Source: Candidatus Aenigmatarchaeota archaeon (GTDB taxonomy: Archaea; Aenigmatarchaeota; Aenigmatarchaeia; QMZP01; JAFGSV01). From it: a stretch of DNA of 64,000 nucleotides. Where the stretch lies: assembly GCA_016931255.1 (NCBI GenBank), contig JAFGFG010000009.1, positions 1 through 64,000 on the forward strand, written 5' to 3'. Position numbers and translations under genes: made by a program. Below, piece after piece: positions 1 to 64,000 of this stretch. How positions within the stretch are numbered: position 1 is the stretch's first letter; every line of letters starts with the position of its first letter. Below the pieces are notes generated by a model. That model was not told where the DNA came from and did no database searches. It was given only the letters and a program-made list of their open reading frames with translations.

Positions 1-768
<768 letters not shown>

Positions 769-865
769 TGGAATTTGACGTTTTTCTCTCTTATAAAATC
801 TTTAAAACCACACAAGGACATATTTCGAACTCGAAAGCAATTTCCAAGCTCACACGTAGTTCATT

Positions 866-918
866 GTTCAGTCGCCTGAACTCGCAACTATGTATTAACA
901 GGTCTTATTTATAAAGGT
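866..918 (-). promoter_or_regulatory. 16S rRNA promoter and leader hairpin
   Basis: On the minus strand a BRE/TATA match (AACCTTTATAAAT) lies at about 907-918, which predicts initiation near 885. Just downstream, at 866-881, is a perfect 6-bp hairpin with a 4-nt loop (GTTCAG-GCGA-CTGAAC as transcribed), so it would sit at the 5' end of the leader. About 100 nt of leader then precede mature 16S. A second TATA-like match in the same direction at 1046-1055 could be an upstream promoter. The rest of 769-1104 shows no gene. Confidence 0.6.
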
Positions 919-1045
919 TATTCTCACTTCTGGTTTTTAGAAATATGCAGCATCTCTGGCACTGCTGATTCAGTTGACATTCCGATTTCCCCAGCAGGCT
1001 TATAATTAGCTGCCATCTTCACAGACCTCTGTATAGGGCTCAACC

Positions 1046-1079
1046 TTTATAAATGCAGCTAAGGTGAATGTTTAAAAAC
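1046..1079 (+). promoter_or_regulatory. Candidate tRNA-His promoter
   Basis: Two TATA-like elements precede tRNA-His: TTTATAAAT at 1046-1054 and TTTAAAAAC at 1071-1079. The second is centred about 30 nt upstream of the gene and fits archaeal spacing better. The first is also TATA-like on the other strand and may serve the divergent rRNA operon. Confidence 0.45.
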
Positions 1080-1104
1080 AACATCTTCAAAGAATAACTA
1101 CCAT

Positions 1105-1220
1105 GGCTGTCGTAGTGTAGTGGTTAGCATAAGAGCCTGTGGTGACCAATGGTGTCAGAAAGCGTGTTTGCCATTGTTCGTGGAAAGCTCTTGGCCCGGG
1201 TTCAAATCCCGGCGACGGCC
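1105..1220 (+). tRNA. tRNA-His(GUG) with a 43-nt intron
   Basis: The gene folds as a complete cloverleaf once a 43-nt intron at about 1143-1185 is removed. The anticodon GUG is at 1139-1141. The intron is at the canonical 37/38 position, and inside it CAATGG can pair with CCATTG. The acceptor stem 1106-1112/1213-1219 is fully paired. An extra encoded G at 1105 (G-1) faces discriminator C at 1220, the identity pair of tRNA-His, which settles the assignment. The T-arm is CCGGG-TTCAAAT-CCCGG. CCA is not encoded. A pyrimidine-rich stretch follows and may terminate transcription. Confidence 0.93.
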
Positions 1221-1808
1221 CTACTTCTTTCTGTTTCGAATATTTACATATTCTATGAATATATCAGGAACTGGGTATTTCCTGAACCTTTTCAGAAGAT
1301 TCTTTCCATTCATTAGCCTCGATATAACTTCTGCCGTAAGCTCAGCATCGTCCAGTGCATTGTGTGCGTTAGTCCTCGGAGGTATGCCTGACATATACAG
1401 TGCTGCGTCGAGGCTCCAGGGAAGTCCTGCGAGAAGAGGGGAAATCTCATGAAGCTCGATGCTTTCCCCCTTGAACGGATACTTCACGCCGATTCTCCTG
1501 AAGTTCTCCTGAAGGAATCCCGTATCGAACCAGATGTTGTCCCCGGCAATGGTCTTGTCTTTTATGGGTTTCATCCATTTCAAAAAGTTCTGGAGAAGTT
1601 CTTTCGATGTTGGCTTTTCAGGGTCGTGTATCTGCTCACGGCTGAATCCGTTTATCTTCAGGGCTATGTTGCTGACCGAGGCGCCCTCGTCCGCCCTGCA
1701 TTCGCCGTAGAATGTGTTCTTCGGATTGCTGAAATCGAGCGCGCCTATGCTAAGAAGGCTGTTTTTTTCAGGCTCCATTCCAGTTGTCTCGATGTCGACT
1801 ACTATCAT
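1221..1808 (-). CDS. DnaQ-like DEDD 3'-5' exonuclease
   Basis: This 195-residue protein belongs to the RNase T/DnaQ DEDD exonuclease superfamily, which removes nucleotides from 3' ends of DNA or RNA with two metal ions. Exo I is at the N-terminus (VDIETTG, residues 4-10), a central NIWFDTGFL segment fits Exo II, and HNALDDAEL near residue 148 is the ExoIII-epsilon type (H..D) motif. It consists of little beyond the nuclease domain, so no polymerase is fused. Its stop codon abuts the tRNA-His 3' end on the opposite strand. Substrate unknown: RNA-end trimming (oligoribonuclease-like) or DNA proofreading are both possible. Confidence 0.8.
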   Translation of the reverse strand: MIVVDIETTGMEPEKNSLLSIGALDFSNPKNTFYGECRADEGASVSNIALKINGFSREQIHDPEKPTSKELLQNFLKWMKPIKDKTIAGDNIWFDTGFLQENFRRIGVKYPFKGESIELHEISPLLAGLPWSLDAALYMSGIPPRTNAHNALDDAELTAEVISRLMNGKNLLKRFRKYPVPDIFIEYVNIRNRKK

Positions 1809-1813
1809 ATTTT

Positions 1814-1848
1814 TACTTTTCCGCGAACGCTTTTCCTAAAAGGGTTCA
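1814..1848 (-). repeat. tRNA-trailer inverted repeat, copy A
   Basis: It lies directly 3' of tRNA-Leu. As transcribed with the tRNA it reads TGAACCCTTTT-AGG-AAAAGCGTTCGCGG followed by AAAAGTA. The two arms form about 10 bp with one C-C mismatch. The same element recurs 3' of tRNA-Gly (13409-13452) and inside the tRNA-Ser intron (13679-13724) with different loops. Function unknown: a trailer hairpin, processing signal or terminator is plausible. Confidence 0.75.
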
Positions 1849-1849
1849 G

Positions 1850-2052
1850 TGCGGGGGGCAGGATTTCCAGACAGCTTTTCCATTTTTGCGATGCCTGCTT
1901 TTGTGCAGGCGTCAGCTGCCGGAAAAGCCGGCGTTCGAACCTGCGAAAGCACTGAGCTACAGGATTTCCCATGGGGCTCCATCATCTTGGTATCAGCACT
2001 TAAGAACCCAATCTTAAGTCCTGCCCCTTTGGCCAGACTCGGGTACCCCCGC
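1850..2052 (-). tRNA. tRNA-Leu(UAA) with two introns (anticodon loop and T-loop)
   Basis: Acceptor GCGGGGG (2052-2046) pairs perfectly with CCCCCGC (1857-1851), with discriminator A at 1850. The anticodon stem CAGGA/TCCTG (2023-2019/1964-1960) closes loop CTTAAGA, so the anticodon is UAA. Intron 1 is about 47 nt at 1966-2012, canonical position 37/38. The T-stem GCAGG/CCTGC (1944-1940/1862-1858) is split after T-loop TTCGAA by intron 2, about 70 nt at 1864-1933 (position 59/60). Within intron 2, GCTTTTCC near the 5' end pairs with GGAAAAGC near the 3' end, and two internal hairpins are visible. Removing both gives a normal class II tRNA. A TATA-like TTTTTAAAT at about 2077-2087 lies 28 nt upstream. 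Confidence 0.92.
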
Positions 2053-2086
2053 TTTATTCAGTATTAGCCGCGGTTGATTTAAAAAT

Positions 2087-3187
2087 TCATTCAGCGAGGA
2101 ACCTGTCAACCTTCTTCCTTGCGATCTCGCGTTTCTTCTGATGGTCTTCCAGAAATGCTGTAAGTTTCTCTATCAGTATCTGCTTGAGTTCTCCTGTGAG
2201 CAGCGCCCCGGACTTGTAGTCATCACGGAGCTTCTCGATTTTCCTGTCATCCGGTTCAAACTGTGTGAAAAGATACTGGAACGAGACATCTATATCCGGA
2301 TTGCCGCCGTGCTTTCTGTGCTCTTCTATAGTCTCTCGTCCACCGGAGAATGCGTACTTGTTTATCTTTTTCTTTGCCTCTTTCGGATCATCTGTCAATG
2401 CTATATATGAATAGGGGTCAGAACTGGACATCTTACCGCCTTTCAGTCCCTTTATGAACCGGTGATATGTCGCACCCGGAAGCGCAAATCCGAGCTCTTT
2501 CTGGAAACGTGCGGCAATGTCACGGGAAAGCCTTATGTGTGGGTCCTGGTCTATGCCCACGGGAACGACCACATTCTTGTTTCCGCCGAATTCCTTCAGT
2601 TGCGGATGGAGGATATCGGAAACCTGAAGCATAACTGACATTATCTTCCCTGGTGAAAGGTCGCCGTATATCGCAGCGAGCTCGTTCATCGTCACTTTTT
2701 TTGCAGCCATGCTTGCGAGCCTGTAATATGGGCTTGCTCTCTCCTTCGAGCGGTCGCTCTGGAAGTAGAAGTCGCAGTTCTTCGGCTCAAGGCCGAGCGC
2801 TATGTAATTCAGCAGATATTCCTCAATCGCAGTTTCCCGGAGTTTTTTCATGTCTGCAAGGCGCATGTTGTATGCTTCCACATCAGCCACGCACAGGAAT
2901 ATTTTTGCACCCAGTTCCTTCTGGTGGTATATAATCTGGTCTGCCAGTATCTTGTGGCCGAGATGGAACTTCCCTGAAGGCATGAGTCCTGTCATCATTG
3001 CGTAGTCCTTTGATGCAAGCACCTTGTCGAAGTCCCTGTGGCCGAAAACAACACACCTTCTCATGAGAAGGTGCGGATTCTTCAGCTTCTTCAGCACACC
3101 TGAAAATGGTGAAATACCGAAGGCCTTGGCTGTCTTTTCGTAATCCGTGACATCATCCGAGCCCCAGGGGTTTATTTCCTTTGACAT
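2087..3187 (-). CDS. trpS: Tryptophanyl-tRNA synthetase (archaeal/eukaryotic type)
   Basis: A class I aminoacyl-tRNA synthetase charging tRNA-Trp. The HIGH-equivalent (SGKFHLGH, about residue 90) and KMSSS loop (GGKMSSSDP, about residue 252) are intact. The 366-residue length, the N-terminal segment starting INPWGSDDV and the HGGNPDIDV motif are typical of the archaeal/eukaryotic TrpRS family. I chose ATG at 3187, preceded by GTGAGG, over a GTG three codons upstream. The neighbour across the AT-rich insertion is TyrRS, the closest paralogous family, in the same orientation, which suggests the two were once adjacent. Confidence 0.95.
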   Translation of the reverse strand: MSKEINPWGSDDVTDYEKTAKAFGISPFSGVLKKLKNPHLLMRRCVVFGHRDFDKVLASKDYAMMTGLMPSGKFHLGHKILADQIIYHQKELGAKIFLCVADVEAYNMRLADMKKLRETAIEEYLLNYIALGLEPKNCDFYFQSDRSKERASPYYRLASMAAKKVTMNELAAIYGDLSPGKIMSVMLQVSDILHPQLKEFGGNKNVVVPVGIDQDPHIRLSRDIAARFQKELGFALPGATYHRFIKGLKGGKMSSSDPYSYIALTDDPKEAKKKINKYAFSGGRETIEEHRKHGGNPDIDVSFQYLFTQFEPDDRKIEKLRDDYKSGALLTGELKQILIEKLTAFLEDHQKKREIARKKVDRFLAE

Positions 3188-3311
3188 TTTCCTCACTTTA
3201 ATATTTGCATTTCTATGTTATATTTTACAAAATTCTATAAAATTCTATTAATTCTGAATTAAATATGTTTTATATGATTTGACTTATAAAGTTCTAAACC
3301 ATAAAAATATT

Positions 3312-4628
3312 ATGAGAAGTGAACTTGCACTGAAAATAAAAAACCACAGGCTTTGGCTGCCTAAGGAGATTCAGAAAAATATAGGAAAAGAATTCATAGA
3401 AATAACGATCAGAAAGGATGGCACCAATGAAAAATTCCTAACAAAATTAACAAATGATGGCAGATTCTTTATACCCAAGGAAATACGTAAAAAAATGGAC
3501 TTGAAGCATGATGACAATGTTGATGTATCCGTAGAAATGATTAGAAACCTACAGAGAAGTGTGAGCCACCTCAAAGGAAAGAAATTCGACATGTTATCTT
3601 TTATTCCGAAAAAAACAATGTCGGATTTTGACATACATGTTAATGCAGATAATGGCCGATTGAAATTGTGGTATTCTACAAAAGGGAGGCCAAATGAAAT
3701 TATTATCAGACGGTTTGTGCCATTGGAGTTTGCCAGACTATTGGGGTACTATCAAGCAGAAGGCGGAAAACTCAGGCTGAAGAAGAGAAGAGGACGAGAA
3801 CTTTCATTTACCAATAAATCAAAAACGCTTGTGAGTGATTTCATAAAACTTTCCGAATATATTTTGGATGAAAATGTGTGGAAATGTAGCATAAGACACG
3901 AGAAAAACATAGAAAGAGAGAAGTTAAATGAAGCAAAAAGATTTGCTGTAAGTCTTGGTATAGAAAAAGAAAATATAAGCGTTTCGCCAGCAGAAAGAAT
4001 ATCGTCTTTTACTTTCAGGTTGTGGATTACGAACAGCCTTTTAGCAGAGATAGTGTCGAATATGGCAGACATATCGAGAAAAAAGCTGTATAAAAACAGC
4101 GAAATAAACAGATATTTCCTTCAGGGATTATTGGCAGGTGACGGCAGCTTCTTTTCCCACAGAGATAAAAACGGATCACTGCATTCGAGAATGTATGTTT
4201 ATGAGGCAAAAAAGAACTACGCAGAAGATTACAATAAATTACTCAGTGAATTTGATCTGGATTGTAATATCAAGAAAGATAGAATGAAGAATTTTTACAT
4301 AATGACAAGATCAGTTAACTGGGAAAATTTGGTAACACTTTACGATAAACGACTATTTATTTTATCAAAAAAACACCATGAAAACATTATCAATACCATC
4401 AAAGGACATAAGAGATACAGAGCATTAAAACACTTCAAAAATCTGCCTGATGAATTTGAAAACTCATTATGCAGGAAAATTACAGGGAAAGATGAAACAT
4501 ATGTCGCAGGTTGGCTTAGAGACAGAGCTAAAGATGGAATGATAGAAAGGGCAGGATTCAGAAAATGGGTTATATTGAATAGTGGTATTGAAGTAAGGAA
4601 ATTCTTGAATAAACTTCAATCAGGATAA
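3312..4628 (+). CDS. LAGLIDADG homing-endonuclease-like protein with AbrB-type N-terminus
   Basis: A 438-residue protein with two LAGLIDADG-type helices: LLGYYQAEGG near residue 138 and FLQGLLAGDGSFF near residue 270, each keeping the acidic metal ligand (E, D). The N-terminus has one or two SpoVT/AbrB-like hairpins (RLWLPKEIQKNIG and GRFFIPKEIRKKM). The C-terminus (residues ~390-438) looks winged-helix. It is free-standing, not inside an intein or visible host gene. Start ATG 3312 is about 24 nt from TATA-like TTATAAAGT (3285-3293), implying a leaderless mRNA. Base composition is clearly more AT-rich than its neighbours, and its 3' end overlaps convergent tyrS by 13 bp. It is probably a recent arrival. 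Cleavage activity is inferred. Confidence 0.82.
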   Translation: MRSELALKIKNHRLWLPKEIQKNIGKEFIEITIRKDGTNEKFLTKLTNDGRFFIPKEIRKKMDLKHDDNVDVSVEMIRNLQRSVSHLKGKKFDMLSFIPKKTMSDFDIHVNADNGRLKLWYSTKGRPNEIIIRRFVPLEFARLLGYYQAEGGKLRLKKRRGRELSFTNKSKTLVSDFIKLSEYILDENVWKCSIRHEKNIEREKLNEAKRFAVSLGIEKENISVSPAERISSFTFRLWITNSLLAEIVSNMADISRKKLYKNSEINRYFLQGLLAGDGSFFSHRDKNGSLHSRMYVYEAKKNYAEDYNKLLSEFDLDCNIKKDRMKNFYIMTRSVNWENLVTLYDKRLFILSKKHHENIINTIKGHKRYRALKHFKNLPDEFENSLCRKITGKDETYVAGWLRDRAKDGMIERAGFRKWVILNSGIEVRKFLNKLQSG

Positions 4629-5644
4629 GCTTTTCTGATTAAATCGTCTTTACCTTTTAACCTTTTTCGAACAGGATCTAGCAGTAAATTTACCTCTTTG
4701 GCAAGTGCCTTCTTCAGGTCCATTGGATGGAGCTTGTTTTCAATGAAATCTTTCTGAAGTGACTTGTAATCAGCATAAGACACATTGCCGCCGAATTTCG
4801 CTGGTCTCTCTATAGTAAATTTCTCATTTTTGTCTTTCTTCAGAACCATTATAACATGTTCCACAAATGCCAGAACACCATTTTCTTCTGAAGATCCAGC
4901 AGGGCAATATGCCGATGAGATTTTGCTTTCCACGTCTTTTGCTGAATCCAGTACATCTATCTTGGACTTTTCATCAGAAGCGCTCATCTTGCCGCCTGAA
5001 AGTCCGGGAAGCATGGGAGTCATCACCTCGATCCTCGGTTTGTATCCAAGCTTTGGTAAATTCTCACGAGCAAACATGAGAATTTTCCTCTGGTCGTGAC
5101 CACCATACTGAACATCGACATCCAGATAAACCTCATCCAGTGTCTGGAGCAAAGGATATATGAATCCGCTAAGTTTCGAGTCATTTCCAAATCTTACGAC
5201 ATCTGAAGCAGCACGTCTACATCTAGAGAACGTATTCAGAGCCGAAAGCTTATACATGTCCATTGTGTATTTGGGATCAAGCTCAAAGTCTCGTCCTTTC
5301 ACAAATTCAAGCTTACTTCTGTCCACGCCTATGGAATCCAGCATGCCTGAAATGACTTCTACGTAATATTTCATTCGCGTGTCTAGCAACTCAAATGGAG
5401 TCTTCTGATTGTCCAAGTGACCGTGTATATCAGCAAAAAGTATTTTGAATCGGAATCCAGCCTTAAGGAAATCACCAACCTTTATCATAGGAATGAAGTA
5501 ACCTATATGGGGCTTACCGGTTATTGCTAATCCAATGTACGCAGAAGGAGTTTTCTTCCTTTTCAGGAGTTCTTTTAGTTCGCTCTCTATAACAACCTCT
5601 TCGGTATTTCTCTTAATCAATTCCATTCTTTTTGCAGTATCCAT
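4616..5644 (-). CDS. tyrS: Tyrosyl-tRNA synthetase (archaeal type)
   Basis: A class I synthetase charging tRNA-Tyr. Visible are the HIGH-equivalent (GKPHIGYF), the tyrosine-site segment YGGHDQRKI and a KMSAS loop (GGKMSASDEKSKID). Length (342 aa) fits the minimal archaeal TyrRS without a C-terminal S4 domain. ATG 5644 is preferred because the family begins near MDTAKRMELI. A GTG at 5671 would add nine residues and would suit a leaderless start from the TATA-like sequence near 5702, so the start is not certain. The last codons overlap the end of the convergent endonuclease gene by 13 bp. Confidence 0.94.
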   Translation of the reverse strand: MDTAKRMELIKRNTEEVVIESELKELLKRKKTPSAYIGLAITGKPHIGYFIPMIKVGDFLKAGFRFKILFADIHGHLDNQKTPFELLDTRMKYYVEVISGMLDSIGVDRSKLEFVKGRDFELDPKYTMDMYKLSALNTFSRCRRAASDVVRFGNDSKLSGFIYPLLQTLDEVYLDVDVQYGGHDQRKILMFARENLPKLGYKPRIEVMTPMLPGLSGGKMSASDEKSKIDVLDSAKDVESKISSAYCPAGSSEENGVLAFVEHVIMVLKKDKNEKFTIERPAKFGGNVSYADYKSLQKDFIENKLHPMDLKKALAKEVNLLLDPVRKRLKGKDDLIRKAYPD

Positions 5645-5780
5645 CCAAATCACAGACTTAAAAACACTCACACTTACTAGATAGTATGGATTCCAGACCT
5701 ATTAAATCCTTAACCGATGTGGCTGATTCTCTCAGGGAAATCTATCCCATTTAAATGTTCCGGACTTCAGGAGGTTTGTT

Positions 5781-6686
5781 ATGGATAACGTACGTGACTA
5801 CGCTATAAAGAATGGCATGAAAGCAGCAGAACTTGTAGACCAGATGGCATCAGCAGGCTTCCAGGCATCGGAGATAGGCGATGCTGTGAGGCTGATAAGG
5901 CAGATGAAAAAAGACAGGGCGACTGTATTTCTGAGCTTCACAGCCAACATGGTAGCATCCGGCCTCCGCGGAATCATAACAAAGCTTGTGAAGGAGCGCT
6001 ATGTTGATGTCATAATAACAACCGGAGGCGCAATAGACCATGACATAATAAGGTCTGGCAAGCCATACCTTATGGGTGATTTCAACCTCAACGACGAGGA
6101 CCTTCATAAAAGGGGCATAAACCGCCTCGGCAACATACTCATACCGAGCGACCGTTACATTTTCCTGGAGAAGTTCATTCAGCAGCTTTTCTCTGAGCTT
6201 AAGTCGCGCAAGCGTTCATGGACGCCGAGCGATTTCATTTATGAAGCCGGTAAAAGGATTAAGGACGAAGGTTCATTCCTTCACTGGGCATCGAAGAACA
6301 ACATTCCCGTTTTCTGCCCCGGCATAACAGACTCAGCCATAGGATTGCAGCTTTACTTCTTCAAGCAGGATAACAAGGATTTCGAGATAGATGTTAGCGG
6401 AGATATGAAACTTGCGGACATAGTCATAAATTCTGAGAAGACAGGCGGCATAATACTAGGCGGCGGGATAGCCAAGCATCATACAATCGGCGTCAACATA
6501 CTGAAGGAAGGACTTGATTACGCAGTATATGTCACTACGTCTTCAGCATGGGATGGAAGCCTTTCCGGAGCAACTCCCAATGAGGCAAAGTCATGGAGCA
6601 AGGTGAAGGAAAAGGGAGGCACAGTGACTGTATACGGCGATGCTTCTGTCATTGTTCCTCTCATATTCGCTAAGGTGTTCGGATGA
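5781..6686 (+). CDS. dhs: Deoxyhypusine synthase
   Basis: It transfers the aminobutyl group of spermidine to a lysine of aIF5A (encoded at 27856), the first step of hypusine formation. The fold is recognisable from TTGGAIDHDI, the NAD-site ILGGGIAKH and the active-site segment SGATPNEAKSWSKV. Lys274 corresponds to the lysine that forms the enzyme-intermediate adduct. Full length, 301 aa. Strong Shine-Dalgarno AGGAGG precedes ATG 5781, and a TATA-like CATTTAAATG lies near 5750. The next gene, arginine decarboxylase, overlaps its stop by 4 nt, linking polyamine supply and hypusine formation in one transcript. Confidence 0.96.
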   Translation: MDNVRDYAIKNGMKAAELVDQMASAGFQASEIGDAVRLIRQMKKDRATVFLSFTANMVASGLRGIITKLVKERYVDVIITTGGAIDHDIIRSGKPYLMGDFNLNDEDLHKRGINRLGNILIPSDRYIFLEKFIQQLFSELKSRKRSWTPSDFIYEAGKRIKDEGSFLHWASKNNIPVFCPGITDSAIGLQLYFFKQDNKDFEIDVSGDMKLADIVINSEKTGGIILGGGIAKHHTIGVNILKEGLDYAVYVTTSSAWDGSLSGATPNEAKSWSKVKEKGGTVTVYGDASVIVPLIFAKVFG

Positions 6687-7156
6687 AGATATACATCAAT
6701 TCGGGTGAAGGCGAGGGTCCGACAAGAAAGGCTGCCTTCGACAACGCCCTGTGGAAAATAGGGATAGCCAACTACAACATAATTCCACTCAGTTCTATAA
6801 TACCGGAGGGCTCTGAGATTTTAGAGGAAAAGATTGACTGGAATGACAGGGAGCACGGCCACAGGCTCTATGTTGTCATGGCAGAGTCCTATGCAGAGAG
6901 CCCTGGTGAGAATGCAGCAGCAGGAATCGGTTGGATATGGGAGGAGCGCGAAAATGGAAAAGGCATATTCGTTGAAATAGTTGGTAAAAGCAGGGAAGAA
7001 GTATCGGAAGATATCAAAAAATCGCTGTTGTCAATGGCATCTTACAGGCCCGAGAAGTACGGAGACCCAAATATCAGGATTTCTGAAACCGAATGCAGGT
7101 CAGATGTCGCATGCGCTCTTGTTGTCGCTGTCTACAAGTCCGAGGGATGGGAATGA
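6683..7156 (+). CDS. pdaD: Pyruvoyl-dependent arginine decarboxylase
   Basis: It converts arginine to agmatine, the archaeal entry to polyamine synthesis. The proenzyme self-cleaves between two serines to create a pyruvoyl group. The Ser-Ser site is at residues 37-38 in IIPLSSIIPEG, giving the usual small beta and larger alpha subunits. Length 157 aa matches the family. ATG overlaps the deoxyhypusine synthase stop (ATGA), so the two are probably translationally coupled. Agmatine-derived spermidine is the substrate of the upstream enzyme. Confidence 0.94.
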   Translation: MKIYINSGEGEGPTRKAAFDNALWKIGIANYNIIPLSSIIPEGSEILEEKIDWNDREHGHRLYVVMAESYAESPGENAAAGIGWIWEERENGKGIFVEIVGKSREEVSEDIKKSLLSMASYRPEKYGDPNIRISETECRSDVACALVVAVYKSEGWE

Positions 7157-8034
7157 AAATACTCGAGAACACTTCCCTCTTCTTTATAGTCGCTATCGTT
7201 CTCGGGCTTCTGGTACCGCAGCTTTCCGGTCTGACTTCAGGATACATACTGCTTTTTTTCATAATAGCCACGACATTCTCACTTTCACACATAACCTTAT
7301 CAAGGAGTGATGTGAGGACAGGACTCAGTTCTTCGCTCAAGGCAGTTGCGCTCAGCTACGGCCTGCTTTCGGTTTTCATAATAGCCGTGGCATACATTTT
7401 CGTTCCGGGAACCGATTACTTTGCAGGCTTTGTCATATTGGCGTCAGCACCACCGGCTGTTGCTGTGATAGCCTTCACATACCTTCTCAGGGGTGATGAA
7501 AAGAGGACACTTGGCGGGGAGGTGCTGAATTATGTGCTTGCACTGGCTTTCGCTCCTCTCATAACATTCATTTTTCTTGGTTCTGCAGTCAGCGTCTTTG
7601 AGATACTGAAAGTGCTTTTCCTGATAATAATAGTTCCTCTTGGCCTTTCAAGACTCGCCAACAGATACTATAAATCCGGGATTGGCATACAGAAGCTTCT
7701 GGTGAACATATGCTTCGCGCTGATAAATTACAGCATAGTCGGGCTCAACAGCGCTGCAATACTGGCTGACCCCGTATCCCTTGGACCTGTGCTAGCTGTC
7801 AACTTCCTCACGGTTTTTGTGCCGGGTACTGCTGTTTTTGTGCTTATGAGAAAATTCTGTGCTGATAAGGGAAAATGCATAAGCTATGCGCTTTTCGCTG
7901 CATTCAAGAACGGCGGCATGAGCGCGACACTTGCGCTTCTTCTGATTTCCCCCACAGCGAGTCTTCCCGGGGCGCTTCACGGACCTTTTACTATAGGATT
8001 CTTCATGTTCCTTGAGTACATGACAAGGAGATAG
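7153..8034 (+). CDS. Polytopic membrane transporter-like protein (BASS-like)
   Basis: A 293-residue integral membrane protein with about nine to ten hydrophobic segments and short loops. The overall pattern, including ILASAPPAVAV and FKNGGMSATLA, recalls the bile-acid:sodium symporter (BASS/SBF) family, so small organic anion transport with sodium is possible but not proven. I chose ATG 7153, which overlaps the pdaD stop (ATGA). Upstream in-frame ATGs lie inside pdaD. It shares the transcript with pdaD and the following membrane protein, so transport of a polyamine-pathway metabolite is a guess from context. Confidence 0.6.
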   Translation: MKILENTSLFFIVAIVLGLLVPQLSGLTSGYILLFFIIATTFSLSHITLSRSDVRTGLSSSLKAVALSYGLLSVFIIAVAYIFVPGTDYFAGFVILASAPPAVAVIAFTYLLRGDEKRTLGGEVLNYVLALAFAPLITFIFLGSAVSVFEILKVLFLIIIVPLGLSRLANRYYKSGIGIQKLLVNICFALINYSIVGLNSAAILADPVSLGPVLAVNFLTVFVPGTAVFVLMRKFCADKGKCISYALFAAFKNGGMSATLALLLISPTASLPGALHGPFTIGFFMFLEYMTRR

Positions 8035-8035
8035 A

Positions 8036-8584
8036 ATGTTACTGACTCTGATTACTGTATTCCTTGCGGGAATGTCCACAAGGCTGTCAGACATGGTTGC
8101 TGACGGTGAACTCAGAGTCAGGAAATTGTATGGGTATGCACTCGGAATCTCATACGGAACCCTTACGGCATTAGTGGTGACACTGAATCCCATACTGGGA
8201 GATGTCGCAATCGCAGTCATACTCTCTGTGCTTCTGACTGGAAAAATAGACAATCGCATACATTACCTCGGTATAGGGGCATTTGCTACTGTTATAGCTT
8301 TATCCGGCATAAATCCCATAGGAAATGTTCCCATACTTCTGGCATTCATAGCAGCCGGGGTTATTGATGAGATAGGCAATGACTACTCTGACAGGAGGAA
8401 GAAGAATGATGTCATAGATATATTCTTCCAGAAGAGAATGGTTATGGAACTCATGTCCTTCCTTGTGACACTTGTCACAGGAGAGATTATATTCTTCCTT
8501 TCGCTGATAATATTCGAGATTGGCTACAGTTACATATTCATGACACCAATCGGAAGAAAACTATTAAGACTGACGAAACAATGA
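8036..8584 (+). CDS. Unrecognised membrane protein
   Basis: A 182-residue protein with about five hydrophobic helices and a polar loop around residues 115-140 (NDYSDRRKKNDVID). I do not recognise the family. It starts 1 nt after the transporter-like gene and its TGA overlaps the next ATG, so it is part of the pdaD operon. Confidence 0.7.
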   Translation: MLLTLITVFLAGMSTRLSDMVADGELRVRKLYGYALGISYGTLTALVVTLNPILGDVAIAVILSVLLTGKIDNRIHYLGIGAFATVIALSGINPIGNVPILLAFIAAGVIDEIGNDYSDRRKKNDVIDIFFQKRMVMELMSFLVTLVTGEIIFFLSLIIFEIGYSYIFMTPIGRKLLRLTKQ

Positions 8585-9834
8585 TGTTTATGGAGCTAAA
8601 GTTTCTCGGGGGATGCCAGGAAGTCGGAAAATCATCGATTTTTGTGAACACAGGAAAAGAAAAATTCGTAATGGACCACGGCATAGAGGTACAGGAAGGG
8701 CACAGCCCGATTCAGCCACCCATGGACCTCAGCGGCGTTTTCATAACACATGCACATCTTGACCATTCAGGGTTTGTTCCAGGGCTTTACAGCAGAGGAT
8801 ACAGGGGAAGAACGTTCGCCACGCCTGCGACCTTTGACATCTCGCATATGCTTCTTGAGGACTCGCTGAAGGTTCAGAAGAAGAGGGGAATGACACAGGG
8901 ATTCACGAGCCAGGACATACGGACCATGGGAAGAAACGAAAAAATAATGGCTTTCAATGACCCACAGGAAATGGGTTCCAGCACAGTGGAACTGCTGTCA
9001 GCGGGTCATATTCCCGGTGCGTCAATGGTGAAGATTGAAAGCCGCGCAGGAAGCCTTCTGTATACAGGTGATGTGAAATTCATATCAACTGACTTCATGT
9101 TTGGCGCAGATTCGGATGTTGGGCATGTGCAGACACTCATTTCAGAATCCACATATTCATACAAGAATCATCCGGACAGGAATGAACTAAAGAAGAAGAT
9201 GCTTGAGATTATAGAGGACACATGCCACAATGGCGGAATAACGATTCTTCCTGCATTCGCTGTCGGAAGGACCCAGGAAATACTCATGATGCTGAAGGAC
9301 ATACAGTTCCCGATATATGTCGACGGCATGGGCATACGCGCAACACACAGGATGCTCTCGCATCCAAAATCATTCCGCAATCCCGGTATGCTCCGAGAAG
9401 CCATAGAAAGGGCCCACTGCATAAGGAAGCAGCCTGAGAGAAAGGAGGCTGTCAGCGGTCCTGCTGTCATAATAACAACAGCAGGTATGCTCCAGGGAGG
9501 CCCTGTCAGTTTCTACATAAGCCAGCTCGCTAAAAGAAAGGACTGCTCAATGGTGCTGACAGGATATCAGGTCGAAGGAACCGCAGGACGTACACTCATG
9601 GATACAGGCATATATGATAACGGGGAGATGACAGCAAATCCGGAATTTCCGATACATTTCCTGGACTTCAGCGCTCACACAGACAGGGACCATCTGATTG
9701 ATTTTTACAAGAAAGTTAATCCGGAAAAGCTCGTTCTTGTCCATGGAGACAGGACACCCGAATTCGCTGAGGAGCTAAGGGGAATGGGATTCGACGCAAT
9801 TGCCCCCAAGAACGGCGACTCCCTCAAAACGTGA
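8581..9834 (+). CDS. Beta-CASP metallo-beta-lactamase-fold ribonuclease
   Basis: A 417-residue nuclease of the archaeal CPSF-like/RNase J-like beta-CASP group, expected to cut or trim RNA. The metallo-beta-lactamase motif HAHLDHSG is at about residues 57-64, a second metal histidine is in SAGHIPGASM and a metal aspartate in YTGDVKF. The beta-CASP domain has PAFAVGRTQE, and the C-terminal histidine motifs are FSAHTDRD and LVHGDR. There is no N-terminal KH domain, so it is the short form (aCPSF2-like rather than aCPSF1-like). Its ATG overlaps the preceding stop, and RNA 3' cyclase follows closely. Confidence 0.88.
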   Translation: MMFMELKFLGGCQEVGKSSIFVNTGKEKFVMDHGIEVQEGHSPIQPPMDLSGVFITHAHLDHSGFVPGLYSRGYRGRTFATPATFDISHMLLEDSLKVQKKRGMTQGFTSQDIRTMGRNEKIMAFNDPQEMGSSTVELLSAGHIPGASMVKIESRAGSLLYTGDVKFISTDFMFGADSDVGHVQTLISESTYSYKNHPDRNELKKKMLEIIEDTCHNGGITILPAFAVGRTQEILMMLKDIQFPIYVDGMGIRATHRMLSHPKSFRNPGMLREAIERAHCIRKQPERKEAVSGPAVIITTAGMLQGGPVSFYISQLAKRKDCSMVLTGYQVEGTAGRTLMDTGIYDNGEMTANPEFPIHFLDFSAHTDRDHLIDFYKKVNPEKLVLVHGDRTPEFAEELRGMGFDAIAPKNGDSLKT

Positions 9835-9863
9835 TTCTTTAAAACATGAATCTGTATAATTTT

Positions 9864-10907
9864 ATGAGCAAAAACTTCGTTGAGGTCGACGGTTCCATAA
9901 TGGAGGGAGGGGGGTCTATACTGAGGCTCACATCAGCGCTTTCTGTGCTTACGCAGAAGTCTGTACGCATATTCAATATACGCTCCGGAAGGCCGCAGCC
10001 CGGATTGAGAACGCAGCATCTGAGGGGACTTGAAGCCACTGCAGAGATGTCAGGCGGAAGACTCGAAGGAGCCAGAATCGGTTCCACAGAAGTGTTCTTC
10101 TATCCTGGAAATGTTAAGAAGAATGAAATCATAGTGTCCATAGAGACTGCAGGGTCAACCGGGCTTGTTCTTCAGTCACTTCTTTTGTCATCACTGCGCT
10201 CGAAGAAGAAGCTCACAATAAACATATCCGGCGGCGCGACATTCGGGAAGTATGCACCGCCGCTCCAGTACATACAATTCGTGCTGCTTCCCATACTCAG
10301 AAAAATGGGATATCATTCTGAAATCAATATCATCCGTCACGGATTTTTCCCCAATGGCGGAGCTGTTGCCAAGGTGATTGTCCAGCCGCCTGAAGAGCTG
10401 AAGCCGATAAATCTCACTGAAGGGGGAAAAATAGAGGCAATTGACGTTATCTCTGTAGCGTCACTAAGACTAAAAAAGCCGAGGGTTTCCGAGCGTCAGT
10501 ACAGGGAGGTCGAGCTAATGTTAAAGAAGAGGGGATACGAGCTCAACGTAAAGAAGCAGTACTCTGAGAGCGCGTGCCCTGGCTCGGGTGTCGTCCTTGT
10601 AGGAAGAAGCGATACTGGATGCATAATAGGCGCTGACGGGCTCGGGGAAAGGGGAAAATCCGCGGAAGAGGTTGCATCTGAGGCTGTGAAATCATTCAAT
10701 AAAACCGTTGATTCAGGAGCATGCGTTGATGAATACATGAGCGACCAGCTATTGCCATATATGGCACTGGCGAAAGGCAAGTCGTCCATAAAGGCTCCTC
10801 TGCTGTCAAGTCACGCACAGACCAACATTCACATTTTGGAGCAGTTCCTTCCCGTGAAGTTCAATGTTTCGGAAAAGGGAAGCTGCGTTCTGATAGAGAC
10901 TATCTGA
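9864..10907 (+). CDS. rtcA: RNA 3'-terminal phosphate cyclase
   Basis: It converts RNA 3'-phosphate ends to 2',3'-cyclic phosphate using ATP. The N-terminus VEVDGSIMEGGGSILRL, the SGRPQPGLRTQHLRG block and ISGGATFGKYAPP are family signatures. The catalytic histidine is expected in SSHAQTNIHILEQFL near the C-terminus. ATG 9864 gives the normal family N-terminus, and ATG 9846 would add six residues. It follows the beta-CASP nuclease, so an RNA-end-processing transcript is likely. Its 3' end overlaps the convergent acyltransferase gene by 8 bp. Confidence 0.92.
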   Translation: MSKNFVEVDGSIMEGGGSILRLTSALSVLTQKSVRIFNIRSGRPQPGLRTQHLRGLEATAEMSGGRLEGARIGSTEVFFYPGNVKKNEIIVSIETAGSTGLVLQSLLLSSLRSKKKLTINISGGATFGKYAPPLQYIQFVLLPILRKMGYHSEINIIRHGFFPNGGAVAKVIVQPPEELKPINLTEGGKIEAIDVISVASLRLKKPRVSERQYREVELMLKKRGYELNVKKQYSESACPGSGVVLVGRSDTGCIIGADGLGERGKSAEEVASEAVKSFNKTVDSGACVDEYMSDQLLPYMALAKGKSSIKAPLLSSHAQTNIHILEQFLPVKFNVSEKGSCVLIETI

Positions 10908-11391
10908 TTACGCGCATGGGGACGCCGCCCACAGTCCTTCCGGGCTTGACGGACTTGTTTACAAGGGAGTATGCCGCAACTGTTGCATTATCCCCGATTT
11001 CAACACCGGGAAGCACAACTGTCATTGTTCCTATTGTGACATTTTTGCCTATCTTTATGCTTCCCTTCTTCCAGCCGCCTGCTGTGAATTCGTGAGTCAG
11101 TACAGCTGTCTTGTTGCCCACAACGCTGTTGTCGCCTATTTCTATCATCTCAGGGAAGAAAATATCGAAGTTCGAACCGAAGAGGCTGACATTCCTGCCT
11201 ATCTTCATTCCGGTTTTCCTGTAGATGCGATTCTTCCATTCAGTATCCGGAAGCATCTTGCATAATGTCATCAGCAGGAAGTTTCTGAGTACAATCCTCC
11301 TGCTCCGTATCTCTTTCCATTTCTTCAGCGACTTGTCGTCCCTGCTGTAACCGAAGGATTCCGTCATCCTCTTTTTCATACTGACGTCCAT
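10900..11391 (-). CDS. Hexapeptide-repeat (left-handed beta-helix) acyltransferase
   Basis: A 163-residue protein. Its C-terminal two-thirds shows hexapeptide repeats with I/V every six residues (IGRNVSLFGSNFD, IGDNSVVGNKTAV, IGKNVTIGTMTVVLPGVEIGDNATV) and ends in GGVPMRVIR. This is typical of maltose/galactoside O-acetyltransferase-like enzymes using acetyl-CoA. The histidine in VLTHEFTAGG is a candidate catalytic base. The N-terminus is basic and helical. It lies downstream of a phosphoesterase gene with a 4-nt gap. The substrate cannot be read from the sequence; a cell-surface sugar is a possibility. Confidence 0.82.
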   Translation of the reverse strand: MDVSMKKRMTESFGYSRDDKSLKKWKEIRSRRIVLRNFLLMTLCKMLPDTEWKNRIYRKTGMKIGRNVSLFGSNFDIFFPEMIEIGDNSVVGNKTAVLTHEFTAGGWKKGSIKIGKNVTIGTMTVVLPGVEIGDNATVAAYSLVNKSVKPGRTVGGVPMRVIR

Positions 11392-11395
11392 AAAA

Positions 11396-12124
11396 TCACA
11401 CTGTCATTACTTCCATTATATTCAGGTCATTAAGGCCGAAGACAAGTATGCTGCCTTTGCCGGGGTTCACTGATATTGTCTCTCCTATTATATCCTTCCA
11501 GCTTCCTGACATTCGCGGGGATTCATGTATGTGTCCATGGAGCGTCAGATAAGGCTGTTTCTTCTCTATGAATTCCCTCACAGCTCTGCTTCCCACATGG
11601 TCACCGCTGAAAATGATATCAAGATTTGTTCCAATTGGAGGAGCATGCATGGAGTATATGGTTTTTCTGGGGTCGCTCTTATCTGACAGTCTTTCAAGAT
11701 CGTCCTCTATTAAGCTTTCGGATTTTTCCCAGTCCTTGATGAGTATCGGAGCCTCGTTGACGAATGAGTATCCGGCTATGTATTTTCCCCCCAGCGGATA
11801 AACCTTCTGGTTTATGATTTTGAATGTACCCTCTTTCTCTCCTTTCTCAAGTGCCTCCATGTTCATTTTCAGGTCATCGTTTCCCATCATCAGGAAGACA
11901 TCCTTGGGTGTCTTCTTCTGAAAATCTTTAAGACGCGGAATGAGATATGAGCTTATGAAATCCTTCTGATAGCCAGCTATGTCTCCTATCACCGAAAGGA
12001 ACGGACCTATATCTCCTCCTATGACAAGTGCTTTCACGTTCTTTCCTGCAGCGACCTCAAAAACCTTCTCATACTGGTATATCTCCCCGTGAAGGTCAGT
12101 CGCAAAAACAATAACCTTTTCCAT
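11396..12124 (-). CDS. Calcineurin-like metallophosphoesterase
   Basis: A 242-residue protein with the full set of dimetal phosphoesterase motifs: DLHG (residues 10-13), GGDIG, GNDD, a central SMHAPP histidine and the terminal GHIHESP. It contains only this domain and has no signal peptide, so it is likely cytoplasmic. Substrates in this family range from nucleotides to proteins and cannot be assigned here. It sits in an operon with a small membrane protein upstream and an acyltransferase downstream. Confidence 0.88.
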   Translation of the reverse strand: MEKVIVFATDLHGEIYQYEKVFEVAAGKNVKALVIGGDIGPFLSVIGDIAGYQKDFISSYLIPRLKDFQKKTPKDVFLMMGNDDLKMNMEALEKGEKEGTFKIINQKVYPLGGKYIAGYSFVNEAPILIKDWEKSESLIEDDLERLSDKSDPRKTIYSMHAPPIGTNLDIIFSGDHVGSRAVREFIEKKQPYLTLHGHIHESPRMSGSWKDIIGETISVNPGKGSILVFGLNDLNIMEVMTV

Positions 12125-12126
12125 TC

Positions 12127-12303
12127 CTACTCCTTCTCGCCAAACCAGTCAGGAAATAATATGACTGCTGCGGAGAGAGCCACTGAAAAGACTATGGGCG
12201 GAATAAGCTTCTCATTACCGCCTATCCCCCATGACATCATCCAGACAAGCGAAGCTATGATTACAGCCACATTTATCAAACCGAATACATTCCTGTTATC
12301 CAT
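12127..12303 (-). CDS. Small two-helix membrane protein (58 aa)
   Basis: An ORF of 58 codons on the minus strand, with ATG at 12303 and TAG at 12127. It encodes two hydrophobic segments (around NVFGLINVAVIIASLVWMM and IPPIVFSVALSAAVILF) and ends in DWFGEKE. Only 2 nt separate it from the phosphoesterase ATG, and codon use looks like the neighbours, so it is probably real. I do not recognise the family. Confidence 0.6.
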   Translation of the reverse strand: MDNRNVFGLINVAVIIASLVWMMSWGIGGNEKLIPPIVFSVALSAAVILFPDWFGEKE

Positions 12304-12315
12304 TGAACCACATTA

Positions 12316-12433
12316 TGGACTGGGTGGGACTTGAACCCACGGCCTCCCGATTGCCAACCGAGCGATCTTTAGTGCCCCCAACGCAAGTTAGGATATCCGC
12401 TTGCCTGAAAAGGTACCACTGATCTACCAGCCC
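12316..12433 (-). tRNA. tRNA-Ala(GGC) with an intron in the D-loop
   Basis: Acceptor GGGCTGG (12433-12427) pairs with CCAGTCC (12323-12317), including the G3-U70 pair that defines tRNA-Ala. The discriminator is A at 12316. The anticodon loop TTGGCAA gives GGC. The T-arm is GTGGG-TTCAAGT-CCCAC. D-stem halves GATC (12424-12421) and GATC (12367-12364) are separated by 53 nt instead of about 7. Removing about 46 nt leaves the normal loop AGTGGTA. Inside the insert GCAAG pairs with CTTGC, and exon AGTG can pair with CACT near its end, consistent with a spliceable bulge-helix-bulge. The exact ends are ambiguous by 1-2 nt. Confidence 0.9.
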
Positions 12434-12476
12434 GCTATGACCTTTCTTTATTTAACTAATTTAATAATTTAACCTT

Positions 12477-12974
12477 ATGGACTGGGGGACGCTTATTGCT
12501 GCTTTCCTTGAATGGTCTAATGGACTGATAGGTGCGTTCGGCTATGTGGGCGTCTTCGTAGTCAGCATGCTATCCTCAGCATCCATATTCCTCCCGCTTT
12601 CTGGATTCCTTTTCATAATAGCTGCTGCCCCTTTTCTCAATCCGCTGGCCGTGGGGGTCATAGCTGGCGCAGGCTCTGCAATTGGTGAGATGACAGGTTA
12701 TGCCATCGGCAAGGGAAGCCACAAAGCGCTGAAGAGGAAAGATGTGAAATGGCTGAACAGAGGGGAGAAATGGTTTCATGAAAAGCGCGGCTTCCTTTTC
12801 ATAGTTATTTTCGCTGCAACACCCCTTCCGGATGACGTGACAGGAATACTCGGCGGCATGTTCAGGTACGACTGGAAGAAATTTCTTCTGGCATCGTTCA
12901 TAGGTAAGAGTCTGCTGAATCTGCTATTGGCTCTTTCCGGTTTCTATGGAGCTGGGCTCATAATGGGCCTCTAG
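12477..12974 (+). CDS. DedA/VTT-family membrane protein
   Basis: A 165-residue protein of the DedA (VTT, SNARE-associated) family, with re-entrant helices and about five membrane segments. Signatures are GSAIGEMTGYAIGKG (residues ~66-80) and FAATPLPDDVTGILGG (residues ~113-128). DedA proteins are linked to flipping phospholipid or polyprenyl-phosphate carriers across the membrane. The DUF368 protein at 14906 belongs to a second family with a similar proposed role. The AT-rich gap shared with divergent tRNA-Ala holds TATA-like sequences for both. Confidence 0.85.
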   Translation: MDWGTLIAAFLEWSNGLIGAFGYVGVFVVSMLSSASIFLPLSGFLFIIAAAPFLNPLAVGVIAGAGSAIGEMTGYAIGKGSHKALKRKDVKWLNRGEKWFHEKRGFLFIVIFAATPLPDDVTGILGGMFRYDWKKFLLASFIGKSLLNLLLALSGFYGAGLIMGL

Positions 12975-12988
12975 GATTTAAGCAGCCA

Positions 12989-13249
12989 ATGACAAATATA
13001 AACATGGGTGACCAGCCCCATATTTCAATGTGTTTCTACCAGAGGTTCAGGCCGAGATATCCTGTTCTTGACCATAATGGGAAGATAGACTACTACAGTT
13101 TCCCGAATTCATGCCTCAACTGCAGGTATGGCGAAGGCAACCTCCAATGCCATGAGAGGATGCCTCTTGACTATGAGGAACAGAAAGATGCGCCTGTTCT
13201 TAAGATTACGTACCGCAAGGACAGCCAGGCAGAAGAAATGAGCGCATAA
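12989..13249 (+). CDS. Small cysteine-motif protein, unknown function
   Basis: An 86-residue protein. A central CLNCRYGEGNLQCHE segment (residues ~42-56) gives three cysteines plus a histidine, a possible zinc or iron-sulfur site. A lone Cys (MCFYQRF) precedes it. The N-terminus is polar and the C-terminus charged. It lies 14 nt after the DedA gene, so it may share that transcript. An ATG five codons in (MGDQPH) is an alternative start. I recognise no family. Confidence 0.6.
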   Translation: MTNINMGDQPHISMCFYQRFRPRYPVLDHNGKIDYYSFPNSCLNCRYGEGNLQCHERMPLDYEEQKDAPVLKITYRKDSQAEEMSA

Positions 13250-13250
13250 G

Positions 13251-13367
13251 TGGGCCGAGCAGGATTTGAACCTGCGATATCCGCCTTACTTACAACCTTC
13301 TTCAAGCATGTTGCCTATCGGAAAGGATGATGTAAGGGCGGCGTCATAACCACTAGACCACCGGCCC
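13251..13367 (-). tRNA. tRNA-Val(UAC) with a 44-nt intron
   Basis: Acceptor GGGCCGG (13367-13361) pairs with TCGGCCC (13258-13252) with one G-U, and discriminator A is at 13251. Anticodon stem CCGCC (13341-13337) pairs with GGCGG (13285-13281) around loop CTTACAA, giving anticodon UAC. The intron at about 13287-13330 is at canonical 37/38. Its GTAAG near the 3' end can pair with CTTAC of the anticodon loop, the classic arrangement. The T-arm GCAGG-TTCAAAT-CCTGC is perfect. A TATA-like TTTTATATTT at about 13392-13402 lies about 28 nt upstream. Confidence 0.93.
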
Positions 13368-13408
13368 GCGTAAAATTTCTTTGTGCCAGAAAATATAAAA
13401 GTATACGG

Positions 13409-13452
13409 TTTTCCGCGAACGCTTTTGCATGTCTCTGACAGAAAAGGGTTCA
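13409..13452 (-). repeat. tRNA-trailer inverted repeat, copy B
   Basis: It begins 1 nt after the 3' end of tRNA-Gly. As transcribed: TGAACCCTTTT, then a loop that itself forms a small hairpin (TGTC-AGA-GACA), then AAAAGCGTTCGCGGAAAA. The outer arms are identical to copy A and only the loop differs, so the stem rather than the loop seems conserved. Confidence 0.75.
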
Positions 13453-13453
13453 A

Positions 13454-13568
13454 TGCGACCGCCGGGATTTGAACCCGGGTCGCTGGCTCTCTCCAAACTT
13501 TTGTTTTTCTTAAGCTTTTCCAAAAGCTTATGGGAAGCCAGAGTCCTGCCAGACTAGACTACGGTCGC
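13454..13568 (-). tRNA. tRNA-Gly(CCC) with a 42-nt intron
   Basis: Acceptor GCGACCG (13568-13562) pairs with CGGTCGC (13461-13455), with discriminator A at 13454. D-stem GTCT/GGAC is present. Anticodon stem CTGGC/GCCAG (13541-13537/13487-13483) closes loop TTCCCAA, so the anticodon is CCC. The intron is about 13489-13530 at 37/38 and contains the hairpin AAGCTTTT-GG-AAAAGCTT. The T-arm is CCCGG-GTTCAAAT-CCGGG type and fully paired. Only 11 nt separate its 5' end from the 3' end of tRNA-Ser, so the two are probably co-transcribed. Confidence 0.92.
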
Positions 13569-13579
13569 AGGCCAGAAAG

Positions 13580-13796
13580 CGCTGAGAGAGGGAATTTCAG
13601 AATCCTTTTGCGATTTTCCCGTAAACGCTTCTCGTGCCAGCGTACTTTCCGCTTTTGCTTCTCGTTCGTGCGTTAGTGTACTTTCCGCGAACGCTTTTGT
13701 GCGTTTACTGCGCAAAAGGGTTCATTTGAACCCTCGCGAGGCGAACCTCACACGGTTAGCAACCGTGCGCCTTTAACCTAACTCGGCCATCTCAGC
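13580..13796 (-). tRNA. tRNA-Ser(GCU) with a ~131-nt intron in the T-loop
   Basis: Acceptor GCTGAGA (13796-13790) pairs perfectly with TCTCAGC (13587-13581), and discriminator G (13580) is as expected for serine. The anticodon arm CACGG-TTGCTAA-CCGTG gives GCU. The long variable arm GAGG-TTCG-CCTC marks a class II tRNA. T-stem GAGGG (13735-13731) finds its partner CCCTC only at 13592-13588. The intervening ~131 nt split the T-loop at 59/60. GAACCCTTTTGCG at the 5' end of the insert pairs with CGCAAAAGGATTC at its 3' end (one mismatch), which brings the splice sites together. A TATA-like TTTTAAAGG lies near 13826-13833. Confidence 0.9.
13594..13724 (-). repeat. Repeat-filled T-loop intron of tRNA-Ser, including trailer-repeat copy C
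   Basis: The intron contains a full copy (13679-13724) of the inverted repeat found 3' of tRNA-Leu and tRNA-Gly. There the loop forms a small hairpin GCG-CAGTAAA-CGC. Degenerate partial units lie further into the intron: TACTTTCCGC followed by TTTT at 13643-13656 and TTTTCCCGTAAACGCTTCT at 13614-13632. Motifs such as CTTCTCGT also occur twice. The intron therefore looks built from three to four diverged copies of a ~35-45 nt unit. Confidence 0.7.
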
Positions 13797-13921
13797 AATT
13801 CTTTTACTATTCTGGTTTTATCCTTTAAAACCTTAAACCTCCGTTCGATTTTTAAATCCGGTTAATAAGTTTTAAAAACATCTAATCGCAATAAGAATTG
13901 AACATACCCCAGGAGGTAACT

Positions 13922-14227
13922 ATGGCAATACAGGTTTCGAGTATATCAGATACATATGCAAAGGATGTTTTCACAGACAGAGGGTTTTTCTGCGGAAAAG
14001 TTGAGGACGTTGAGTGTGACCTTAAGAGGTTCAAGATAAGGTCGCTTGTAATAAGGGCTATCAAAGGTTCATACCTTAGCAGGATGCTCGGCGACAAGAA
14101 GGGTGTAGTCATCCCGTTCCCAATGGTTCATGCAGTCGGCGACATAATACTGATAAAGCACATCGCACCACCCACAGCAGCAGAAGACGCAACACCACTC
14201 CCTGAAGCCCCAGAAATGGGGGACTGA
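13922..14227 (+). CDS. PRC-barrel domain protein
   Basis: A 101-residue protein whose N-terminal ~75 residues look like a PRC-barrel (small beta-barrel, as in RimM and photosynthetic reaction centre H). The barrel is followed by a proline/alanine-rich tail (PPTAAEDATPLPEAPE). Archaeal PRC-barrel proteins have been linked to RNA processing and, as CdpB, to cell division; I cannot tell which applies. A very strong Shine-Dalgarno (AGGAGGT, 13911-13917) fixes the start at ATG 13922. TATA-like TTTTAAAAAC is near 13869. Confidence 0.7.
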   Translation: MAIQVSSISDTYAKDVFTDRGFFCGKVEDVECDLKRFKIRSLVIRAIKGSYLSRMLGDKKGVVIPFPMVHAVGDIILIKHIAPPTAAEDATPLPEAPEMGD

Positions 14228-14318
14228 ATCTTTATTAGTCCTGCACTTGCGGGACTGCAAATCTTATTTGTTAATAATTTAATCAGTGAAAGACAAATCA
14301 CTATCATTGTGATTGATT

Positions 14319-14903
14319 ATGTGCACTGTGAAGCTTGATGATGTCCTGAATGATCATTCTCTAAGGAAGAGCGTTGTCAGTGACATGAGAGCCGGAAAGG
14401 TCTTTGTTTATCCCACGGACACAATCTACGGCATCGGATGCAACGCCGAGAATGCGCAGTCTGTAAGCAGGGTGAGAGAGGCGAAGGGAAGGGATTCAGG
14501 AAATCCATTCTCTGTGATAGCACCTTCAAAGGAATGGATAAAAAAGCATACAGGCGTTTCGGATGTCAATATGAAGCTCATATCGAGCATGCTTCCCGGA
14601 CCTTACACCATGATAGTGCCTTCTGTTCATTCAACACCAAATCCGGTTGTATCCGGTGAAAAAACAATAGGCATCAGAATGCCGAGGCATCCATTCTCAG
14701 ACCTGGTGAGCGAAGCCGGGGTGCCGTTTGTAACAACATCTGTAAATGCTTCAGGAGAAATGCCAATAACAGATGTAACATGCATTCCGGAAGAAATGAA
14801 GCCTTTCATAGACTGGATTATAGACGCCGGCAAAATCAGTGGCAGTGCTTCACGTATATTTGACATGCGCAGCAATGACATAAAAGTCGTAAAGAGGCGC
14901 TGA
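14319..14903 (+). CDS. sua5: Threonylcarbamoyl-AMP synthase (Sua5/YrdC)
   Basis: It makes threonylcarbamoyl-AMP from threonine, bicarbonate and ATP, used by KEOPS to form t6A37 in ANN-decoding tRNAs. The YrdC signature VYPTDTIYGIGCNA (residues ~30-43) and KGRDSGNPFSVIA are clear, as are GIRMPRHPF and TTSVNASGE. At 194 residues only the YrdC domain is present, without the C-terminal Sua5 domain. ATG 14319 is preferred; a TTG two codons upstream is less likely. Confidence 0.92.
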   Translation: MCTVKLDDVLNDHSLRKSVVSDMRAGKVFVYPTDTIYGIGCNAENAQSVSRVREAKGRDSGNPFSVIAPSKEWIKKHTGVSDVNMKLISSMLPGPYTMIVPSVHSTPNPVVSGEKTIGIRMPRHPFSDLVSEAGVPFVTTSVNASGEMPITDVTCIPEEMKPFIDWIIDAGKISGSASRIFDMRSNDIKVVKRR

Positions 14904-14905
14904 AT

Positions 14906-15751
14906 TCACCTGTCGAGATTTCCGGCAAACTTCTCAAGCATAATAACAGAAGCGAAGCCCACAGCACCTGAAATGACTACCAGCAATGGCGTGAATTCAT
15001 TGCTTATCACGTTCTCGTACGGCATTCTGAGCGCCCCGAGCATCAGGCCGAAGAGGAATGACATTGTGACTGGTTTGTGTTTTTTGAGCAGGTGACTCAA
15101 AAACCTGGACATTGAAAGCAGCCCTGTCACAGCGCCTGCTATGAAGACAGCTATAACAGTTATCTCAATTCCATGGAGCGCCCCGAGCATGTATTCATAC
15201 TGCCCGAGGAAGAAAAGTATGAATGCGCCTGAAATGCCAGGAAGCAGCATCGCGCATATGGCTATAATGCCTGAAAAGAATATAACAGGAAGCGAATGGG
15301 TGGACTGGACTGTCCCGAGACCGACAAATAGCATCGCAAAGATGAACCCTGCGGCTCCGGCGGTTATGTTCCTTGCGGAAATCTTTCCCACATACCTGTA
15401 AACAAACCCTGCTGACGCAAGTATGAGTCCGAAGAAGAATGCGTACGTGTTTGATGGTTGTGTATCCATGAAGAATTCTATCACCCCTGACAGAATGAGG
15501 AATGATGTTATTATTCCCGCAAAGAGTGTTATCAGAAATCCCAATTCCATTTTCATGAAGCTTGCTTTCGCCTTTTTCATATCACCTTTCAGAATGTACT
15601 TCAGAAAAGCGGGACTGAGACTACCAAGGGCGAATATGAACCTTTCGTATATACCTGTTATGAGAGCTATCGTGCCGCCTGACACTCCGGGGATTATGTC
15701 TGCCATGCCCATGAAGAGCCCCCGGAGGAAGATGAGTAAGCGCTCTTTCAT
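14906..15751 (-). CDS. DUF368-family membrane protein (putative polyprenyl-phosphate transporter)
   Basis: A polytopic protein of about 281 residues with the DUF368 hallmark GMADIIPGVSGGTIALITG near the N-terminus (residues ~15-33) and the related PGISGAFILFFLG in the second half, so it has an internal duplication. DUF368 (PopT-type) proteins are proposed to recycle undecaprenyl-phosphate-type carriers across the membrane. In an archaeon the carrier would be dolichyl phosphate for glycosylation. ATG 15751 (MKERLLIF) starts just before the conserved part. The longer frame to 15814 overlaps the divergent eL33 promoter. Confidence 0.85.
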   Translation of the reverse strand: MKERLLIFLRGLFMGMADIIPGVSGGTIALITGIYERFIFALGSLSPAFLKYILKGDMKKAKASFMKMELGFLITLFAGIITSFLILSGVIEFFMDTQPSNTYAFFFGLILASAGFVYRYVGKISARNITAGAAGFIFAMLFVGLGTVQSTHSLPVIFFSGIIAICAMLLPGISGAFILFFLGQYEYMLGALHGIEITVIAVFIAGAVTGLLSMSRFLSHLLKKHKPVTMSFLFGLMLGALRMPYENVISNEFTPLLVVISGAVGFASVIMLEKFAGNLDR

Positions 15752-15825
15752 AATGTTACTATTGAAGGGTTCTATTAAAACATTTAAAAGTACACCAGCA
15801 ATTATAGTTGTCAAAGGCGATAATC

Positions 15826-16086
15826 ATGAAAGCTAAGGTACTTAATTTCAGACAGGGAAGACGCACCCAGAGAACCAACCAGCTTCTGCTCTCCGTGGAG
15901 GATGTCGACAGCAGGGGCGCTGCTTCTAAGCTTGTAGGCAGGAAAATCGTATGGAAGACGAAGTCCGGTAAGGAAATCGCAGGCAAGATTGCAGGCGCAC
16001 ACGGCAACAACGGCGTTGTCAGGGCAAGGTTTTCCAGAGGAGTTTCCGGTGAAGTTCTGGGAAAGGAACTAGAACTGAAGGAATAA
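15826..16086 (+). CDS. rpl35ae: Ribosomal protein eL33 (L35Ae)
   Basis: An 86-residue basic protein of the archaeal/eukaryotic large subunit. NFRQGRRTQRTNQLLLSVE and the C-terminal GAHGNNGVVRARFSRGVSG match the L35Ae barrel. ATG 15826 gives the family N-terminus (MKAKVLNFRQG). TATA-like TTTAAAAG lies near 15782 in the gap shared with the divergent DUF368 gene. Confidence 0.93.
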   Translation: MKAKVLNFRQGRRTQRTNQLLLSVEDVDSRGAASKLVGRKIVWKTKSGKEIAGKIAGAHGNNGVVRARFSRGVSGEVLGKELELKE

Positions 16087-16131
16087 GTCCTCAGGTTCAC
16101 TCTTTTTAAAACTTTTTACAGCATACTATAG

Positions 16132-16572
16132 ATGGCCGGACGGTATCCTTCAACGTCATTCGGTACGCATACCCAGACTGAATTGTGCAACAACTATTTC
16201 GATGTGATGGAAAACGGAAGCGACTGGCGCGATGTTGAAACAGCTTACAGGAATTTTATGAACAATAACCATGCCGAGAGAGGCGTGGGAATACTGACAA
16301 ACAGTCATATGGTCTCTGATGTTGAGAAGAGCCACATGATTTACAAAGCTGAGACACTGAACAAATTCCAGAGCGCGCACGGCGTCTCGACTGTTCTTTA
16401 CGACAACTGGGAAACTGAAGAACATGCTTACAAAGAACTCATGGACTTCCTGAAATTTAATTCCACAGAATTTGAGATAAATCTCGCTGAAAAGATTCAC
16501 AGGAGATACGAGAGAAACAGGAAGTGGCATCTAGTCAAGAAGGGACTGTCTCTCATAGGACATGGCTTCTGA
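16132..16572 (+). CDS. Unknown 146-residue protein
   Basis: A soluble, mixed alpha protein rich in Asn, His and aromatic residues, for example NNYFDVMENGSDWRDVETAY. I recognise no domain. ATG is ~25 nt after TATA-like TTTTTAAAAC (16102-16112), suggesting a leaderless mRNA. There is no signal peptide or membrane segment. Confidence 0.6.
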   Translation: MAGRYPSTSFGTHTQTELCNNYFDVMENGSDWRDVETAYRNFMNNNHAERGVGILTNSHMVSDVEKSHMIYKAETLNKFQSAHGVSTVLYDNWETEEHAYKELMDFLKFNSTEFEINLAEKIHRRYERNRKWHLVKKGLSLIGHGF

Positions 16573-16604
16573 AACATTTTTCTTCTTTACTCCTAAGATG
16601 TGTT

Positions 16605-17696
16605 ATGGTAAGAATAACAGAGGGAAAGGCTGCAATTGAGATACCGAAGCAGCCTGTGACCCGAAAGGCTGAGGCCTTCTACAACCCCGAAATGGAATAT
16701 CAGCGCGATATAACGATGTCAGCTTTGAGGGTTTTTGGCAATGGAAAGGACATGTATGTCTGCGACCCTCTCGCAGGAACCGGCATAAGGAGCCTGAGGA
16801 TGGCAGCAGAGGTTCCTGGCGTAAAGAGCATACTTGCGAATGACATGAGCGAAAGCGCATTCGCTGTACTGAAGAAGAACATAATCAATGCACGCATAAA
16901 AGACACTGAAATTTATGTCAGCAACAGGCACGCACGCGATATATTCCAGGAAAACATGAACGCCTTTGATTTCATAGATATAGACCCGTTCGGGTCTCCA
17001 ATAGGATTTCTCACAGTGTCAGCTTCATCACTGAAAAACAGGGCACTGTTCGCGGCAACAGCAACTGATACCGGCGCTCTTTGCGGCGCATTCCCTAAAA
17101 CATGCCTGAACCGATACAGCATAAAGTCATTCAAAACAGACTTCTTCAAGGAGGTCGGCATAAGGACGCTGATTACAGCGGTGATGACAGAAATGGCTGA
17201 GGAAGGCGTATCATTCGAGCCAATGTATTCGCATGCGAATCACTACTTCAGGGTCATAGGCATTACAAGACGCAGCGCCAAAAAAACGGCCGAGCAGCGA
17301 AAGCTCGTAAAGGATATTTATTATTGCAGCATGTGCCTCTTCAGGTCTGCAGGGTCTGCCGGCAAATGCCCTGAATGCGGGAGCAATTTGAATGCCATCG
17401 GGCCGTTATGGACAGGAAAAATAATTGACAGAGCTTTCTGCAGGAAGATGCTGAATGATCTGGAGTCAAATGGTTACAAAAAGACAAAGGAACTTTCAAT
17501 GGCTTTGGAGGATGGCGATTCACCGTTCTTCTATGACCTTCACAAGCTTTACAATCTTACGAAGAAGACACCCCAAAAGATTCGCGATGTCATAGGGTGC
17601 CTCGAGGAAAATGGTTTCAAAGCAACAAGAACATACCTTTCAGGAACAGGTATCAGGACAGAAGCTCCGTATGGGAAGATTATCAACTGCCTATGA
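16605..17696 (+). CDS. trm1: tRNA (guanine26-N2)-dimethyltransferase
   Basis: It makes m2G/m2,2G at position 26 of tRNAs with S-adenosylmethionine. The Rossmann methyltransferase core has DPLAGTGIRSLRMA (residues ~53-66), the ND motif LANDMS and the catalytic IDIDPFGSP. The C-terminal domain carries a Cys4 zinc site (CSMC...CPECG, residues ~247-270). Length 363 aa is normal. ATG 16605 gives the conserved start MVRITEGKA; the longer frame overlaps the previous gene. Its end overlaps the convergent gene by 6 bp. Confidence 0.95.
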   Translation: MVRITEGKAAIEIPKQPVTRKAEAFYNPEMEYQRDITMSALRVFGNGKDMYVCDPLAGTGIRSLRMAAEVPGVKSILANDMSESAFAVLKKNIINARIKDTEIYVSNRHARDIFQENMNAFDFIDIDPFGSPIGFLTVSASSLKNRALFAATATDTGALCGAFPKTCLNRYSIKSFKTDFFKEVGIRTLITAVMTEMAEEGVSFEPMYSHANHYFRVIGITRRSAKKTAEQRKLVKDIYYCSMCLFRSAGSAGKCPECGSNLNAIGPLWTGKIIDRAFCRKMLNDLESNGYKKTKELSMALEDGDSPFFYDLHKLYNLTKKTPQKIRDVIGCLEENGFKATRTYLSGTGIRTEAPYGKIINCL

Positions 17697-18254
17697 CTCT
17701 TCACCAGTCTCTTCGCGCCTTTCCTTCATGCCTTCATCCGCAAGCATCTCTAGCGACGCCTCAGCTGTGGTCACAGTCTTCATTCCGTACTTTTCCTTGC
17801 ACCAGTTCATGAAGTTGTTTATGTAGTCCCTGCACATATGCACGTAACTCTCGCGCATCTTGGCGTAGAACATGTAGTTGTAGAAAATCCATATGTACTT
17901 GGTGAACCAGTTAACATTCCCGAATGAGTTCTTTATCTCACCGTATAGCTCGAGGCTGAAATCGCCGTCTTTCTTACCCTTGGAGACATAACCGAGTGCA
18001 CGGAGGGTGACGAACATGTTCGTGAATCTGCTGAATTCCTTTTTCACCACCCATTCATTATAGAACCTTATGGGGTCGCCTGTGTAATCCCATAACAGTT
18101 TCTTTTCCATGCATCTGGTGCTGGAGACATCAAATATGAACCTCAGGTTCTTTCTGAGGTTCGAAAGGAATCCCACAGGGTCAGGCCCTGAGTAGCTTAT
18201 CCATGTCATTCTTCGCGGTACAAGGCATTCGTCTGTTATTACAAGCTTACCCAT
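17691..18254 (-). CDS. Unknown protein, paralogue of the upstream gene
   Basis: 187 residues, rich in Trp, Tyr and Phe. It shares a pattern with the 177-residue product of the gene immediately upstream: Y-x-GP-x-P near residue 21, a tryptophan near residue 55, two beta-like stretches, and a YMFY...R-x-Y helix before a KEKYG-type end. Here a charged tail (ERREETGEES) follows. No catalytic motif is visible. The 8-nt overlap indicates co-expression and probably a heteromer of paralogues. Confidence 0.65.
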   Translation of the reverse strand: MGKLVITDECLVPRRMTWISYSGPDPVGFLSNLRKNLRFIFDVSSTRCMEKKLLWDYTGDPIRFYNEWVVKKEFSRFTNMFVTLRALGYVSKGKKDGDFSLELYGEIKNSFGNVNWFTKYIWIFYNYMFYAKMRESYVHMCRDYINNFMNWCKEKYGMKTVTTAEASLEMLADEGMKERREETGEES

Positions 18255-18780
18255 ACTGCTCCCTCATGTCCTTGAAGTAATCGATAAGCTGCTGCTGCAT
18301 CATTGAAAGCAGATTCCTTCCTTCAAGAATGTATTCCCTTCGTCTGTTATGATAGAACATCCTGTGCCAGAATACCCTGATCATCTCATAGAATATAGTC
18401 CTCTGCCAAAGCGTGTCCTGCGGGTACTCCGTCCTCAGAAGAGGCCTTATTGTTATACTAGCTTTTCCTGCCTTCTCTGTGCCCTCGCCCTTGACATCTA
18501 TCCTTATGAAGAAGTATGTGAACTTGTCGAGATTCCTGTGAAGGAAGAATCGCACATTGAATTTCTCTTTCTCGCCCTTGCCCCAGTCGAATATCTCCTC
18601 ATGGAGGTCGGATTCAGTTGCATTAAAAATAGACTTCACAAGCTCCCTCGTCTTCGGGTATAATTTCATCGGATTCGGGCCTACATAGCTGTGTATGGAA
18701 CGCGGCGAGCCTTTTGCCGTTCCTTTCGGAGGGAAAATCTCCTCCTCAACGAGCATTTTCATTCTTGCTAATATCGGCAT
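18247..18780 (-). CDS. Unknown protein, paralogue of the downstream gene
   Basis: 177 residues. YVGPNPMKLY near residue 31 and RMFYHNRRREYILEG near residue 140 align with the same regions of the following gene's product. The middle section is predicted to be beta-rich (FFIRIDVKGEGTEKAGKASITIR). I recognise no named family. Promoter probably lies in the AT-rich gap 18781-18831, shared with a divergent small ORF. Confidence 0.65.
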   Translation of the reverse strand: MPILARMKMLVEEEIFPPKGTAKGSPRSIHSYVGPNPMKLYPKTRELVKSIFNATESDLHEEIFDWGKGEKEKFNVRFFLHRNLDKFTYFFIRIDVKGEGTEKAGKASITIRPLLRTEYPQDTLWQRTIFYEMIRVFWHRMFYHNRRREYILEGRNLLSMMQQQLIDYFKDMREQYG

Positions 18781-18831
18781 AGTGCATCACATACCCTATT
18801 TTTATTAATTCGTGAATAGATTATTAAATAT

Positions 18832-19002
18832 ATGTTCGGATTATGGGGTCTTGCTTTCGGAATTATTCTTCTTGCTTTCGGAGTTTTCGCTATATTCTTC
18901 TTCCCGAGTTCTCAGACGCATCAGGAGGAATCCCTTGCTGTGGGCGGCGTGGTCATGGGAGTGATTGCCATTGTAATAGGCGCAATGCTTGTGTTCTGGT
19001 AG
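18832..19002 (+). CDS. Small two-helix membrane protein (56 aa)
   Basis: ATG 18832 to TAG 19002 encodes 56 residues with two hydrophobic helices (GLWGLAFGIILLAFGVFAIF and GGVVMGVIAIVIGAMLVFW) joined by a polar loop PSSQTHQEES. The AT-rich upstream stretch TTATTAAATATATG could give a leaderless start. No family recognised. It precedes the large unknown operon by 38 nt. Confidence 0.6.
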   Translation: MFGLWGLAFGIILLAFGVFAIFFFPSSQTHQEESLAVGGVVMGVIAIVIGAMLVFW

Positions 19003-19040
19003 TTAAAACATTTTATTAATTTATCCTATAATAGTTCTTT

Positions 19041-20741
19041 ATGGCTGGAGACAAGGAAATCGACGTAAAGACATTAGACAGGACCAACGAGCCTGATGTG
19101 CTGATATTCAATTGGCTGTGGAAATGGAAGGATGAAAGCAAAGGAATTCTCAACGGCGGGGAAGCCATGTGCAACTGGCCTCCTGACCAGACAGTGATGA
19201 TGAATGCCACAACACCACTTGGTCACGGCAATCTCATTTACGCCATACTCACGTACACCATGCCGAAGTTTCATTATTCGTTCTACAAGCTGTCGGAGAG
19301 CCTTACTGTGTCGCCTTCATATCCGGAGATGTACGGAAGGATAATATCCAAGAAACGGGAAATCGAGGGACACATAAAATCAGGAATGGCGTCAGCTGCT
19401 CAGGCTGTTGCCGATTATGACCTTCTGAAGCACGACGAAAGGAAGTATCGTGAGGTACTGGACTATTTCAAGGAAGGGAACAAGGACGAGCATGTGCTCA
19501 GGTCGCTCTTCATAGACAGGGTGGATGCACATACAGGTGAGGGCTATTCGATGATTTCAATGACAAAGAGGTGGCCGACCATAATCACAGACTTCATAAG
19601 GCTTTCAATTGTTCCCAAGGACGAACGGGCAGACACCAAGAAAATAAGAAAGCAGCTTGAGATTTCAGAGGCAGAGGCAACTGTGCTGAAGACCAAGGAC
19701 AGGATATTCAATGAGTGGAAAACAATCTTCTTCCCTGACATAAAGGACAGGTACGCAAGGATAAAGAACCTTCTTGAGGCAAGGAAGAAGTCCATAGACG
19801 AGTACCGGGAATGGCTGAAGCCGTATGTGGCCAACCTCAAGATGATGAGGGAAGGAACTGAAATCAATCCTTCTCAGGTTCTCACGAAAGCAATAACCCC
19901 TTGGCACAAGCCCAATGCCATGTACGAGGTAAGGCTTCTCATGTGGAAGATGTTGACAGCAGAGGAGGTAGGCAAGCCCGGTTTAGTTGAGGGCGAGATA
20001 GAACCGTATGATGATTTTGTCAGGAGACTGACACCAAAAATAGAGAAGCATTACGAAATCCGCATAGTGAAGTCAAGGAAGGATGCCAAAAAGATAATTG
20101 ATAAGGAGAACCTCGTGGAAGACGACGTGATAGTAGTCGACGAGATGCTCGCCAAGTGGTACAAGGGCGAGGACAGGCATAATTACGAGGGCGACCCTCC
20201 TATATCAAAAGACAGGTACTACTACTGCATGTACGACATAGAGATAATCAGTCCGATATTCAAGATGGAGGCAGGTAAAGAGGAAGTGGATGACTGGAAC
20301 TGCATGATAACGCCTTTCCTTGTCAGCCAGAACATTGTGCTTCTCGCACTCCTTGAGATAGAAGCGAAAGAACGCTGGATGAAGAAGTACGTAAAGGAGC
20401 TGATAGGAGTCAGGGAAATCGAGGACAAGATAAGAAAGGAAGTCGAGAAGAGATACGGACTTGATGATTCCGAGAAAAAGAAGAGCATATTTGCATTCTA
20501 CAAGAACATGAAAGCGAGGAACAAGGCTCTTGGCGACCGGTTCGACAACTGGGTTCTCTGGAACAAGCCGAAGATGAGGCACGTGCTCAAGTACTTCATG
20601 AGGATAGGGCCGTATGAGACCGTTACGAACGAGAGGCTTTCAAAGATGTACGGAAGGTACATGGGAGGGGGTTACACAGACCCTCTCATCAAGTTCGTCA
20701 AGGCGCAGTTTGGCAAATTGTCAGGCGTTCAGCCTCCATAG
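19041..20741 (+). CDS. Large unknown protein (566 aa), first gene of a three-gene operon
   Basis: A soluble, highly charged and largely helical protein. The N-terminus has conserved-looking aromatic segments (NWLWKWKDESKG and GHGNLIYAILTYTMPKFHYSF). The middle is coiled-coil-like (residues ~190-270) and the C-terminus ends ...KFVKAQFGKLSGVQPP. No P-loop, metal-ligand cluster or membrane segment is visible. The next ATG lies 9 nt beyond its stop, after an AGGTG Shine-Dalgarno, so it is co-expressed with the TIM-barrel and nucleotidyltransferase-HEPN proteins. Function unknown; a scaffold or partner of those enzymes is an inference from position. Confidence 0.75.
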   Translation: MAGDKEIDVKTLDRTNEPDVLIFNWLWKWKDESKGILNGGEAMCNWPPDQTVMMNATTPLGHGNLIYAILTYTMPKFHYSFYKLSESLTVSPSYPEMYGRIISKKREIEGHIKSGMASAAQAVADYDLLKHDERKYREVLDYFKEGNKDEHVLRSLFIDRVDAHTGEGYSMISMTKRWPTIITDFIRLSIVPKDERADTKKIRKQLEISEAEATVLKTKDRIFNEWKTIFFPDIKDRYARIKNLLEARKKSIDEYREWLKPYVANLKMMREGTEINPSQVLTKAITPWHKPNAMYEVRLLMWKMLTAEEVGKPGLVEGEIEPYDDFVRRLTPKIEKHYEIRIVKSRKDAKKIIDKENLVEDDVIVVDEMLAKWYKGEDRHNYEGDPPISKDRYYYCMYDIEIISPIFKMEAGKEEVDDWNCMITPFLVSQNIVLLALLEIEAKERWMKKYVKELIGVREIEDKIRKEVEKRYGLDDSEKKKSIFAFYKNMKARNKALGDRFDNWVLWNKPKMRHVLKYFMRIGPYETVTNERLSKMYGRYMGGGYTDPLIKFVKAQFGKLSGVQPP

Positions 20742-20750
20742 GTGTTTTCT

Positions 20751-22553
20751 ATGCCGTTTAAGGTTGGTGTAACAACAGGACTCTATTATATAGCCCATGA
20801 TGTCAGCCTTGCGAGTACCGTGAAGAAAATAGGTTATACACTCACAAGGGGAGCAAGTGTTGTCGAGATATCCGGAGACACTCCCCATGAGATAACTGAG
20901 ACAGAAGGCACTGAGATAAGGAACGTCAAGAAGAACCAGGGGCTTGAAACACTTTTTCACGGCAGCCTCACAGTGCCGATGTGCATGCCTGAGCGTACGG
21001 ACTGGAGGGATGCACAGGACCACATGGAGAAGTCCATGCGTTCGGCTGTCAACGGCGGATGCCATTACGTGCTCTTCCACGCATGCCTTCATTTCTGGGT
21101 CGAACTGCTCACATATACAGGTACCAAGCTCACAATCACGATGTGCGACCATGACGGGCGTTTCCTTTCCGAGATACTCTACGAGAATGCTCGCCTGAGG
21201 AAATGGTTCGTCAAGAACATGCGCAACCTCGGTGACATTCAGTATCACAGCATGATATTGAGCGAGGATGAGATTTATGATGCCCAGTACAAAGCCCACG
21301 GAAGAATGAGAGCATGGCAGGATGACGAGACCAAGAAGAGGGTTGAAAATCTCTACAAAGAACTGGGAATGAAAGACATAGAAGGGAAAAGCAACCTTAC
21401 ACCTGATGAGGCCAGGAGGTACAACAAGTATAGGATGGAAGCAGAAGCTATACGACAGGAGGTCGGCTCTGAATCCGGTGCTAAGGAAGCCAGACTCGTG
21501 AGAGAATATGTTGACAAGGAGGTCGAGAAGAAGCTTTCCAGAGATACTTATGAAACAAGAAAATGGCGGATAGACACATACGGAAGGCTTGTGGACGCAT
21601 ACAAGGTTATGGCGCATTACCTTTTCTTCACAAAGGACCCGCAGTGGATTGCGATGACAGATGTATATTCAGGCCTCATGAAGAGATACAAGATGGATTA
21701 TAATAATGATGAATGGCTTATGAAGTCATGGGACATGGCTGAAAAGAACAATGATACAGAGTTCAAGCAGTTCTTCTATGCAGTTGTTGGAGCCAAGTTC
21801 CTCGAGGGGCATCTGAAGAAGCTCGAGAGCTGGAAAAACAATGAATTTATCGAGAAAGAGCTAAAGGGCAAGCCAGACCTTCAGGAGATTGCCCGAAACC
21901 TCCAGGTGACAATAGAGATACCTGATGCCAGGGACCCCAAGTATGCCGGGCGCTACATGCTCTCGCACCCGAAGCAGATATATTCAGCTGTGAAGACAAC
22001 AAGGGAGCAGATAAAGAAAAGCAACATATGGATGACCATAGACAACGAGCACCTTGCAACGCAGGGCTACGATCCATGGGTCGAGGGAAAGATGATGGCC
22101 GAGAAATATCCGGACTATGGAAGCATGGTGCAGTCAGTGCATGCCACTTATCCGACGCCGCTGCATTCCCACTATCCCATAGAGCTCGGGCAGGTTGAAG
22201 TTTATGAGCTTTTGTGGTACCTGAGAACAGCTGGCATGGGAAAAAAGAATAATGTCTTCCTGATATTCGAGCGAGGCGGCGGGGATGACCCATTCAGGCA
22301 GTCCGTGGATGCGCTGAAGCTTATGGCCAAGTTCCTTGATCAGGATGTAAAACCTGAGGATCTTCCTATGGAATTCTTCGGTCTTGAGAAGACAGCGTTC
22401 GATGAGAAGCGGCAGTCGCAGATAATGATGGACCACAGGTTCGATGTGCTCAAGGACCTGTTTGAGATGCCTGAGGAAGAGTGGGGACTCCTTTCAACTT
22501 CAGCAGTGAAGAAGGGCAAGAAGGATATCTTCAAGAAGGAAGATCTTAGGTGA
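20751..22553 (+). CDS. Endonuclease IV/xylose-isomerase-like TIM barrel with a large helical insert (600 aa)
   Basis: The N-terminus (FKVGVTTGLYYIA ... GASVVEISGD) and C-terminal half resemble AP-endonuclease-family-2 TIM barrels. Candidate metal ligands are a histidine in HYVLFHACLH, glutamate in MTIDNEHL, histidines in SVHATYPTPLHSHY and glutamate in VFLIFERGGG. About 230 charged helical residues (roughly 150-390) are inserted between barrel strands, so the protein is twice the usual length. A shorter barrel of the same kind is encoded at 24993. It may cleave DNA at lesions or act on a sugar phosphate; the fold is an inference. ATG 20751 follows AGGTG. Confidence 0.6.
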   Translation: MPFKVGVTTGLYYIAHDVSLASTVKKIGYTLTRGASVVEISGDTPHEITETEGTEIRNVKKNQGLETLFHGSLTVPMCMPERTDWRDAQDHMEKSMRSAVNGGCHYVLFHACLHFWVELLTYTGTKLTITMCDHDGRFLSEILYENARLRKWFVKNMRNLGDIQYHSMILSEDEIYDAQYKAHGRMRAWQDDETKKRVENLYKELGMKDIEGKSNLTPDEARRYNKYRMEAEAIRQEVGSESGAKEARLVREYVDKEVEKKLSRDTYETRKWRIDTYGRLVDAYKVMAHYLFFTKDPQWIAMTDVYSGLMKRYKMDYNNDEWLMKSWDMAEKNNDTEFKQFFYAVVGAKFLEGHLKKLESWKNNEFIEKELKGKPDLQEIARNLQVTIEIPDARDPKYAGRYMLSHPKQIYSAVKTTREQIKKSNIWMTIDNEHLATQGYDPWVEGKMMAEKYPDYGSMVQSVHATYPTPLHSHYPIELGQVEVYELLWYLRTAGMGKKNNVFLIFERGGGDDPFRQSVDALKLMAKFLDQDVKPEDLPMEFFGLEKTAFDEKRQSQIMMDHRFDVLKDLFEMPEEEWGLLSTSAVKKGKKDIFKKEDLR

Positions 22554-22582
22554 TTTTTAATAAATGCGGGGTAATTATAGGA

Positions 22583-23794
22583 ATGGCTGTAAAAAAGGTT
22601 GATTCTGAACCGAAGACTGGAGTATCAATGGACGAAACCGATTTCGTTGAAAGGGACTTCAAGCAGAAGGAGTCCAAGAAGCCTGACGAGATAGAGGAAG
22701 TCAACGACAAGAAGGAACGGATAGACATACTCAAAAGATTCACAAAGGAAGTTCTGAAGAGGCACGGCGCGCTCATAAGGTCTGTTGTCCTTTTCGGTTC
22801 CACGGCGAGGGAGGAATGGGAAGGCAAGTCAGACATAGATGTTTTCGTTATAATTGATGACACAAGGCAGAAGATAACACCGATGACCAAGGATAAGCTT
22901 GACAGGGATTTGGTGGAGATTTCCAAGAGCATACATTCGCAGCTTTCAGTGCAGCAGCCGTACCTGCTGACAGAGTTCTGGAACATGGTGAGGCTCGGCC
23001 ATCCGATAGTTTTTAATTTCATCAGGGAGGGAGTCCCGATATACGACAAGGACACATTCCTTCCGATAAAGCGCCTGCTTCAGATGGGAGAGATAAAGCC
23101 CAGCAAGGAGGCTGTCGAGAAGTACATAGAAAGGGCGCCCAAGAGGATAAAGCGGGTGGAGAACGCCAAGATGTACATGGTCGTTGAGGACTGCTACTAT
23201 GCGATGATGGAATCAGCGCAGGCTGTGCTCATGTTTCTAGGCGAGACACCGCCAAGACCTTCGGACGCAGCAGATGCACTGAGAAGGTCAACTGTTAAGA
23301 TAAAGCTTCTTGAACCCAAGTTCGCCGACTGGATGGAGGAAATGGTAGCCACAAGGAAAGACGTGGAGCACAGGAAGAAGCAGTCCATGTCAGGTGAGGA
23401 GCTCGATCGCTGGATAAAGAAGACAAAGCAGTTTGTGAAGAGGATGCAGCAGCTCATTGTGAGAATAGAGATAATGAAGAGGGAGAACATAATAGAGAAG
23501 TCCTATGACATAATGAAAGAGACCACAATAACACTCCTCAAGGCCACGAAGCAGATGCCTAAGAAAGGCAACCCTGAGATAGAAAAGCTTTTCGAGACAA
23601 AGCTCGTGAAAACAGGGCTGATTTCAGACAGCTATCTCACGGCATTCAAGGAACTCAAGAAGCTGAAGGATTCCTCTGCTGAGGGCAAATCTCTTGAGAT
23701 GCCGAAGCAGCATATTCTACTGCAGAGGGAATACGTCAGAAAGTTCATACGCGAGGTCGGGAAGATACTCAAGGAAAAGAAGTATACAGAGTGA
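22583..23794 (+). CDS. Nucleotidyltransferase-HEPN fusion protein
   Basis: 403 residues. After a charged ~40-residue leader comes a minimal Pol-beta-type nucleotidyltransferase domain: VLFGSTAREEW (GS at 72-73) and SDIDVFVI (D84, D86), followed by TEFWNMVRLGHPIVF. From ~185 a HEPN-like helical bundle follows with R258-x4-H263 (RKDVEH), matching the Rx4-6H HEPN active site. A further helical domain ends the protein. Separate HEPN and MNT proteins form toxin-antitoxin pairs in which MNT modifies HEPN; here both would be in one chain. Alternatively it modifies RNA or protein. ATG 22583 was chosen over an upstream GTG. Its stop abuts the convergent ATPase gene. Confidence 0.78.
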   Translation: MAVKKVDSEPKTGVSMDETDFVERDFKQKESKKPDEIEEVNDKKERIDILKRFTKEVLKRHGALIRSVVLFGSTAREEWEGKSDIDVFVIIDDTRQKITPMTKDKLDRDLVEISKSIHSQLSVQQPYLLTEFWNMVRLGHPIVFNFIREGVPIYDKDTFLPIKRLLQMGEIKPSKEAVEKYIERAPKRIKRVENAKMYMVVEDCYYAMMESAQAVLMFLGETPPRPSDAADALRRSTVKIKLLEPKFADWMEEMVATRKDVEHRKKQSMSGEELDRWIKKTKQFVKRMQQLIVRIEIMKRENIIEKSYDIMKETTITLLKATKQMPKKGNPEIEKLFETKLVKTGLISDSYLTAFKELKKLKDSSAEGKSLEMPKQHILLQREYVRKFIREVGKILKEKKYTE

Positions 23795-24412
23795 TTACCT
23801 GACCCTATAACTCTTTACCTCAAAACCATTCTCGCCTATTGAGTAAATGTTTGATTTCTTCTCTATCTTCGTGGACCGCATCTTTTCGACTTTGAGGAGG
23901 TTCTTGACTTCTCCTGCGGCTTCCACGGATTTCAGTATGATTACCCCGTCTGTGAGGAATTCAGATATGGTGTCACGGCTCAGCCAGACACTTTCCTTAG
24001 GCAGCTCTGATATAAGTATCGATGTGCAGCCTATTTCCTTGGACTTCATTATGAACCTGCCGAGTGAGTCTCTGGTCATAACAGCAATAGAGGATAGCGA
24101 ATCCAGGACAATCCTGTCAAACTTCTTGTTAACAAAGGCCTCCTCAAATTCTGATGATTTGAACTCGATGAACTCCAGTGTCTCCATACCCCATCCGAAT
24201 TCAGCAGCCTGGTCCAGTATGTCCTTCGGGGACTGTGAATAAGTGATATAAGCGCATTTCTCTCCTTTGTCAAGTCCTTCCTTGAGGAATCTCAGGCTGA
24301 AAATTGTTTTTCCTGTTCCGGGAGAGCCTGAGAGGAGGATAGAGAAATTCTTCGGGAAACCGCCTTCTACAAGAGCATCAAAACCCGGAACACCTGTGGC
24401 GACCCTTTCCAT
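23795..24412 (-). CDS. RecA-superfamily (KaiC-like) ATPase
   Basis: 205 residues, a single RecA-like domain. Walker A is GSPGTGKT (29-36) and Walker B RIVLDSLSS (D104). The N-terminal TGVPGFDALVEGGFP is the KaiC/RadB-type entry. Single-domain archaeal KaiC-like ATPases are regulatory or signalling proteins without one defined role. It lies end to end with the nucleotidyltransferase-HEPN gene on the other strand (no gap) and 29 nt downstream of CMP kinase. Confidence 0.85.
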   Translation of the reverse strand: MERVATGVPGFDALVEGGFPKNFSILLSGSPGTGKTIFSLRFLKEGLDKGEKCAYITYSQSPKDILDQAAEFGWGMETLEFIEFKSSEFEEAFVNKKFDRIVLDSLSSIAVMTRDSLGRFIMKSKEIGCTSILISELPKESVWLSRDTISEFLTDGVIILKSVEAAGEVKNLLKVEKMRSTKIEKKSNIYSIGENGFEVKSYRVR

Positions 24413-24441
24413 AACAAATATTTGTCAGGCCGCTATAAAAA

Positions 24442-24996
24442 TCATTCAGACTTCTTCCTGAACTCGGATATTATCTTCTCCGCGACCCCTTCCGGTTTCA
24501 TGCTTGTCGTATCCAGAACAAGGTCGAAACAGCCCTTGTCGTGAATATCGACGTCATAGTATTTTCTGTATCTCTTGATATCGCTTTTAAGACGCCTTCT
24601 TATGGCTTCTGCTGTCTCCTTTTCATCAGCGTATCGGCTTTCATTCCTCTTGGTGTTGCTCCTGACATCCTCATAAATTCTCTTTGCACCCACTTCAAAT
24701 TCCACATCAAGAAAAACCTTGAATGAATGCGGGATGAGGAAGAAACTCGTTCTTCCCTCGATTATGAAGTTGTCCTCTTTTTTCCCCAACTCTTTCTGAA
24801 AATCATCAACCTCTTTGTCTGTCCACGGTTCATTCTCCCCTATTTCATTCAGCTGGTCGAGGTTCATGCCTCTTTTCCTGGCAATCTCACGTCTCATCCC
24901 TCCCACGTAATACCGTTTCATGCTGAGTTTTCTGGAAATAATCTTCGCAACAGTGCTCTTTCCTGCACCTGGCATGCCTGAAATGCTTATTATCAT
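24442..24996 (-). CDS. cmk: Cytidylate kinase (archaeal type)
   Basis: It phosphorylates CMP/dCMP with ATP. The P-loop GMPGAGKST is at residues 7-15, followed by RYYVGGMRREIARKRGM, the NMP-binding region, and the lid RYADEKETAEAIRRR. Length 184 aa matches archaeal Cmk rather than the longer bacterial enzyme. Adenylate-kinase-like enzymes are the alternative, but the MRREIARKRGM signature favours Cmk. ATG overlaps the upstream stop by 4 nt. Confidence 0.88.
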   Translation of the reverse strand: MIISISGMPGAGKSTVAKIISRKLSMKRYYVGGMRREIARKRGMNLDQLNEIGENEPWTDKEVDDFQKELGKKEDNFIIEGRTSFFLIPHSFKVFLDVEFEVGAKRIYEDVRSNTKRNESRYADEKETAEAIRRRLKSDIKRYRKYYDVDIHDKGCFDLVLDTTSMKPEGVAEKIISEFRKKSE

Positions 24997-25820
24997 CTTA
25001 CCATGTCTCCAAGCTGGTCCAGAATATCGACAATCCTTTTTTCCCTTTCGGGCTCTTCGAAGATTATCGTACCGGTTATACCATAAGATAATGCGGTTCT
25101 TATTAAATGCTCCAGCTTGAGGTCTGATCCTATGAAAGACATATGTCCTAGCTCCCCGGACGGTCCGTACTTTATGCCCGAGAAGAAGAAGTAAGCATCA
25201 CGCATCCATGCCTGGCCGATGCCCCTGTTGAGCTGGTCAACCACGCTCCTGAAGTTGTCCTGTGTTTTCAGGTATCCGGCACCTCTGGCATGTATATGCG
25301 CCCAGTTTATCACAGGCTCCGTGTTTGTGGTCCTTTTACATATCTCTATTACATCTTCAATACTTCCGAGTTCTCCTACCCTTCCTGTGTTCTCTATACC
25401 TATCTTCGCTTTCACCCTGAGCTCATTGACAATCTCATTTATCTTGTAAACAACGAGCTTAAGTGCCTGCTGCTGGGGCATTCTCGAATAGAAATTCGGA
25501 TGTATTGCGAATGTCCTGCAGTCCATGACAGATGATATTGTCGAGAAGAGCCTGAGCTTGTTTTCAGGCATGTCCCCGAAGTCTGTCTGCCTGAGAGAGA
25601 GTTCTATGCCGAATTTCTTTGCAATATTCTTCAGTCTCAGGAGGTCGCCATAGTATTCCTTGTACAGTTCAGTCGTGTCCTGTATGTTCGCGAAAAGCTC
25701 CGGGGGGAGGACAAGCGCCCTGAAGCCGACCTTGTACAGTTCTCTCAATGCTTCAAGAGCCTGGTCTATTGTCTTTACAATAGGGATAGTGGAAACACCG
25801 TATGTCACCCCTATTTTCAT
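24993..25820 (-). CDS. Endonuclease IV-like TIM-barrel protein
   Basis: About 275 residues of the AP-endonuclease-family-2 fold. Likely metal ligands are H in FAIHPNFYS, E in IGIENTGR, the H-x-H pair in NWAHIHARG, and E in IIFEEPERE. These correspond to several of the zinc ligands of endonuclease IV. It could repair abasic sites, but sugar isomerases share the barrel. MKIGVTYG at 25820 is the family-like start; an in-frame ATG at 25838 is also possible. A TATA-like TTAATATAATA lies near 25866. It forms an operon with cmk. Confidence 0.78.
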   Translation of the reverse strand: MKIGVTYGVSTIPIVKTIDQALEALRELYKVGFRALVLPPELFANIQDTTELYKEYYGDLLRLKNIAKKFGIELSLRQTDFGDMPENKLRLFSTISSVMDCRTFAIHPNFYSRMPQQQALKLVVYKINEIVNELRVKAKIGIENTGRVGELGSIEDVIEICKRTTNTEPVINWAHIHARGAGYLKTQDNFRSVVDQLNRGIGQAWMRDAYFFFSGIKYGPSGELGHMSFIGSDLKLEHLIRTALSYGITGTIIFEEPEREKRIVDILDQLGDMVR

Positions 25821-25933
25821 TCCAAGCCTGTCCTGCATTTTCAGGGCTTTTTTTCGTATTAGCATAATATTATATTAACGGAACCAAAATATTAGAGAAT
25901 CCCTTAACCTCGTTATTTTAAAGAAAATGACAC

Positions 25934-26698
25934 CTAAGCTGCTTGTGCAAGAACCTGTGGACGTAACAAAGAGCCGATATAACCGGAAGCTTCCTGTTTG
26001 TATCTCCTCATATTGTCTCTGAAACTTGTGATATTCGAATTTCCATAGTCCCTTCTGTACTTCTTCTGTTCTGTAATGTATGAGTTCGTTCCAGATTCTA
26101 TATCAGCATTCGCCTCTATTATATCCCTCGCATCATCTCTTTCACTTGTCAGTTTCCTTATTGTGCCGCTGTAGTCCTGGTTGCTGTGGAATGTCTCGTG
26201 GTCAACTGTCTTCTGCAATTGCTCTTCGTTCATTCCTATGCAGTTTCCTGTAGCCAGTGACTTATCTATCACAAGCCTGCTTGTTTCCGGATTGTATGTG
26301 CCGTTCACTCCCATGAGCTTTTTCACGCCATTCTTTGTCTTTACATACCAGCCCGGAAGGTCCTCAACTGCTATTTTCAGCTTTCCCCAGTGGAAAGGTA
26401 TTGCTCCTTCCTTGTACCTGAAATAGTCCGTGAACTTGTCTATTGCGCGGCTTATGTATTTTCCGACGAGCGATTTTGAGTTTCCAAGATATGTCGGCTC
26501 CGGGAGGTCGTCTTTCCCTATGAGACTATTTGACATTGAATCCGGAATTACATTGTATTTATCCCCAAGTTCTTTCAGTACAGACTTGTATGAATTCTCG
26601 TCTATATTCACCTCTAAGGCTCTCTTTGCAGGGCTTTCAACGAATTCAGGGCCTGCGTAAAGCTCTCTTTGCAGTCTTTCTAAAGGTGAATCTGCCAT
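25934..26698 (-). CDS. HEXXH putative metallopeptidase
   Basis: 254 residues. A zinc-protease motif HETFH is at 167-171 (VDHETFHSNQ), and a candidate third ligand glutamate is at 195 in IIEANADIESG, 24 residues further on, a gluzincin-like arrangement. There is no signal peptide or transmembrane segment. The C-terminus (YIGSLLRPQVLAQAA) is mildly hydrophobic. I recognise no named family. A second unrelated-looking HEXXH protein is encoded at 46559. AT content is slightly higher than in flanking housekeeping genes. Confidence 0.65.
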   Translation of the reverse strand: MADSPLERLQRELYAGPEFVESPAKRALEVNIDENSYKSVLKELGDKYNVIPDSMSNSLIGKDDLPEPTYLGNSKSLVGKYISRAIDKFTDYFRYKEGAIPFHWGKLKIAVEDLPGWYVKTKNGVKKLMGVNGTYNPETSRLVIDKSLATGNCIGMNEEQLQKTVDHETFHSNQDYSGTIRKLTSERDDARDIIEANADIESGTNSYITEQKKYRRDYGNSNITSFRDNMRRYKQEASGYIGSLLRPQVLAQAA

Positions 26699-26749
26699 AA
26701 TATCACTCGTTTATTAATGGTCACAAAACTTTAAAAGGAGAAAAAACGA

Positions 26750-27181
26750 TTAACCGGCGACTCTCTTCTGTTTCTTGGCGAATATCACGAGTTCGCCGAG
26801 CTTTTCCATCATCTTTGGCTCTGATGCGATTATATCAGAAGCAGTGACTATTCCAAGAAGCTTTTTCCCCTCGACTATGGGGAGCTTTTTGATTCCCTTT
26901 TCTGTCATTATCAGTGCACCTTCCTCAATGCTCTTTTCAGGGGTTGTGTGAACAACATCGCTTACCATTATGTCACTGACCTTGGTTTCATGCGGATTTT
27001 TACCCTTGCTTACAACCTTCCTTATTATGTCATCCTCTGTGATTATGCCTGTAAGCTTTCCGTTGTCAACTACAACGAGATAGCCGATGTTCTCCTCTGT
27101 CATCCTTGCTGCAGCCTCTGTAACGCTTATACCGGCTTCGGTCTTCTCGATTTCCTTTTGCATTATTTCACCAAGCTGCAT
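26750..27181 (-). CDS. CBS-domain pair protein
   Basis: About 143 residues comprising two CBS domains: IGYLVVVDNGKLTGIITEDDI and KKLPIVEGKKLLGIVTASDI. Such a pair binds adenosyl ligands (AMP, ATP, SAM) and acts as a sensor. No catalytic domain is attached, so it probably regulates a partner. I chose ATG 27181 (MQLGEIM), which nearly abuts the upstream DUF655 stop at 27183. The longer frame would overlap it. Confidence 0.88.
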   Translation of the reverse strand: MQLGEIMQKEIEKTEAGISVTEAAARMTEENIGYLVVVDNGKLTGIITEDDIIRKVVSKGKNPHETKVSDIMVSDVVHTTPEKSIEEGALIMTEKGIKKLPIVEGKKLLGIVTASDIIASEPKMMEKLGELVIFAKKQKRVAG

Positions 27182-27182
27182 A

Positions 27183-27758
27183 TTATTCACCTGATTTCTT
27201 CTCCCATCTTGGTACGAAAATCCTGTATTTGTCTTTGTCCTCAAGTTCCAGAAGTACTCGTCTGACTATGAGTTTCTCAGGATTGGGGAGTAGCGGAACC
27301 CTTTTCTTTATGCTGTCGAATGACTCGAATGCAGCCTTCTTGCGCTCTTCTATTATCCCCCATAAGTGCCTCTTGCCTACCCCCGGAAGCAGTTCAAGCT
27401 GATGAAGTCTTGTTGTCACAGGTCCTGACTTGTTGAAGAAATTGAGGAATGTCTCTGGATTCTTGGTCACTATCTTTTCCACGATTTCTGTGACTTCGTC
27501 CCTTGCGACTGATGTCAGGTCTTTGTAGTTTATCCTTTTTCTGATGTATCTGACATCACTCCTCTTTCCATCTCCTATGTATACCCGGTCTTCGGTCTTG
27601 AAACTGGCATCTTCTCTTGTTATGACCTCCAGCAGGGAGAAATATCTTTCTCCTATCACCTGGGCTACTGGCTCTGATCTCTGCATACCGGAGTGCCCCT
27701 TTGCGAGGTAGTCCAGCACCAGTGCCCATTCATCCTTTTTTATAGGTTTGACTGTCAT
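27183..27758 (-). CDS. DUF655 RNA/DNA-binding-like protein
   Basis: 191 residues of the archaeal DUF655 family, with an OB/S1-like N-terminal half (DYLAKGHSG ... EDRVYIGDGKRSDVRYI) and helix-hairpin-helix LELLPGVGKRHLWGIIEERKK at ~125-145. DUF655 often sits beside rpl21e and rpoF. Here those genes are about 10 kb away (37682-38310) without it. ATG 27758 (MTVKPIKK) is preferred over a codon three positions upstream. It shares a transcript with the CBS protein. Confidence 0.87.
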   Translation of the reverse strand: MTVKPIKKDEWALVLDYLAKGHSGMQRSEPVAQVIGERYFSLLEVITREDASFKTEDRVYIGDGKRSDVRYIRKRINYKDLTSVARDEVTEIVEKIVTKNPETFLNFFNKSGPVTTRLHQLELLPGVGKRHLWGIIEERKKAAFESFDSIKKRVPLLPNPEKLIVRRVLLELEDKDKYRIFVPRWEKKSGE

Positions 27759-27855
27759 TTTTCTCACTTCCTATGATTACAATGAATCTATATTTTATAT
27801 TAATTTAGTCGCTTGGTCCCAGAAAAATTTATAACTGCCCTCTACAATTAAAGAT

Positions 27856-28242
27856 ATGGCAACAAAAGCTAGCACAGTAAAGGCTCTCAAACCGGGGCAT
27901 TACGTCATAATAGAGGACGAACCATGCAAGGTTCTGAGCATCTCCCTATCAAAGCCGGGAAAGCACGGGTCAACGAAGGCGCGTGTCGATGCCGTTGGCA
28001 TATTCGACAACAAGAAAAGGAATTTACTCAAACCGGCAGACTCAGCTGTTCAGGTCCCGATAATCGAAAAGAAGAAAGCTCAGGTAATCTCAGTTTCAGG
28101 AGCATATGTCCAGCTCATGGACATGGAGGAATACAATACATTCGACGCATCAATACCTGAAGAGATGAAAGGAAAGCTTGAGTCAGGCCAGGAGATAAAC
28201 TACTGGAAAATCGGTGAAAAGGTTCTTGTGAAGGAGTCCTGA
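27856..28242 (+). CDS. eif5a: Translation factor aIF5A
   Basis: 128 residues. It promotes peptide-bond formation at difficult sequences and carries hypusine. The modified loop SKPGKHGSTK is intact, with Lys36 as the expected hypusine site, matching the deoxyhypusine synthase at 5781. The C-terminal OB domain ends in KIGEKVLVKES. A good TATA box (ATTTATAAC, ~27826-27834) lies ~25 nt before ATG, so the transcript is probably nearly leaderless. Confidence 0.96.
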   Translation: MATKASTVKALKPGHYVIIEDEPCKVLSISLSKPGKHGSTKARVDAVGIFDNKKRNLLKPADSAVQVPIIEKKKAQVISVSGAYVQLMDMEEYNTFDASIPEEMKGKLESGQEINYWKIGEKVLVKES

Positions 28243-28330
28243 AAAGAGGATTTCCCATATACTGATGTGGAGTAATATAGAACTAATCCATCTGTTGGAT
28301 TTTTAAGCTTTTTATGACAAACGAATATTC

Positions 28331-28420
28331 ATGAAAAATCTTTGGTACGACGAAGAGGACGAAGAGGCTGACGAAGACTCGGATGAAGATAGCGAAGATG
28401 TAGAAGAAGACGATTGGTAA
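28331..28420 (+). CDS. Candidate 29-residue extremely acidic microprotein
   Basis: ATG 28331 to TAA 28420. The sequence begins MKNLWYDEED and ends VEEDDW. Of 29 residues 20 are Asp/Glu, with tryptophan near each end. A TATA-like TTTTTAAGC at 28300-28308 lies ~27 nt before ATG, as for a leaderless mRNA. A hairpin AATCCA-TCTGT-TGGATT (28285-28301) overlaps this region and may end the aIF5A transcript. Expression is not proven; nucleic-acid mimicry or histone/RNA-protein binding is speculation. Confidence 0.4.
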   Translation: MKNLWYDEEDEEADEDSDEDSEDVEEDDW

Positions 28421-28491
28421 ATGATTCTTCCTTCTCCGGTCAACACTTTTTGATAGGTTTATTTCGCTGTAATTTAAGAAAAATCAGGAAT

Positions 28492-29280
28492 TCACTGTGA
28501 ATTCCACATGTTATTGAACATGTGCTCAAGCGCTCCTGCTGAGACATGCTTTGAAGCTGCCCAGAAAGCGACATCCTGCGTGTGGTGCACTTCTGCTGTG
28601 TCTGTCAGTGCCATCATGAAGTGCTCCCCGTCTACTGTGAATATCCTTCCCATTGAAGCCGGAAGCGGCTTGACCTCAGCGATTGACGAGAGTGTCTTGG
28701 CTGTCTTTGTTTCAGCATTCGGTGTAAGAATCCTTATCTTTGCACCAGACTTCTTTGCATTCTTCAGTGAGTTGTGATGCTTGTCATGGATTTCGGCGAG
28801 GCCTTCGTCAGTTGTGATTATGTTTATGCTACTTCTGGCGCCCTTGAAAAGTGATTTCATCTGCTGGTTGATCGAGAAACTGCCTTTCAGTGTTCCTGCG
28901 AGGTCAGAAGCCTGAATCATTGAGAATCCCTTGTTGTATATTTCCTCAAGCTCTGTCATCACGCTGGATCCGGTCATCTTTTCCATCCTGTCTATTGTGT
29001 CCGTATGCTTTCGGTGGAGGTTATCCTTTGCCCTTTCAATCGCATCCTTCGGTGCAAGTGAAACATACTTTATGGGCTTGGATGACTGCGCAACTACGAA
29101 TCCCTTGTCAGCAAGTGACTCAAGAACATCATAAGAACGGGACCTCGGAACCTTTGCAATCTCAGAAACCTCACCGGCTGTTGCAACACCCTTGGCTATG
29201 AGTGCCACATAAATCTTTCTCTCGTAAAGATTAAGGCCGATGTTCTTCAGTGCATCGAGTATTTCCTGCGATCCCAACAT
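28492..29280 (-). CDS. TrmB-family transcriptional regulator
   Basis: 262 residues. The N-terminal winged helix (LKNIGLNLYERKIYVALIAKG, recognition region KVPRSRSYDVLESLADKGFV) is typical of TrmB regulators. It is followed by a dimerising coiled coil (~80-115) and a C-terminal effector domain with a phospholipase-D-like fold pattern (SINIITTDEGLAEI, AKIRILTPN). The ligand is unknown. The 199-nt gap to hisS holds several TTAGTAAG-type motifs that may be its own operators. Confidence 0.85.
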   Translation of the reverse strand: MLGSQEILDALKNIGLNLYERKIYVALIAKGVATAGEVSEIAKVPRSRSYDVLESLADKGFVVAQSSKPIKYVSLAPKDAIERAKDNLHRKHTDTIDRMEKMTGSSVMTELEEIYNKGFSMIQASDLAGTLKGSFSINQQMKSLFKGARSSINIITTDEGLAEIHDKHHNSLKNAKKSGAKIRILTPNAETKTAKTLSSIAEVKPLPASMGRIFTVDGEHFMMALTDTAEVHHTQDVAFWAASKHVSAGALEHMFNNMWNSQ

Positions 29281-29300
29281 ATTATCTCCATTTGTTACTG

Positions 29301-29420
29301 CTTACTAATTAACATTTATATTTTTAAATGTTTTTCCGAACACAGTAGTCACAAAACCACTGTGCTGAATATGAAATATGTTAGTAAGTTATTTAAAGAT
29401 ATTGTCACTTCTTAGTAGTC
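29301..29420. promoter_or_regulatory. Divergent TrmB/hisS control region with repeated operator-like motifs
   Basis: Between two divergent genes. The trmB TATA (palindromic CATTTATATTTTTAAATG, 29313-29330) faces minus. The hisS TATA-like TTTATACAT is near 29440. CTTACTAAT (29301-29309), GTTAGTAAG (29380-29388) and CTTAGTAG (29411-29418) are related in both orientations. An inverted repeat CACAGT-N12-ACTGTG spans 29341-29364. The first motif overlaps the predicted trmB start site, so autoregulation is plausible. Confidence 0.45.
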
Positions 29421-29479
29421 TAAAAATACGAGCCATATTTCTTTATACATGTTACAGAAATAATTAACAGGTAAGAGTT

Positions 29480-30709
29480 ATGTCAAAGTTCCAGCCGCCA
29501 CGAGGCACAAGAGACTTCCTTCCGGATGATATGGTCAGGAGAAGGGATGTTTTCGAAAAGATAATGGATATCTTCAGGAGGTACGGCTATGGCGAGGTGT
29601 GGACGCCCGCATTCGAGGACTTCGAGCTTCTGTCAAAGAAGTCAGGACCTGAGATTGAGGAAGAGATATATTCATTCAAGGACAAATCCGGCAGGAAACT
29701 GGGACTGAAATTCGATCCCACAGTTCCCATATGCAGGATAGTCGCATCGAACCCGTCGCTCCAGAAGCCTGCAAGGTTCTGCTACATAACAAACATGTGG
29801 CGCTATGACCGTCCCGGCGCCGGCCGCTGGAGGGAGTTCTGGCAGTCAGGCGTTGAGCTCATAGGCCCAATGACACCGGAAGCTGATGCAGAGATGCTCG
29901 CGCTTGTAAGCGATTCCCTGAAAGCCATCGGCGCGAAAGGATTCTACTTCAGGATAAGCTCAAGAAAGATAGTGGATGCATTCGTCAGGGAGGCGGGAAT
30001 ACCTGAGAAAAGTACAGCTGATGTATTCAGGGCCATAGACAAGCTTGACAAGATAGGCGAAAGCGGCGTCATGGCTGAGATGAAATCACGCGGAATAAAG
30101 CCTTCGCAGGCTGACGCTTTCATGGATTTGATAAAAAGCGGGAAGTCCGGCGGGCCTGAGCTTGATGAATTGAAATCCATACAGGCTACAGCCAAGAGGA
30201 TGGGCGTGCCGAATGTCGAGATAGACCTGAGCATCGTGCGCGGCATTGATTATTATACAGGGTTTGTTTTCGAGACAATGGTTAAGGGGTTTGAAAAACT
30301 GGGCTCTGTTGCTTCAGGCGGGCGCTACGACAAGCTCATTGGAATATACAGCGGGAATGATGTGCCTGCAACAGGATACGGTATGGGCATAGACCGCCTG
30401 CTTGAGATAATACCAGAGAAGGAAGCAGAGCCGCCTGTCACAGTATTCGTTGTGCCTGTTAAAGACGAAGTCAAAAATGATGCCATTGCGATAACCCAGG
30501 TACTGAGGGGCAGGGGAGTGAGCACTGAGACAGAGATGATGGGAAGGAACATACGAAAGCAGCTCGAATATATATCCAAGAGGGGCATACCTTTCGCAAT
30601 CATAGTGGGGCCGAGCGAGGTCAGCGCAAAGAAGTACACACTCAGGGACATGAAGACCGGCAAGGAAACGAAGCTTTCATTGGATTCCATAATCAGGAAA
30701 CTTGCTTAA
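29480..30709 (+). CDS. hisS: Histidyl-tRNA synthetase
   Basis: A class II synthetase, 409 aa. Visible are N-terminal PPRGTRDFLP, motif 2 (MWRYDRPGAGRWREFWQ), the histidine-specific RGIDYYTGFVFE, motif 3 (GYGMGIDRLLE) and a C-terminal anticodon-binding domain (VFVVPV...RGIPFAIIVG). Its substrate tRNA-His(GUG) is encoded at 1105 with the G-1:C73 pair. ATG 29480 is ~35 nt after a TATA-like sequence. It ends directly against convergent trmI. Confidence 0.96.
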   Translation: MSKFQPPRGTRDFLPDDMVRRRDVFEKIMDIFRRYGYGEVWTPAFEDFELLSKKSGPEIEEEIYSFKDKSGRKLGLKFDPTVPICRIVASNPSLQKPARFCYITNMWRYDRPGAGRWREFWQSGVELIGPMTPEADAEMLALVSDSLKAIGAKGFYFRISSRKIVDAFVREAGIPEKSTADVFRAIDKLDKIGESGVMAEMKSRGIKPSQADAFMDLIKSGKSGGPELDELKSIQATAKRMGVPNVEIDLSIVRGIDYYTGFVFETMVKGFEKLGSVASGGRYDKLIGIYSGNDVPATGYGMGIDRLLEIIPEKEAEPPVTVFVVPVKDEVKNDAIAITQVLRGRGVSTETEMMGRNIRKQLEYISKRGIPFAIIVGPSEVSAKKYTLRDMKTGKETKLSLDSIIRKLA

Positions 30710-31282
30710 CTATTTTCTGAAGAACGAAAGATAAGCCGTATGCATGAGACCTTTCGTTTCGGGCCTGGTGCCTGTTTCCTTAACTGCCATCTCCCTGACT
30801 ATGCATTCAATAGACTGCTCGTGCTTCAGACCCTTTTCAATGCACAGCAGGACGAATTTCCTCATCTGCTCCACTGTAGGGAGATACGAGACCAGATACC
30901 CGCCTTTCTTCAGCGCACTGCAGACATGGTCAATTGCATGCCAGGGCTCCGGCATGTCCAGCGTGATTACGTCCACGTCCTTCTCATCAATGCCTTTGAA
31001 TATGTCGCGATTTTTCACTTCCACATACTTCTCAAATCCTGCTTTCTTTACGTTCCTTGCGGCAATCTTCGAAAAATCCTCGCGCAACTCGTAGGAGAAA
31101 ACCTTTCCTTCGGGTTTCACCTGATTCGCAAGGAAGATTGAAAGAAATCCTGAACCCGCTCCTGCGTCAACAACCATGTCGCCTGACGTGAGTCCTGTAA
31201 ATGCGGCTATCATCCCCGCATCCTTGAGAGTTATAATCTGCGGCCCCCTCGCAAGCTTCCTGAATAGTTCCGGTATTCTCAT
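30710..31282 (-). CDS. trmI: tRNA (adenine57/58-N1)-methyltransferase TrmI
   Basis: 190 residues. It methylates A57/A58 in the T-loop using S-adenosylmethionine. The SAM motif VVDAGAGSGFLSIFLA and the catalytic-region LDMPEPWHAIDH are clear, as is the ITLKDAGMIAAFTG entry. It lacks most of the N-terminal domain of longer TrmI. ATG 31282 was chosen: TATA-like TTTTTAAAAC at 31305-31314 lies ~25 nt upstream, inside the longer frame. Two tRNAs in this window have introns in this very T-loop and so need splicing before it can be formed. Confidence 0.9.
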   Translation of the reverse strand: MRIPELFRKLARGPQIITLKDAGMIAAFTGLTSGDMVVDAGAGSGFLSIFLANQVKPEGKVFSYELREDFSKIAARNVKKAGFEKYVEVKNRDIFKGIDEKDVDVITLDMPEPWHAIDHVCSALKKGGYLVSYLPTVEQMRKFVLLCIEKGLKHEQSIECIVREMAVKETGTRPETKGLMHTAYLSFFRK

Positions 31283-31362
31283 AAGTAAACCTCTAACCAA
31301 CTGTTTTAAAAACAATACATTTATTAACATTACCCAGTATAATTACAGATGCGTGGTTGCCC

Positions 31363-31659
31363 ATGAAATATCCGAAAAACAAGAACACATACTGCCCGAA
31401 ATGCAAGAAGCATACTGAGCACACAGTCAGCATAAGCAGCAGGAAAGGGAGAGGAAAGGCACACCCGTTGTCAGAGGCTCAGAGGAGATTCAAGGAAAAG
31501 CTCAAGGGATACACTTCATTCCCAAGACCAAATCCGAAAGGTGACGGAAAGCCCACGAAAAAGCTGGACCTAAGGTTTAAATGCAAGGAATGCAGCAAGA
31601 GCCATACGAAGAGCAGCGGCAGCTTCAGGGCAAAAAAATTCGAATTTAAGGGGAAATGA
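31363..31659 (+). CDS. rpl44e: Ribosomal protein eL42 (L44e)
   Basis: 98 residues, very basic. The zinc ribbon is [11 protein letters not shown] near the N-terminus and [10 protein letters not shown] near residue 75. [16 protein letters not shown] is family-typical. ATG 31363 ([10 protein letters not shown]) is preferred over an ATG two codons upstream. The gene leads the eL42-eS27-aIF2alpha cluster conserved in archaea. Confidence 0.95.
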
Positions 31660-31660
31660 T

Positions 31661-31828
31661 ATGACTGGAGATTTTCTTAAGGTAAAGTGCAAGGACTGCA
31701 AGAATGAGCAGGTAATATTCTCAAAGCCCGCAGGCGAGGTAAAGTGCCTTGTATGCGGCTCTGTACTCGCGAAGAATACAGGCGGACGGGCTGAGATAAC
31801 AGGCAACATCATAAAGAACGTTGAATAA
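31661..31828 (+). CDS. rps27e: Ribosomal protein eS27
   Basis: 55 residues. A Cys4 zinc ribbon (KCKDCKNEQVIF ... VKCLVCGSVL) followed by LAKNTGGRAEI is diagnostic for S27e. ATG lies 1 nt after the eL42 stop. The order eL42-eS27-aIF2alpha is standard for archaea. Confidence 0.94.
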   Translation: MTGDFLKVKCKDCKNEQVIFSKPAGEVKCLVCGSVLAKNTGGRAEITGNIIKNVE

Positions 31829-31878
31829 AGAAACGCTTCCGGGAGCTTTTTAAATATCTCTCTTCTCTATGTTATCGT

Positions 31879-32643
31879 ATGAGAAAGCGAGGTCTGCCGG
31901 AAAGGGGTGAGATGGTTGTCTGCGAGATAACCAAGATAAATCCCAATTCCGTTTATGCGAAGCTTCTTGAATATGACAGAAGCGGAATGATACACGTCTC
32001 GGAGATAGCCAAGCGATGGGTCAAGGACATCCGTGAGTTCGTAAAGCTCAGGCAGCTCGTTGTGTGCAGTGTCGGCCGCGCTGATGAGAATGATATTTCT
32101 CTTTCACTGAAAAGGGTGAACAAGAATCAGGGAGACAGGAAACTCCAGGAATACAAGAAGGAGATGAATGCTGAGAAGTTCCTTGAGCAGATAGCCAAGC
32201 AGCTGGGAAAGACACTCGAGGAAGCATTCGAGGAAGTCGGTTATGACCTTGAGGAGAAGTTCGGTTCAGTAAACAAGTCCTTCGAAACAGCCCTGAGGAA
32301 TCCCAACCTTCTCGCAGAGAAGGGGATAAACAAGGAATGGGCGGACGCCATCACCGAAATGGCCAAGAAGAATTATGTTGAGAAGACTTACGAGGTGAAG
32401 TCCAAACTCAATCTCGTCAGTTATGCTGAGAACGGCATGGAAGTTATCAAGGGCGCACTCATGAAGGCTGCGGAAAATGGGCTTGATGTAAGGTACATAT
32501 CCGCACCCAAATACCAGATCACCGGAACCGGCAAAAACATAAAGGAAGTCAAGGAGCTTGTCGAAAACGTAAGCAGGGAAGTGGTCGGGAAAGTAGAAAA
32601 GTCCGGAGGGGAGTGTAGCTTCGTCCTTGAGGGGAAGAACTGA
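31879..32643 (+). CDS. eif2a: Translation initiation factor aIF2 alpha subunit
   Basis: 254 residues. The N-terminal S1 domain (GEMVVCEITKINPNSVYAKL, DRSGMIHVSEIAKRWV), a helical middle domain and a C-terminal alpha/beta domain (GLDVRYISAPKYQITGTG) are as in archaeal aIF2alpha. In most archaea nop10 follows; here srp54 begins 20 nt later instead. Confidence 0.94.
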   Translation: MRKRGLPERGEMVVCEITKINPNSVYAKLLEYDRSGMIHVSEIAKRWVKDIREFVKLRQLVVCSVGRADENDISLSLKRVNKNQGDRKLQEYKKEMNAEKFLEQIAKQLGKTLEEAFEEVGYDLEEKFGSVNKSFETALRNPNLLAEKGINKEWADAITEMAKKNYVEKTYEVKSKLNLVSYAENGMEVIKGALMKAAENGLDVRYISAPKYQITGTGKNIKEVKELVENVSREVVGKVEKSGGECSFVLEGKN

Positions 32644-32662
32644 ATTCTCCACAGGTGGTACC

Positions 32663-33994
32663 ATGGTTCTCGATACATTCGGAGACTCGATAAAGAAGAT
32701 TTTCAGTAAAGTTACTGGTTACTCTTTAGTAGACAAGGAAAAGGTCGATGCGCTTGTCATAGAGCTGCAGAGAGCGCTGATACAGGCTGATGTTGACATA
32801 GAGTTGATAGCAGAGCTTTCCGGAAGGATAAAGAACAACGTTCTCAAGAAAGATCTTCCCAAGGGCATGAGCATGAAGGAGGTCCTTGTCAAGAACCTAT
32901 ATGATGAACTGGTGTGGTTCCTCGGAGAAAAGAGCAATGGTCTTGAGCTGAAGAAGCAGCGCATACTTCTCATAGGGCTTTTCGGTGCCGGAAAAACAAC
33001 TGCAGCCGGAAAGCTTGCGAAATGGTTCCAGACACGCGGTCTTCAGGCAGGTCTTGTTGCATGCGATGTTCACAGGCCCGCAGCCCAGGACCAGCTTGAG
33101 CAGAACGCAAAAAGGATAAACGCGCCTGTCTACAGGGACGGCAAGGGCGCAGACGGCGTGGCAAAGGAAGCTGTCAAAAAGTCAAAGGAACATGTGATGA
33201 TTTTCGACTCTGCGGGGCGTGATGCGCTTGACGGTGAACTCGCAAAGGAACTGAAGGCCCTGAGCAAGACGGTTAACCCCGACGAGGTCTTCCTTGTCAT
33301 ACCCGCTGAGCTTGGACAGGCCGCGCGGACGCAGGCATCCGAATTCTCAAAGCTTGTTGGCATAACAGGCATAATAATAACAAAAATGGACGGCACTGCA
33401 AAGGGCGGTGCCGCGCTGGCTGCATGCAGGGCAGCGGGTACGAGCGTCCGTTTCATTGGAACAGGCGAGAAGATAGGCGACCTTGAAGTCTACGACCCGA
33501 AGCGTTTCATCGGAAGGCTAATCGGATACGGCGACATTGAAGGACTCATGGAAAAGGCAAAAGAAGCAGGCATGAGCGAGGATGTCGCAAAGAGGATAAT
33601 GGACGGGAAGTTCACAATGAGGGATTTTCAGGAGCAGATAAAGTCAATGAAAGGAATGGGTTCCATGACCAAGATGCTCGATATGCTTCCCGGCGGTTCC
33701 TCTGCATTGAAGAAGAAGCTTCCTGATGGTTTCCTCAGCAATCAAGAAGAAAAAATGAAGAAATGGGAATTTGCTATAAATTCCATGACACCCCATGAGA
33801 GGGAGAATCCCGAAGACATAACCTCCAGCCGCATAAAAAGGATAGCTTCAGGATCGGGCATGAGGGAGGACGAGGTCAGGCATATGATGAAGTCTTACAA
33901 GCAGATAAAGAAAGTGATGAAGATGACGAAGGGCGGGAAGGCATTCAAGCGCGGCCCGTTCGCGAATATAGCGAAGCAGTTTGGGATGGGATGA
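32663..33994 (+). CDS. srp54: Signal recognition particle protein SRP54
   Basis: 443 residues. The N domain (1-~90) is followed by the G domain with GLFGAGKTTAAGKLA, DVHRPAAQDQL, DSAGRDALD and TKMDGTAKGG. The methionine-rich M domain (MKGMGSMTKMLDMLPGG to the C-terminus) binds 7S RNA and signal sequences. ATG 32663 is preceded by AGGTGG. It targets membrane proteins co-translationally; the 7S RNA gene was not seen here. Confidence 0.96.
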   Translation: MVLDTFGDSIKKIFSKVTGYSLVDKEKVDALVIELQRALIQADVDIELIAELSGRIKNNVLKKDLPKGMSMKEVLVKNLYDELVWFLGEKSNGLELKKQRILLIGLFGAGKTTAAGKLAKWFQTRGLQAGLVACDVHRPAAQDQLEQNAKRINAPVYRDGKGADGVAKEAVKKSKEHVMIFDSAGRDALDGELAKELKALSKTVNPDEVFLVIPAELGQAARTQASEFSKLVGITGIIITKMDGTAKGGAALAACRAAGTSVRFIGTGEKIGDLEVYDPKRFIGRLIGYGDIEGLMEKAKEAGMSEDVAKRIMDGKFTMRDFQEQIKSMKGMGSMTKMLDMLPGGSSALKKKLPDGFLSNQEEKMKKWEFAINSMTPHERENPEDITSSRIKRIASGSGMREDEVRHMMKSYKQIKKVMKMTKGGKAFKRGPFANIAKQFGMG

Positions 33995-33996
33995 TT

Positions 33997-35628
33997 ATGA
34001 AGGTTACGATAGCTCAGCTGAATCCTGTGGTCGGGGACATAGACGGCAACCTTAAGAAAGCAAAGGATGTGCTCTCCAATGCCGGTGGCACGGACCTCGT
34101 GGTATTTCCTGAGATGTTCCTAACAGGATATCCGCCGAGGGACCTTCTCGAAAAGAAGTATTTCATAGAGAGGTCTATGAAGGCTGTTGAGAAGCTTGCG
34201 AAGGCTTCGGAGAATTACGATTTCGGTATAATAGTAGGTGTTCCTGAGAAGAACGGGGGTAAAGAGGGAATGGGGCTTTACAATACTGCTGTTCTCCTGC
34301 ATAAGGGGAAAAAGAAAATAGTTCAGCGAAAATCACTCCTCCCAACTTATGACGTATTCGATGAGGCAAGATATTTCGATCCCGCAGATAAGATAGATGT
34401 TGTCGGTTTCGGTGATGAAAAAATAGGGATTTCGATTTGCGAGGATGCATGGAATGACCCTCAGCTCTGGCACAGGCGGCACTATGACTTCAATCCCATA
34501 GAAGAGCTTGCAAAGAAAGGCGCTACCCTGATGATAAACATATCAGCCTCGCCGTTTCATCTAGGGAAAGGCCGCATAAGATACAGGCTTGTCAGCAATC
34601 ATTCAAAGAAGCACGGTGTCCCATTCATCTACGTCAATCAGGTGGGGGCGAATGACGAACTGATATTCGACGGAAGGAGTATATTCACTGACTCAGATGG
34701 AAAACTGGTGACATCACTTCCTCCATTTAAGGAAACGGTTGTCACAGTCGACACAAAAGAAAAGGGTAAATCCGAATACATCGAGGAGGGAGAAATGGAG
34801 AGCCTCGAAAGCGCTCTTGTTCTTGGAGTGGGCGATTACTTCAGGAAGTGTGGATTCAGGGAAGCGGTTGTCGGACTTTCAGGAGGCATAGATTCTGCTG
34901 TGACATGTGCACTGGCTGTCAAAGCACTCGGAAAAGAGAATGTACTGGGAATATCGATGCCTTCCAGATTCTCGTCCACGGGAAGCGTTGACGACTCCGA
35001 GAGGCTCGCAAAAAATCTTGGCATAGAATTCAAGGTTATACCAATAAAGGAAGTGCATGATTCTTATATTGCCACGCTGAAGGAACATTTCAAGGGGAAG
35101 AAGGAAGACGTTACAGAAGAAAACATCCAAGCAAGGATAAGGGGAAATCTCCTCATGGCGTTCTCGAACAAGTTCGGGCATCTCGTGCTCTCAACCGGCA
35201 ACAAGAGCGAGGTTTCTGTCGGCTACTGCACACTTTACGGAGATATGACAGGAGGACTTTCCGTGATATCGGATGTCCCAAAGACAATGGTATATGAACT
35301 TGCCAGATACATCAACAGGAATAAAGAGATAATTCCCAAAGAGACCATAGAGAAACCGCCTTCTGCAGAGCTGAGACCCAATCAGAAGGATCAGGACAGC
35401 CTTCCGCCTTATGATATACTCGACGAAATACTGAAGTATTATGTTGATGAAAGGCTTTCATCGGATGAAATAAAGAGTAAAGGATTCAACAAGGACACAG
35501 TTGACTGGGTTATAAGGACTGTCAACAGGAACGAATACAAGAGAAAGCAGGCTGCTCCCGGACTGAAGGTCACTTCCAAGGCTTTTGGTCAGGGACGAAG
35601 GATACCAATAGCTGCAAAGCACGAATGA
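33997..35628 (+). CDS. nadE: Glutamine-dependent NAD+ synthetase
   Basis: 543 residues, two domains. The N-terminal nitrilase-type glutaminase supplies ammonia, with catalytic Glu in FPEMFLTGYPP, Lys in QRKSLLPTYDVFDE and Cys in ISICEDAW. The C-terminal NAD synthase has the PPi loop GLSGGIDSAVT and STGNKSEVSVGYCTLYGD. It converts deamido-NAD to NAD. Many archaea have only the ammonia-dependent enzyme, so the fused form is of note. An ATG two codons upstream overlaps the srp54 stop, and either may be used. Confidence 0.95.
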   Translation: MKVTIAQLNPVVGDIDGNLKKAKDVLSNAGGTDLVVFPEMFLTGYPPRDLLEKKYFIERSMKAVEKLAKASENYDFGIIVGVPEKNGGKEGMGLYNTAVLLHKGKKKIVQRKSLLPTYDVFDEARYFDPADKIDVVGFGDEKIGISICEDAWNDPQLWHRRHYDFNPIEELAKKGATLMINISASPFHLGKGRIRYRLVSNHSKKHGVPFIYVNQVGANDELIFDGRSIFTDSDGKLVTSLPPFKETVVTVDTKEKGKSEYIEEGEMESLESALVLGVGDYFRKCGFREAVVGLSGGIDSAVTCALAVKALGKENVLGISMPSRFSSTGSVDDSERLAKNLGIEFKVIPIKEVHDSYIATLKEHFKGKKEDVTEENIQARIRGNLLMAFSNKFGHLVLSTGNKSEVSVGYCTLYGDMTGGLSVISDVPKTMVYELARYINRNKEIIPKETIEKPPSAELRPNQKDQDSLPPYDILDEILKYYVDERLSSDEIKSKGFNKDTVDWVIRTVNRNEYKRKQAAPGLKVTSKAFGQGRRIPIAAKHE

Positions 35629-35690
35629 TTTAATTATTAGCGAGTAGTGATTAAATAAATATTTATAAATATGTCATTCATAGATTTTCT

Positions 35691-36437
35691 ATGTCAAATA
35701 GCATGGTTAGCATTCCGAGGCTAAAAATATATGGTGCAGGAGACTTCAACAGGAATGTTCCATACTTTCTGGAAGGCGATATTTCGCCTGAGATAAATAA
35801 CTACGAAAAGAAGTTCTTGGATATTCATAAGGAAACAATAACACTCGGCGAGCAGGCAGGATTGTGGAATTCTTATCTCTTATCAGAGCTTGGCGAACTC
35901 GATCTCGGGGAAGCAAAGAACGCAATCTATTCAGTGTTCGAAGGCATCGGCGGTGGAAACTTCACAAATGACGCATGCAACTATGATGGTGGGATAAAGC
36001 TCAAAAAATCCAAGAAAACGGACAGGTCAGTCGAGTGGATAATACACCCTGAAAGTTTCGAGAAGAAGAACGGCATATGGGTAGCAAAGATTGGTCCGGA
36101 TTCCGAAGTTAAACATATTATTATTCCTTCATCTGGTTATGTACAACTTACATGTGATGGAGCATTCAGGCCTGATACAGGAACACCATTTTCCACTGTG
36201 AAACTTCGGCCTGACGCTGTCAAGTCATGGATAGATGCCGGATACAGTCCTGAATTCGCAGAAAAAGCTGTTACACACTTTTATTGTAGGCACGAAGGAA
36301 AAGGAACAACTTCTGTTGGTCGCTGGAATAAGGGCGACCACTATGGGCAGTTCAATCTTTATGCCGTATATGACCCAGACTATGGTGGAACTGATTTCGG
36401 ATCACTTGCGCTAGAATCAATCTCAGTGAAAAAGTAA
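35691..36437 (+). CDS. Unknown 248-residue protein
   Basis: A soluble protein with glycine-rich and aromatic segments (VFEGIGGGNFTNDACNYDGG) and several short beta-like stretches. The C-terminal half includes HFYCRHEGKGTTSVGRW and YDPDYGGTDFG. No signal peptide or known motif. A strong TATA box (ATTTATAAAT, 35661-35670) lies ~27 nt before ATG, giving a leaderless mRNA. Style and AT content resemble the products at 25934 and 47372. Confidence 0.6.
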   Translation: MSNSMVSIPRLKIYGAGDFNRNVPYFLEGDISPEINNYEKKFLDIHKETITLGEQAGLWNSYLLSELGELDLGEAKNAIYSVFEGIGGGNFTNDACNYDGGIKLKKSKKTDRSVEWIIHPESFEKKNGIWVAKIGPDSEVKHIIIPSSGYVQLTCDGAFRPDTGTPFSTVKLRPDAVKSWIDAGYSPEFAEKAVTHFYCRHEGKGTTSVGRWNKGDHYGQFNLYAVYDPDYGGTDFGSLALESISVKK

Positions 36438-36492
36438 GAATCATGAACACGCAAAATTACTATTTAAATACACTCTTCTTTTCATCTTCTTT

Positions 36493-37677
36493 ATGAAAAA
36501 CATAAATACTGGAAAGAAGCGTTCCAAGAACGAATGTACATTTGCCAAGTCCGAGATTATAGAATTGGCTACAAATATTCTTAAGAGAGGCAATGTGTGC
36601 AACCACTGCCTCGGTAGACAGTTCGCGCATGTCTCTACAGGGATGACAAACAAAGAGCGCGGAGCTGCTATAAGGACTCACCTGAAGAAGAAAGAGAACA
36701 TCAAATGCGAAGTATGCGGTGACATATTCAGAAAGCTCGACAAGTATGCTGATGCCGCAGCAGCCCGGATGAAAAAGCTCGAATACAGTACATTCCTTGT
36801 GGGAACAATCCTCAGCAGCGAACTGATTTCGGAGGAAGAAAGCCTCTGGGAAGATGTTGGAATAGAATACTGCGAATCAATAAAGAGCGAGCTTAACAGG
36901 GAACTCGGAAAGGTCATATATGACAGGGTCAAAAAGGAGCACGATCCAAAGATGCCGGATGTGACAGTGATACTTAATCTTGACAAAGACCGGATAGAAC
37001 TGAATGTATCCTCACTTTTCATAAGAGGTGAATACAACAAATTCAAGAGAGGTCTTCCCCAGACCAAGTGGGACAAGTACGACGAAACCCTTGAGGATGT
37101 CATAGCAGCGCCATTCATGCTGGCAACAGGCGGTGACGGCCATTCCCTTCACGCAAGTGGAAGGGAGGACATCGACGCTTTATGCTTCGGGGGAAGGCCT
37201 TTTGTCCTTGAGATAAAGAATCCTGTAAAAAGAAACATAGACCTGAAGAAGATGGCAGCTTCTGTCAAAAAGACAGGCAAGGCCGAGATACTGGGATTAA
37301 AATTTGCCGACAGAAGGGAAGTCGTTAAAGTGAAGAGCATGCAGAACGACAAGAGCTACAGGGCGCTCGTTGAATTTGCGAAACCAGTCAAGGACATTGA
37401 AAAACTCGGCGAGCTTAACAATACGGTCATAAATCAGCGCACTCCCCACAGGGTTGAGCACAGAAGGGCTGATAAGGTGAGGAAAAGGAAGGTGCTTGGC
37501 ATATCCTGGAAGAGGATTAATAATAAAAGCTTTGAGTTACTAATAAAAGGAGAAGCTGGGTTATACATAAAGGAACTGGTAAGCGGCGATGACGGAAGGT
37601 CGAAGCCGTCTGTTTCCGGTTTACTCAAGAATCCGGCAGTTGTCAAGGAACTTGATGTAGTTAAGATATGGAAATGA
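36493..37677 (+). CDS. pus10: tRNA pseudouridine synthase Pus10
   Basis: 394 residues. It forms pseudouridine 54/55 in the tRNA T-loop in archaea. The N-terminal zinc/THUMP part has CNHCLGRQFAHVSTGMTN and CEVCGDIF. The catalytic aspartate lies in ASGREDIDALCFGGRPFVLEI. The RTPHRVEHRRADKVRKRKV and YIKELVSGDDGR motifs are characteristic. It is followed closely by eL21. Confidence 0.94.
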   Translation: MKNINTGKKRSKNECTFAKSEIIELATNILKRGNVCNHCLGRQFAHVSTGMTNKERGAAIRTHLKKKENIKCEVCGDIFRKLDKYADAAAARMKKLEYSTFLVGTILSSELISEEESLWEDVGIEYCESIKSELNRELGKVIYDRVKKEHDPKMPDVTVILNLDKDRIELNVSSLFIRGEYNKFKRGLPQTKWDKYDETLEDVIAAPFMLATGGDGHSLHASGREDIDALCFGGRPFVLEIKNPVKRNIDLKKMAASVKKTGKAEILGLKFADRREVVKVKSMQNDKSYRALVEFAKPVKDIEKLGELNNTVINQRTPHRVEHRRADKVRKRKVLGISWKRINNKSFELLIKGEAGLYIKELVSGDDGRSKPSVSGLLKNPAVVKELDVVKIWK

Positions 37678-37681
37678 TAAT

Positions 37682-37972
37682 ATGGTAAAGTCATCAAAGG
37701 GACTCAGGGCAGGAACAAGGAAGAAGTTCACAAAGAATCTTCGTGACAAATTCACAGTTACACCCTACCTCATGGAGTTCAATGAAAATGACAGAGTAAC
37801 TGTTATGCCAAAGCCTTCGTCAGTCAGCGGAATGCCGCATTTCAGGTTCAAGGGTGCAGCAGGCATAGTGACCGGAAAGAGAGGGACTGCATACACAGTC
37901 GAAGTTAAGATTGGGAACAAGAAAAAGACAGTAATTACAAAGCCAGAGCATCTTGTCCCGGTAAAAGTTTAG
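37682..37972 (+). CDS. rpl21e: Ribosomal protein eL21
   Basis: 96 residues, basic. RAGTRKKFTKNLRDK at the N-terminus and FKGAAGIVTGKRGTAYTVEV are diagnostic. It begins 4 nt after pus10 and is followed 8 nt later by rpoF, the conserved archaeal rpl21e-rpoF pair. Confidence 0.95.
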   Translation: MVKSSKGLRAGTRKKFTKNLRDKFTVTPYLMEFNENDRVTVMPKPSSVSGMPHFRFKGAAGIVTGKRGTAYTVEVKIGNKKKTVITKPEHLVPVKV

Positions 37973-37980
37973 GTGATATT

Positions 37981-38310
37981 ATGGAAATAAAGAACGAAAA
38001 AGTTGTAACTTCGTATGACGCTAAGGCTATCCTGAAGAAGAGAGAGAAGGAAAGTGAGCTTAATTATGAGCAGAAGAATGCGCTTGATTATCTCAGCAAG
38101 TTCTGCAAGCTTCCCGAGAAGGACATAAAAGCACTCGTGGAAAGACTTTCTAAGATAGAAAAGCTTCTTGACAGGCATGTTGTCGCAATAGTGGAGACCA
38201 TGCCCAAGGACGACGACGATCTCAGGCTGCTGTTCGCAAATGAGAGGATAGTCCTTGAGGACAACGAGAAAAAGCAGATTCTCAGCGCTGTGAAAAGTCT
38301 TGGCAAATGA
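37981..38310 (+). CDS. rpoF: RNA polymerase subunit Rpo4 (RpoF)
   Basis: 109 residues, helical. It forms the polymerase stalk with Rpo7. The VTSYDAKAILKKREKESELNYEQKN start and the C-terminal HRDC-like helices are typical. DUF655, which usually follows, is encoded elsewhere (27183). Confidence 0.92.
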   Translation: MEIKNEKVVTSYDAKAILKKREKESELNYEQKNALDYLSKFCKLPEKDIKALVERLSKIEKLLDRHVVAIVETMPKDDDDLRLLFANERIVLEDNEKKQILSAVKSLGK

Positions 38311-38363
38311 ATGTATTGGAAGATGCCAGTTTTGGTCTTTTATATGTATACTCCACTACCGAT

Positions 38364-38376
38364 AAGTTTATAAATA
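38364..38376 (+). promoter_or_regulatory. Promoter of tfb
   Basis: AAGTTTATAAATA is an excellent BRE/TATA match and predicts a start near 38400. That leaves a ~30-nt leader with Shine-Dalgarno GAGGAG just before ATG 38431. Confidence 0.65.
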
Positions 38377-38430
38377 GCTTGGGTGATAGTTTATATCACT
38401 TTACTCGTATATTCACTAAAGAGGAGTAAC

Positions 38431-39405
38431 ATGGAACAAAAAACTGAAGAAAATGCTGGAGAAAAACCTGAAGAAAAAAAGAAGCCTACATGCCCTGAAT
38501 GCAATAGCGAGAACATACAGTTCGACCCTAACAGGGGCGAATCTGTCTGCATGAAGTGCGGACTTGTTGTTGACGAAGCAGCAATCGACGTTACTCAGGA
38601 ATGGAGAGCATTCGACGAAGACCAGAGATCCAGAAGGGTCAGAACAGGTGCTCCGCTTACTCCCACAAAGCACGACCAAGGTATAACAACTGAAATGGGT
38701 AAAGGCCGTGGCGAATTATTTAAAGTGGCTCCGAAGAAGAGAGCGCAGTACTACAGGCTTACCAAATGGCACAAGAGGCTCATAAAGTCAAAAGACAGGA
38801 ACCTCTCATTCGCATTCTCAGAACTTCAGAGGCTTATATCATTCTTAGGACTTTCCCAGTCTATACACGAGAAGGTCGCCAAGCTGTACGAAAAGGCAGT
38901 TGAGGGCGGTCTTGTAAGGGGAAGAAGCACAGAGTCCATAATCGCAGCGCTCCTTTATACTGTATGCCGTGAGGAAGGTGCTCCAAGGACACTTGACGAG
39001 ATATCGAAGGCGTCCGGGATAAACAGGCGTGACATAGGCAAGACCTACAGGTATGTCGCCAGGAAGCTGGGGATGAGGATACTGCCTGCAAAGTCGCAGG
39101 ATTATGTTCCGAGGTTCGGTTCACTTCTCGGTCTTTCCGAAAGGGTTCAGGTAAGGGCAGTCCATGTTCTGGATGAGGCAAGCCAGTATGATGTCACATC
39201 AGGAAAGGGCCCGATTGGTGTCGCAGCAGCAGCCCTTTACATTGCAGCTGTTCTCGGCGGCGAGAAGAAGACACAGAGAGAAGTTGCCGATGCCATAGGC
39301 GTGACAGAGGTGACCATAAGAAACCGCTACAAGGAAATCGTTGACAAGCTCGGCATCAGGGAAGAAGTGGAAGAGAAGGTCAAAGAAGAGGAAGACAGCA
39401 ACTAG
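38431..39405 (+). CDS. tfb: Transcription initiation factor B (TFB)
   Basis: 324 residues. An acidic/lysine-rich N-terminal extension precedes the zinc ribbon CPECNSENI...CMKCGLV (~residues 21-43), the B-reader EWRAFDEDQRSRRVRTGAP, and two cyclin repeats (LQRLISFLGLSQSIHEKV..., FGSLLGLSERVQVRAVHVL...). It recruits RNA polymerase to TBP-bound promoters such as those seen here. ATG 38431 follows GAGGAG. Confidence 0.96.
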   Translation: MEQKTEENAGEKPEEKKKPTCPECNSENIQFDPNRGESVCMKCGLVVDEAAIDVTQEWRAFDEDQRSRRVRTGAPLTPTKHDQGITTEMGKGRGELFKVAPKKRAQYYRLTKWHKRLIKSKDRNLSFAFSELQRLISFLGLSQSIHEKVAKLYEKAVEGGLVRGRSTESIIAALLYTVCREEGAPRTLDEISKASGINRRDIGKTYRYVARKLGMRILPAKSQDYVPRFGSLLGLSERVQVRAVHVLDEASQYDVTSGKGPIGVAAAALYIAAVLGGEKKTQREVADAIGVTEVTIRNRYKEIVDKLGIREEVEEKVKEEEDSN

Positions 39406-39449
39406 ACTGTCACCTAAACTTTTATAGCATTTATTGTATTAGAAAAACT

Positions 39450-41216
39450 ATGAGAAATGCGAATTTCGCTTTCTATGGAAAACAGGCTGTCATTTATAAC
39501 AACGGTGTGATACCTGACACAAGTGAAGAGCTTGTGTTGTCAGGCCTTTTTGAGCATGTTTTCATGGATTACATGCAGCATCTCCGCGAGAGGGATTCAC
39601 CGCTTTTCGATATTGTTCCAAAGGGCATCAGCCGAAAGAAGCAGGACAGTCTGATGCTGATGATAATCAGAAAGCTCACGCACATGAGGCACGACGAGGT
39701 GGCAATGGCATTCCCTCAGGCAAGGGAAGTCTTCAGGGACACATACATGCTTAATGAATTTGTCGAGAAGCTTTACAATTTCTGGAGAAGCTTCGAACGA
39801 TTCTTCATATGTTATTCGCTCGAAGGCGGGGGCGAAGACCAGGAATACGACAAGCGGCCTTACAGGACGTTCAACCATACAATCGAGATACTTAATCACC
39901 TTACAAGGACGGCTTACAGGGATATATGCGAGAACATAACAGGGGAACATCCCAGAGTCTACAGGCAGGTAGCTGCAGGCTGTCAGATAGGCGTTATAGC
40001 GGGCGAGAAGGAAATGCCTCTCGGAAAAAAGTATGCAAATATGTCTGCTGTTCCTGTGATAAGGCAGGTCTTCATGTCGCCGCCTCTCATTCTTGACCCG
40101 ACGATGAACAAACGGTCAGGTATTTTCAGGGAAGTCAATGAGAATCCATTGGAGGGTGTTGATTTCACATCAGGGGAATGGCTGTGCTATCCTGCAAAGG
40201 TATGCGATACCCTGATTCATGTTTTCTTCCATTCGCGCTTCATGGGACTTGGCACATCACTCGCCAACCTCTTTGACCTTGCAGACGATGAAGACCTTAC
40301 AAAAAAGCCTGATGCAATATACGCATTCGGCGTGCCGATGAAGCACATGAAGAAGTACGGGAAGAATCCCACTGTATTCTTTGAGGACAGTAAGAACAAG
40401 ATTTTCGTTGGAGCTGTCCCGGGTGATGACAGCTACGGATACTTTGGATATCTCAAAAAGATGATACTTACTCTCCATAACATAGTCTCGATAAAGAAGG
40501 GCCGCCTTCCGGTTCACGGAGCTATGGTGCGTATAAGCATGAAGAACAGGAAAACCGCCAATGTTCTTGTCTGGGGAGACAGCGGCGCCGGCAAGTCCGA
40601 GACACTGGAAGCATTCAGGATGCTCGGAAAGAAATACATCCGGGACATGACAGTCATATTCGATGACATGGGCTCACTTGGAATCGACAGCAACGGAAAG
40701 GTGATTGCTTACGGCACGGAGACCGGCGCGTTCGTCAGGCTTGACGACCTCCAGCCTGGTTTTGCATTCGGAAACATGGACAGGACCATGATACACAGCC
40801 CTTACACCATAAACAGCCGTGCGATACTTCCGATAACAACCCAGTATGAAGTGACGAAAGGCCATGAAATAGATTTCCTTCTCTATGCAAACAATTACGA
40901 GAGCGTGGACGCTGAGCATCCGATACTCGAAAGGTTCAGCGGTATTGAGGATGCACTGAAGGTCTTCAGGGAGGGGGCGAGAATGGCCAAGGGCACTACA
41001 ACTGAAACAGGGCTTGTATATTCATTCTTCGCAAATCCTTTTGGCCCCGTTCAGTACAAGGACGAATACGATAGGCTTGCAAAGAAGTACTTCGATAAGG
41101 TGTTCGCTTCGAAAGTATTTGTCGGCCAGCTTCGAACGCGCTTAGGCATATCCGGCATGGAAACCAAAGGCCCGCAGGAAGCTGCTAAGGAACTATTCAG
41201 GATTATTTCAGGTTGA
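39450..41216 (+). CDS. PEPCK/HPr-kinase-fold ATP-binding protein of unknown role
   Basis: 588 residues. A P-loop GDSGAGKSE (~376-384) within RKTANVLVWGDSGAGKSETLEAFR is followed by VIFDDMGSLG, TETGAFVRLDDL and YTINSRAILPITTQYE. This pattern matches the phosphoenolpyruvate carboxykinase/HprK kinase superfamily rather than ordinary P-loop ATPases. The first ~350 residues are unlike classical PEPCK, and typical PEPCK substrate motifs are not evident. It could be a carboxykinase relative or a protein/small-molecule kinase. Leaderless start: TATA-like CTTTTATAGC near 39418 is ~27 nt before ATG. It ends 1 nt from convergent abce1. Confidence 0.7.
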   Translation: MRNANFAFYGKQAVIYNNGVIPDTSEELVLSGLFEHVFMDYMQHLRERDSPLFDIVPKGISRKKQDSLMLMIIRKLTHMRHDEVAMAFPQAREVFRDTYMLNEFVEKLYNFWRSFERFFICYSLEGGGEDQEYDKRPYRTFNHTIEILNHLTRTAYRDICENITGEHPRVYRQVAAGCQIGVIAGEKEMPLGKKYANMSAVPVIRQVFMSPPLILDPTMNKRSGIFREVNENPLEGVDFTSGEWLCYPAKVCDTLIHVFFHSRFMGLGTSLANLFDLADDEDLTKKPDAIYAFGVPMKHMKKYGKNPTVFFEDSKNKIFVGAVPGDDSYGYFGYLKKMILTLHNIVSIKKGRLPVHGAMVRISMKNRKTANVLVWGDSGAGKSETLEAFRMLGKKYIRDMTVIFDDMGSLGIDSNGKVIAYGTETGAFVRLDDLQPGFAFGNMDRTMIHSPYTINSRAILPITTQYEVTKGHEIDFLLYANNYESVDAEHPILERFSGIEDALKVFREGARMAKGTTTETGLVYSFFANPFGPVQYKDEYDRLAKKYFDKVFASKVFVGQLRTRLGISGMETKGPQEAAKELFRIISG

Positions 41217-41217
41217 A

Positions 41218-42990
41218 CTACTCCACATAATAGTATGCATTCCTGCTCTTCTGCTCGCTGTCCTTCTGCGAGTCCGGCTTGTTCGCGCGCGCTCTTCCTG
41301 TCTGCGGGTCGCGCCTGAATGTGATGCCGATTTTCCTGAGGAAGTGGTTCATGCCGTCCTTTGAGTTCATCGGCGCCATGCCGTGGCCATGGACACCGCG
41401 CTTCCCGTCGAATATCATGAGCCTGTCAGACATGGCATCGAGAATCTGCAGGTCGTGGTCAACTATGAAAGCGGCAAGCTCCTTGCTTTCTATGACCTCG
41501 CGGATGAGCTTTGATGCGCGCAGCCTCTGCTCGACATCAAGGAATGCAGTCGGCTCGTCCATGAGAAGTATGTCGAATTCCTTTCCAAGCGTCGCTGCTA
41601 TGGACACACTCTGCATCTCTCCTCCTGAAAGCGATGAAAGTTTCTTTTCCATGAGCCTATCAAGGTCAAGCATATGGATAATTCTCTGCTTCATCGTCTT
41701 GTCAGTCATCTCCTTCTGCAGGTACAGCCTGACTGTCAGGCCCTTTTCGTCATCATCCAATTCTATCCTTTGGGGCTTGTATGCAAGCTTCATCTTCCCA
41801 AGAGCTTCCCCGTTGTCAGGCTTGACATTGCCTGTAAGCATATTTATGAAAGTGCTCTTTCCGGTTGCATTGGGACCTAGTACCCCGATGATTTCACCCT
41901 TGTAAAGATTGCCGCTGTCTGTTTCCAGTGAGAATTTATCAAACTTTTTCGTGAACCTGGGAAATGTCAGGAAATGCTTGGTCTTCAGTGTATTCTTCAT
42001 GCCTTTCCTGAAGATTATTTCTTCGTCCCTGAAGCGGACGTTTTCCTCTTTTATCATACCTTCAAGATACGTGTTTATGCCGACCCTGACACCATAAGGC
42101 TTTGATATCACGCCGAACACAGCCGGCTTTCCATAGAGCATGTGCACCTGGTCTGCGAGGTAATCGGCAACAGCAAGGTCGTGCTCGACAACCATGACCA
42201 TTTTGTCCTTCGAAAGCATGCGTATGGCTGCAGCGACCCTTAGCCTCTGCTCCACGTCAAGGTAGGAGCTCGGCTCGTCGAAGAAGTACAAATCAGCATC
42301 CTTCATCATCGTTGCGATAACAGCCAGCAGCTGGAGTTCGCCTCCTGAAAGTGTTTTGATGTCCTTGTTCATTATGCTTTCTGTCCTGAGTATATCCGAG
42401 AGTTTACTGAGTTTCTCCTGATTCTCCATCTTTGAGAAAATATCTGAAACATTTCCTTTGAATGTTTTCGGTATCTCGTCGATGTTCTGGGGCTTGTAGG
42501 CTAACCTAACATTGCCTTTCTGCAATTCAGTGAAGTAGTTCTGGAGCTCGCTTCCCTTAAACATGTCCATTATCTGGTCGAATGGGACATCCTTATCAAT
42601 AAGTCCGAGATTTGGCTTCATCTTGTCGGACAGTATCTTCACAGCAGTAGACTTTCCAATTCCGTTCTGTCCTATCAGTCCAACAACCATTCTGGGCTTT
42701 GGTATCGGAAGCCTGAATAGCTGGAACTGGTTTCTTCCGTATCTGAAAACAGGATTCTCCTTCAGTTCGCCCGGAAGGTTGACAATGGAAATTGCTTTTG
42801 TCGGACACTTGTTGACGCATATGCCGCACCCTATGCATAACAACTCATCTATGTTGGGCTTGTTGTCATCACTGTTTATGGTTATGCATTCCTCTTCAGA
42901 CCTGTTCACAGGGCATATCCTCTTGCAGAGATGGCTGCATGTGGTTGGCTTGCATAGTTCCCTGTCTAAAACCGCGATTCTCTTTGGCAT
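41218..42990 (-). CDS. abce1: ABCE1/Rli1 ribosome-recycling ATPase
   Basis: 590 residues. The N-terminus holds two 4Fe-4S sites (CKPTTCSHLCKRICP; CIGCGICVNKCP). Two ABC domains follow, with Walker A GQNGIGKST and GPNATGKST and signatures LSGGELQ and LSGGEMQ. It splits ribosomes after termination and is universal in archaea and eukaryotes. ATG 42990 (MPKRIAV) is the family start. The longer frame overlaps the upstream KH-protein gene by 4 nt, so coupling is possible. Confidence 0.97.
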   Translation of the reverse strand: MPKRIAVLDRELCKPTTCSHLCKRICPVNRSEEECITINSDDNKPNIDELLCIGCGICVNKCPTKAISIVNLPGELKENPVFRYGRNQFQLFRLPIPKPRMVVGLIGQNGIGKSTAVKILSDKMKPNLGLIDKDVPFDQIMDMFKGSELQNYFTELQKGNVRLAYKPQNIDEIPKTFKGNVSDIFSKMENQEKLSKLSDILRTESIMNKDIKTLSGGELQLLAVIATMMKDADLYFFDEPSSYLDVEQRLRVAAAIRMLSKDKMVMVVEHDLAVADYLADQVHMLYGKPAVFGVISKPYGVRVGINTYLEGMIKEENVRFRDEEIIFRKGMKNTLKTKHFLTFPRFTKKFDKFSLETDSGNLYKGEIIGVLGPNATGKSTFINMLTGNVKPDNGEALGKMKLAYKPQRIELDDDEKGLTVRLYLQKEMTDKTMKQRIIHMLDLDRLMEKKLSSLSGGEMQSVSIAATLGKEFDILLMDEPTAFLDVEQRLRASKLIREVIESKELAAFIVDHDLQILDAMSDRLMIFDGKRGVHGHGMAPMNSKDGMNHFLRKIGITFRRDPQTGRARANKPDSQKDSEQKSRNAYYYVE

Positions 42991-42995
42991 GTGAA

Positions 42996-43490
42996 TCACT
43001 CAGATGAAAATTCAGCATTCTTTCCGTATACGAGCTTTATTATCCTGCTGAAATTCTGGGGGCTTATCCTCGGCCTCCCGTGCGATGCGGTTACCCTGTA
43101 GATTTCCTCACCGTCTTTGTAGATTGTATTGACAGAAACAACCCTGAGTGGCATGAGAAGGCTTGAGGCGAAATCCTTGATGTCGGATGCTTCCTCGACG
43201 ACCTTGACACTCTTCCCTAGTTCCTTCTCAAGCTTCCTGGCATTCTGGCCCCCTGCGCCTATCACATTCGGAGCATCACCCTTTCCGCATATTATCACAG
43301 CCATGTCAGGAGACTCGACAACATCCACTATGCTCACATCCTTGAGTTGTTTCTTTTCACCGGATAGTTTTAGAAGAAACGACGATACCTTTACAACTGT
43401 CTCGCTTACTTCCCCTCTTTTGACCTTTTCTTCGCATGACCTGCAAAGGATGCCTGATTTCAGGCACATCTCGCATACGGGCGTTTTCAT
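42996..43490 (-). CDS. Zinc-ribbon plus KH-domain RNA-binding protein
   Basis: 164 residues. Four cysteines at the N-terminus (CEMCLKSGILCRSC) suggest a zinc site. The centre (VIICGKGDAPNVIGAGGQNARKLEKEL) is a KH motif with its GxxG-type loop. The C-terminus ASHGRPRISPQNFSRI is basic. It is a NusA/KH-like archaeal protein, often beside abce1. It probably binds rRNA or the ribosome; inferred from neighbour and domain. Confidence 0.8.
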   Translation of the reverse strand: MKTPVCEMCLKSGILCRSCEEKVKRGEVSETVVKVSSFLLKLSGEKKQLKDVSIVDVVESPDMAVIICGKGDAPNVIGAGGQNARKLEKELGKSVKVVEEASDIKDFASSLLMPLRVVSVNTIYKDGEEIYRVTASHGRPRISPQNFSRIIKLVYGKNAEFSSE

Positions 43491-43557
43491 ACCAAAACCT
43501 CTACAAGAAGATTTATAATAGTTTGTAATTTATAAGAGCCGCCGCATAAGATTTACT

Positions 43558-44400
43558 ATGGCAGAAAATTGGTACGGCACAATGAAGAAATGCATGAAAG
43601 ATTCATTCAAAACCCTTTCTGCAATTCAGTGGAAGAGCAACATAGTAACAGCACTGAAGATGTCCATAGAGCCAAAGAGGTTCGTGCCTTTTTTCTTCAT
43701 CCAGTCTGCAATCATACTTCTCACTCTTCTCCTTACCGGAGACACAATATCCGGTAACATCGCTTTTCTGGATGCCGGAATAATGACTGCGGATGTCCTG
43801 CTTCCTGTAATAGGGATGATGATGGCCTTCGGTGTTCTCATGATTGTCAATGTCTGGATAACCGGTGCTATGATATACCAGGCAAAGAGCCCCAAGGAAT
43901 ACAGGGAGAGCTTCCGTCTGGCTTTCGGAAAGCTGCATCATCTTATCATAGCGATGTTCATTGTTTCGTTAATATCCAATCTCAGTAGCATGGTACAGTA
44001 CATCGGAGCCCTTTTCGTGCTGCTGTTCACATTGATGTTCTTGTTCGTGAACCAGTCAATAATGATAAGCGGGAACAGTTTCCTTGAAGCGCTGAAAAAC
44101 AGTTCCAGGACATTCTGGGGCAAGAAGATTGCTGTTCTGTCATCCTTCGTGGTCGGAATGGCAGTGACCTTTGCTATAGTTGGAATCTCAAGCATCCCGC
44201 TGCTGGGCGTCTCTTTCATGCAATACCCATTCCTTCTTGACGGCAGCACAGTCGCTGAACTGGAAACTTTGACTGACACGCCCCTGATGTACGCTGCGTC
44301 AGTGATCATTCTTCTCGGAATAGCGATATCAACAGTCTTCAGCATAAGGTTCATCACAGATGTCTATCTCCAGCTGAAGAAAAAGAAATGGGCATTCTAA
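43558..44400 (+). CDS. Six-helix membrane protein, unknown
   Basis: 280 residues. After a ~40-residue polar N-terminus there are about six hydrophobic segments, including FFFIQSAIILLTLLLTG and FVVGMAVTFAIVGISSIPLL. The end is basic (LKKKKWAF), inside by the positive rule. A repeated SFLEALKNSSRTFWGKK-type amphipathic segment recalls DUF4013/DUF7544-like archaeal membrane proteins, a weak resemblance. Confidence 0.6.
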   Translation: MAENWYGTMKKCMKDSFKTLSAIQWKSNIVTALKMSIEPKRFVPFFFIQSAIILLTLLLTGDTISGNIAFLDAGIMTADVLLPVIGMMMAFGVLMIVNVWITGAMIYQAKSPKEYRESFRLAFGKLHHLIIAMFIVSLISNLSSMVQYIGALFVLLFTLMFLFVNQSIMISGNSFLEALKNSSRTFWGKKIAVLSSFVVGMAVTFAIVGISSIPLLGVSFMQYPFLLDGSTVAELETLTDTPLMYAASVIILLGIAISTVFSIRFITDVYLQLKKKKWAF

Positions 44401-44432
44401 GGATTTTTATATCCCTCCGAAAAGAATAGACT

Positions 44433-45590
44433 ATGCTTCTTGGATTTGTGGGGCTTCCGAACAGCGGAAAGTCAACTATGCTCAAGGCTGCGACACTGGC
44501 AGATGTCCAGATAGCCAATTATCCTTTCACCACGATAGAGCCCAATCAGGCTGTCGGATACCTGATAACAGACTGCCCGTGCAGAAAGCTCGGTGTTTCG
44601 TGCAATCCCCAGAACTCGAAATGCCTGAACGGAAAGCGGTGGATACCAGTGAAGCTTCTGGATGTCGCAGGTCTTGTTCCGGGTGCCCATGAGGGCAAGG
44701 GCCTTGGCAACAGGTTTCTCGACGACCTCAGGCAGGCCGATGGTCTCATACATGTGCTGGATGCATCAGGACTCACTGACTCTGAGGGCAAACAGCGTCC
44801 ATCAGACAATCTCTGGGACCCAGAAAATAACATAAAGGTTCTTGAAGGGGAGATAGACGAGTGGCTTTTTGACATCATACAGAAGAACATAGAGAAGGTC
44901 GAGAACCTCGCGCGCATGAAAAAGATACCTGTGGAAAGGCTGCTCGGTGAAAAGCTGTCGGGCCTTGGCATAAACGAGGACGACATAAAACGTGCTTCCG
45001 GAAAAGCTGACATGAAGAGCAGGGAATTCGCAACCATCCTGAGGAAGGAGTCAAAGCCCATCATGATAGCTGCGAACAAGATAGACAAGGAAAGCGCCAG
45101 AAATAATTATGAATCTATAAAATCAAAGCGCCAGAATGTGATACCGACTTCAGCTGATTTCGAGCTCGCTTTAAGGGAGGCCGCTGAGCACGGCATGATA
45201 GATTACCAGCCAGGTGACAGCGACTTCAGCCTGAAGGGCGATGTGAACGAAAAGCAGAAGGAAGCACTTGAGTTCATACGCAGAAATGTCCTCAAGGTCT
45301 ATGGCTCAACCGGCGTCCAGAAGGCGCTCAATTCAATGGTTTTCGACATGCTCCATTATATTCCCGTCTATCCTGTGGCCAGCATAAGCAGGCTCTCGGA
45401 CTCAAAAGGCAACGTGCTTCCGGATGTGCATCTCGTGAAGAAGGGCACCACGATGAAGGAGCTCGCCGGAAAGGTACACAGCACAATGGCTGACAAGTTC
45501 ATAGGCGGGCTGGACCTCGACAGGAAGAAGGTCGGTGCAGACCACGAGCTTAAAAGCGGGGATGTTGTGGAAATAATATTTTCAAAGTGA
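44433..45590 (+). CDS. OBG-family GTPase (YchF/Ygr210-type) with TGS domain
   Basis: 385 residues. G1 is GLPNSGKST, the switch region ANYPFTTIEPN, G3 DVAGLVPGAHEGKGLG and G4 AANKID. A cysteine-containing insert (CPCRKLGVSCNPQNSKC) between strands is typical of the archaeal Ygr210 subgroup. A C-terminal TGS domain ends in GADHELKSGDVVEIIF. Likely ribosome-associated. Confidence 0.92.
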   Translation: MLLGFVGLPNSGKSTMLKAATLADVQIANYPFTTIEPNQAVGYLITDCPCRKLGVSCNPQNSKCLNGKRWIPVKLLDVAGLVPGAHEGKGLGNRFLDDLRQADGLIHVLDASGLTDSEGKQRPSDNLWDPENNIKVLEGEIDEWLFDIIQKNIEKVENLARMKKIPVERLLGEKLSGLGINEDDIKRASGKADMKSREFATILRKESKPIMIAANKIDKESARNNYESIKSKRQNVIPTSADFELALREAAEHGMIDYQPGDSDFSLKGDVNEKQKEALEFIRRNVLKVYGSTGVQKALNSMVFDMLHYIPVYPVASISRLSDSKGNVLPDVHLVKKGTTMKELAGKVHSTMADKFIGGLDLDRKKVGADHELKSGDVVEIIFSK

Positions 45591-45594
45591 TTTT

Positions 45595-46326
45595 ATGCTT
45601 TACCTGATAGGTCTTGGGATTGGTAACGAAGGAGACATCCCAGTCCGCGGGCTTGAGGCATGCAGGGCATCGGACCATGTTTTTCTTGAGCTCTACACAG
45701 CGAGGTGGCCCGGAAGCCTGAAGAAGCTCGAGAAAGCTGTTGGGAAGAAAATCAATATGCTCCAGCGCTCTGACATCGAGGAACATGTATCAAAGCTTGT
45801 AAATCTTGCAAAGAAGAAGAAGGTTTCAGTCCTTGTGGCAGGCGACCCCCTTAGTGCCACAACGCACCTGAACGTTCTCATGGAAGCGAAGGAGCAGAAA
45901 GTCAGGACAGAAGTTATTCACAGCTCGTCCATACTCACAGCAGTTGCAGAGACAGGACTTTCCCTCTATAATTTCGGCAGGACTGTTACAGTAGTCGCTC
46001 CTGCAAAGGATTACGCTCCGACATCTTTCTATGACTATGCGGTTGCCAATAGCAATCAGGGGATGCATACACTCTTCCTTCTGGACATAGACATGGACAC
46101 GTCACAGGCCATGGAAGTACTGCTCATGATAGAGAAGGAGAAGAAAAAGAAGCTCTTCAGCAGCGACACCAGACTTATAGCGTGCAGCGGGCTTGGCTCG
46201 GGAAAATCCGTAATCCGGTACCGCATGGCAATAGACCTGCTCAAGAGACCACTCGGGCCGCCGGCTGTGCTGATACTTCCCGGAAAGATGCATTTCACCG
46301 AGGAAGAGTATCTCAAATCCCTCTGA
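45595..46326 (+). CDS. dph5: Diphthine synthase
   Basis: 243 residues. A tetrapyrrole-methylase-fold methyltransferase that trimethylates the 3-amino-3-carboxypropyl histidine of aEF2. The N-terminal LYLIGLGIGNEGDIPVRGLEA, VLVAGDPLSATTH and SSSILTAVAETGLSLYNFG are family signatures. It follows the GTPase by 4 nt. Confidence 0.95.
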   Translation: MLYLIGLGIGNEGDIPVRGLEACRASDHVFLELYTARWPGSLKKLEKAVGKKINMLQRSDIEEHVSKLVNLAKKKKVSVLVAGDPLSATTHLNVLMEAKEQKVRTEVIHSSSILTAVAETGLSLYNFGRTVTVVAPAKDYAPTSFYDYAVANSNQGMHTLFLLDIDMDTSQAMEVLLMIEKEKKKKLFSSDTRLIACSGLGSGKSVIRYRMAIDLLKRPLGPPAVLILPGKMHFTEEEYLKSL

Positions 46327-46409
46327 TTCTGATGCTTTCCCTGATACCGGTTCTGAAAATTCAAAAACATCAATTTTTCAGTTAAAAACGATATCATGCG
46401 TCCAATAAC

Positions 46410-46446
46410 AAGGCTTATAAAGCCTTATGTTAAGTATAATTAACAT
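46410..46446. repeat. Two adjacent inverted repeats
   Basis: AAGGCTT-ATA-AAGCCTT (46410-46426, perfect) is immediately followed by ATGTTAA-GTATAA-TTAACAT (46427-46446, perfect). They lie in the 232-nt gap before the HEXXH cassette, ~65 nt upstream of its TATA box (TTTATAAA, 46511-46518). They could be operators, a terminator for dph5 or a recombination site. The rest of the gap shows nothing else recognisable. Confidence 0.6.
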
Positions 46447-46558
46447 CCGGAAACATCAAAAAACGCACATTTTTTCGAGTAAAATCGACATCAGTAAAGC
46501 AACAATAACCTTTATAAAGACCAAAAGTAACTACTATATAGGGATAAATTAGGTGAAT

Positions 46559-47164
46559 ATGATGACTAAGGAAAAAATTGTTCAGGATGGAAGAGAGGAG
46601 ATTTCTGTAGCTTTCGGTCCGCAGAGTTTCAAAAAGGCTGAGAATGAGCTTTTTTCTGAGAAGATAGACCCTGTCAGGGCAAGGAGCTTCTGGGGAGAGG
46701 TTGGAAAGGCTGCAATAGAGATAGGCAAGGCTGTAGCCACAAGACCCACAAGGGCCAGGGCAAGGATTGGCGCTTATGATATTCTGGGTGTAGGTGTTGA
46801 AGAGAACAAGATTCCTTCTTACAGGAACGCTCTCACAACCACATACACCAAGGTCGGCAATGATTACCTTCAGAAGATAACAGGAGAATTTGGTAAATTC
46901 GTCTACGGTGCAAATGACAATGGTGATATTTACGTGAACAGGAATCTTGACATAGCTGATGAGAAGGCCACAAACCTTCACGAGTATGCGCACACGGACA
47001 AGCCTCATGCAGGCGAGACAGAGGTCGAGGCTACCGGAAGGGCTTATGCTGAATACATAGCTGATAACGACTACAGCGGCCAGATAAGGGAGCTTGCAAG
47101 AGCTGCCCTTATAGGCTTTGAAAAAGTGGAGGGAAAGTCCTTTAACGGGTTTTCCTACAATTAA
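46559..47164 (+). CDS. HEXXH putative metallopeptidase
   Basis: 201 residues. The zinc motif HEYAH is at 141-145 (ATNLHEYAHTDKPH), with an acidic stretch GETEVEATGRAY just after (candidate third ligand E at 153, 155 or 157). There is no signal peptide. ATG 46559 follows TAGGTGA; a GTG two codons before is less likely. First gene of a three-gene cassette with good Shine-Dalgarno sequences, between dph5 and the pilus-like locus. Substrate unknown. Confidence 0.65.
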   Translation: MMTKEKIVQDGREEISVAFGPQSFKKAENELFSEKIDPVRARSFWGEVGKAAIEIGKAVATRPTRARARIGAYDILGVGVEENKIPSYRNALTTTYTKVGNDYLQKITGEFGKFVYGANDNGDIYVNRNLDIADEKATNLHEYAHTDKPHAGETEVEATGRAYAEYIADNDYSGQIRELARAALIGFEKVEGKSFNGFSYN

Positions 47165-47175
47165 GGGGAATTGAT

Positions 47176-47358
47176 ATGATGACAGTAAAACTTCAGAGGA
47201 TGGCGAAGTACGCGAACGATGTAGACCTGCTGATGTCACTTGTGACACAGAAGGGCCTGGACCCTTTCGCAGAAGAGAGGAAGAACAGCATGCTCTATCA
47301 GCTCGAGGCTGAGGAGATTACTGCTGACAGCGTTAAAAATCTTATGGAGAATGCTTAA
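47176..47358 (+). CDS. Small helical protein (60 aa), unknown
   Basis: 60 residues, probably two or three helices (KLQRMAKYANDVDLLMSLVTQ, LYQLEAEEITADSVKNLMENA). No motif. Second gene of the cassette, 11 nt after the metallopeptidase, so a partner or inhibitor of a neighbour is possible from position only. Confidence 0.55.
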   Translation: MMTVKLQRMAKYANDVDLLMSLVTQKGLDPFAEERKNSMLYQLEAEEITADSVKNLMENA

Positions 47359-47371
47359 AGGAGTGATTACT

Positions 47372-48256
47372 ATGGGAAGACTTGACAAGCTTTACGATGA
47401 AAGCATAATGATAAAAAGGCCTATGAAGGGAACTAGAATTGGTAGCATAGGCAAGATGATTGTGAACAAAGTCGGAGAAGAGCTTGTCAAAAAAATTCCT
47501 GATTCTTCTGGTGCAGGTATTCTTAGCGGTGTTTACAATTCAGCGAAGAACGGTCTTAGGGAAACACTTCAAGCAAAGAAGCATAAGTATGGTAAGGATG
47601 CATTTGAGAATCCCATATCTGGACTTAATAAGATTGTCCAGAATGGATGGTCTCTTTATCACCTCAAGGACGGTCTCACTACAATGGACAGCGTTTACAC
47701 TGTCGAGAGGGGTGGCGCAGAGTATATGATTTATATGCAGGGAGATGGCGAGAGCTTAAGCACCGCAGATCTCTCTTACATGGCTGACAATGTGAAAGGA
47801 AAGGAAGCGGAAGTTGAAATGAGTCTCTACAACAGTCTGGAAAAGTTCAAAGACGACGACTCAGTTGAAGCTGGCGTTTACGAAGAGCTTACAGACAACG
47901 ACGCAAAGCAGACGATGGATAAAAACAGAGTACCATCTGAATACAGGCGCGCAGAGCTTTGGTTATTCGGAAAGAAGGGAAAGAGGACAGTCGTTGGCAC
48001 AGCATCTGACGGTTCAAAAATAATAAGATACGAGAAGCCTTCTACAGCTGACTTTCTTAAGTATTATGGAAGAATGGATCTCATGTACAGTGCACTTTCC
48101 ATGACTGCAGCTCCTGCTGAAGGTATTCTTTCAAACCAGGCTAAAGAAAACCTCTATGTGTCAGAAGCGGTAAACAGCATAGAATCAACAAAGAGGGCCT
48201 ACGGTGGTGGGGCAAATCCACTTGCGCCTCACTCAATATACAGGAATGTCGCCTAA
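47372..48256 (+). CDS. Unknown protein (294 aa), third gene of the cassette
   Basis: A soluble protein. The basic, glycine-containing N-terminus (RPMKGTRIGSIGKMIVNKVG) is followed by alternating short strands and helices (MIYMQGDGESLSTADLSYMA; RTVVGTASDGSKIIRYEKPS). No signal peptide, membrane helix or catalytic motif. ATG 47372 follows AAAGGAGTG. It is co-expressed with the HEXXH protein and precedes the pilus-like locus by 39 nt. Confidence 0.6.
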   Translation: MGRLDKLYDESIMIKRPMKGTRIGSIGKMIVNKVGEELVKKIPDSSGAGILSGVYNSAKNGLRETLQAKKHKYGKDAFENPISGLNKIVQNGWSLYHLKDGLTTMDSVYTVERGGAEYMIYMQGDGESLSTADLSYMADNVKGKEAEVEMSLYNSLEKFKDDDSVEAGVYEELTDNDAKQTMDKNRVPSEYRRAELWLFGKKGKRTVVGTASDGSKIIRYEKPSTADFLKYYGRMDLMYSALSMTAAPAEGILSNQAKENLYVSEAVNSIESTKRAYGGGANPLAPHSIYRNVA

Positions 48257-48295
48257 AATCCAAACTTATTAATCTTTCTTTGGTCATTAATTATT

Positions 48296-48961
48296 ATGGC
48301 TGATATTCTCACTATGCTGCAGCAGCTTCTCTGCTACGGGAACTACTCGTGCATGCAGGAGTTTCAGCAGTACATGTACCAGCCTGTTGAAGGGCTGTTT
48401 TATGCGATATTCTTTCCCGTTGTTTTCATAATAATTTTCATATACATAATAGCTGGCACTGTGGGCCAGTTCAATAGGGGAATAAGACTTCTTGTGGCAA
48501 TGGCTGTATTTGCTTTCATAATATTACAGGGATGGTACGGATTCTTCATTTCACTGAGCAAGATGTGGCTCATTATCATAGTGCTTTTGGGATTCCTTTG
48601 GATGCTGCTGCATACGTTTGTCGGCAGAGGCCGTGGTGAAGGCACTGCCAAAGGAAGAACAGGCGGCCACGACGGGTTTAAAATCGCTGGTATAGATGTT
48701 GGTGGTGCGGTCTGGAATAAGCTTACTGGCACCACCGGTGTCCAGCTTGAAACGCTTAAAGCGGATATTGATACGCTTGAATCAACACCAGTAGGCATGC
48801 ACGGAATAGATGAGATGACTTCAAGGATAAACGGAAAGCTGCTTGAGCTTAGAGGCGACCCTGCGAAGTACGGCCTTGACAAGGGTAAAGTTGACAAATT
48901 AATGCATAGATACATGGATTTATGTAAGAAAAAGGGTGTGAAGGCGAACCTTCCTAAATAG
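48296..48961 (+). CDS. Membrane protein of the pilus-like locus (221 aa)
   Basis: Three or four hydrophobic segments in residues ~35-110 (IFFPVVFIIIFIYIIAGTVG; LWMLLHTFVG) precede a soluble C-terminal domain of ~110 residues with GIDVGGAVWNKLTG and a helical tail. Two cysteines (CYGNYSC) lie near the N-terminus, probably outside. First of four consecutive membrane-protein genes before the ATPase. Role inferred as part of the envelope machine. Confidence 0.65.
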   Translation: MADILTMLQQLLCYGNYSCMQEFQQYMYQPVEGLFYAIFFPVVFIIIFIYIIAGTVGQFNRGIRLLVAMAVFAFIILQGWYGFFISLSKMWLIIIVLLGFLWMLLHTFVGRGRGEGTAKGRTGGHDGFKIAGIDVGGAVWNKLTGTTGVQLETLKADIDTLESTPVGMHGIDEMTSRINGKLLELRGDPAKYGLDKGKVDKLMHRYMDLCKKKGVKANLPK

Positions 48962-48969
48962 GTGATTAG

Positions 48970-49407
48970 ATGGCACTCGATTTCACAGCACTGGAAACGC
49001 TTCTCCCCTTCCTTCTGATACTCGCTGTTTCATACGGGGCTCTCGAGACAGTGGGAATGTTCAGGAACAAGGCCGTGAAGGCCATAATAGCTGTGGTTCT
49101 CGCGTTCTTTGCTATTTCCAATTCCATGACAGTCACTTACATAAACGGCCTGCTTCCGTATGCAGCCATACTTTTCATAATTTTCTTTGGCATAGGCTTC
49201 GTCAAGAAATCACTCAGCGGTGGGCAGAAGGACAACGAGCTGATAATAATCATCATAGTGCTGGTCATGCTGTTCGTGGGCTCGCTGTACACAACGACAA
49301 GCGATTTCAATATGTACCAGTACAACGAGCTTGTATGGATAGCCGGCATAGCTGTCATAGGTGCGATACTGTATGGCGCATACAGAATGAAAGAGCCTGT
49401 AAGGTGA
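48970..49407 (+). CDS. Polytopic membrane protein (145 aa)
   Basis: About four hydrophobic helices. It begins MALDFTALETLLPFLLILAVSYGALE, a layout also seen in the next two proteins (an amphipathic start, a helix with L-PF-L, then Y-G/S). It lies 8 nt after the previous gene. Probably a paralogue of the products at 49412 and 49798; unknown function. Confidence 0.65.
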   Translation: MALDFTALETLLPFLLILAVSYGALETVGMFRNKAVKAIIAVVLAFFAISNSMTVTYINGLLPYAAILFIIFFGIGFVKKSLSGGQKDNELIIIIIVLVMLFVGSLYTTTSDFNMYQYNELVWIAGIAVIGAILYGAYRMKEPVR

Positions 49408-49411
49408 TTTA

Positions 49412-49747
49412 ATGGCGGCATTCGAGACCATGGTACGGTTTCTTGAGTCACTTGGTGTCTTCAATTACCTTGCTTTCGTTCTTCTTATCACAATTCTCTA
49501 TTACTCTTTCGAATACATTCTCAGGAACATAAAGGCGCTCGAAAAGAGGCAGACTCACAGGATGATACTGGCAGTAGTACTGTCAGTTGCCGTGACTGCG
49601 CTGATGTACGTCATTTTCTTTCCTGTGGCCGGCTCAGTAGGCATGGTTGTCGCTGGTATTGTTTTCATATCTGCGGTTTTCTTCCTTCTGGCTGCAACAG
49701 GCATGAGGCTCGGAGGAATGGACATTCCCTCCCTTTTTCGGAAGTAA
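49412..49747 (+). CDS. Polytopic membrane protein (111 aa)
   Basis: Three hydrophobic helices. The start MAAFETMVRFLESLGVFNYLA resembles that of the 186-residue protein that follows (MGLFETMVQNMQRMEFFQYL). A basic loop LEKRQTHRM separates helices 1 and 2. Separated by 4 nt from the gene before, so co-transcribed. Confidence 0.65.
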   Translation: MAAFETMVRFLESLGVFNYLAFVLLITILYYSFEYILRNIKALEKRQTHRMILAVVLSVAVTALMYVIFFPVAGSVGMVVAGIVFISAVFFLLAATGMRLGGMDIPSLFRK

Positions 49748-49797
49748 CCGGCTCAATACCATGAAAGTTTATAAGTCTTCCCACGCAATAACATTTT

Positions 49798-50358
49798 ATG
49801 GGACTATTCGAAACAATGGTTCAGAACATGCAGAGGATGGAGTTCTTCCAGTATCTCTTCCCATTCCTGCTCGCATTCGCTCTTCTTTACGGGCTTATGC
49901 AGTGGGCATTCAAAGAAAACCTTGGCGGTAGGAGGGTGCATACGCTCATAGCGATTATTCTTTCATTCTTCGTAATGCTTTATTCGAGCTACAACACATG
50001 GCTTTTCGCGCTCCTTACAACCACTTCAGGCATATGGCTTGGGCTTGCAACAGTTGCACTTCTGTTAGTGCTCTTCGCACAGCTCCTTGGCATAGACATA
50101 GGTTCAATGCTGAGTGGCGCCGGGGGAAGCAAATACCCATGGATAAAGTGGATAATCCTCCTCATCATTGTCTGGATCGTTCTGTCAGCGTTCCTTGGAT
50201 ACGCAGGTATGTCAGCATGGCTTCCATACTGGCTTACAGGCAGTGATCTTTGGACAGTGCTTCTCGTAGTCGTCATCATAGGTGCAGTCTTCTACTTCGT
50301 TGGTGAAGACAGCGGCAAATCCAGCGGTGGCAGCGACGATAAGGCGAAACCGAGTTAA
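49798..50358 (+). CDS. Polytopic membrane protein (186 aa)
   Basis: About five hydrophobic segments and a hydrophilic Ser/Asp/Lys tail (GEDSGKSSGGSDDKAKPS). The start LFETMVQNMQRMEFFQYLFPFLLA is shared with its upstream neighbour. No enzyme motif. It ends ~40 nt from the convergent coiled-coil gene. Likely a membrane component of the pilus-like machine. Confidence 0.65.
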   Translation: MGLFETMVQNMQRMEFFQYLFPFLLAFALLYGLMQWAFKENLGGRRVHTLIAIILSFFVMLYSSYNTWLFALLTTTSGIWLGLATVALLLVLFAQLLGIDIGSMLSGAGGSKYPWIKWIILLIIVWIVLSAFLGYAGMSAWLPYWLTGSDLWTVLLVVVIIGAVFYFVGEDSGKSSGGSDDKAKPS

Positions 50359-50398
50359 TTTTTTACACTTTTTCTCTTTATTTCAGAATTAGATGAAG

Positions 50399-51466
50399 CT
50401 ATCTGCTTTTGGGCGGTGCGTATCTCGGGGGCTCACCAGGCTCGTCGTCTTTCTGAGGTTCCGGTGCTTCCCTGGCCTTAGGCTTTTCAAGCGGATTTTC
50501 TGTCATAACCTTCTTCTCAGGAGTCTTCGGAGGCTCGGGAACAGGAGCAGGCGACGAAGCGAACTTCATCTTTCTTATGGATTCAATCATGGGGTTCAGC
50601 GAGCTTTTTACAACCTCTTCAATGGAGTCGATTCTTGCGTTGGTTTCCTCTATGCTTTCTTTCTGAATACCTATATCCTTTTTCAGGTTCATCACCTCAT
50701 CTGGTGATGATGCCCCGCTCTGGGATGATGAATTCTTCATATCACTTTCAATTTTCTCAAGTCTTTCTTCCAGATCGCTGAACCTGACAGCTATTTCTTT
50801 CATTTTTTCATCAGCTATCTCTTCAGTGAGCTCCTCGATGTCTCTTCTTCTGCGCTCCTTGAGTATCCTTGTTCTGTCATCCTTGTCCTTTGGTAGCGGC
50901 GATCTTGCAAAAGGCAGGGGTTCGAGTTCATCCCTTGGCACGGGAGGCGGACCCATTCCGGTGGAGTCTTCCATCCTGTCAATAAAAGCATCAGGTCCCA
51001 TTTTCCTTTCTTTCGGCACATCGTCGATGTCATCCATGTCGTCAAGGTCATCGTCCCACTTGGTTGGCGCAAACTGATTCTTTGGTGCAGCAGGCGGCAT
51101 ATTGAATCCCCTTGGTGAAAAAGGCTCGTCACCCGTCATATCATCAATTTCCGGTTGCTGAGGCGATGGCTGTTCTGGAGACATTGGCGGTATTTGTCTG
51201 GGCTGAAGCGGCCTCTGCGGCTCCTGTGGCATTGCAGGCATCTGTGGAACTCCCTGGGCCGAGCCAGAAGAACCTGACCTCATGGCGTCCTTCATTGCGC
51301 GGTCAACCTCTATGGGGCTGAATCCGTCCTCTCTGAGTGTTTTTACAATCTCCGGTTCCGAGAAGCCCTGAGAAGACATGGAAAGAACTTTCTGAGTGGG
51401 GACACCCCTCCCCCCGGCGGCTGGTGCCGGTGGCGCATTACCCTTCTTTTTCCCCAATCCTAACAT
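50399..51466 (-). CDS. Proline-rich coiled-coil cytoplasmic protein
   Basis: About 355 residues. The N-terminus is glycine/proline-rich, followed by a UBA-like helical motif (GFSEPEIVKTLREDGFSPIEV, ~35-55). A long Pro/Gln/Asp-rich linker precedes a coiled coil (~220-310; DLEERLEKIESDM, ETNARIDSIEEVV) and a charged proline-rich tail. No membrane segment. The coiled coil recalls FlaC/FlaD-type accessory proteins of archaeal motility machines, a structural analogy only. It pairs with a second coiled-coil gene just upstream. ATG 51466 (MLGLGKKKG) fits better than the longer frame. Confidence 0.65.
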   Translation of the reverse strand: MLGLGKKKGNAPPAPAAGGRGVPTQKVLSMSSQGFSEPEIVKTLREDGFSPIEVDRAMKDAMRSGSSGSAQGVPQMPAMPQEPQRPLQPRQIPPMSPEQPSPQQPEIDDMTGDEPFSPRGFNMPPAAPKNQFAPTKWDDDLDDMDDIDDVPKERKMGPDAFIDRMEDSTGMGPPPVPRDELEPLPFARSPLPKDKDDRTRILKERRRRDIEELTEEIADEKMKEIAVRFSDLEERLEKIESDMKNSSSQSGASSPDEVMNLKKDIGIQKESIEETNARIDSIEEVVKSSLNPMIESIRKMKFASSPAPVPEPPKTPEKKVMTENPLEKPKAREAPEPQKDDEPGEPPRYAPPKSR

Positions 51467-51509
51467 AATCAGTACCGCATTTATAATTACTTTCATCTCT
51501 ACTTAAAGA

Positions 51510-51887
51510 TTACTCAGGTGCCTTATCTGGCTGCCCTGCAAGCCGTGGGAGGATTGACTCGAACAGCTTTACTGTCTCCTCAACCCTCTTCAGCTCACTC
51601 TTCTTTACCATGAACTGGAGCTGCTTCACAACCTCCTTCAGTGTGTTATTGACTGTATTCGTTTTCTCGTCGAGAGCTGTCATCTTTTCTTCAATACCCT
51701 TCAGCCTGACATCAAGTGATTCAAGCTTTCCTGAGAACGATTCATCAAGAGAGCTTATCCTGCTGGTGAGAATCCTTTCCCTTTCCTCAATGAGCCTGAG
51801 CCTCTTTGTGTTGTCGTTGACCCTTCCGACGATTTCGTTGACTATCGGCGCTCCGCCCTTCTTCTTTCCTGAAGACTGCTCATTCAT
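51510..51887 (-). CDS. Coiled-coil protein (FlaC/D-like)
   Basis: About 125 residues. A short basic N-terminus (GKKKGG) is followed by a nearly continuous coiled coil (NEIVGRVNDNTKRLRLIEERE ... LKEVVKQLQFMVKK). Short size and lack of other domains resemble FlaC/FlaD-like scaffolds, or partners of the neighbouring coiled-coil protein. It is divergent from the ATPase gene, so the 94-nt gap probably holds both promoters. Confidence 0.65.
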   Translation of the reverse strand: MNEQSSGKKKGGAPIVNEIVGRVNDNTKRLRLIEERERILTSRISSLDESFSGKLESLDVRLKGIEEKMTALDEKTNTVNNTLKEVVKQLQFMVKKSELKRVEETVKLFESILPRLAGQPDKAPE

Positions 51888-51981
51888 GACAGGCATAATA
51901 TCAAACTCCGGTTATTTTTATTTAGTCTGCCACAATATAAAAGTACACAGAGATTTGAACAGCAGTTCAGGTGACCGGTTT

Positions 51982-54228
51982 ATGGCTTCAGGCGAATACA
52001 CGTATGATGAAGACGAGCAGAAGCTCAGGCTCAATTATCTCGGTTCTGCTTTTGGCGCGAGTGTGGAGGATTATGCCGAATGCATGGCAGATGTCATAGA
52101 CAAGATTCTCGAGGTCAAGAGCGTCAGGACAATAATACTGACCAAGGACAGGGAATACGAGTACGGTCCGGACCAGACTAAGATGCTTGTGGAGATATCC
52201 AATGTCATAGAGGATGTCGTCCGTGAGAGGCTCACAGGAAGGATAAAGGCAGCTGACAACCTCCAGAAGCGAATGATACCCGAGATGAACGCGCGTGTTC
52301 AGGAGATTGTGCTGAACCTCCTGAGGCGGGACCCCATAGGCGCCTATGTCGAGGTCATACGCGAGATGAGGCGCGTCAAGATAAAGGCAAAGCATACCAA
52401 TCAGAAGAGCGTTTATGATTTCTACGTGGACTATCTGAAGAATGTTCTCAATGTGCTGAAGACCAAGCTTGAGGCAACACAGATAATAAAGCTCGCAAAG
52501 CCTCACATAGCCGGATATACGCAGGGCGACAGGTCTCTCTACCGTGAGATGTTCGTTCCGAGCATACGGCCTAACTTCATGCTCACCCGTTACATGATAA
52601 CACCTCCTGAGAACGGCAGGTCTGTCAAGAGGTACAATGTAGGCGACACGGAAGTGGAGATTTTCAAGCTTCCTGACAGGGCTGAATACTTCTACTATGT
52701 TCTGCCTCCCGAGTTCATTCTCAGCGAAGAGAAGTATGCTGTGCTGGATTCCGCGCGGAGGTACATGGCTACCCATAGGCCGAAGGATGCTGAATTCGTC
52801 AGAACAGGAAAAATACGCGAGGTCTTCTTTAGCATAGGAAGGGACATGATACGGGAAGTGGCCGACCAGCAGAGGGTGCACCTGACATCAAAGGACATCG
52901 AGCAGCTTGCCACCATACTTACAAGGTATACAGCAGGCCTTGGCGTTCTCGAGATACTGCTTGCTGACGAGAAGATTCAGGACGTGTACGTCAACTCTCC
53001 TGTTGAGTCACAGCCCATACTGATAAACCATTCGGAGTTTGAGGAGTGCAGGACCAATCTCATACCGACGCAGGATGATGCCGAGGCATGGGCTACAAGG
53101 CTGAGGATGCAGTCTGGAAGGCCTCTGGACGAGGCCAATCCTGTATTGGACACTGATGTGTCTGTTCCGGGAGGGAATGCAAGGTTCTGCGTAATCACGA
53201 GAACGCTGTCTCCGCATGGCCTTGGCTTTGCCATAAGGAGGCACAGGGACAAGCCATGGACGCTGCCGCTTTTCATAAACGCCAAGATGCTCACGCCTCT
53301 GGCTGCCGGCACACTTTCATTCCTCATAGACGGCACAGCGAGCATGCTGGTCGCAGGTGGGAGGGGCGCAGGTAAGACATCCATGCTTGCGAGCATAATG
53401 CTTGAGATACTGCCGAAAACAAGGATTGTCACCATAGAGGATACACTTGAACTGCCTGTGGACCAGCTCAGGGACATAGGATATAACATCGAGCGCCTGA
53501 AGTCCCGTTCTGTCCTGACAATGGTGGAAACAGAAGTGGCCTCGGACGAGGCTCTCAGGACTGCGCTAAGACTTGGTGATTCTGCGCTGGTTGTGGGCGA
53601 AGTCAGGTCAACGGAAGCCAGAGCCCTGTACGAAGCCATGAGAATAGGTGCGCTTTCCAATGTGGTTATGGGCACAATCCACGGCGAATCAGCTTATGGT
53701 GTCTTTGACAGGGTCGTGAATGACTTGGAAGTTCCCATGACATCATTCAAGGCCACTGACATAATTCCCATATGCAAGAGCCTCCGTTCTGCTGACGGTC
53801 TCCACCGTTTCAGGCGAATGACAGAGATAACAGAAGTCCGCAAGAAATGGGAAAAGAACCCTGACAAGGAAGGCGGCTTCGTCAACCTTTTCGAATACTC
53901 CGCAAAAGAGGATGAGATGAAGCCTACGGATACACTTGTCAACGGCGAATCCGAGACACTGAACAGGATTTCAAGCTACGTCAGGGAATGGCACGGCGAC
54001 TGGGCAGCTGTGTGGGAAAACATAAAACTCAGGGCTGACATCAAGAAGGCCATGGTGGAAATGAGCATCAGGACGAAACGGCCTGAACTGATGGAGGCGG
54101 AATGGTGCGTGAAGTCGAATTCCATGTTCCACCTTTTCTCAGAAATCACGCAAAAGGATGTCGGGGCAGTTGAGGCAAAGACAGTCTACGATGAATGGCT
54201 CAAGTGGTTCAGGAGCAGCATAAGGTAA
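51982..54228 (+). CDS. Type IV pilus/secretion ATPase (TadA/VirB11/GspE superfamily)
   Basis: 748 residues. A long N-terminal domain (~1-330) precedes the secretion ATPase core. That core has the N2 motif GLGVLEILLADEKIQDVYVNS, Walker A GGRGAGKTS (~458-466), an Asp-box region RIVTIEDTLELP, Walker B ALVVGEVRSTEA and the His box MGTIHGES. It powers assembly of pilin-like filaments together with the adjacent TadC-type protein. The true start is ATG 51982; the frame remains open upstream but only antisense to the coiled-coil gene. Archaeal FlaI and TadA-like enzymes are both possible assignments. Confidence 0.93.
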   Translation: MASGEYTYDEDEQKLRLNYLGSAFGASVEDYAECMADVIDKILEVKSVRTIILTKDREYEYGPDQTKMLVEISNVIEDVVRERLTGRIKAADNLQKRMIPEMNARVQEIVLNLLRRDPIGAYVEVIREMRRVKIKAKHTNQKSVYDFYVDYLKNVLNVLKTKLEATQIIKLAKPHIAGYTQGDRSLYREMFVPSIRPNFMLTRYMITPPENGRSVKRYNVGDTEVEIFKLPDRAEYFYYVLPPEFILSEEKYAVLDSARRYMATHRPKDAEFVRTGKIREVFFSIGRDMIREVADQQRVHLTSKDIEQLATILTRYTAGLGVLEILLADEKIQDVYVNSPVESQPILINHSEFEECRTNLIPTQDDAEAWATRLRMQSGRPLDEANPVLDTDVSVPGGNARFCVITRTLSPHGLGFAIRRHRDKPWTLPLFINAKMLTPLAAGTLSFLIDGTASMLVAGGRGAGKTSMLASIMLEILPKTRIVTIEDTLELPVDQLRDIGYNIERLKSRSVLTMVETEVASDEALRTALRLGDSALVVGEVRSTEARALYEAMRIGALSNVVMGTIHGESAYGVFDRVVNDLEVPMTSFKATDIIPICKSLRSADGLHRFRRMTEITEVRKKWEKNPDKEGGFVNLFEYSAKEDEMKPTDTLVNGESETLNRISSYVREWHGDWAAVWENIKLRADIKKAMVEMSIRTKRPELMEAEWCVKSNSMFHLFSEITQKDVGAVEAKTVYDEWLKWFRSSIR

Positions 54229-54263
54229 TTTTTTTCTTTAAAGAAAACGAACAAATAATTAAC

Positions 54264-56363
54264 ATGTCGTTTTTCAGCAGGAAGAAGAAGGCTCCTCAGG
54301 CACCTGCTTACAGCACCGGCCAGCTTGATCCCAGAATGATAAACATCTCATCAAGGGAGTACAGGCTTTACCGCAGCAAGTCGGAATTAAGGCTGAACTG
54401 GTATGAGCAGCTGGCCAAGTTCGCTGTCGGCATAATAAATGTGAGTTTTGACAAGAAGACCACGGATGACATAAATGCCGCAATAGACTTCACAGGACTG
54501 CGCATAAAGCCGAATGCGCCGACAGCTCTGTTCCTGATGAGCATTATATTCTTCTCGTTCCTCGGAGGATTCCTGTTTGCGCTGAGGATAGTCCCGACAG
54601 CCTATGGAGTGATTGCATCAGTGATACTCGGGCTTGCTGTCGGGTACTTCCTGATGTCGTATCCGAAAAGCCATATGAAGACGCTCCGCATACAGGCAAG
54701 CTCGCAGGTCGTCCTTGCGATACTCTACATGGTGGTGAGCATGAGGATATCGCCGAATGTCGAGCGCGCGCTGAGGTTCACGTCGTCCAACATATCAGGC
54801 ATGCTTGCATGGGACATGAGAAGGCTCCTGTGGGACATAGAGATGGGAAAATACTACTCAGCCAACGAAGCGCTTGCGAATTACATCGTCAAGTGGAAGC
54901 CTGAGAACGAGGAATTCTCGGAAGCGCTGAGAATGATAGTGGATTCGCAGAGCCAGATCCAGGAAAAGGCTGAAAAGACTTTGGACGAGGCGCTCAGGGT
55001 TGTCCTTGAAGGGACGAGGGACAGGATGAAGCACTATGCGCAGGACCTTCAGATGCCTGTCACCATGATTCACATGATGGGCATAGTCCTTCCGATACTC
55101 GGCTCTGTGATGGCTCCGATGGCAGCAATTTTCCTGTCAGACATGATTACGCCATGGCATTTCCTTGCCGGATACGACATACTGCTGCCCATTCTGCTTG
55201 TGTGGTTCATAAACAACACGCTGAGCAAGCGTCCTGTGACATTCTCAAAGATAGACGTCTCGCAGCATCCGAGCCTTCCGCCGCCGGGAAGCTTCATGAT
55301 CAGGAGCGGTAAGAAGAGGATAATAGTGCCCGCATTACCCATAGCGCTCCTTGTGGGGGCCCTCATACTAATAATGCCTGTGCTGTATTTCGCTGAGCAT
55401 TCAGAATTTCTCATAGTCCCGATGGTCGATGACGGCAGTGGAAACATGGTGCCGTCTGAAATCCAGGACCCGGCTCCGGATACGACTCTCCTTATGTCCA
55501 TACTGATAACAGTAGGAGCCGGAGCGTCGCTGTCCATATACTTCCTCCTCTCCAATCTCCAGCGCTCGCGAGTCGAGGCCACTGTATACAAGATGGAATC
55601 TGAATTTGAACTGGCTCTTTTCCAGCTGGGCAACAGGATATCCGGCGGCACACCTCTGGAGATAGCTGTTGAGAAGGCTGCTGTGGATGTGAAGGACATG
55701 GAGATTTCCAATCTCTTCCAGATTGTCCTGAGGAACATGCGCAACTTCGGGATGACATTCGAGAACGCGCTGATGAATCCCCAGAGCGGCGCGCTGAGAT
55801 TCTACCCGAGCAGGCTGATACAGAACGTGATGAGAACCATAACAGACACCGCCAGGAAGGGCGTGCAGTTCGCTTCGGAATCCATGCTCACTGTATCCAA
55901 GTACCTGAAAAGCGTGAGGGAGACACAGGAATACATGAGGACGCTGCTTTCTGAAACCACGAGCAGCATGCAGTTCCAGGCTTATGGAATGGCACCGCTC
56001 GTGAGCGGCCTCATAGTGGCAATGTCCAGCGTCATCATACAGATCATAGGATTCCTCGGCACCAGGCTCAACGAGTTCGGCCTGCAGGACAGCTTCGGCA
56101 TAGACCCGAGCTCTATACTGGGGTCATCAAGTGCTGTGACCCCCGCGATGTTCCAGCTCATAATGGGAACGTACCTCATAGAGGTGATAATAATCCTTGC
56201 CATGTTCGTGACCAAGGTCAACAGGGGGGATGACAAGTCGAGCCAGTGGCTGCTGGCCGGAAAGATGATATTTATAGCTGTGATAATATACTCCATGGTT
56301 GCAATAGGCTCAAGTATGATGTTCGGCAGCATGATAGAGGATGCGATGAGGACACTCGCGTAA
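54264..56363 (+). CDS. Pilus/secretion platform membrane protein (TadC/FlaJ-like)
   Basis: 699 residues. Two similar halves each carry a T2SF-type cytoplasmic domain (first ALRFTSSNISGMLAWDMRRLLW..., second ALFQLGNRISGGTPLEIAVEKA) with groups of membrane helices between and at the end (~9 in all). This matches FlaJ/TadC platform proteins that anchor the ATPase. The basic N-terminus MSFFSRKKKAP is cytosolic. ATG 54264 is 35 nt after the ATPase stop. Confidence 0.9.
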   Translation: MSFFSRKKKAPQAPAYSTGQLDPRMINISSREYRLYRSKSELRLNWYEQLAKFAVGIINVSFDKKTTDDINAAIDFTGLRIKPNAPTALFLMSIIFFSFLGGFLFALRIVPTAYGVIASVILGLAVGYFLMSYPKSHMKTLRIQASSQVVLAILYMVVSMRISPNVERALRFTSSNISGMLAWDMRRLLWDIEMGKYYSANEALANYIVKWKPENEEFSEALRMIVDSQSQIQEKAEKTLDEALRVVLEGTRDRMKHYAQDLQMPVTMIHMMGIVLPILGSVMAPMAAIFLSDMITPWHFLAGYDILLPILLVWFINNTLSKRPVTFSKIDVSQHPSLPPPGSFMIRSGKKRIIVPALPIALLVGALILIMPVLYFAEHSEFLIVPMVDDGSGNMVPSEIQDPAPDTTLLMSILITVGAGASLSIYFLLSNLQRSRVEATVYKMESEFELALFQLGNRISGGTPLEIAVEKAAVDVKDMEISNLFQIVLRNMRNFGMTFENALMNPQSGALRFYPSRLIQNVMRTITDTARKGVQFASESMLTVSKYLKSVRETQEYMRTLLSETTSSMQFQAYGMAPLVSGLIVAMSSVIIQIIGFLGTRLNEFGLQDSFGIDPSSILGSSSAVTPAMFQLIMGTYLIEVIIILAMFVTKVNRGDDKSSQWLLAGKMIFIAVIIYSMVAIGSSMMFGSMIEDAMRTLA

Positions 56364-56390
56364 TTTATACCATAGTTACCAATACTAATT

Positions 56391-59279
56391 ATGATTCTCA
56401 AGGGAGTCCTCGGAACTGAGATGACGCTGGGGAGCTTCACCAAGCTGCTCATGGTCGTCTTTGTAATGATTGGATTCACGCTCTTCATAACAGGCGTTGC
56501 CACGAACATGAACGAGACGACCAGCAAGGCCTGCCAGAAATATCCGGAGCTTCCTTTCTGCAGTGGAAGTGAAGATGACATTTCAGCATTAAATGACAAG
56601 ATTGCGGTGCATTCCACACAGGCTCTCGCATGCGCGATAAAAAGCGAGTGGCTTGGAAGGTCGCAGGAATGCGCCGTTGGAATAAACGACCTTCGCAATA
56701 GTGACGATCTCGCACAGCTTTCTGGAATGGACCTCAGTGACGAGGATTTCTACATTCCCAGTGAATTTGCCAAAGTCGAATGCCATGCGGTAACCACAGT
56801 CGAGAATCCCGGAAAATCCAGAATAATAGAATATGATGGAGGCATAGCCAGCGACAATGTCTGCTACCAGTACGTCGAGGGCACAGGATGGATGTGGAGT
56901 GACTGTGATGAGGAACTCCTTCCATTGTCAGACCAGCACCCCCCCGGCGTGAACAATCTTCCCCTTGTCCACGACTATTTCAGGGACAATGTCATTGCTT
57001 TCGGTAATACAAAGACCGAATCGTACAATTACCTTCTGGGGCTTTTCGAGGGAACGCTGAACGGCAATAACTATGCAGTGCTTGACGACAGCGGGAAGAG
57101 GCTTGTTTACAATGATGACACCGAGAAGATATCCAACGACAGGATAAGAGTGTGGCATTCCATGTCATTGGAGGAATATGAAAGCTCTTCATGGGCAGAT
57201 AAGATTGCCAATGGAAAAGGAGGCTTCTGGGAAGGAGATGACGACAGAATATTCGTGGAATTGATTGAAAGGTCTGGTCCTATTTATATGACATCGGGAA
57301 CAGTGATCCATAAGCTTTATGAGCAACTGGATTATTACACTCCGGGAACTGCAGTCACGCTTGCAACCACGACATGCAAGGTGAGCGACTTCTACCTGCC
57401 CCAGGATTTTGACCAGATAAGGATATTGGGAATTACCATGGATGAGCCGAGAGCATGGGTCGCAGGTTTCGGGGACCCTGAATACATCGTGTACTGGCAG
57501 GACTTCCCCCAGGGAGAAGACTATTCATGGACAAGCCTCGGCACATGGCTTGATTCTGCACTTTTCGTCTTCTTTGCAGGAGCTCCTCTTGGCGCAATGG
57601 TAAAAGGCACAAAATACCTTATCAAGGGGGTCGGGAAGACAGTGATAAGCGAGGCAGGCGGCGCATTGGCATCAAAAGGAGATGATGTGATTTCATCCAT
57701 GTTCAAAACGACCTCAGCAACAGACGAATCCATCCAGTATATAATATACGAAGAGGGCGTGACCAAGGCAACAAGAAGGGCAGTCCTCACAGAAGCTGTC
57801 GAGAAGGGGTTCTTTTCCAAGGTTGTCACCAATATGAACAGCTACTACAAGGGACCGAGCACCACGTGGCTGTTCACCAAGGCTGGCGTGCTGACCGGGG
57901 CTGCCTGGGCGGCTGCCTACATTGACAGCCTCAATGAGAAGTTTATGAAGCAGAAGTCATCGATGGTCCTGAAGATTCCATTCGCTGACCCGCAGCTTTT
58001 CATGATAGAAGAGATGGCATCAGCGCCTGCTGACACGTCTTATGACATATTCGGACCGGATACGTATCTCGGCCGCGAATCCGGCTCATACCCGCTTGGC
58101 ATTGTCAGGCCTGTGATGCTCGACAAGACAAGCACCATCACGCTTACGGATGGAGGAGAAGGCCTTCAGAAGGATACGCTGTTCTATCTTGCATCGCCAT
58201 GCCTTGCAGACCTTGACATAAAAAGGGAAACCATCTACTGCAGCAAGTATCTGTATAACTCAGCTGACCAGACATTCACGTGTTCAGACCCTATCTCAAG
58301 GGAAAGCGCGGAGAAAATGAAGGCACTTGGTTTCGAGGGTGTCAAGCCTTGCGGCTCTGCGCCTATAACTCTTGACGCTTTCCAGAACAACAGGCTTTTC
58401 AATGACAACAACAACGACGGAAAGTGGGATGAGGTTGTTGTCTATGGGCTGATAAATGAGATAGACTGGCTGAAGATAAGGGATATAGACTTCGACGGGA
58501 CCTTCGACGGCTATGAAGCCAAGATAGGCAACAATATCATTGTATCCACTGGTGAGAAAACAGGAAAGATAGACATGGGGCAGGACGGCACGTTCGACTA
58601 CACGTTCACCATCGTTGACAGGACATATGAAGTTGCCGGTTATACAACAGAGATGGAGATAAAGGACATGTCCGGCAATTCTGTCAGCAATTCATGGTCA
58701 TATCGAATGCAGGCGAAGGACCTCGTTGTATTCAGTGCGGTGGACAAGGAAAACATACTTCTGGGGCTTCCCATCGCCAGCGGCACCAATGTTGAAGATA
58801 TGGAATTCACATTCCTTCACGGGACAAGTGCTGAATTCAAGGACCCAGCAGACCCCGGCCCGCATCCGCTGAAGATAACGGATACCACAGGTGACGGTAA
58901 GATAGACACATTTTCAATGGGAAGGATGAGGCTTCTTGTCAGGGACACAACAGGGGACGGCTACTGGAATCGCTATGATGAGGACGATGACGGTCATCCT
59001 GATGTCTACGATTACGACAGGGAATACGGCACCATATACAGCCAATACTGCAGTATAGAAGGCATCACGATCACACCTGAGCTGAAGGAAATAGGCAAGG
59101 GGAATAATTTTTGCTACACCAGAATAAAAGAAGGACAAGCCACAGCAATAATGGTTGGGTCTGCTGTTTTTGGAATTGTACTGGAGCAGTTTACAGGTGG
59201 CGTAGCGTCAGCAATCGTGGTAGGCATAGTCAATACTGGAATCGCGTATGCACAGATGCAGGTCAAGAACTGGCCGTGA
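56391..59279 (+). CDS. Large surface protein (962 aa) with calcium-loop-like repeats
   Basis: An N-terminal membrane helix (~15-37, LMVVFVMIGFTLFITGVAT) is followed by a large extracytoplasmic region with many cysteines. Internal hydrophobic stretches occur near 380-400 and 490-510. Residues ~670-885 contain DxDxDG-type loops (DNNNDGKWDE, DIDFDGTFDG, DTTGDGKIDT, DTTGDGYWNRYDEDDDGHPD), as in thrombospondin type 3 or dockerin-like calcium sites. A C-terminal hydrophobic segment (~915-950) may re-enter the membrane. Gene order places it with the pilus machine, perhaps as an adhesin or tip protein (inference). Confidence 0.7.
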   Translation: MILKGVLGTEMTLGSFTKLLMVVFVMIGFTLFITGVATNMNETTSKACQKYPELPFCSGSEDDISALNDKIAVHSTQALACAIKSEWLGRSQECAVGINDLRNSDDLAQLSGMDLSDEDFYIPSEFAKVECHAVTTVENPGKSRIIEYDGGIASDNVCYQYVEGTGWMWSDCDEELLPLSDQHPPGVNNLPLVHDYFRDNVIAFGNTKTESYNYLLGLFEGTLNGNNYAVLDDSGKRLVYNDDTEKISNDRIRVWHSMSLEEYESSSWADKIANGKGGFWEGDDDRIFVELIERSGPIYMTSGTVIHKLYEQLDYYTPGTAVTLATTTCKVSDFYLPQDFDQIRILGITMDEPRAWVAGFGDPEYIVYWQDFPQGEDYSWTSLGTWLDSALFVFFAGAPLGAMVKGTKYLIKGVGKTVISEAGGALASKGDDVISSMFKTTSATDESIQYIIYEEGVTKATRRAVLTEAVEKGFFSKVVTNMNSYYKGPSTTWLFTKAGVLTGAAWAAAYIDSLNEKFMKQKSSMVLKIPFADPQLFMIEEMASAPADTSYDIFGPDTYLGRESGSYPLGIVRPVMLDKTSTITLTDGGEGLQKDTLFYLASPCLADLDIKRETIYCSKYLYNSADQTFTCSDPISRESAEKMKALGFEGVKPCGSAPITLDAFQNNRLFNDNNNDGKWDEVVVYGLINEIDWLKIRDIDFDGTFDGYEAKIGNNIIVSTGEKTGKIDMGQDGTFDYTFTIVDRTYEVAGYTTEMEIKDMSGNSVSNSWSYRMQAKDLVVFSAVDKENILLGLPIASGTNVEDMEFTFLHGTSAEFKDPADPGPHPLKITDTTGDGKIDTFSMGRMRLLVRDTTGDGYWNRYDEDDDGHPDVYDYDREYGTIYSQYCSIEGITITPELKEIGKGNNFCYTRIKEGQATAIMVGSAVFGIVLEQFTGGVASAIVVGIVNTGIAYAQMQVKNWP

Positions 59280-59309
59280 TTTTTTAACGAGCAAACCCAA
59301 GTAATATCC

Positions 59310-59489
59310 ATGGAAGTCACAATGGGGGTTGTCATAACAGCCATAATAATTCTTGTAGCAGGGCTTGTCTTTGCCACTCTCATATTCGGCTGGAGCGGTG
59401 ATGCCCGTTTATGGATGGAAAGCGTGATTTCTCCATTCCAGGACAGCCTCACCGGCGACAGGGTCACGGACCAGACCGTGAAGCCTTAA
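59310..59489 (+). CDS. Small pilin-like membrane peptide (59 aa)
   Basis: ATG 59310 to TAA 59489. A short N-terminus (MEVTMG) leads into one hydrophobic helix (VVITAIIILVAGLVFATLIF), then a soluble ~30-residue tail. The arrangement resembles an archaeal prepilin with a very short signal (Gly at residue 6), but no clear class III peptidase site is evident. It is in line with the neighbouring pilin-like genes. Confidence 0.6.
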   Translation: MEVTMGVVITAIIILVAGLVFATLIFGWSGDARLWMESVISPFQDSLTGDRVTDQTVKP

Positions 59490-59528
59490 GGTGCATATTT
59501 TTAAGTAATCCCGGCCATAATTATAAGC

Positions 59529-59840
59529 ATGAAAGGACTTTCGATGACGCTGAGCATAGTCATTGTGGCTATAGTTCTTCTCGTGACAGCCTTGGTTGTA
59601 CTTACGATATTCGGCGGGCAGATGTCAAGATTTCTGAGCATTTTTGGTGGAGTTCAGGATGAGGCAGTTCTGCAGAGTGCATGTAATCAGAGATGTGCAT
59701 CCTATTGCATGGGTCATCTGAATGACAACCTGAATGCATATTCTTGGACAAGCATGGGTTCAGTTAAGGATGCCAATGGAAAAGATGCACTGTGTTCCGA
59801 TGTAATGAATGGAATATCAGACCAGTGCACATGCCTGTAA
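59529..59840 (+). CDS. Pilin-like membrane protein (103 aa), cysteine-rich
   Basis: MKGLSMTLSIVIVAIVLLVTALVVLTIFGG gives a short basic start and a single long hydrophobic helix, as in archaeal type IV pilins. The mature part has seven cysteines (CNQRCASYC ... CSDVMNGISDQCTC), probably disulfide-bonded outside. A cleavage site is possible after Gly3 but is not compelling. It lies among co-directional surface-protein genes. Confidence 0.65.
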   Translation: MKGLSMTLSIVIVAIVLLVTALVVLTIFGGQMSRFLSIFGGVQDEAVLQSACNQRCASYCMGHLNDNLNAYSWTSMGSVKDANGKDALCSDVMNGISDQCTCL

Positions 59841-59876
59841 TTCTTATTTTTATTTTCTGTTCTTCATAACAGTTGT

Positions 59877-60530
59877 ATGAAGGCTTCATTTCCCGGCATC
59901 AATACGTGGCTATGGACGATTCTTACCATAATAGTGGTCGCAATGGCTCTGTACTGGGCAATGGGCCAGTTCGACAACATGGAACTGTCAAAAGCAACAG
60001 GAAGCACGGACCTTGCTATAGACACGGTCGTCTACTCAGAGGCGTATCCCCAGGTTTCCCAGAGCCAGATGGTAAGATACCTTCAGGATAACGGTGGGGA
60101 GCAGCTGAAGGACAAGGGACTTGCATTTTACAGGCTCGGTGTCCAGTACAATACTGACCCGGCATTCGCTGTGGCTGTCTCAAGGAAGGAGACATCGCTT
60201 GGGAAGGACACGTGCCAGCACATAAGCAGTGACTGCAACAACTTCTTCTGCATCAAGGACACTACTGGAAATAGTCCCTGCGGCATATGGGCATCATATG
60301 CAACGCCTGAGGACAGCATTGATGCGTTCTACAAGCTTATTGAGTATTACAAGGAAAGGGGGCAGGATACCATAAGCGAGATTGCATGCGGTCCTGGCTC
60401 AGGGTTCAGCCACAGCTCAGGTGATTACTGCTACTGCGAGAAGGGAGGCTCTTTCTGCCCTACATGGGTAAGCGGCACGTCAAGCGTGCCTGCATTCACA
60501 GCGGAAATCCGTAACTATATGGCAGTATGA
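59877..60530 (+). CDS. Membrane-anchored GH73-like glucosaminidase (lysozyme-fold) protein
   Basis: 217 residues. An N-terminal transmembrane helix (~12-29) is followed by a linker and a lysozyme-like domain. AVAVSRKETSLGK places a catalytic-type glutamate at residue 105, and NNFFCIKD (121-128) matches the NNLFGIK element of GH73 N-acetylglucosaminidases. Six or more cysteines suggest disulfides outside the cell. GH73 enzymes cleave the glycan strand of bacterial peptidoglycan. In an archaeon the target may be a foreign cell wall or an unusual own polymer. An M23-like peptidase follows 2 kb downstream, and a VirB1-like role beside the ATPase is conceivable. Confidence 0.78.
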   Translation: MKASFPGINTWLWTILTIIVVAMALYWAMGQFDNMELSKATGSTDLAIDTVVYSEAYPQVSQSQMVRYLQDNGGEQLKDKGLAFYRLGVQYNTDPAFAVAVSRKETSLGKDTCQHISSDCNNFFCIKDTTGNSPCGIWASYATPEDSIDAFYKLIEYYKERGQDTISEIACGPGSGFSHSSGDYCYCEKGGSFCPTWVSGTSSVPAFTAEIRNYMAV

Positions 60531-60556
60531 TATATTAGACCAGTGCAAATATTATT

Positions 60557-60673
60557 ATGGGAAAGATGAAGGCCATAATCGCTGACATGGGAATGGGTAT
60601 GATAGAGCTTATCCTGACAATAGCAGTCATAGCGATAATAACAGGCTATGTCATAATGATGATGTCGTCTTAA
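60557..60673 (+). CDS. Minimal prepilin-like peptide (38 aa)
   Basis: ATG 60557 to TAA 60673. MGKMKAIIADMG|MGMIELILTI shows a type IV prepilin pattern: basic leader, Gly12 before the predicted cleavage, and Glu at +5 of the mature part. The mature peptide would be only 26 residues, little more than the polymerising helix. It sits between the glucosaminidase and a cysteine-rich surface protein, all co-directional. Confidence 0.55.
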   Translation: MGKMKAIIADMGMGMIELILTIAVIAIITGYVIMMMSS

Positions 60674-60703
60674 GTTTTAAGACTGTTTCGCCAAGAATAA
60701 TAT

Positions 60704-61318
60704 ATGAAAAAGGGAAACGAACTGATGGCGAAGCCCCTCATGGCAGTGATGAGCCTGATCCTTTTCATCATGGTGCTGGTTTTCATGTATATCCAGCTCT
60801 CTTCAATCCTTTCTGGACCCTGCTGGAAGGAGACAATGAAGGGGCTTGAATTCTTCAAGAGGGAGACAAACGACGACCCAAGGCTCGTTATGGACCCTGA
60901 ATGCATGGAAAAGACAATCTTCACTTCCAGTCCCGTTGTCTGCAAGCTGGCGTGCAGCAGGATTGATGACGGGGAGAGGATGAGGGAGTGCTCGGCCAAG
61001 TGCTCAGTCAATGCTTCCGACAGCGGAAAGACATTCATAATAGCTGTCCCACTGGACAGGGGGATTCTTAAGAGAACATCGCAGGCTGTAAGCAATCGCA
61101 ATGTCGAATGGATATTTCCAGACAAGATGGAGGTTTTCGTTGCTGACTGTACAATAAGCGACCTGGCAGGATTCACCGGCGAAGACGGGAACAGCGTCTG
61201 CACGAAGGACGGCAATTCGTGGGAATGCTTCCCACAGGAAGAATCTGCGACATACCTGCTCAAGATGACAGTCAGCACAGGAGACATTTGCACCATTGAA
61301 GGGCTAAGGACTGTTTAG
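60704..61318 (+). CDS. Single-helix cysteine-rich surface protein (204 aa)
   Basis: A short basic N-terminus, one membrane helix (~12-35, MAVMSLILFIMVLVFMYIQL), then an outside domain with about ten cysteines (CWKETM, CMEK, CKLACSRIDDGERMRECSAKC). The layout matches minor pilins or pilus-associated proteins, but no family is recognised. 13 nt precede the next gene. Confidence 0.65.
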   Translation: MKKGNELMAKPLMAVMSLILFIMVLVFMYIQLSSILSGPCWKETMKGLEFFKRETNDDPRLVMDPECMEKTIFTSSPVVCKLACSRIDDGERMRECSAKCSVNASDSGKTFIIAVPLDRGILKRTSQAVSNRNVEWIFPDKMEVFVADCTISDLAGFTGEDGNSVCTKDGNSWECFPQEESATYLLKMTVSTGDICTIEGLRTV

Positions 61319-61331
61319 CGTTTGTGGTCTT

Positions 61332-61766
61332 ATGGAAAGCAGCAGAAGCATGGTTGCGGTTATATTCGCCCTGATACTCGTAATGATATACTGGGTTGCG
61401 TGCGTATACGTACTTAACCCAATCCTTCGCGCGGAAAGCTCGTATGTTGAGCAGAAGATGTCATTCTACATAGATACGATGTCTTCTGTGAGCAGCGGCT
61501 CAGTCAAAGTGGAGATACCAAAGAACACTGTCAGCGCAATAAGCGTTGAGAAGCTCGCTAAAGGTGATTACGATGACTACACGATTCCTGAAGACGGCTG
61601 GTACGTGGTGGTAGCATACAGGATTGCAGGAACTCTGAACAAAGGCGTAAGCAGGATAAACTCGTACCCTGATGACGACAATATCAGAAAGACATTTACG
61701 TCCCCTGAAGACTTCTGCATAATAAAGAATGCGGACATGGATTACGCGGTGGTGGGAAAATGCTGA
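61332..61766 (+). CDS. Single-helix surface protein (144 aa)
   Basis: An N-terminal hydrophobic segment (MVAVIFALILVMIYWVACVYVL) and a soluble domain of ~110 residues with two late cysteines. Overlaps the next gene by 7 nt, so translation is probably coupled. No family recognised; likely a pilus-like or envelope component from context. Confidence 0.65.
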   Translation: MESSRSMVAVIFALILVMIYWVACVYVLNPILRAESSYVEQKMSFYIDTMSSVSSGSVKVEIPKNTVSAISVEKLAKGDYDDYTIPEDGWYVVVAYRIAGTLNKGVSRINSYPDDDNIRKTFTSPEDFCIIKNADMDYAVVGKC

Positions 61767-62593
61767 AAGGGCAGCTGGACATAGACATAGAGTTCATGGG
61801 AGGAACCATAATATTCGTGTTCTTCGCGATGATATTCTTCTCGATGCTTCTCTTCCCGATAGTCGCCAACAGCAGCGTGACATCAAGGGTTCACAATTCA
61901 GTGGACCAGCTCTCTTTCTCAAACCTAGCTGAGGCTTACATAGAGAGGGACTACGCCAACGAGAACGGAGTGCCGGATTTCCTCAGGATGTCTCTGGACA
62001 CGAACCTGCTTAAATCGTTCCGTAATTTTGTGCTTTTCGAGCAGATTCCGTCAGGAAGGTTCATATTTCCAAAATATTCAGTGATGAGCATGAATCCGGA
62101 TGATTCGATCGGGCATGATACATACGGCATAACGTGGACTGGTTTCGAGAACACAAAGCCCGGAGACATACTGATACCTGTCGGCAAGATTTCGCTTGTC
62201 GATGTCCACAGGAATGGCTCGCTTGTCATAATCGATGTGTATGATTATCCCAGATGCTCGACAGGCACTTCAGAAAGAACCGGCCTCACAGTGTATCCGC
62301 TGTGTTCATCAGTGTCTGAAGCCAGTATCGTAGACTCGGAATCAGCACGCGACGAACTCATACTTTCAGTCATAAACGGCGCATTTCCCGGCACGGTATT
62401 CTTCATGCGCGCAGCCAAAGACATAATGGTTTCTGACATCATGCAATCCTTCAAGGGATATGTGAGCGCGACGTGCGAAGACAGCGGGGAACATAATGTT
62501 TGCATAAGAAAATTTAGTGATTACACTACTGCCACGAGGATTCATGTTGAAATTACTCCAGGAGGTTTCTTTTGGTATGAAAGCGGCGATTAA
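61760..62593 (+). CDS. Single-helix surface protein (277 aa)
   Basis: MLKGQLDIDIEFMGGTIIFVFFAMIFFSMLLF gives an amphipathic start and one membrane helix (~15-35). The soluble outside domain has a few cysteines (YPRCSTG, YPLCSS, ATCEDSGEHNVC). A Gly-Gly pair precedes the helix. No family recognised. It overlaps the M23 gene by 17 nt. Confidence 0.65.
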   Translation: MLKGQLDIDIEFMGGTIIFVFFAMIFFSMLLFPIVANSSVTSRVHNSVDQLSFSNLAEAYIERDYANENGVPDFLRMSLDTNLLKSFRNFVLFEQIPSGRFIFPKYSVMSMNPDDSIGHDTYGITWTGFENTKPGDILIPVGKISLVDVHRNGSLVIIDVYDYPRCSTGTSERTGLTVYPLCSSVSEASIVDSESARDELILSVINGAFPGTVFFMRAAKDIMVSDIMQSFKGYVSATCEDSGEHNVCIRKFSDYTTATRIHVEITPGGFFWYESGD

Positions 62594-63632
62594 CCTCATA
62601 GGCCTGGTGACAATAGGCACAGCACTGGCAGCTGTTATAATCATGATACACGGTGTTCCGCATGCATCTGAGATGATCAAGGTGAACTCAGAGACATCGG
62701 CCTATATCAACGTCAACGACGAGACATCGAAGCTCATGCCGATACTCGAATCAGGCAACATCAGCTTTGCTGCAATAGACCAGCTTGCATGCGATGTCCT
62801 CGGAATCACATACCACTATCAGGATGACTACATCGATGCTGTACTCAAATCCATGGATGCAGGAATCATAGTTTACGCAGGAGGTATGGAGAAGAAAACA
62901 TACGGCAATGAGAAGAGCGACAAACTGTTCGCTGATATACCTCTTCCCGGAGGGAAAATCGGAAACATCGCGCTCATGGTCGACATACCGCGGTCAATTT
63001 CAGAGGCAAGCTTCGGCTCCAATTGGATATGGCCGCTTGAGACACTCACCGGTATGCATGTCAGTCACTGCTACGGCGAATACAGAGAGCTCAGCGACGG
63101 CTCAACCTATACGCATTCCGGTGTGGACCTTGGCGGTAATATCGGAGACAATGTGCATGCCGTGGCTGACGGAGAAGTCATATTCGTATGCGATAATGAT
63201 GAGAGAGAACTGACAGATGAGGAGAAGAACGCACGCATAAAGGGTAACTGCAGCGGATACGGTAACAACATAATAATAAAGCACGCTGGCCTGTATGCCA
63301 GATATTCGCATCTGCACACGGAAAATGGCGTGCTCGTCTCAGTAGGGGACATAGTCACGCAGAATCAGATTATTGGCAGGATGGGAAGCACGGGCCGTTC
63401 CTTCGGCGCGCATCTCGATTTCAAGGTGTATTCATACGAACCCTATGCCAATGGCGCGTCAGGATATGATGCCAATATAGACCCACTCTGCATGTACACG
63501 CCTGAATATCTTAAGAACGTAGTGAAGCTCACGTACGAGGAAAATGACAAGGACTGCCAGCAGTCGAAGCTGTGCATAAAGTACAGGCCGTCCATTTACA
63601 CAGACATTGTCGAGGAGGACCTTACAATATAG
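62577..63632 (+). CDS. Membrane-anchored M23 (LytM-like) peptidase-fold protein
   Basis: 351 residues. An N-terminal membrane helix (~5-25), a linker domain, and from ~165 an M23 domain: THSGVDLGG (H180, D184), YARYSHLHTENG (H245) and SFGAHLDFKV (H279-x-D281). In M23 endopeptidases the last motif is normally H-x-H, so the second zinc-ligand histidine is aspartate here, and activity may be altered. M23 enzymes cleave peptide cross-links of peptidoglycan. A strong AGGAGGT before ATG 62577 fixes the start. It belongs to the same run as the GH73-like protein. Confidence 0.82.
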   Translation: MKAAINLIGLVTIGTALAAVIIMIHGVPHASEMIKVNSETSAYINVNDETSKLMPILESGNISFAAIDQLACDVLGITYHYQDDYIDAVLKSMDAGIIVYAGGMEKKTYGNEKSDKLFADIPLPGGKIGNIALMVDIPRSISEASFGSNWIWPLETLTGMHVSHCYGEYRELSDGSTYTHSGVDLGGNIGDNVHAVADGEVIFVCDNDERELTDEEKNARIKGNCSGYGNNIIIKHAGLYARYSHLHTENGVLVSVGDIVTQNQIIGRMGSTGRSFGAHLDFKVYSYEPYANGASGYDANIDPLCMYTPEYLKNVVKLTYEENDKDCQQSKLCIKYRPSIYTDIVEEDLTI

Positions 63633-63640
63633 GTGATGCT

Positions 63641-64000
63641 ATGCGAAAAGGAAATGTTGCTAATATAGTGTATGCAGCGGGGTTGGTTATAATGTTTATT
63701 ATAAGCGTTTATTACATTCTTCCTGCTCTCTCGAACACTGATAAGAATCCTGTCATGGTGATGGTGGACAATACAGTTTACCTACTCAAGGATTCCGCAG
63801 AGGTCGCGAAGTCATTTGTGGACAATTCAGCCCGGTATTCACTCTATCAGGCGGTGTATTCCAATTCACTGAAAGGCGGCATGAATCAGACAGTAAATGC
63901 TGTCAGCATAGGCGGTACAACATATGAGCTATGGTATGACGGTGCAGATGTCTCGCCTGACGAGGTGAGAATAAAGGAAGAGCTGCGCAAGACTTTCAGT
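63641..64000 (+). CDS. Single-helix surface protein, 5' part (runs past window end)
   Basis: ATG 63641 continues open to the window edge (120 codons seen). MRKGNVANIVYAAGLVIMFIISVYYILPAL gives a basic start and one membrane helix, followed by a soluble outside part. AGGTGA precedes ATG by a few bases. The surface-protein run continues beyond the window. Confidence 0.7.
   Translation, partial: MRKGNVANIVYAAGLVIMFIISVYYILPALSNTDKNPVMVMVDNTVYLLKDSAEVAKSFVDNSARYSLYQAVYSNSLKGGMNQTVNAVSIGGTTYELWYDGADVSPDEVRIKEELRKTFS

Follow-up and report, generated by a model that had tools for sequence, protein, structure and literature searches.

Gene content of the locus

The window, i.e. the whole 64,000-nucleotide stretch of DNA that we analysed, belongs to an Aenigmatarchaeota (DPANN) genome that is 93% complete. 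It carries a gene cluster at 48296-64471, whose final gene overruns the window end by 471 bases (Table 1). A first-pass annotation had described here a secretion ATPase with its platform protein, coiled-coil proteins, four polytopic membrane proteins, several one-helix proteins, a 962-aa surface protein and two enzymes, and we found all of these genes at the locus. It had closed the locus at the window edge, whereas the last one-helix gene continues it and is followed by Alba and then by enolase. Two gene starts were also corrected: the ATPase most likely begins at 51982 rather than 51610, judging from the alignment with its relatives, and the M23 gene most likely at 62577, as in the database entry of the same protein, so that it overlaps the preceding gene.

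The same-genus relative G001 has the identical gene set in identical order, and the set proved to be conserved and syntenic in relatives, as the earlier reading had required. A Pfam search gave no match for the 962-aa protein; in other genomes, its relatives are found near the one-helix operon and are often encoded on the strand opposite to it.

Table 1 Genes of the locus and their counterparts in related genomes (G) and loci (L).
Feature	Position	Strand	Remarks
Conserved neighbour, 301 aa, possibly part of the locus	47351..48256	+	Orthologues immediately 5' of the locus in G001, G002, G004
Polytopic membrane protein, 221 aa	48296..48961	+	Same-place orthologues in L034, L055, L056; L064 more distant
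Polytopic membrane protein, 145 aa	48970..49407	+	Paralogous with the next two proteins (a profile from one retrieves the others)
Polytopic membrane protein, 111 aa	49412..49747	+	Same paralogous family (profile)
Polytopic membrane protein, 186 aa	49798..50358	+	Most widely kept family member; adjoins ATPase in L059-L066
Cytoplasmic coiled-coil protein, 365 aa	50399..51496	-	Adjoins ATPase in L059-L066
Small coiled-coil protein, 128 aa	51510..51896	-	Adjoins ATPase in L059-L066
Secretion ATPase, 748 aa, ArlI/TadA/VirB11 superfamily	51982..54228	+	T2SSE 4.5e-16
Platform protein, 722 aa, polytopic	54195..56363	+	Weak T2SSF match; 3' of ATPase in L034, L055-L057, L060-L064, L066
Surface protein, 962 aa	56391..59279	+	Hydrophobic helix close to either end; relatives near one-helix operon elsewhere
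One-helix pilin-like protein, 103 aa	59529..59840	+	MKGLS leader; same-slot orthologues in L034, L055, L056
One-helix protein with GH73-like (glucosaminidase) domain	59877..60530	+	Domain ~60126-60356
One-helix scaffold without enzyme domain, 204 aa	60704..61318	+	Orthologues throughout the order
One-helix scaffold, 144 aa	61332..61766	+	Slot bears SLT in many relatives (L035, L037, L041)
One-helix scaffold, 277 aa	61760..62593	+	Slot bears SLT in G002
One-helix scaffold with C-terminal M23 domain, 351 aa	62577..63632	+	Domain ~63111-63437; slot bears M15 in G002, G003
Last one-helix scaffold	63641..64471 (window ends at 64000)	+	Relatives: SLT, VanY, PG-binding or PKD-YkuD-Amidase_3

A predicted secretion machine widespread in Aenigmatarchaeota

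The T2SSE match of the ATPase lies above the cut-off and identifies a VirB11/ArlI-type secretion ATPase; its match to the NCBIfam FlaI model (8.9e-41) is far under the cut-off of that model. The putative platform protein matches T2SSF weakly and under the Pfam cut-off (E = 0.0082); its position 3' of the ATPase and the nine helices predicted in its orthologues fit a platform of the TadC/ArlJ type. The window's genome encodes one A24 prepilin peptidase above the cut-off (G000:C2:222479), and a [KR]G motif near the start of the helix was found in 94 of 159 rows of operon proteins, compared with 7 of 26 control membrane ORFs. When a bare scaffold was modelled (mean pLDDT 73.9) and compared by Foldseek, nothing matched at E ≤ 0.001; the best of its weak matches were sensor domains, and the lack of pilin chains among these is uninformative.

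The apparatus is widespread in Aenigmatarchaeota. The ATPase is present in 141 of the 156 genomes of the phylum and in all 39 of the best genomes (E ≤ 1e-100), and the last one-helix protein was found in 38 of 41 genomes of the order. Only five of the 35 order genomes with both have the ATPase and the one-helix operon within 20 kb of each other (G000, G001, G002, G004 and G006). Where the operon is unlinked to the ATPase, a second pilus ATPase could serve it instead.

Murein-type enzymes exchange on orthologous scaffolds

Orthologous one-helix scaffolds in the relatives bear SLT, M23, M15, VanY, Amidase_3, YkuD or peptidoglycan-binding domains, or no extra domain at all. The orthologue of the M23 gene carries Peptidase_M15_4 in G002 (9.5e-17) and G003 (1e-15), while the 144-aa slot holds SLT in G012 (1.3e-15) and G008 (1.3e-14), as does the 277-aa slot in G002, slightly under the cut-off (4.8e-4; 20.1 bits versus 21.3). 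The last slot holds VanY in G036 (2.2e-37), SLT in G027, G021 and G013, PG_binding_1 in G012 and G014, and PKD together with YkuD (1.5e-18) and Amidase_3 (6.7e-44) in G001. At least four different slots of the operon have an enzyme domain fused to their scaffold. Their placement on the M23-slot scaffold also differs: in the other families, M23 precedes a conserved terminal IPLPGG-like strand in all 14 complete rows, and in the window's genus it follows this strand in both M23 rows. The enzymes on the scaffolds are the new part of the locus. The exchange of predicted murein enzymes between orthologous scaffolds, which was not visible to the first-pass annotation, is the strongest fact in favour of its interpretation.

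For this comparison, we left out L057 (too short), L058 (the ATPase contig of G010, with the ATPase alone), and L059 and L064, which have no one-helix operon by profile 3' of the ATPase. G003 (L065/L114/L115) was used for domain content and excluded from synteny around the platform gene, which is broken in this genome. L067 and L068 were dropped as weak bacterial matches. The M23-slot gene of G014 is broken by contig ends (L124, L117), its GH73 piece ending in the terminal strand of the slot, which suggests that the two pieces form one gene. The last-slot gene of G013 is likewise divided between two contigs.

Most enzyme copies retain their presumed catalytic residues

One of the two enzymes named at first, the M23 domain, matches Pfam above the cut-off (E = 7.3e-19), but the other stands only as a sub-threshold match (E = 1.4e-5; 26.2-27.1 bits against a Pfam cut-off of 30.2) and is therefore termed GH73-like. 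It has three orthologues in the same genus, with the G001 copy scoring further below the cut-off (17.2 bits), and a search of solved chains at E 0.1 retrieved no relative. The Glu that we take to be catalytic (E105) is invariant in all six aligned copies.

The M23 zinc ligands HxxxD are kept in 17 of 17 aligned rows. Sixteen rows extend over the HxH motif, which reads HLH in 13 of them and HLD in three (window, G001 and G027), and the loop His is missing from the G019 row. By profile and HxxxD, the window domain is of M23 type with Asp for the last zinc-site His, and because HLD replaces HLH, it may be weak or inactive. The full-length protein was modelled with low overall confidence (64.4), and its enzyme part matches known M23 peptidases. 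A protein search with the window M23 returned, among the best 120 of 516 matches, the protein itself and six close relatives (E below 1e-50), followed by weaker M23 proteins, of which those with a named organism were bacterial. The GH73 and M23 proteins of the window gave the catalytic match only, with no wall-binding domain. The SLT catalytic Glu is present in all 14 covering rows (16 aligned), and the residues of the YkuD and amidase domains in G001 are intact. Catalytic residues are retained in most aligned copies. Widespread loss, which the first-pass annotation had named as evidence against its reading, was therefore not seen, although the window M23 departs at one zinc ligand.

These data bear on the possibility that the domains mainly bind, i.e. 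that they form an adhesin which grips murein or murein fragments while catalysis decays. The PG_binding_1 inserts in G012 and G014, the HLD of the window M23 and the weak GH73 score fit such an adhesin. We nevertheless consider it unlikely, as it sits poorly with the intact catalytic residues of most M23, SLT and GH73 copies and of the amidase and YkuD domains in G001, and would not require the repeated gain of different enzyme families.

Murein enzymes cluster at the operon

Across the 41 order genomes, 36 of 60 M23, SLT, GH73 and M15_4 matches are located at most 8 kb from the last gene of the operon, where 1.2 were expected; the maximum in 100,000 simulations was 8, and we reject chance co-location. 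Among the 38 order genomes with the operon, 17 have none of these four families nearby, although contig ends may conceal some, and the last-slot protein of seven of these 17 was scanned and showed no murein family. Because of these operons, the machine seems to work without cutters in places. Outside the order, the link between enzymes and machine is weak: within 15 kb of the ATPase lie 7 of 60 M23, 5 of 42 SLT, 0 of 4 GH73 and 0 of 1 M15_4 matches.

The remaining 24 of the 60 matches sit away from the operon, as might be expected of a short-range antibacterial weapon or of murein scavenging, in which neighbours are killed or wall fragments freed as food without any passage through the wall. 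Bactericidal murein hydrolases have been reported from archaea (PMC12352652). The operon copies, however, have conserved scaffolds with an N-terminal helix and so appear to be anchored rather than freely secreted, which makes this use quite unlikely.

The bacterial wall as the probable target

Own wall synthesis is unsupported. Transpeptidase (PF00905; penicillin-binding, the main bacterial wall cross-linker) was found in 0 of 156 genomes, with 10 of 14 controls positive, and the two wall-synthesis families searched, Mur_ligase_M and Transpeptidase, have no match in the window's genome. To this extent, the check on mur genes that the first-pass annotation had asked for comes out in its favour, but Mur_ligase_M does match in 24 of the 156 genomes of the class, G001 and G003 included. 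All but one of these 24 genomes have their match at a single place (two places in G096), and the single one inspected (L110, in G001) resembles a folate synthase by its motif. Since the swapped-in domains are of murein types, the proposal that the locus remodels an unusual envelope also finds no support.

The bonds attacked by SLT, Amidase_3, VanY/M15 and YkuD involve MurNAc or D-amino acids and do not occur in pseudomurein. This chemistry, together with the absence of Transpeptidase and the single-place, apparently folate-related Mur_ligase_M matches, argues against a non-bacterial target, be it a methanogen host with its pseudomurein or the envelope of the archaeon itself. We regard such a target as improbable, even though all cultivated DPANN require contact with an archaeal host according to PMC11291902.

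That wall enzymes and pilus-like genes are mere neighbours in one operon, with no common function, would suit the 17 of 38 operons without such an enzyme and is scarcely credible given the fusions to operon scaffolds and the observed clustering at the operon.

Murein-type cutting domains on the machine and the absence of Transpeptidase from all 156 genomes therefore make a bacterial wall the likely target. A literature survey, mostly of titles and abstracts, showed no partner that has been established for Aenigmatarchaeota, nor is one known to us.

A proposed model for wall opening on contact

The conserved cluster is probably best explained as a type IV pilus-like machine with exchangeable murein-cutting domains that would open the walls of bacteria, be these partners or prey. 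The ATPase would drive the assembly or movement of the one-helix proteins via the platform, and these proteins, with extracellular C-terminal domains, may form minor pilins or arms close to the 962-aa surface protein. Two kinds of cutter would act upon contact, one on the glycan (GH73 in the window, SLT elsewhere) and one on the peptides (M23 in the window; M15, VanY or amidase elsewhere). The partner's murein would be loosened locally, and the apparatus might then attach firmly, traverse the wall or take up material. Breaching of a partner or prey wall, as first suggested from the window alone, thus gains from the checks on synteny, wall synthesis and catalytic sites and from the domain swapping, and stays a prediction from sequence.

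Relation to known systems

In its secretion ATPase, putative polytopic platform, run of one-helix proteins and surface protein, the locus resembles archaeal type IV pili and the archaellum (ArlI/ArlJ) and the pilin islands of DPANN. Archaeal pili in general are covered in PMC4858521, and PMC6393860 already depicts such islands from DPANN, in which TadC and surface proteins accompany diverse pilins of unknown type; the word peptidoglycan is absent from the main text of both. Unlike in archaeal type IV pili, the one-helix proteins of Aenigmatarchaeota bear murein enzymes, accompanied by an extra polytopic family and two coiled-coil proteins; unlike in the archaellum, the ATPase stays far under the FlaI cut-off.

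VirB1-type lytic enzymes of bacterial type IV secretion systems open the cell's own wall. The likeness lies in a murein cutter encoded alongside a secretion machine for local wall opening. Aenigmatarchaeota differ in that they have no evident murein of their own and in that their conserved scaffolds are used by several enzyme families in turn.

Pacearchaeota and Woesearchaeota have large lytic transglycosylase proteins (PMC8204110 and PMC9723730), which likewise combine murein-cutting domains in DPANN with a proposed link to bacterial partners or prey. In contrast to these proteins, which are described as large and extracellular, the Aenigmatarchaeota domains are borne by small scaffolds encoded in a pilus-like operon. 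The archaeal modular peptidoglycan hydrolases (PMC12352652) are alike in their M23 domains, domain shuffling and antibacterial use, but combine a catalytic with a wall-binding domain and are patchy in haloarchaea and others; the word pili is absent from the main text. Among the papers listed in a literature search that covered few subscription journals and no bioRxiv preprints, none was seen to connect a pilus-like locus of these archaea with murein enzymes.

That the enzyme domains suit bacterial murein and replace one another on the parts of one conserved machine points to bacteria. It is conceivable, at somewhat less than an even chance, that a wall-piercing contact machine with exchangeable murein-cutting tips evolved against bacteria, in which case a whole DPANN order would have bacteria as its hosts or prey. 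Such a machine would be an archaeal counterpart of the wall openers of bacterial secretion systems, directed outward rather than at the cell's own wall, and the wall chemistry of each partner may be readable from the enzymes that the archaeal genome encodes.

Organization of the locus

The locus lies on a 323-kb contig, which holds the window at bases 1-64000, in an archaeal genome of 929 kb that is 93% complete, and it extends past the window end. It starts with four polytopic membrane proteins, three of which form one paralogous family as judged by profile search, and includes two coiled-coil proteins on the minus strand as well as a secretion ATPase followed by a platform protein and a 962-aa surface protein. 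One-helix proteins of 103, 217 (GH73-like), 204, 144, 277, 351 (M23) and about 277 aa are encoded in this order, with Alba and enolase after the last. We refer to the successive scaffold genes of this operon as the 204-aa, 144-aa, 277-aa, M23 and last slots. A separate pilus locus is found ~10 kb further on, and its ATPase is FlaI-related, matching the FlaI model at 6e-118 with 394.9 bits, which is below the cut-off of 550. Therefore, the enzyme-bearing locus is a second system, which we call type IV pilus-like, fitted with exchangeable wall cutters.

Coordinates of the locus and of further features (G, genomes, with G000 that of the window and G001 a same-genus relative; C, contigs; L, stretches taken from these genomes)
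Feature	Coordinates	Strand	Remarks
Enzyme-bearing locus	48296-64471
HExxH-motif protein (HEYAH)	46553-47164		No Pfam match; G001, G002 and G004 keep the gene shortly before the start of the locus
HExxH-motif protein (HETFH)	25934-26698	minus
LAGLIDADG-type endonuclease-like gene	3279-4628		Between two aminoacyl-tRNA synthetase-like genes (by eye only)
Type III RuBisCO, AMP/thymidine phosphorylase and ribose-1,5-bisphosphate isomerase-like genes	L032:5318-8970		Consecutive; archaeal nucleotide-salvage pathway (by eye)
Separate pilus locus	L032:11256-15671 (G000:C2:74256-78671)		Pilins class-III-leader-like
G003 (CP070804) platform gene, two pieces ~300 kb apart	L114:3932-5935; L115:12258-12854		Start beside ATPase, most of remainder beside surface protein
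G016 ATPase with insert	L150 (G016:C5:5700-9700), 91-3939	minus	Insert of about 500 aa in the TIED-TLELP box

Murein-enzyme domains are swapped on shared scaffolds

The central result is the swapping of enzyme domains across the slots. The M23 slot carries M23 in 17 genomes, M15_4 in G002 and G003, and probably GH73 in G014, where a contig end breaks the gene; copies read as short proteins (about 130-180 aa; e.g. G004, G021) have no enzyme. The 144-aa slot, bare in G000-G004, holds SLT in G008, G012 and G022 and a weak SLT match in G010 (0.0053, below cut-off), while SLT was assigned by position in G011, G013, G014, G018, G019, G020 and G028. SLT also occupies the 277-aa slot of G002. Decorations of the last slot comprise PKD-YkuD-Amidase_3 (G001), VanY (G036), SLT (G013, G021, G027) and PG_binding_1 (G012, G014); scanning this slot revealed no murein families in seven undecorated genomes (G004, G006, G025, G026, G029, G035, G038), nor did a domain scan in G011 and G019. 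Separate one-helix proteins bear GH73 (four genomes, all from the genus of the window) and SLT (G017). The M23 domain precedes the last conserved strand of the scaffold in 14/14 complete rows from other families but follows it in the window's genus, and these differing joins suggest separate captures.

At the catalytic sites, all 17 M23 rows keep HxxxD, and HxH is present as HLH in 13 of 16 rows but altered to HLD in three (window, G001, G027); the G019 row lacks the loop His. Given its HLD, we do not claim cutting by the window's copy. The SLT Glu is kept in 14/14 rows covering the site (16 rows in all) and the GH73 Glu in 6/6, and the YkuD and amidase motifs of G001 are intact.

Murein enzymes cluster at a conserved operon

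Across the 41 genomes of the order, 36 of the 60 M23, SLT, GH73 and M15_4 matches share a contig with the last-slot gene at a distance of no more than 8 kb (M23 17/24, SLT 13/26, GH73 4/7, M15_4 2/3), compared with 1.22 expected from random placement and a maximum of 8 in 100,000 simulations. At least one such enzyme is near the operon in 21 of the 38 operon-bearing genomes; the other 17, some known just as contig pieces, showed none of the four families there. Outside the order, the association with the ATPase is weak by distance (within 15 kb: 7/60 M23, 5/42 SLT, 0/4 GH73, 0/1 M15_4). Three loci there (L060, L061, L066) show one-helix genes after the platform and finish with an oppositely oriented M23 gene, with 204-aa profile matches in L060 and L061 only, and L051 places an M23 gene between one-helix genes and Alba. 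Large proteins (frames of 578-2035 aa) with SLT and M23 matches in one frame occur in other families of the class (G083:C16, G117:C3, G124:C61, G129:C33), none within 15 kb of the ATPase.

G001 matches every locus gene in unchanged order. Twelve more order loci (L035-L044, L047, L048) have adjacent M23-slot and last-slot genes by profile search; ahead of this pair, 11 of them show the 277-aa gene and 10 the 204-aa gene. Alba is next in 7, and a surface-protein relative is nearby in 6, in several with opposite orientation. At least three of the five slot genes were found in 14 of 17 more order stretches, the remaining three being contig pieces or weak. Overall, the last-slot protein is present in 38/41 order genomes and 10/10 good ones. 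ATPase part and operon form one locus in G000, G001, G002, G004 and G006; the two are at most 20 kb apart in 5 of the 35 order genomes having both, and far apart or on separate contigs in the others. Coiled-coil and polytopic genes accompany the ATPase in G017, and no other profile genes stand beside it in G010 and G012. The split platform gene of G003 reflects either a rearrangement break within the gene or an assembly error.

A possible role at bacterial walls

The bonds on which these families act are present in bacterial murein and absent from pseudomurein, and a profile search detected no penicillin-binding transpeptidase in this archaeon. The murein enzymes are encoded on probably membrane-anchored parts of the pilus-like machine, and at contact a bacterial wall may be locally opened or gripped, which would be their simplest use. 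The aim could be attachment, uptake, injection or killing.

Murein-cutting proteins in DPANN archaea, and life on or predation of bacteria, have already been proposed (PMC8204110, PMC9723730), bacteria-killing archaeal murein hydrolases have been reported (PMC12352652), and DPANN pilin islands were drawn earlier (PMC6393860). No paper in the literature found, as far as its accessible text goes, ties murein enzymes to DPANN pilus-type loci or describes swapping on shared scaffolds. What appears new is this link and the swapping, murein cutters and pilin islands each being known before.

The ATPase is widespread and well conserved

An ATPase-alignment scan of named genomes yielded 15 loci, 13 of them strong (11 labeled Candidatus Aenigmatarchaeota, one just 'archaeon' and one 'Nanoarchaeota'). 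The ATPase is present in 141/156 phylum genomes and in 39/39 of the best. With 52-82% identity to the window's copy (nine other loci), it is far better conserved than the one-helix proteins, the last of which shares 15-33% (twelve other loci). Frames of more than 1,200 aa whose match is interrupted around the TIED-TLELP box occur in at least 16 genomes; the window's ATPase is without such an insert. In G016, the one genome whose sequence was read, the insert contains HINT and LAGLIDADG-like motifs and ends HN|T, and we thus take it to be intein-like.
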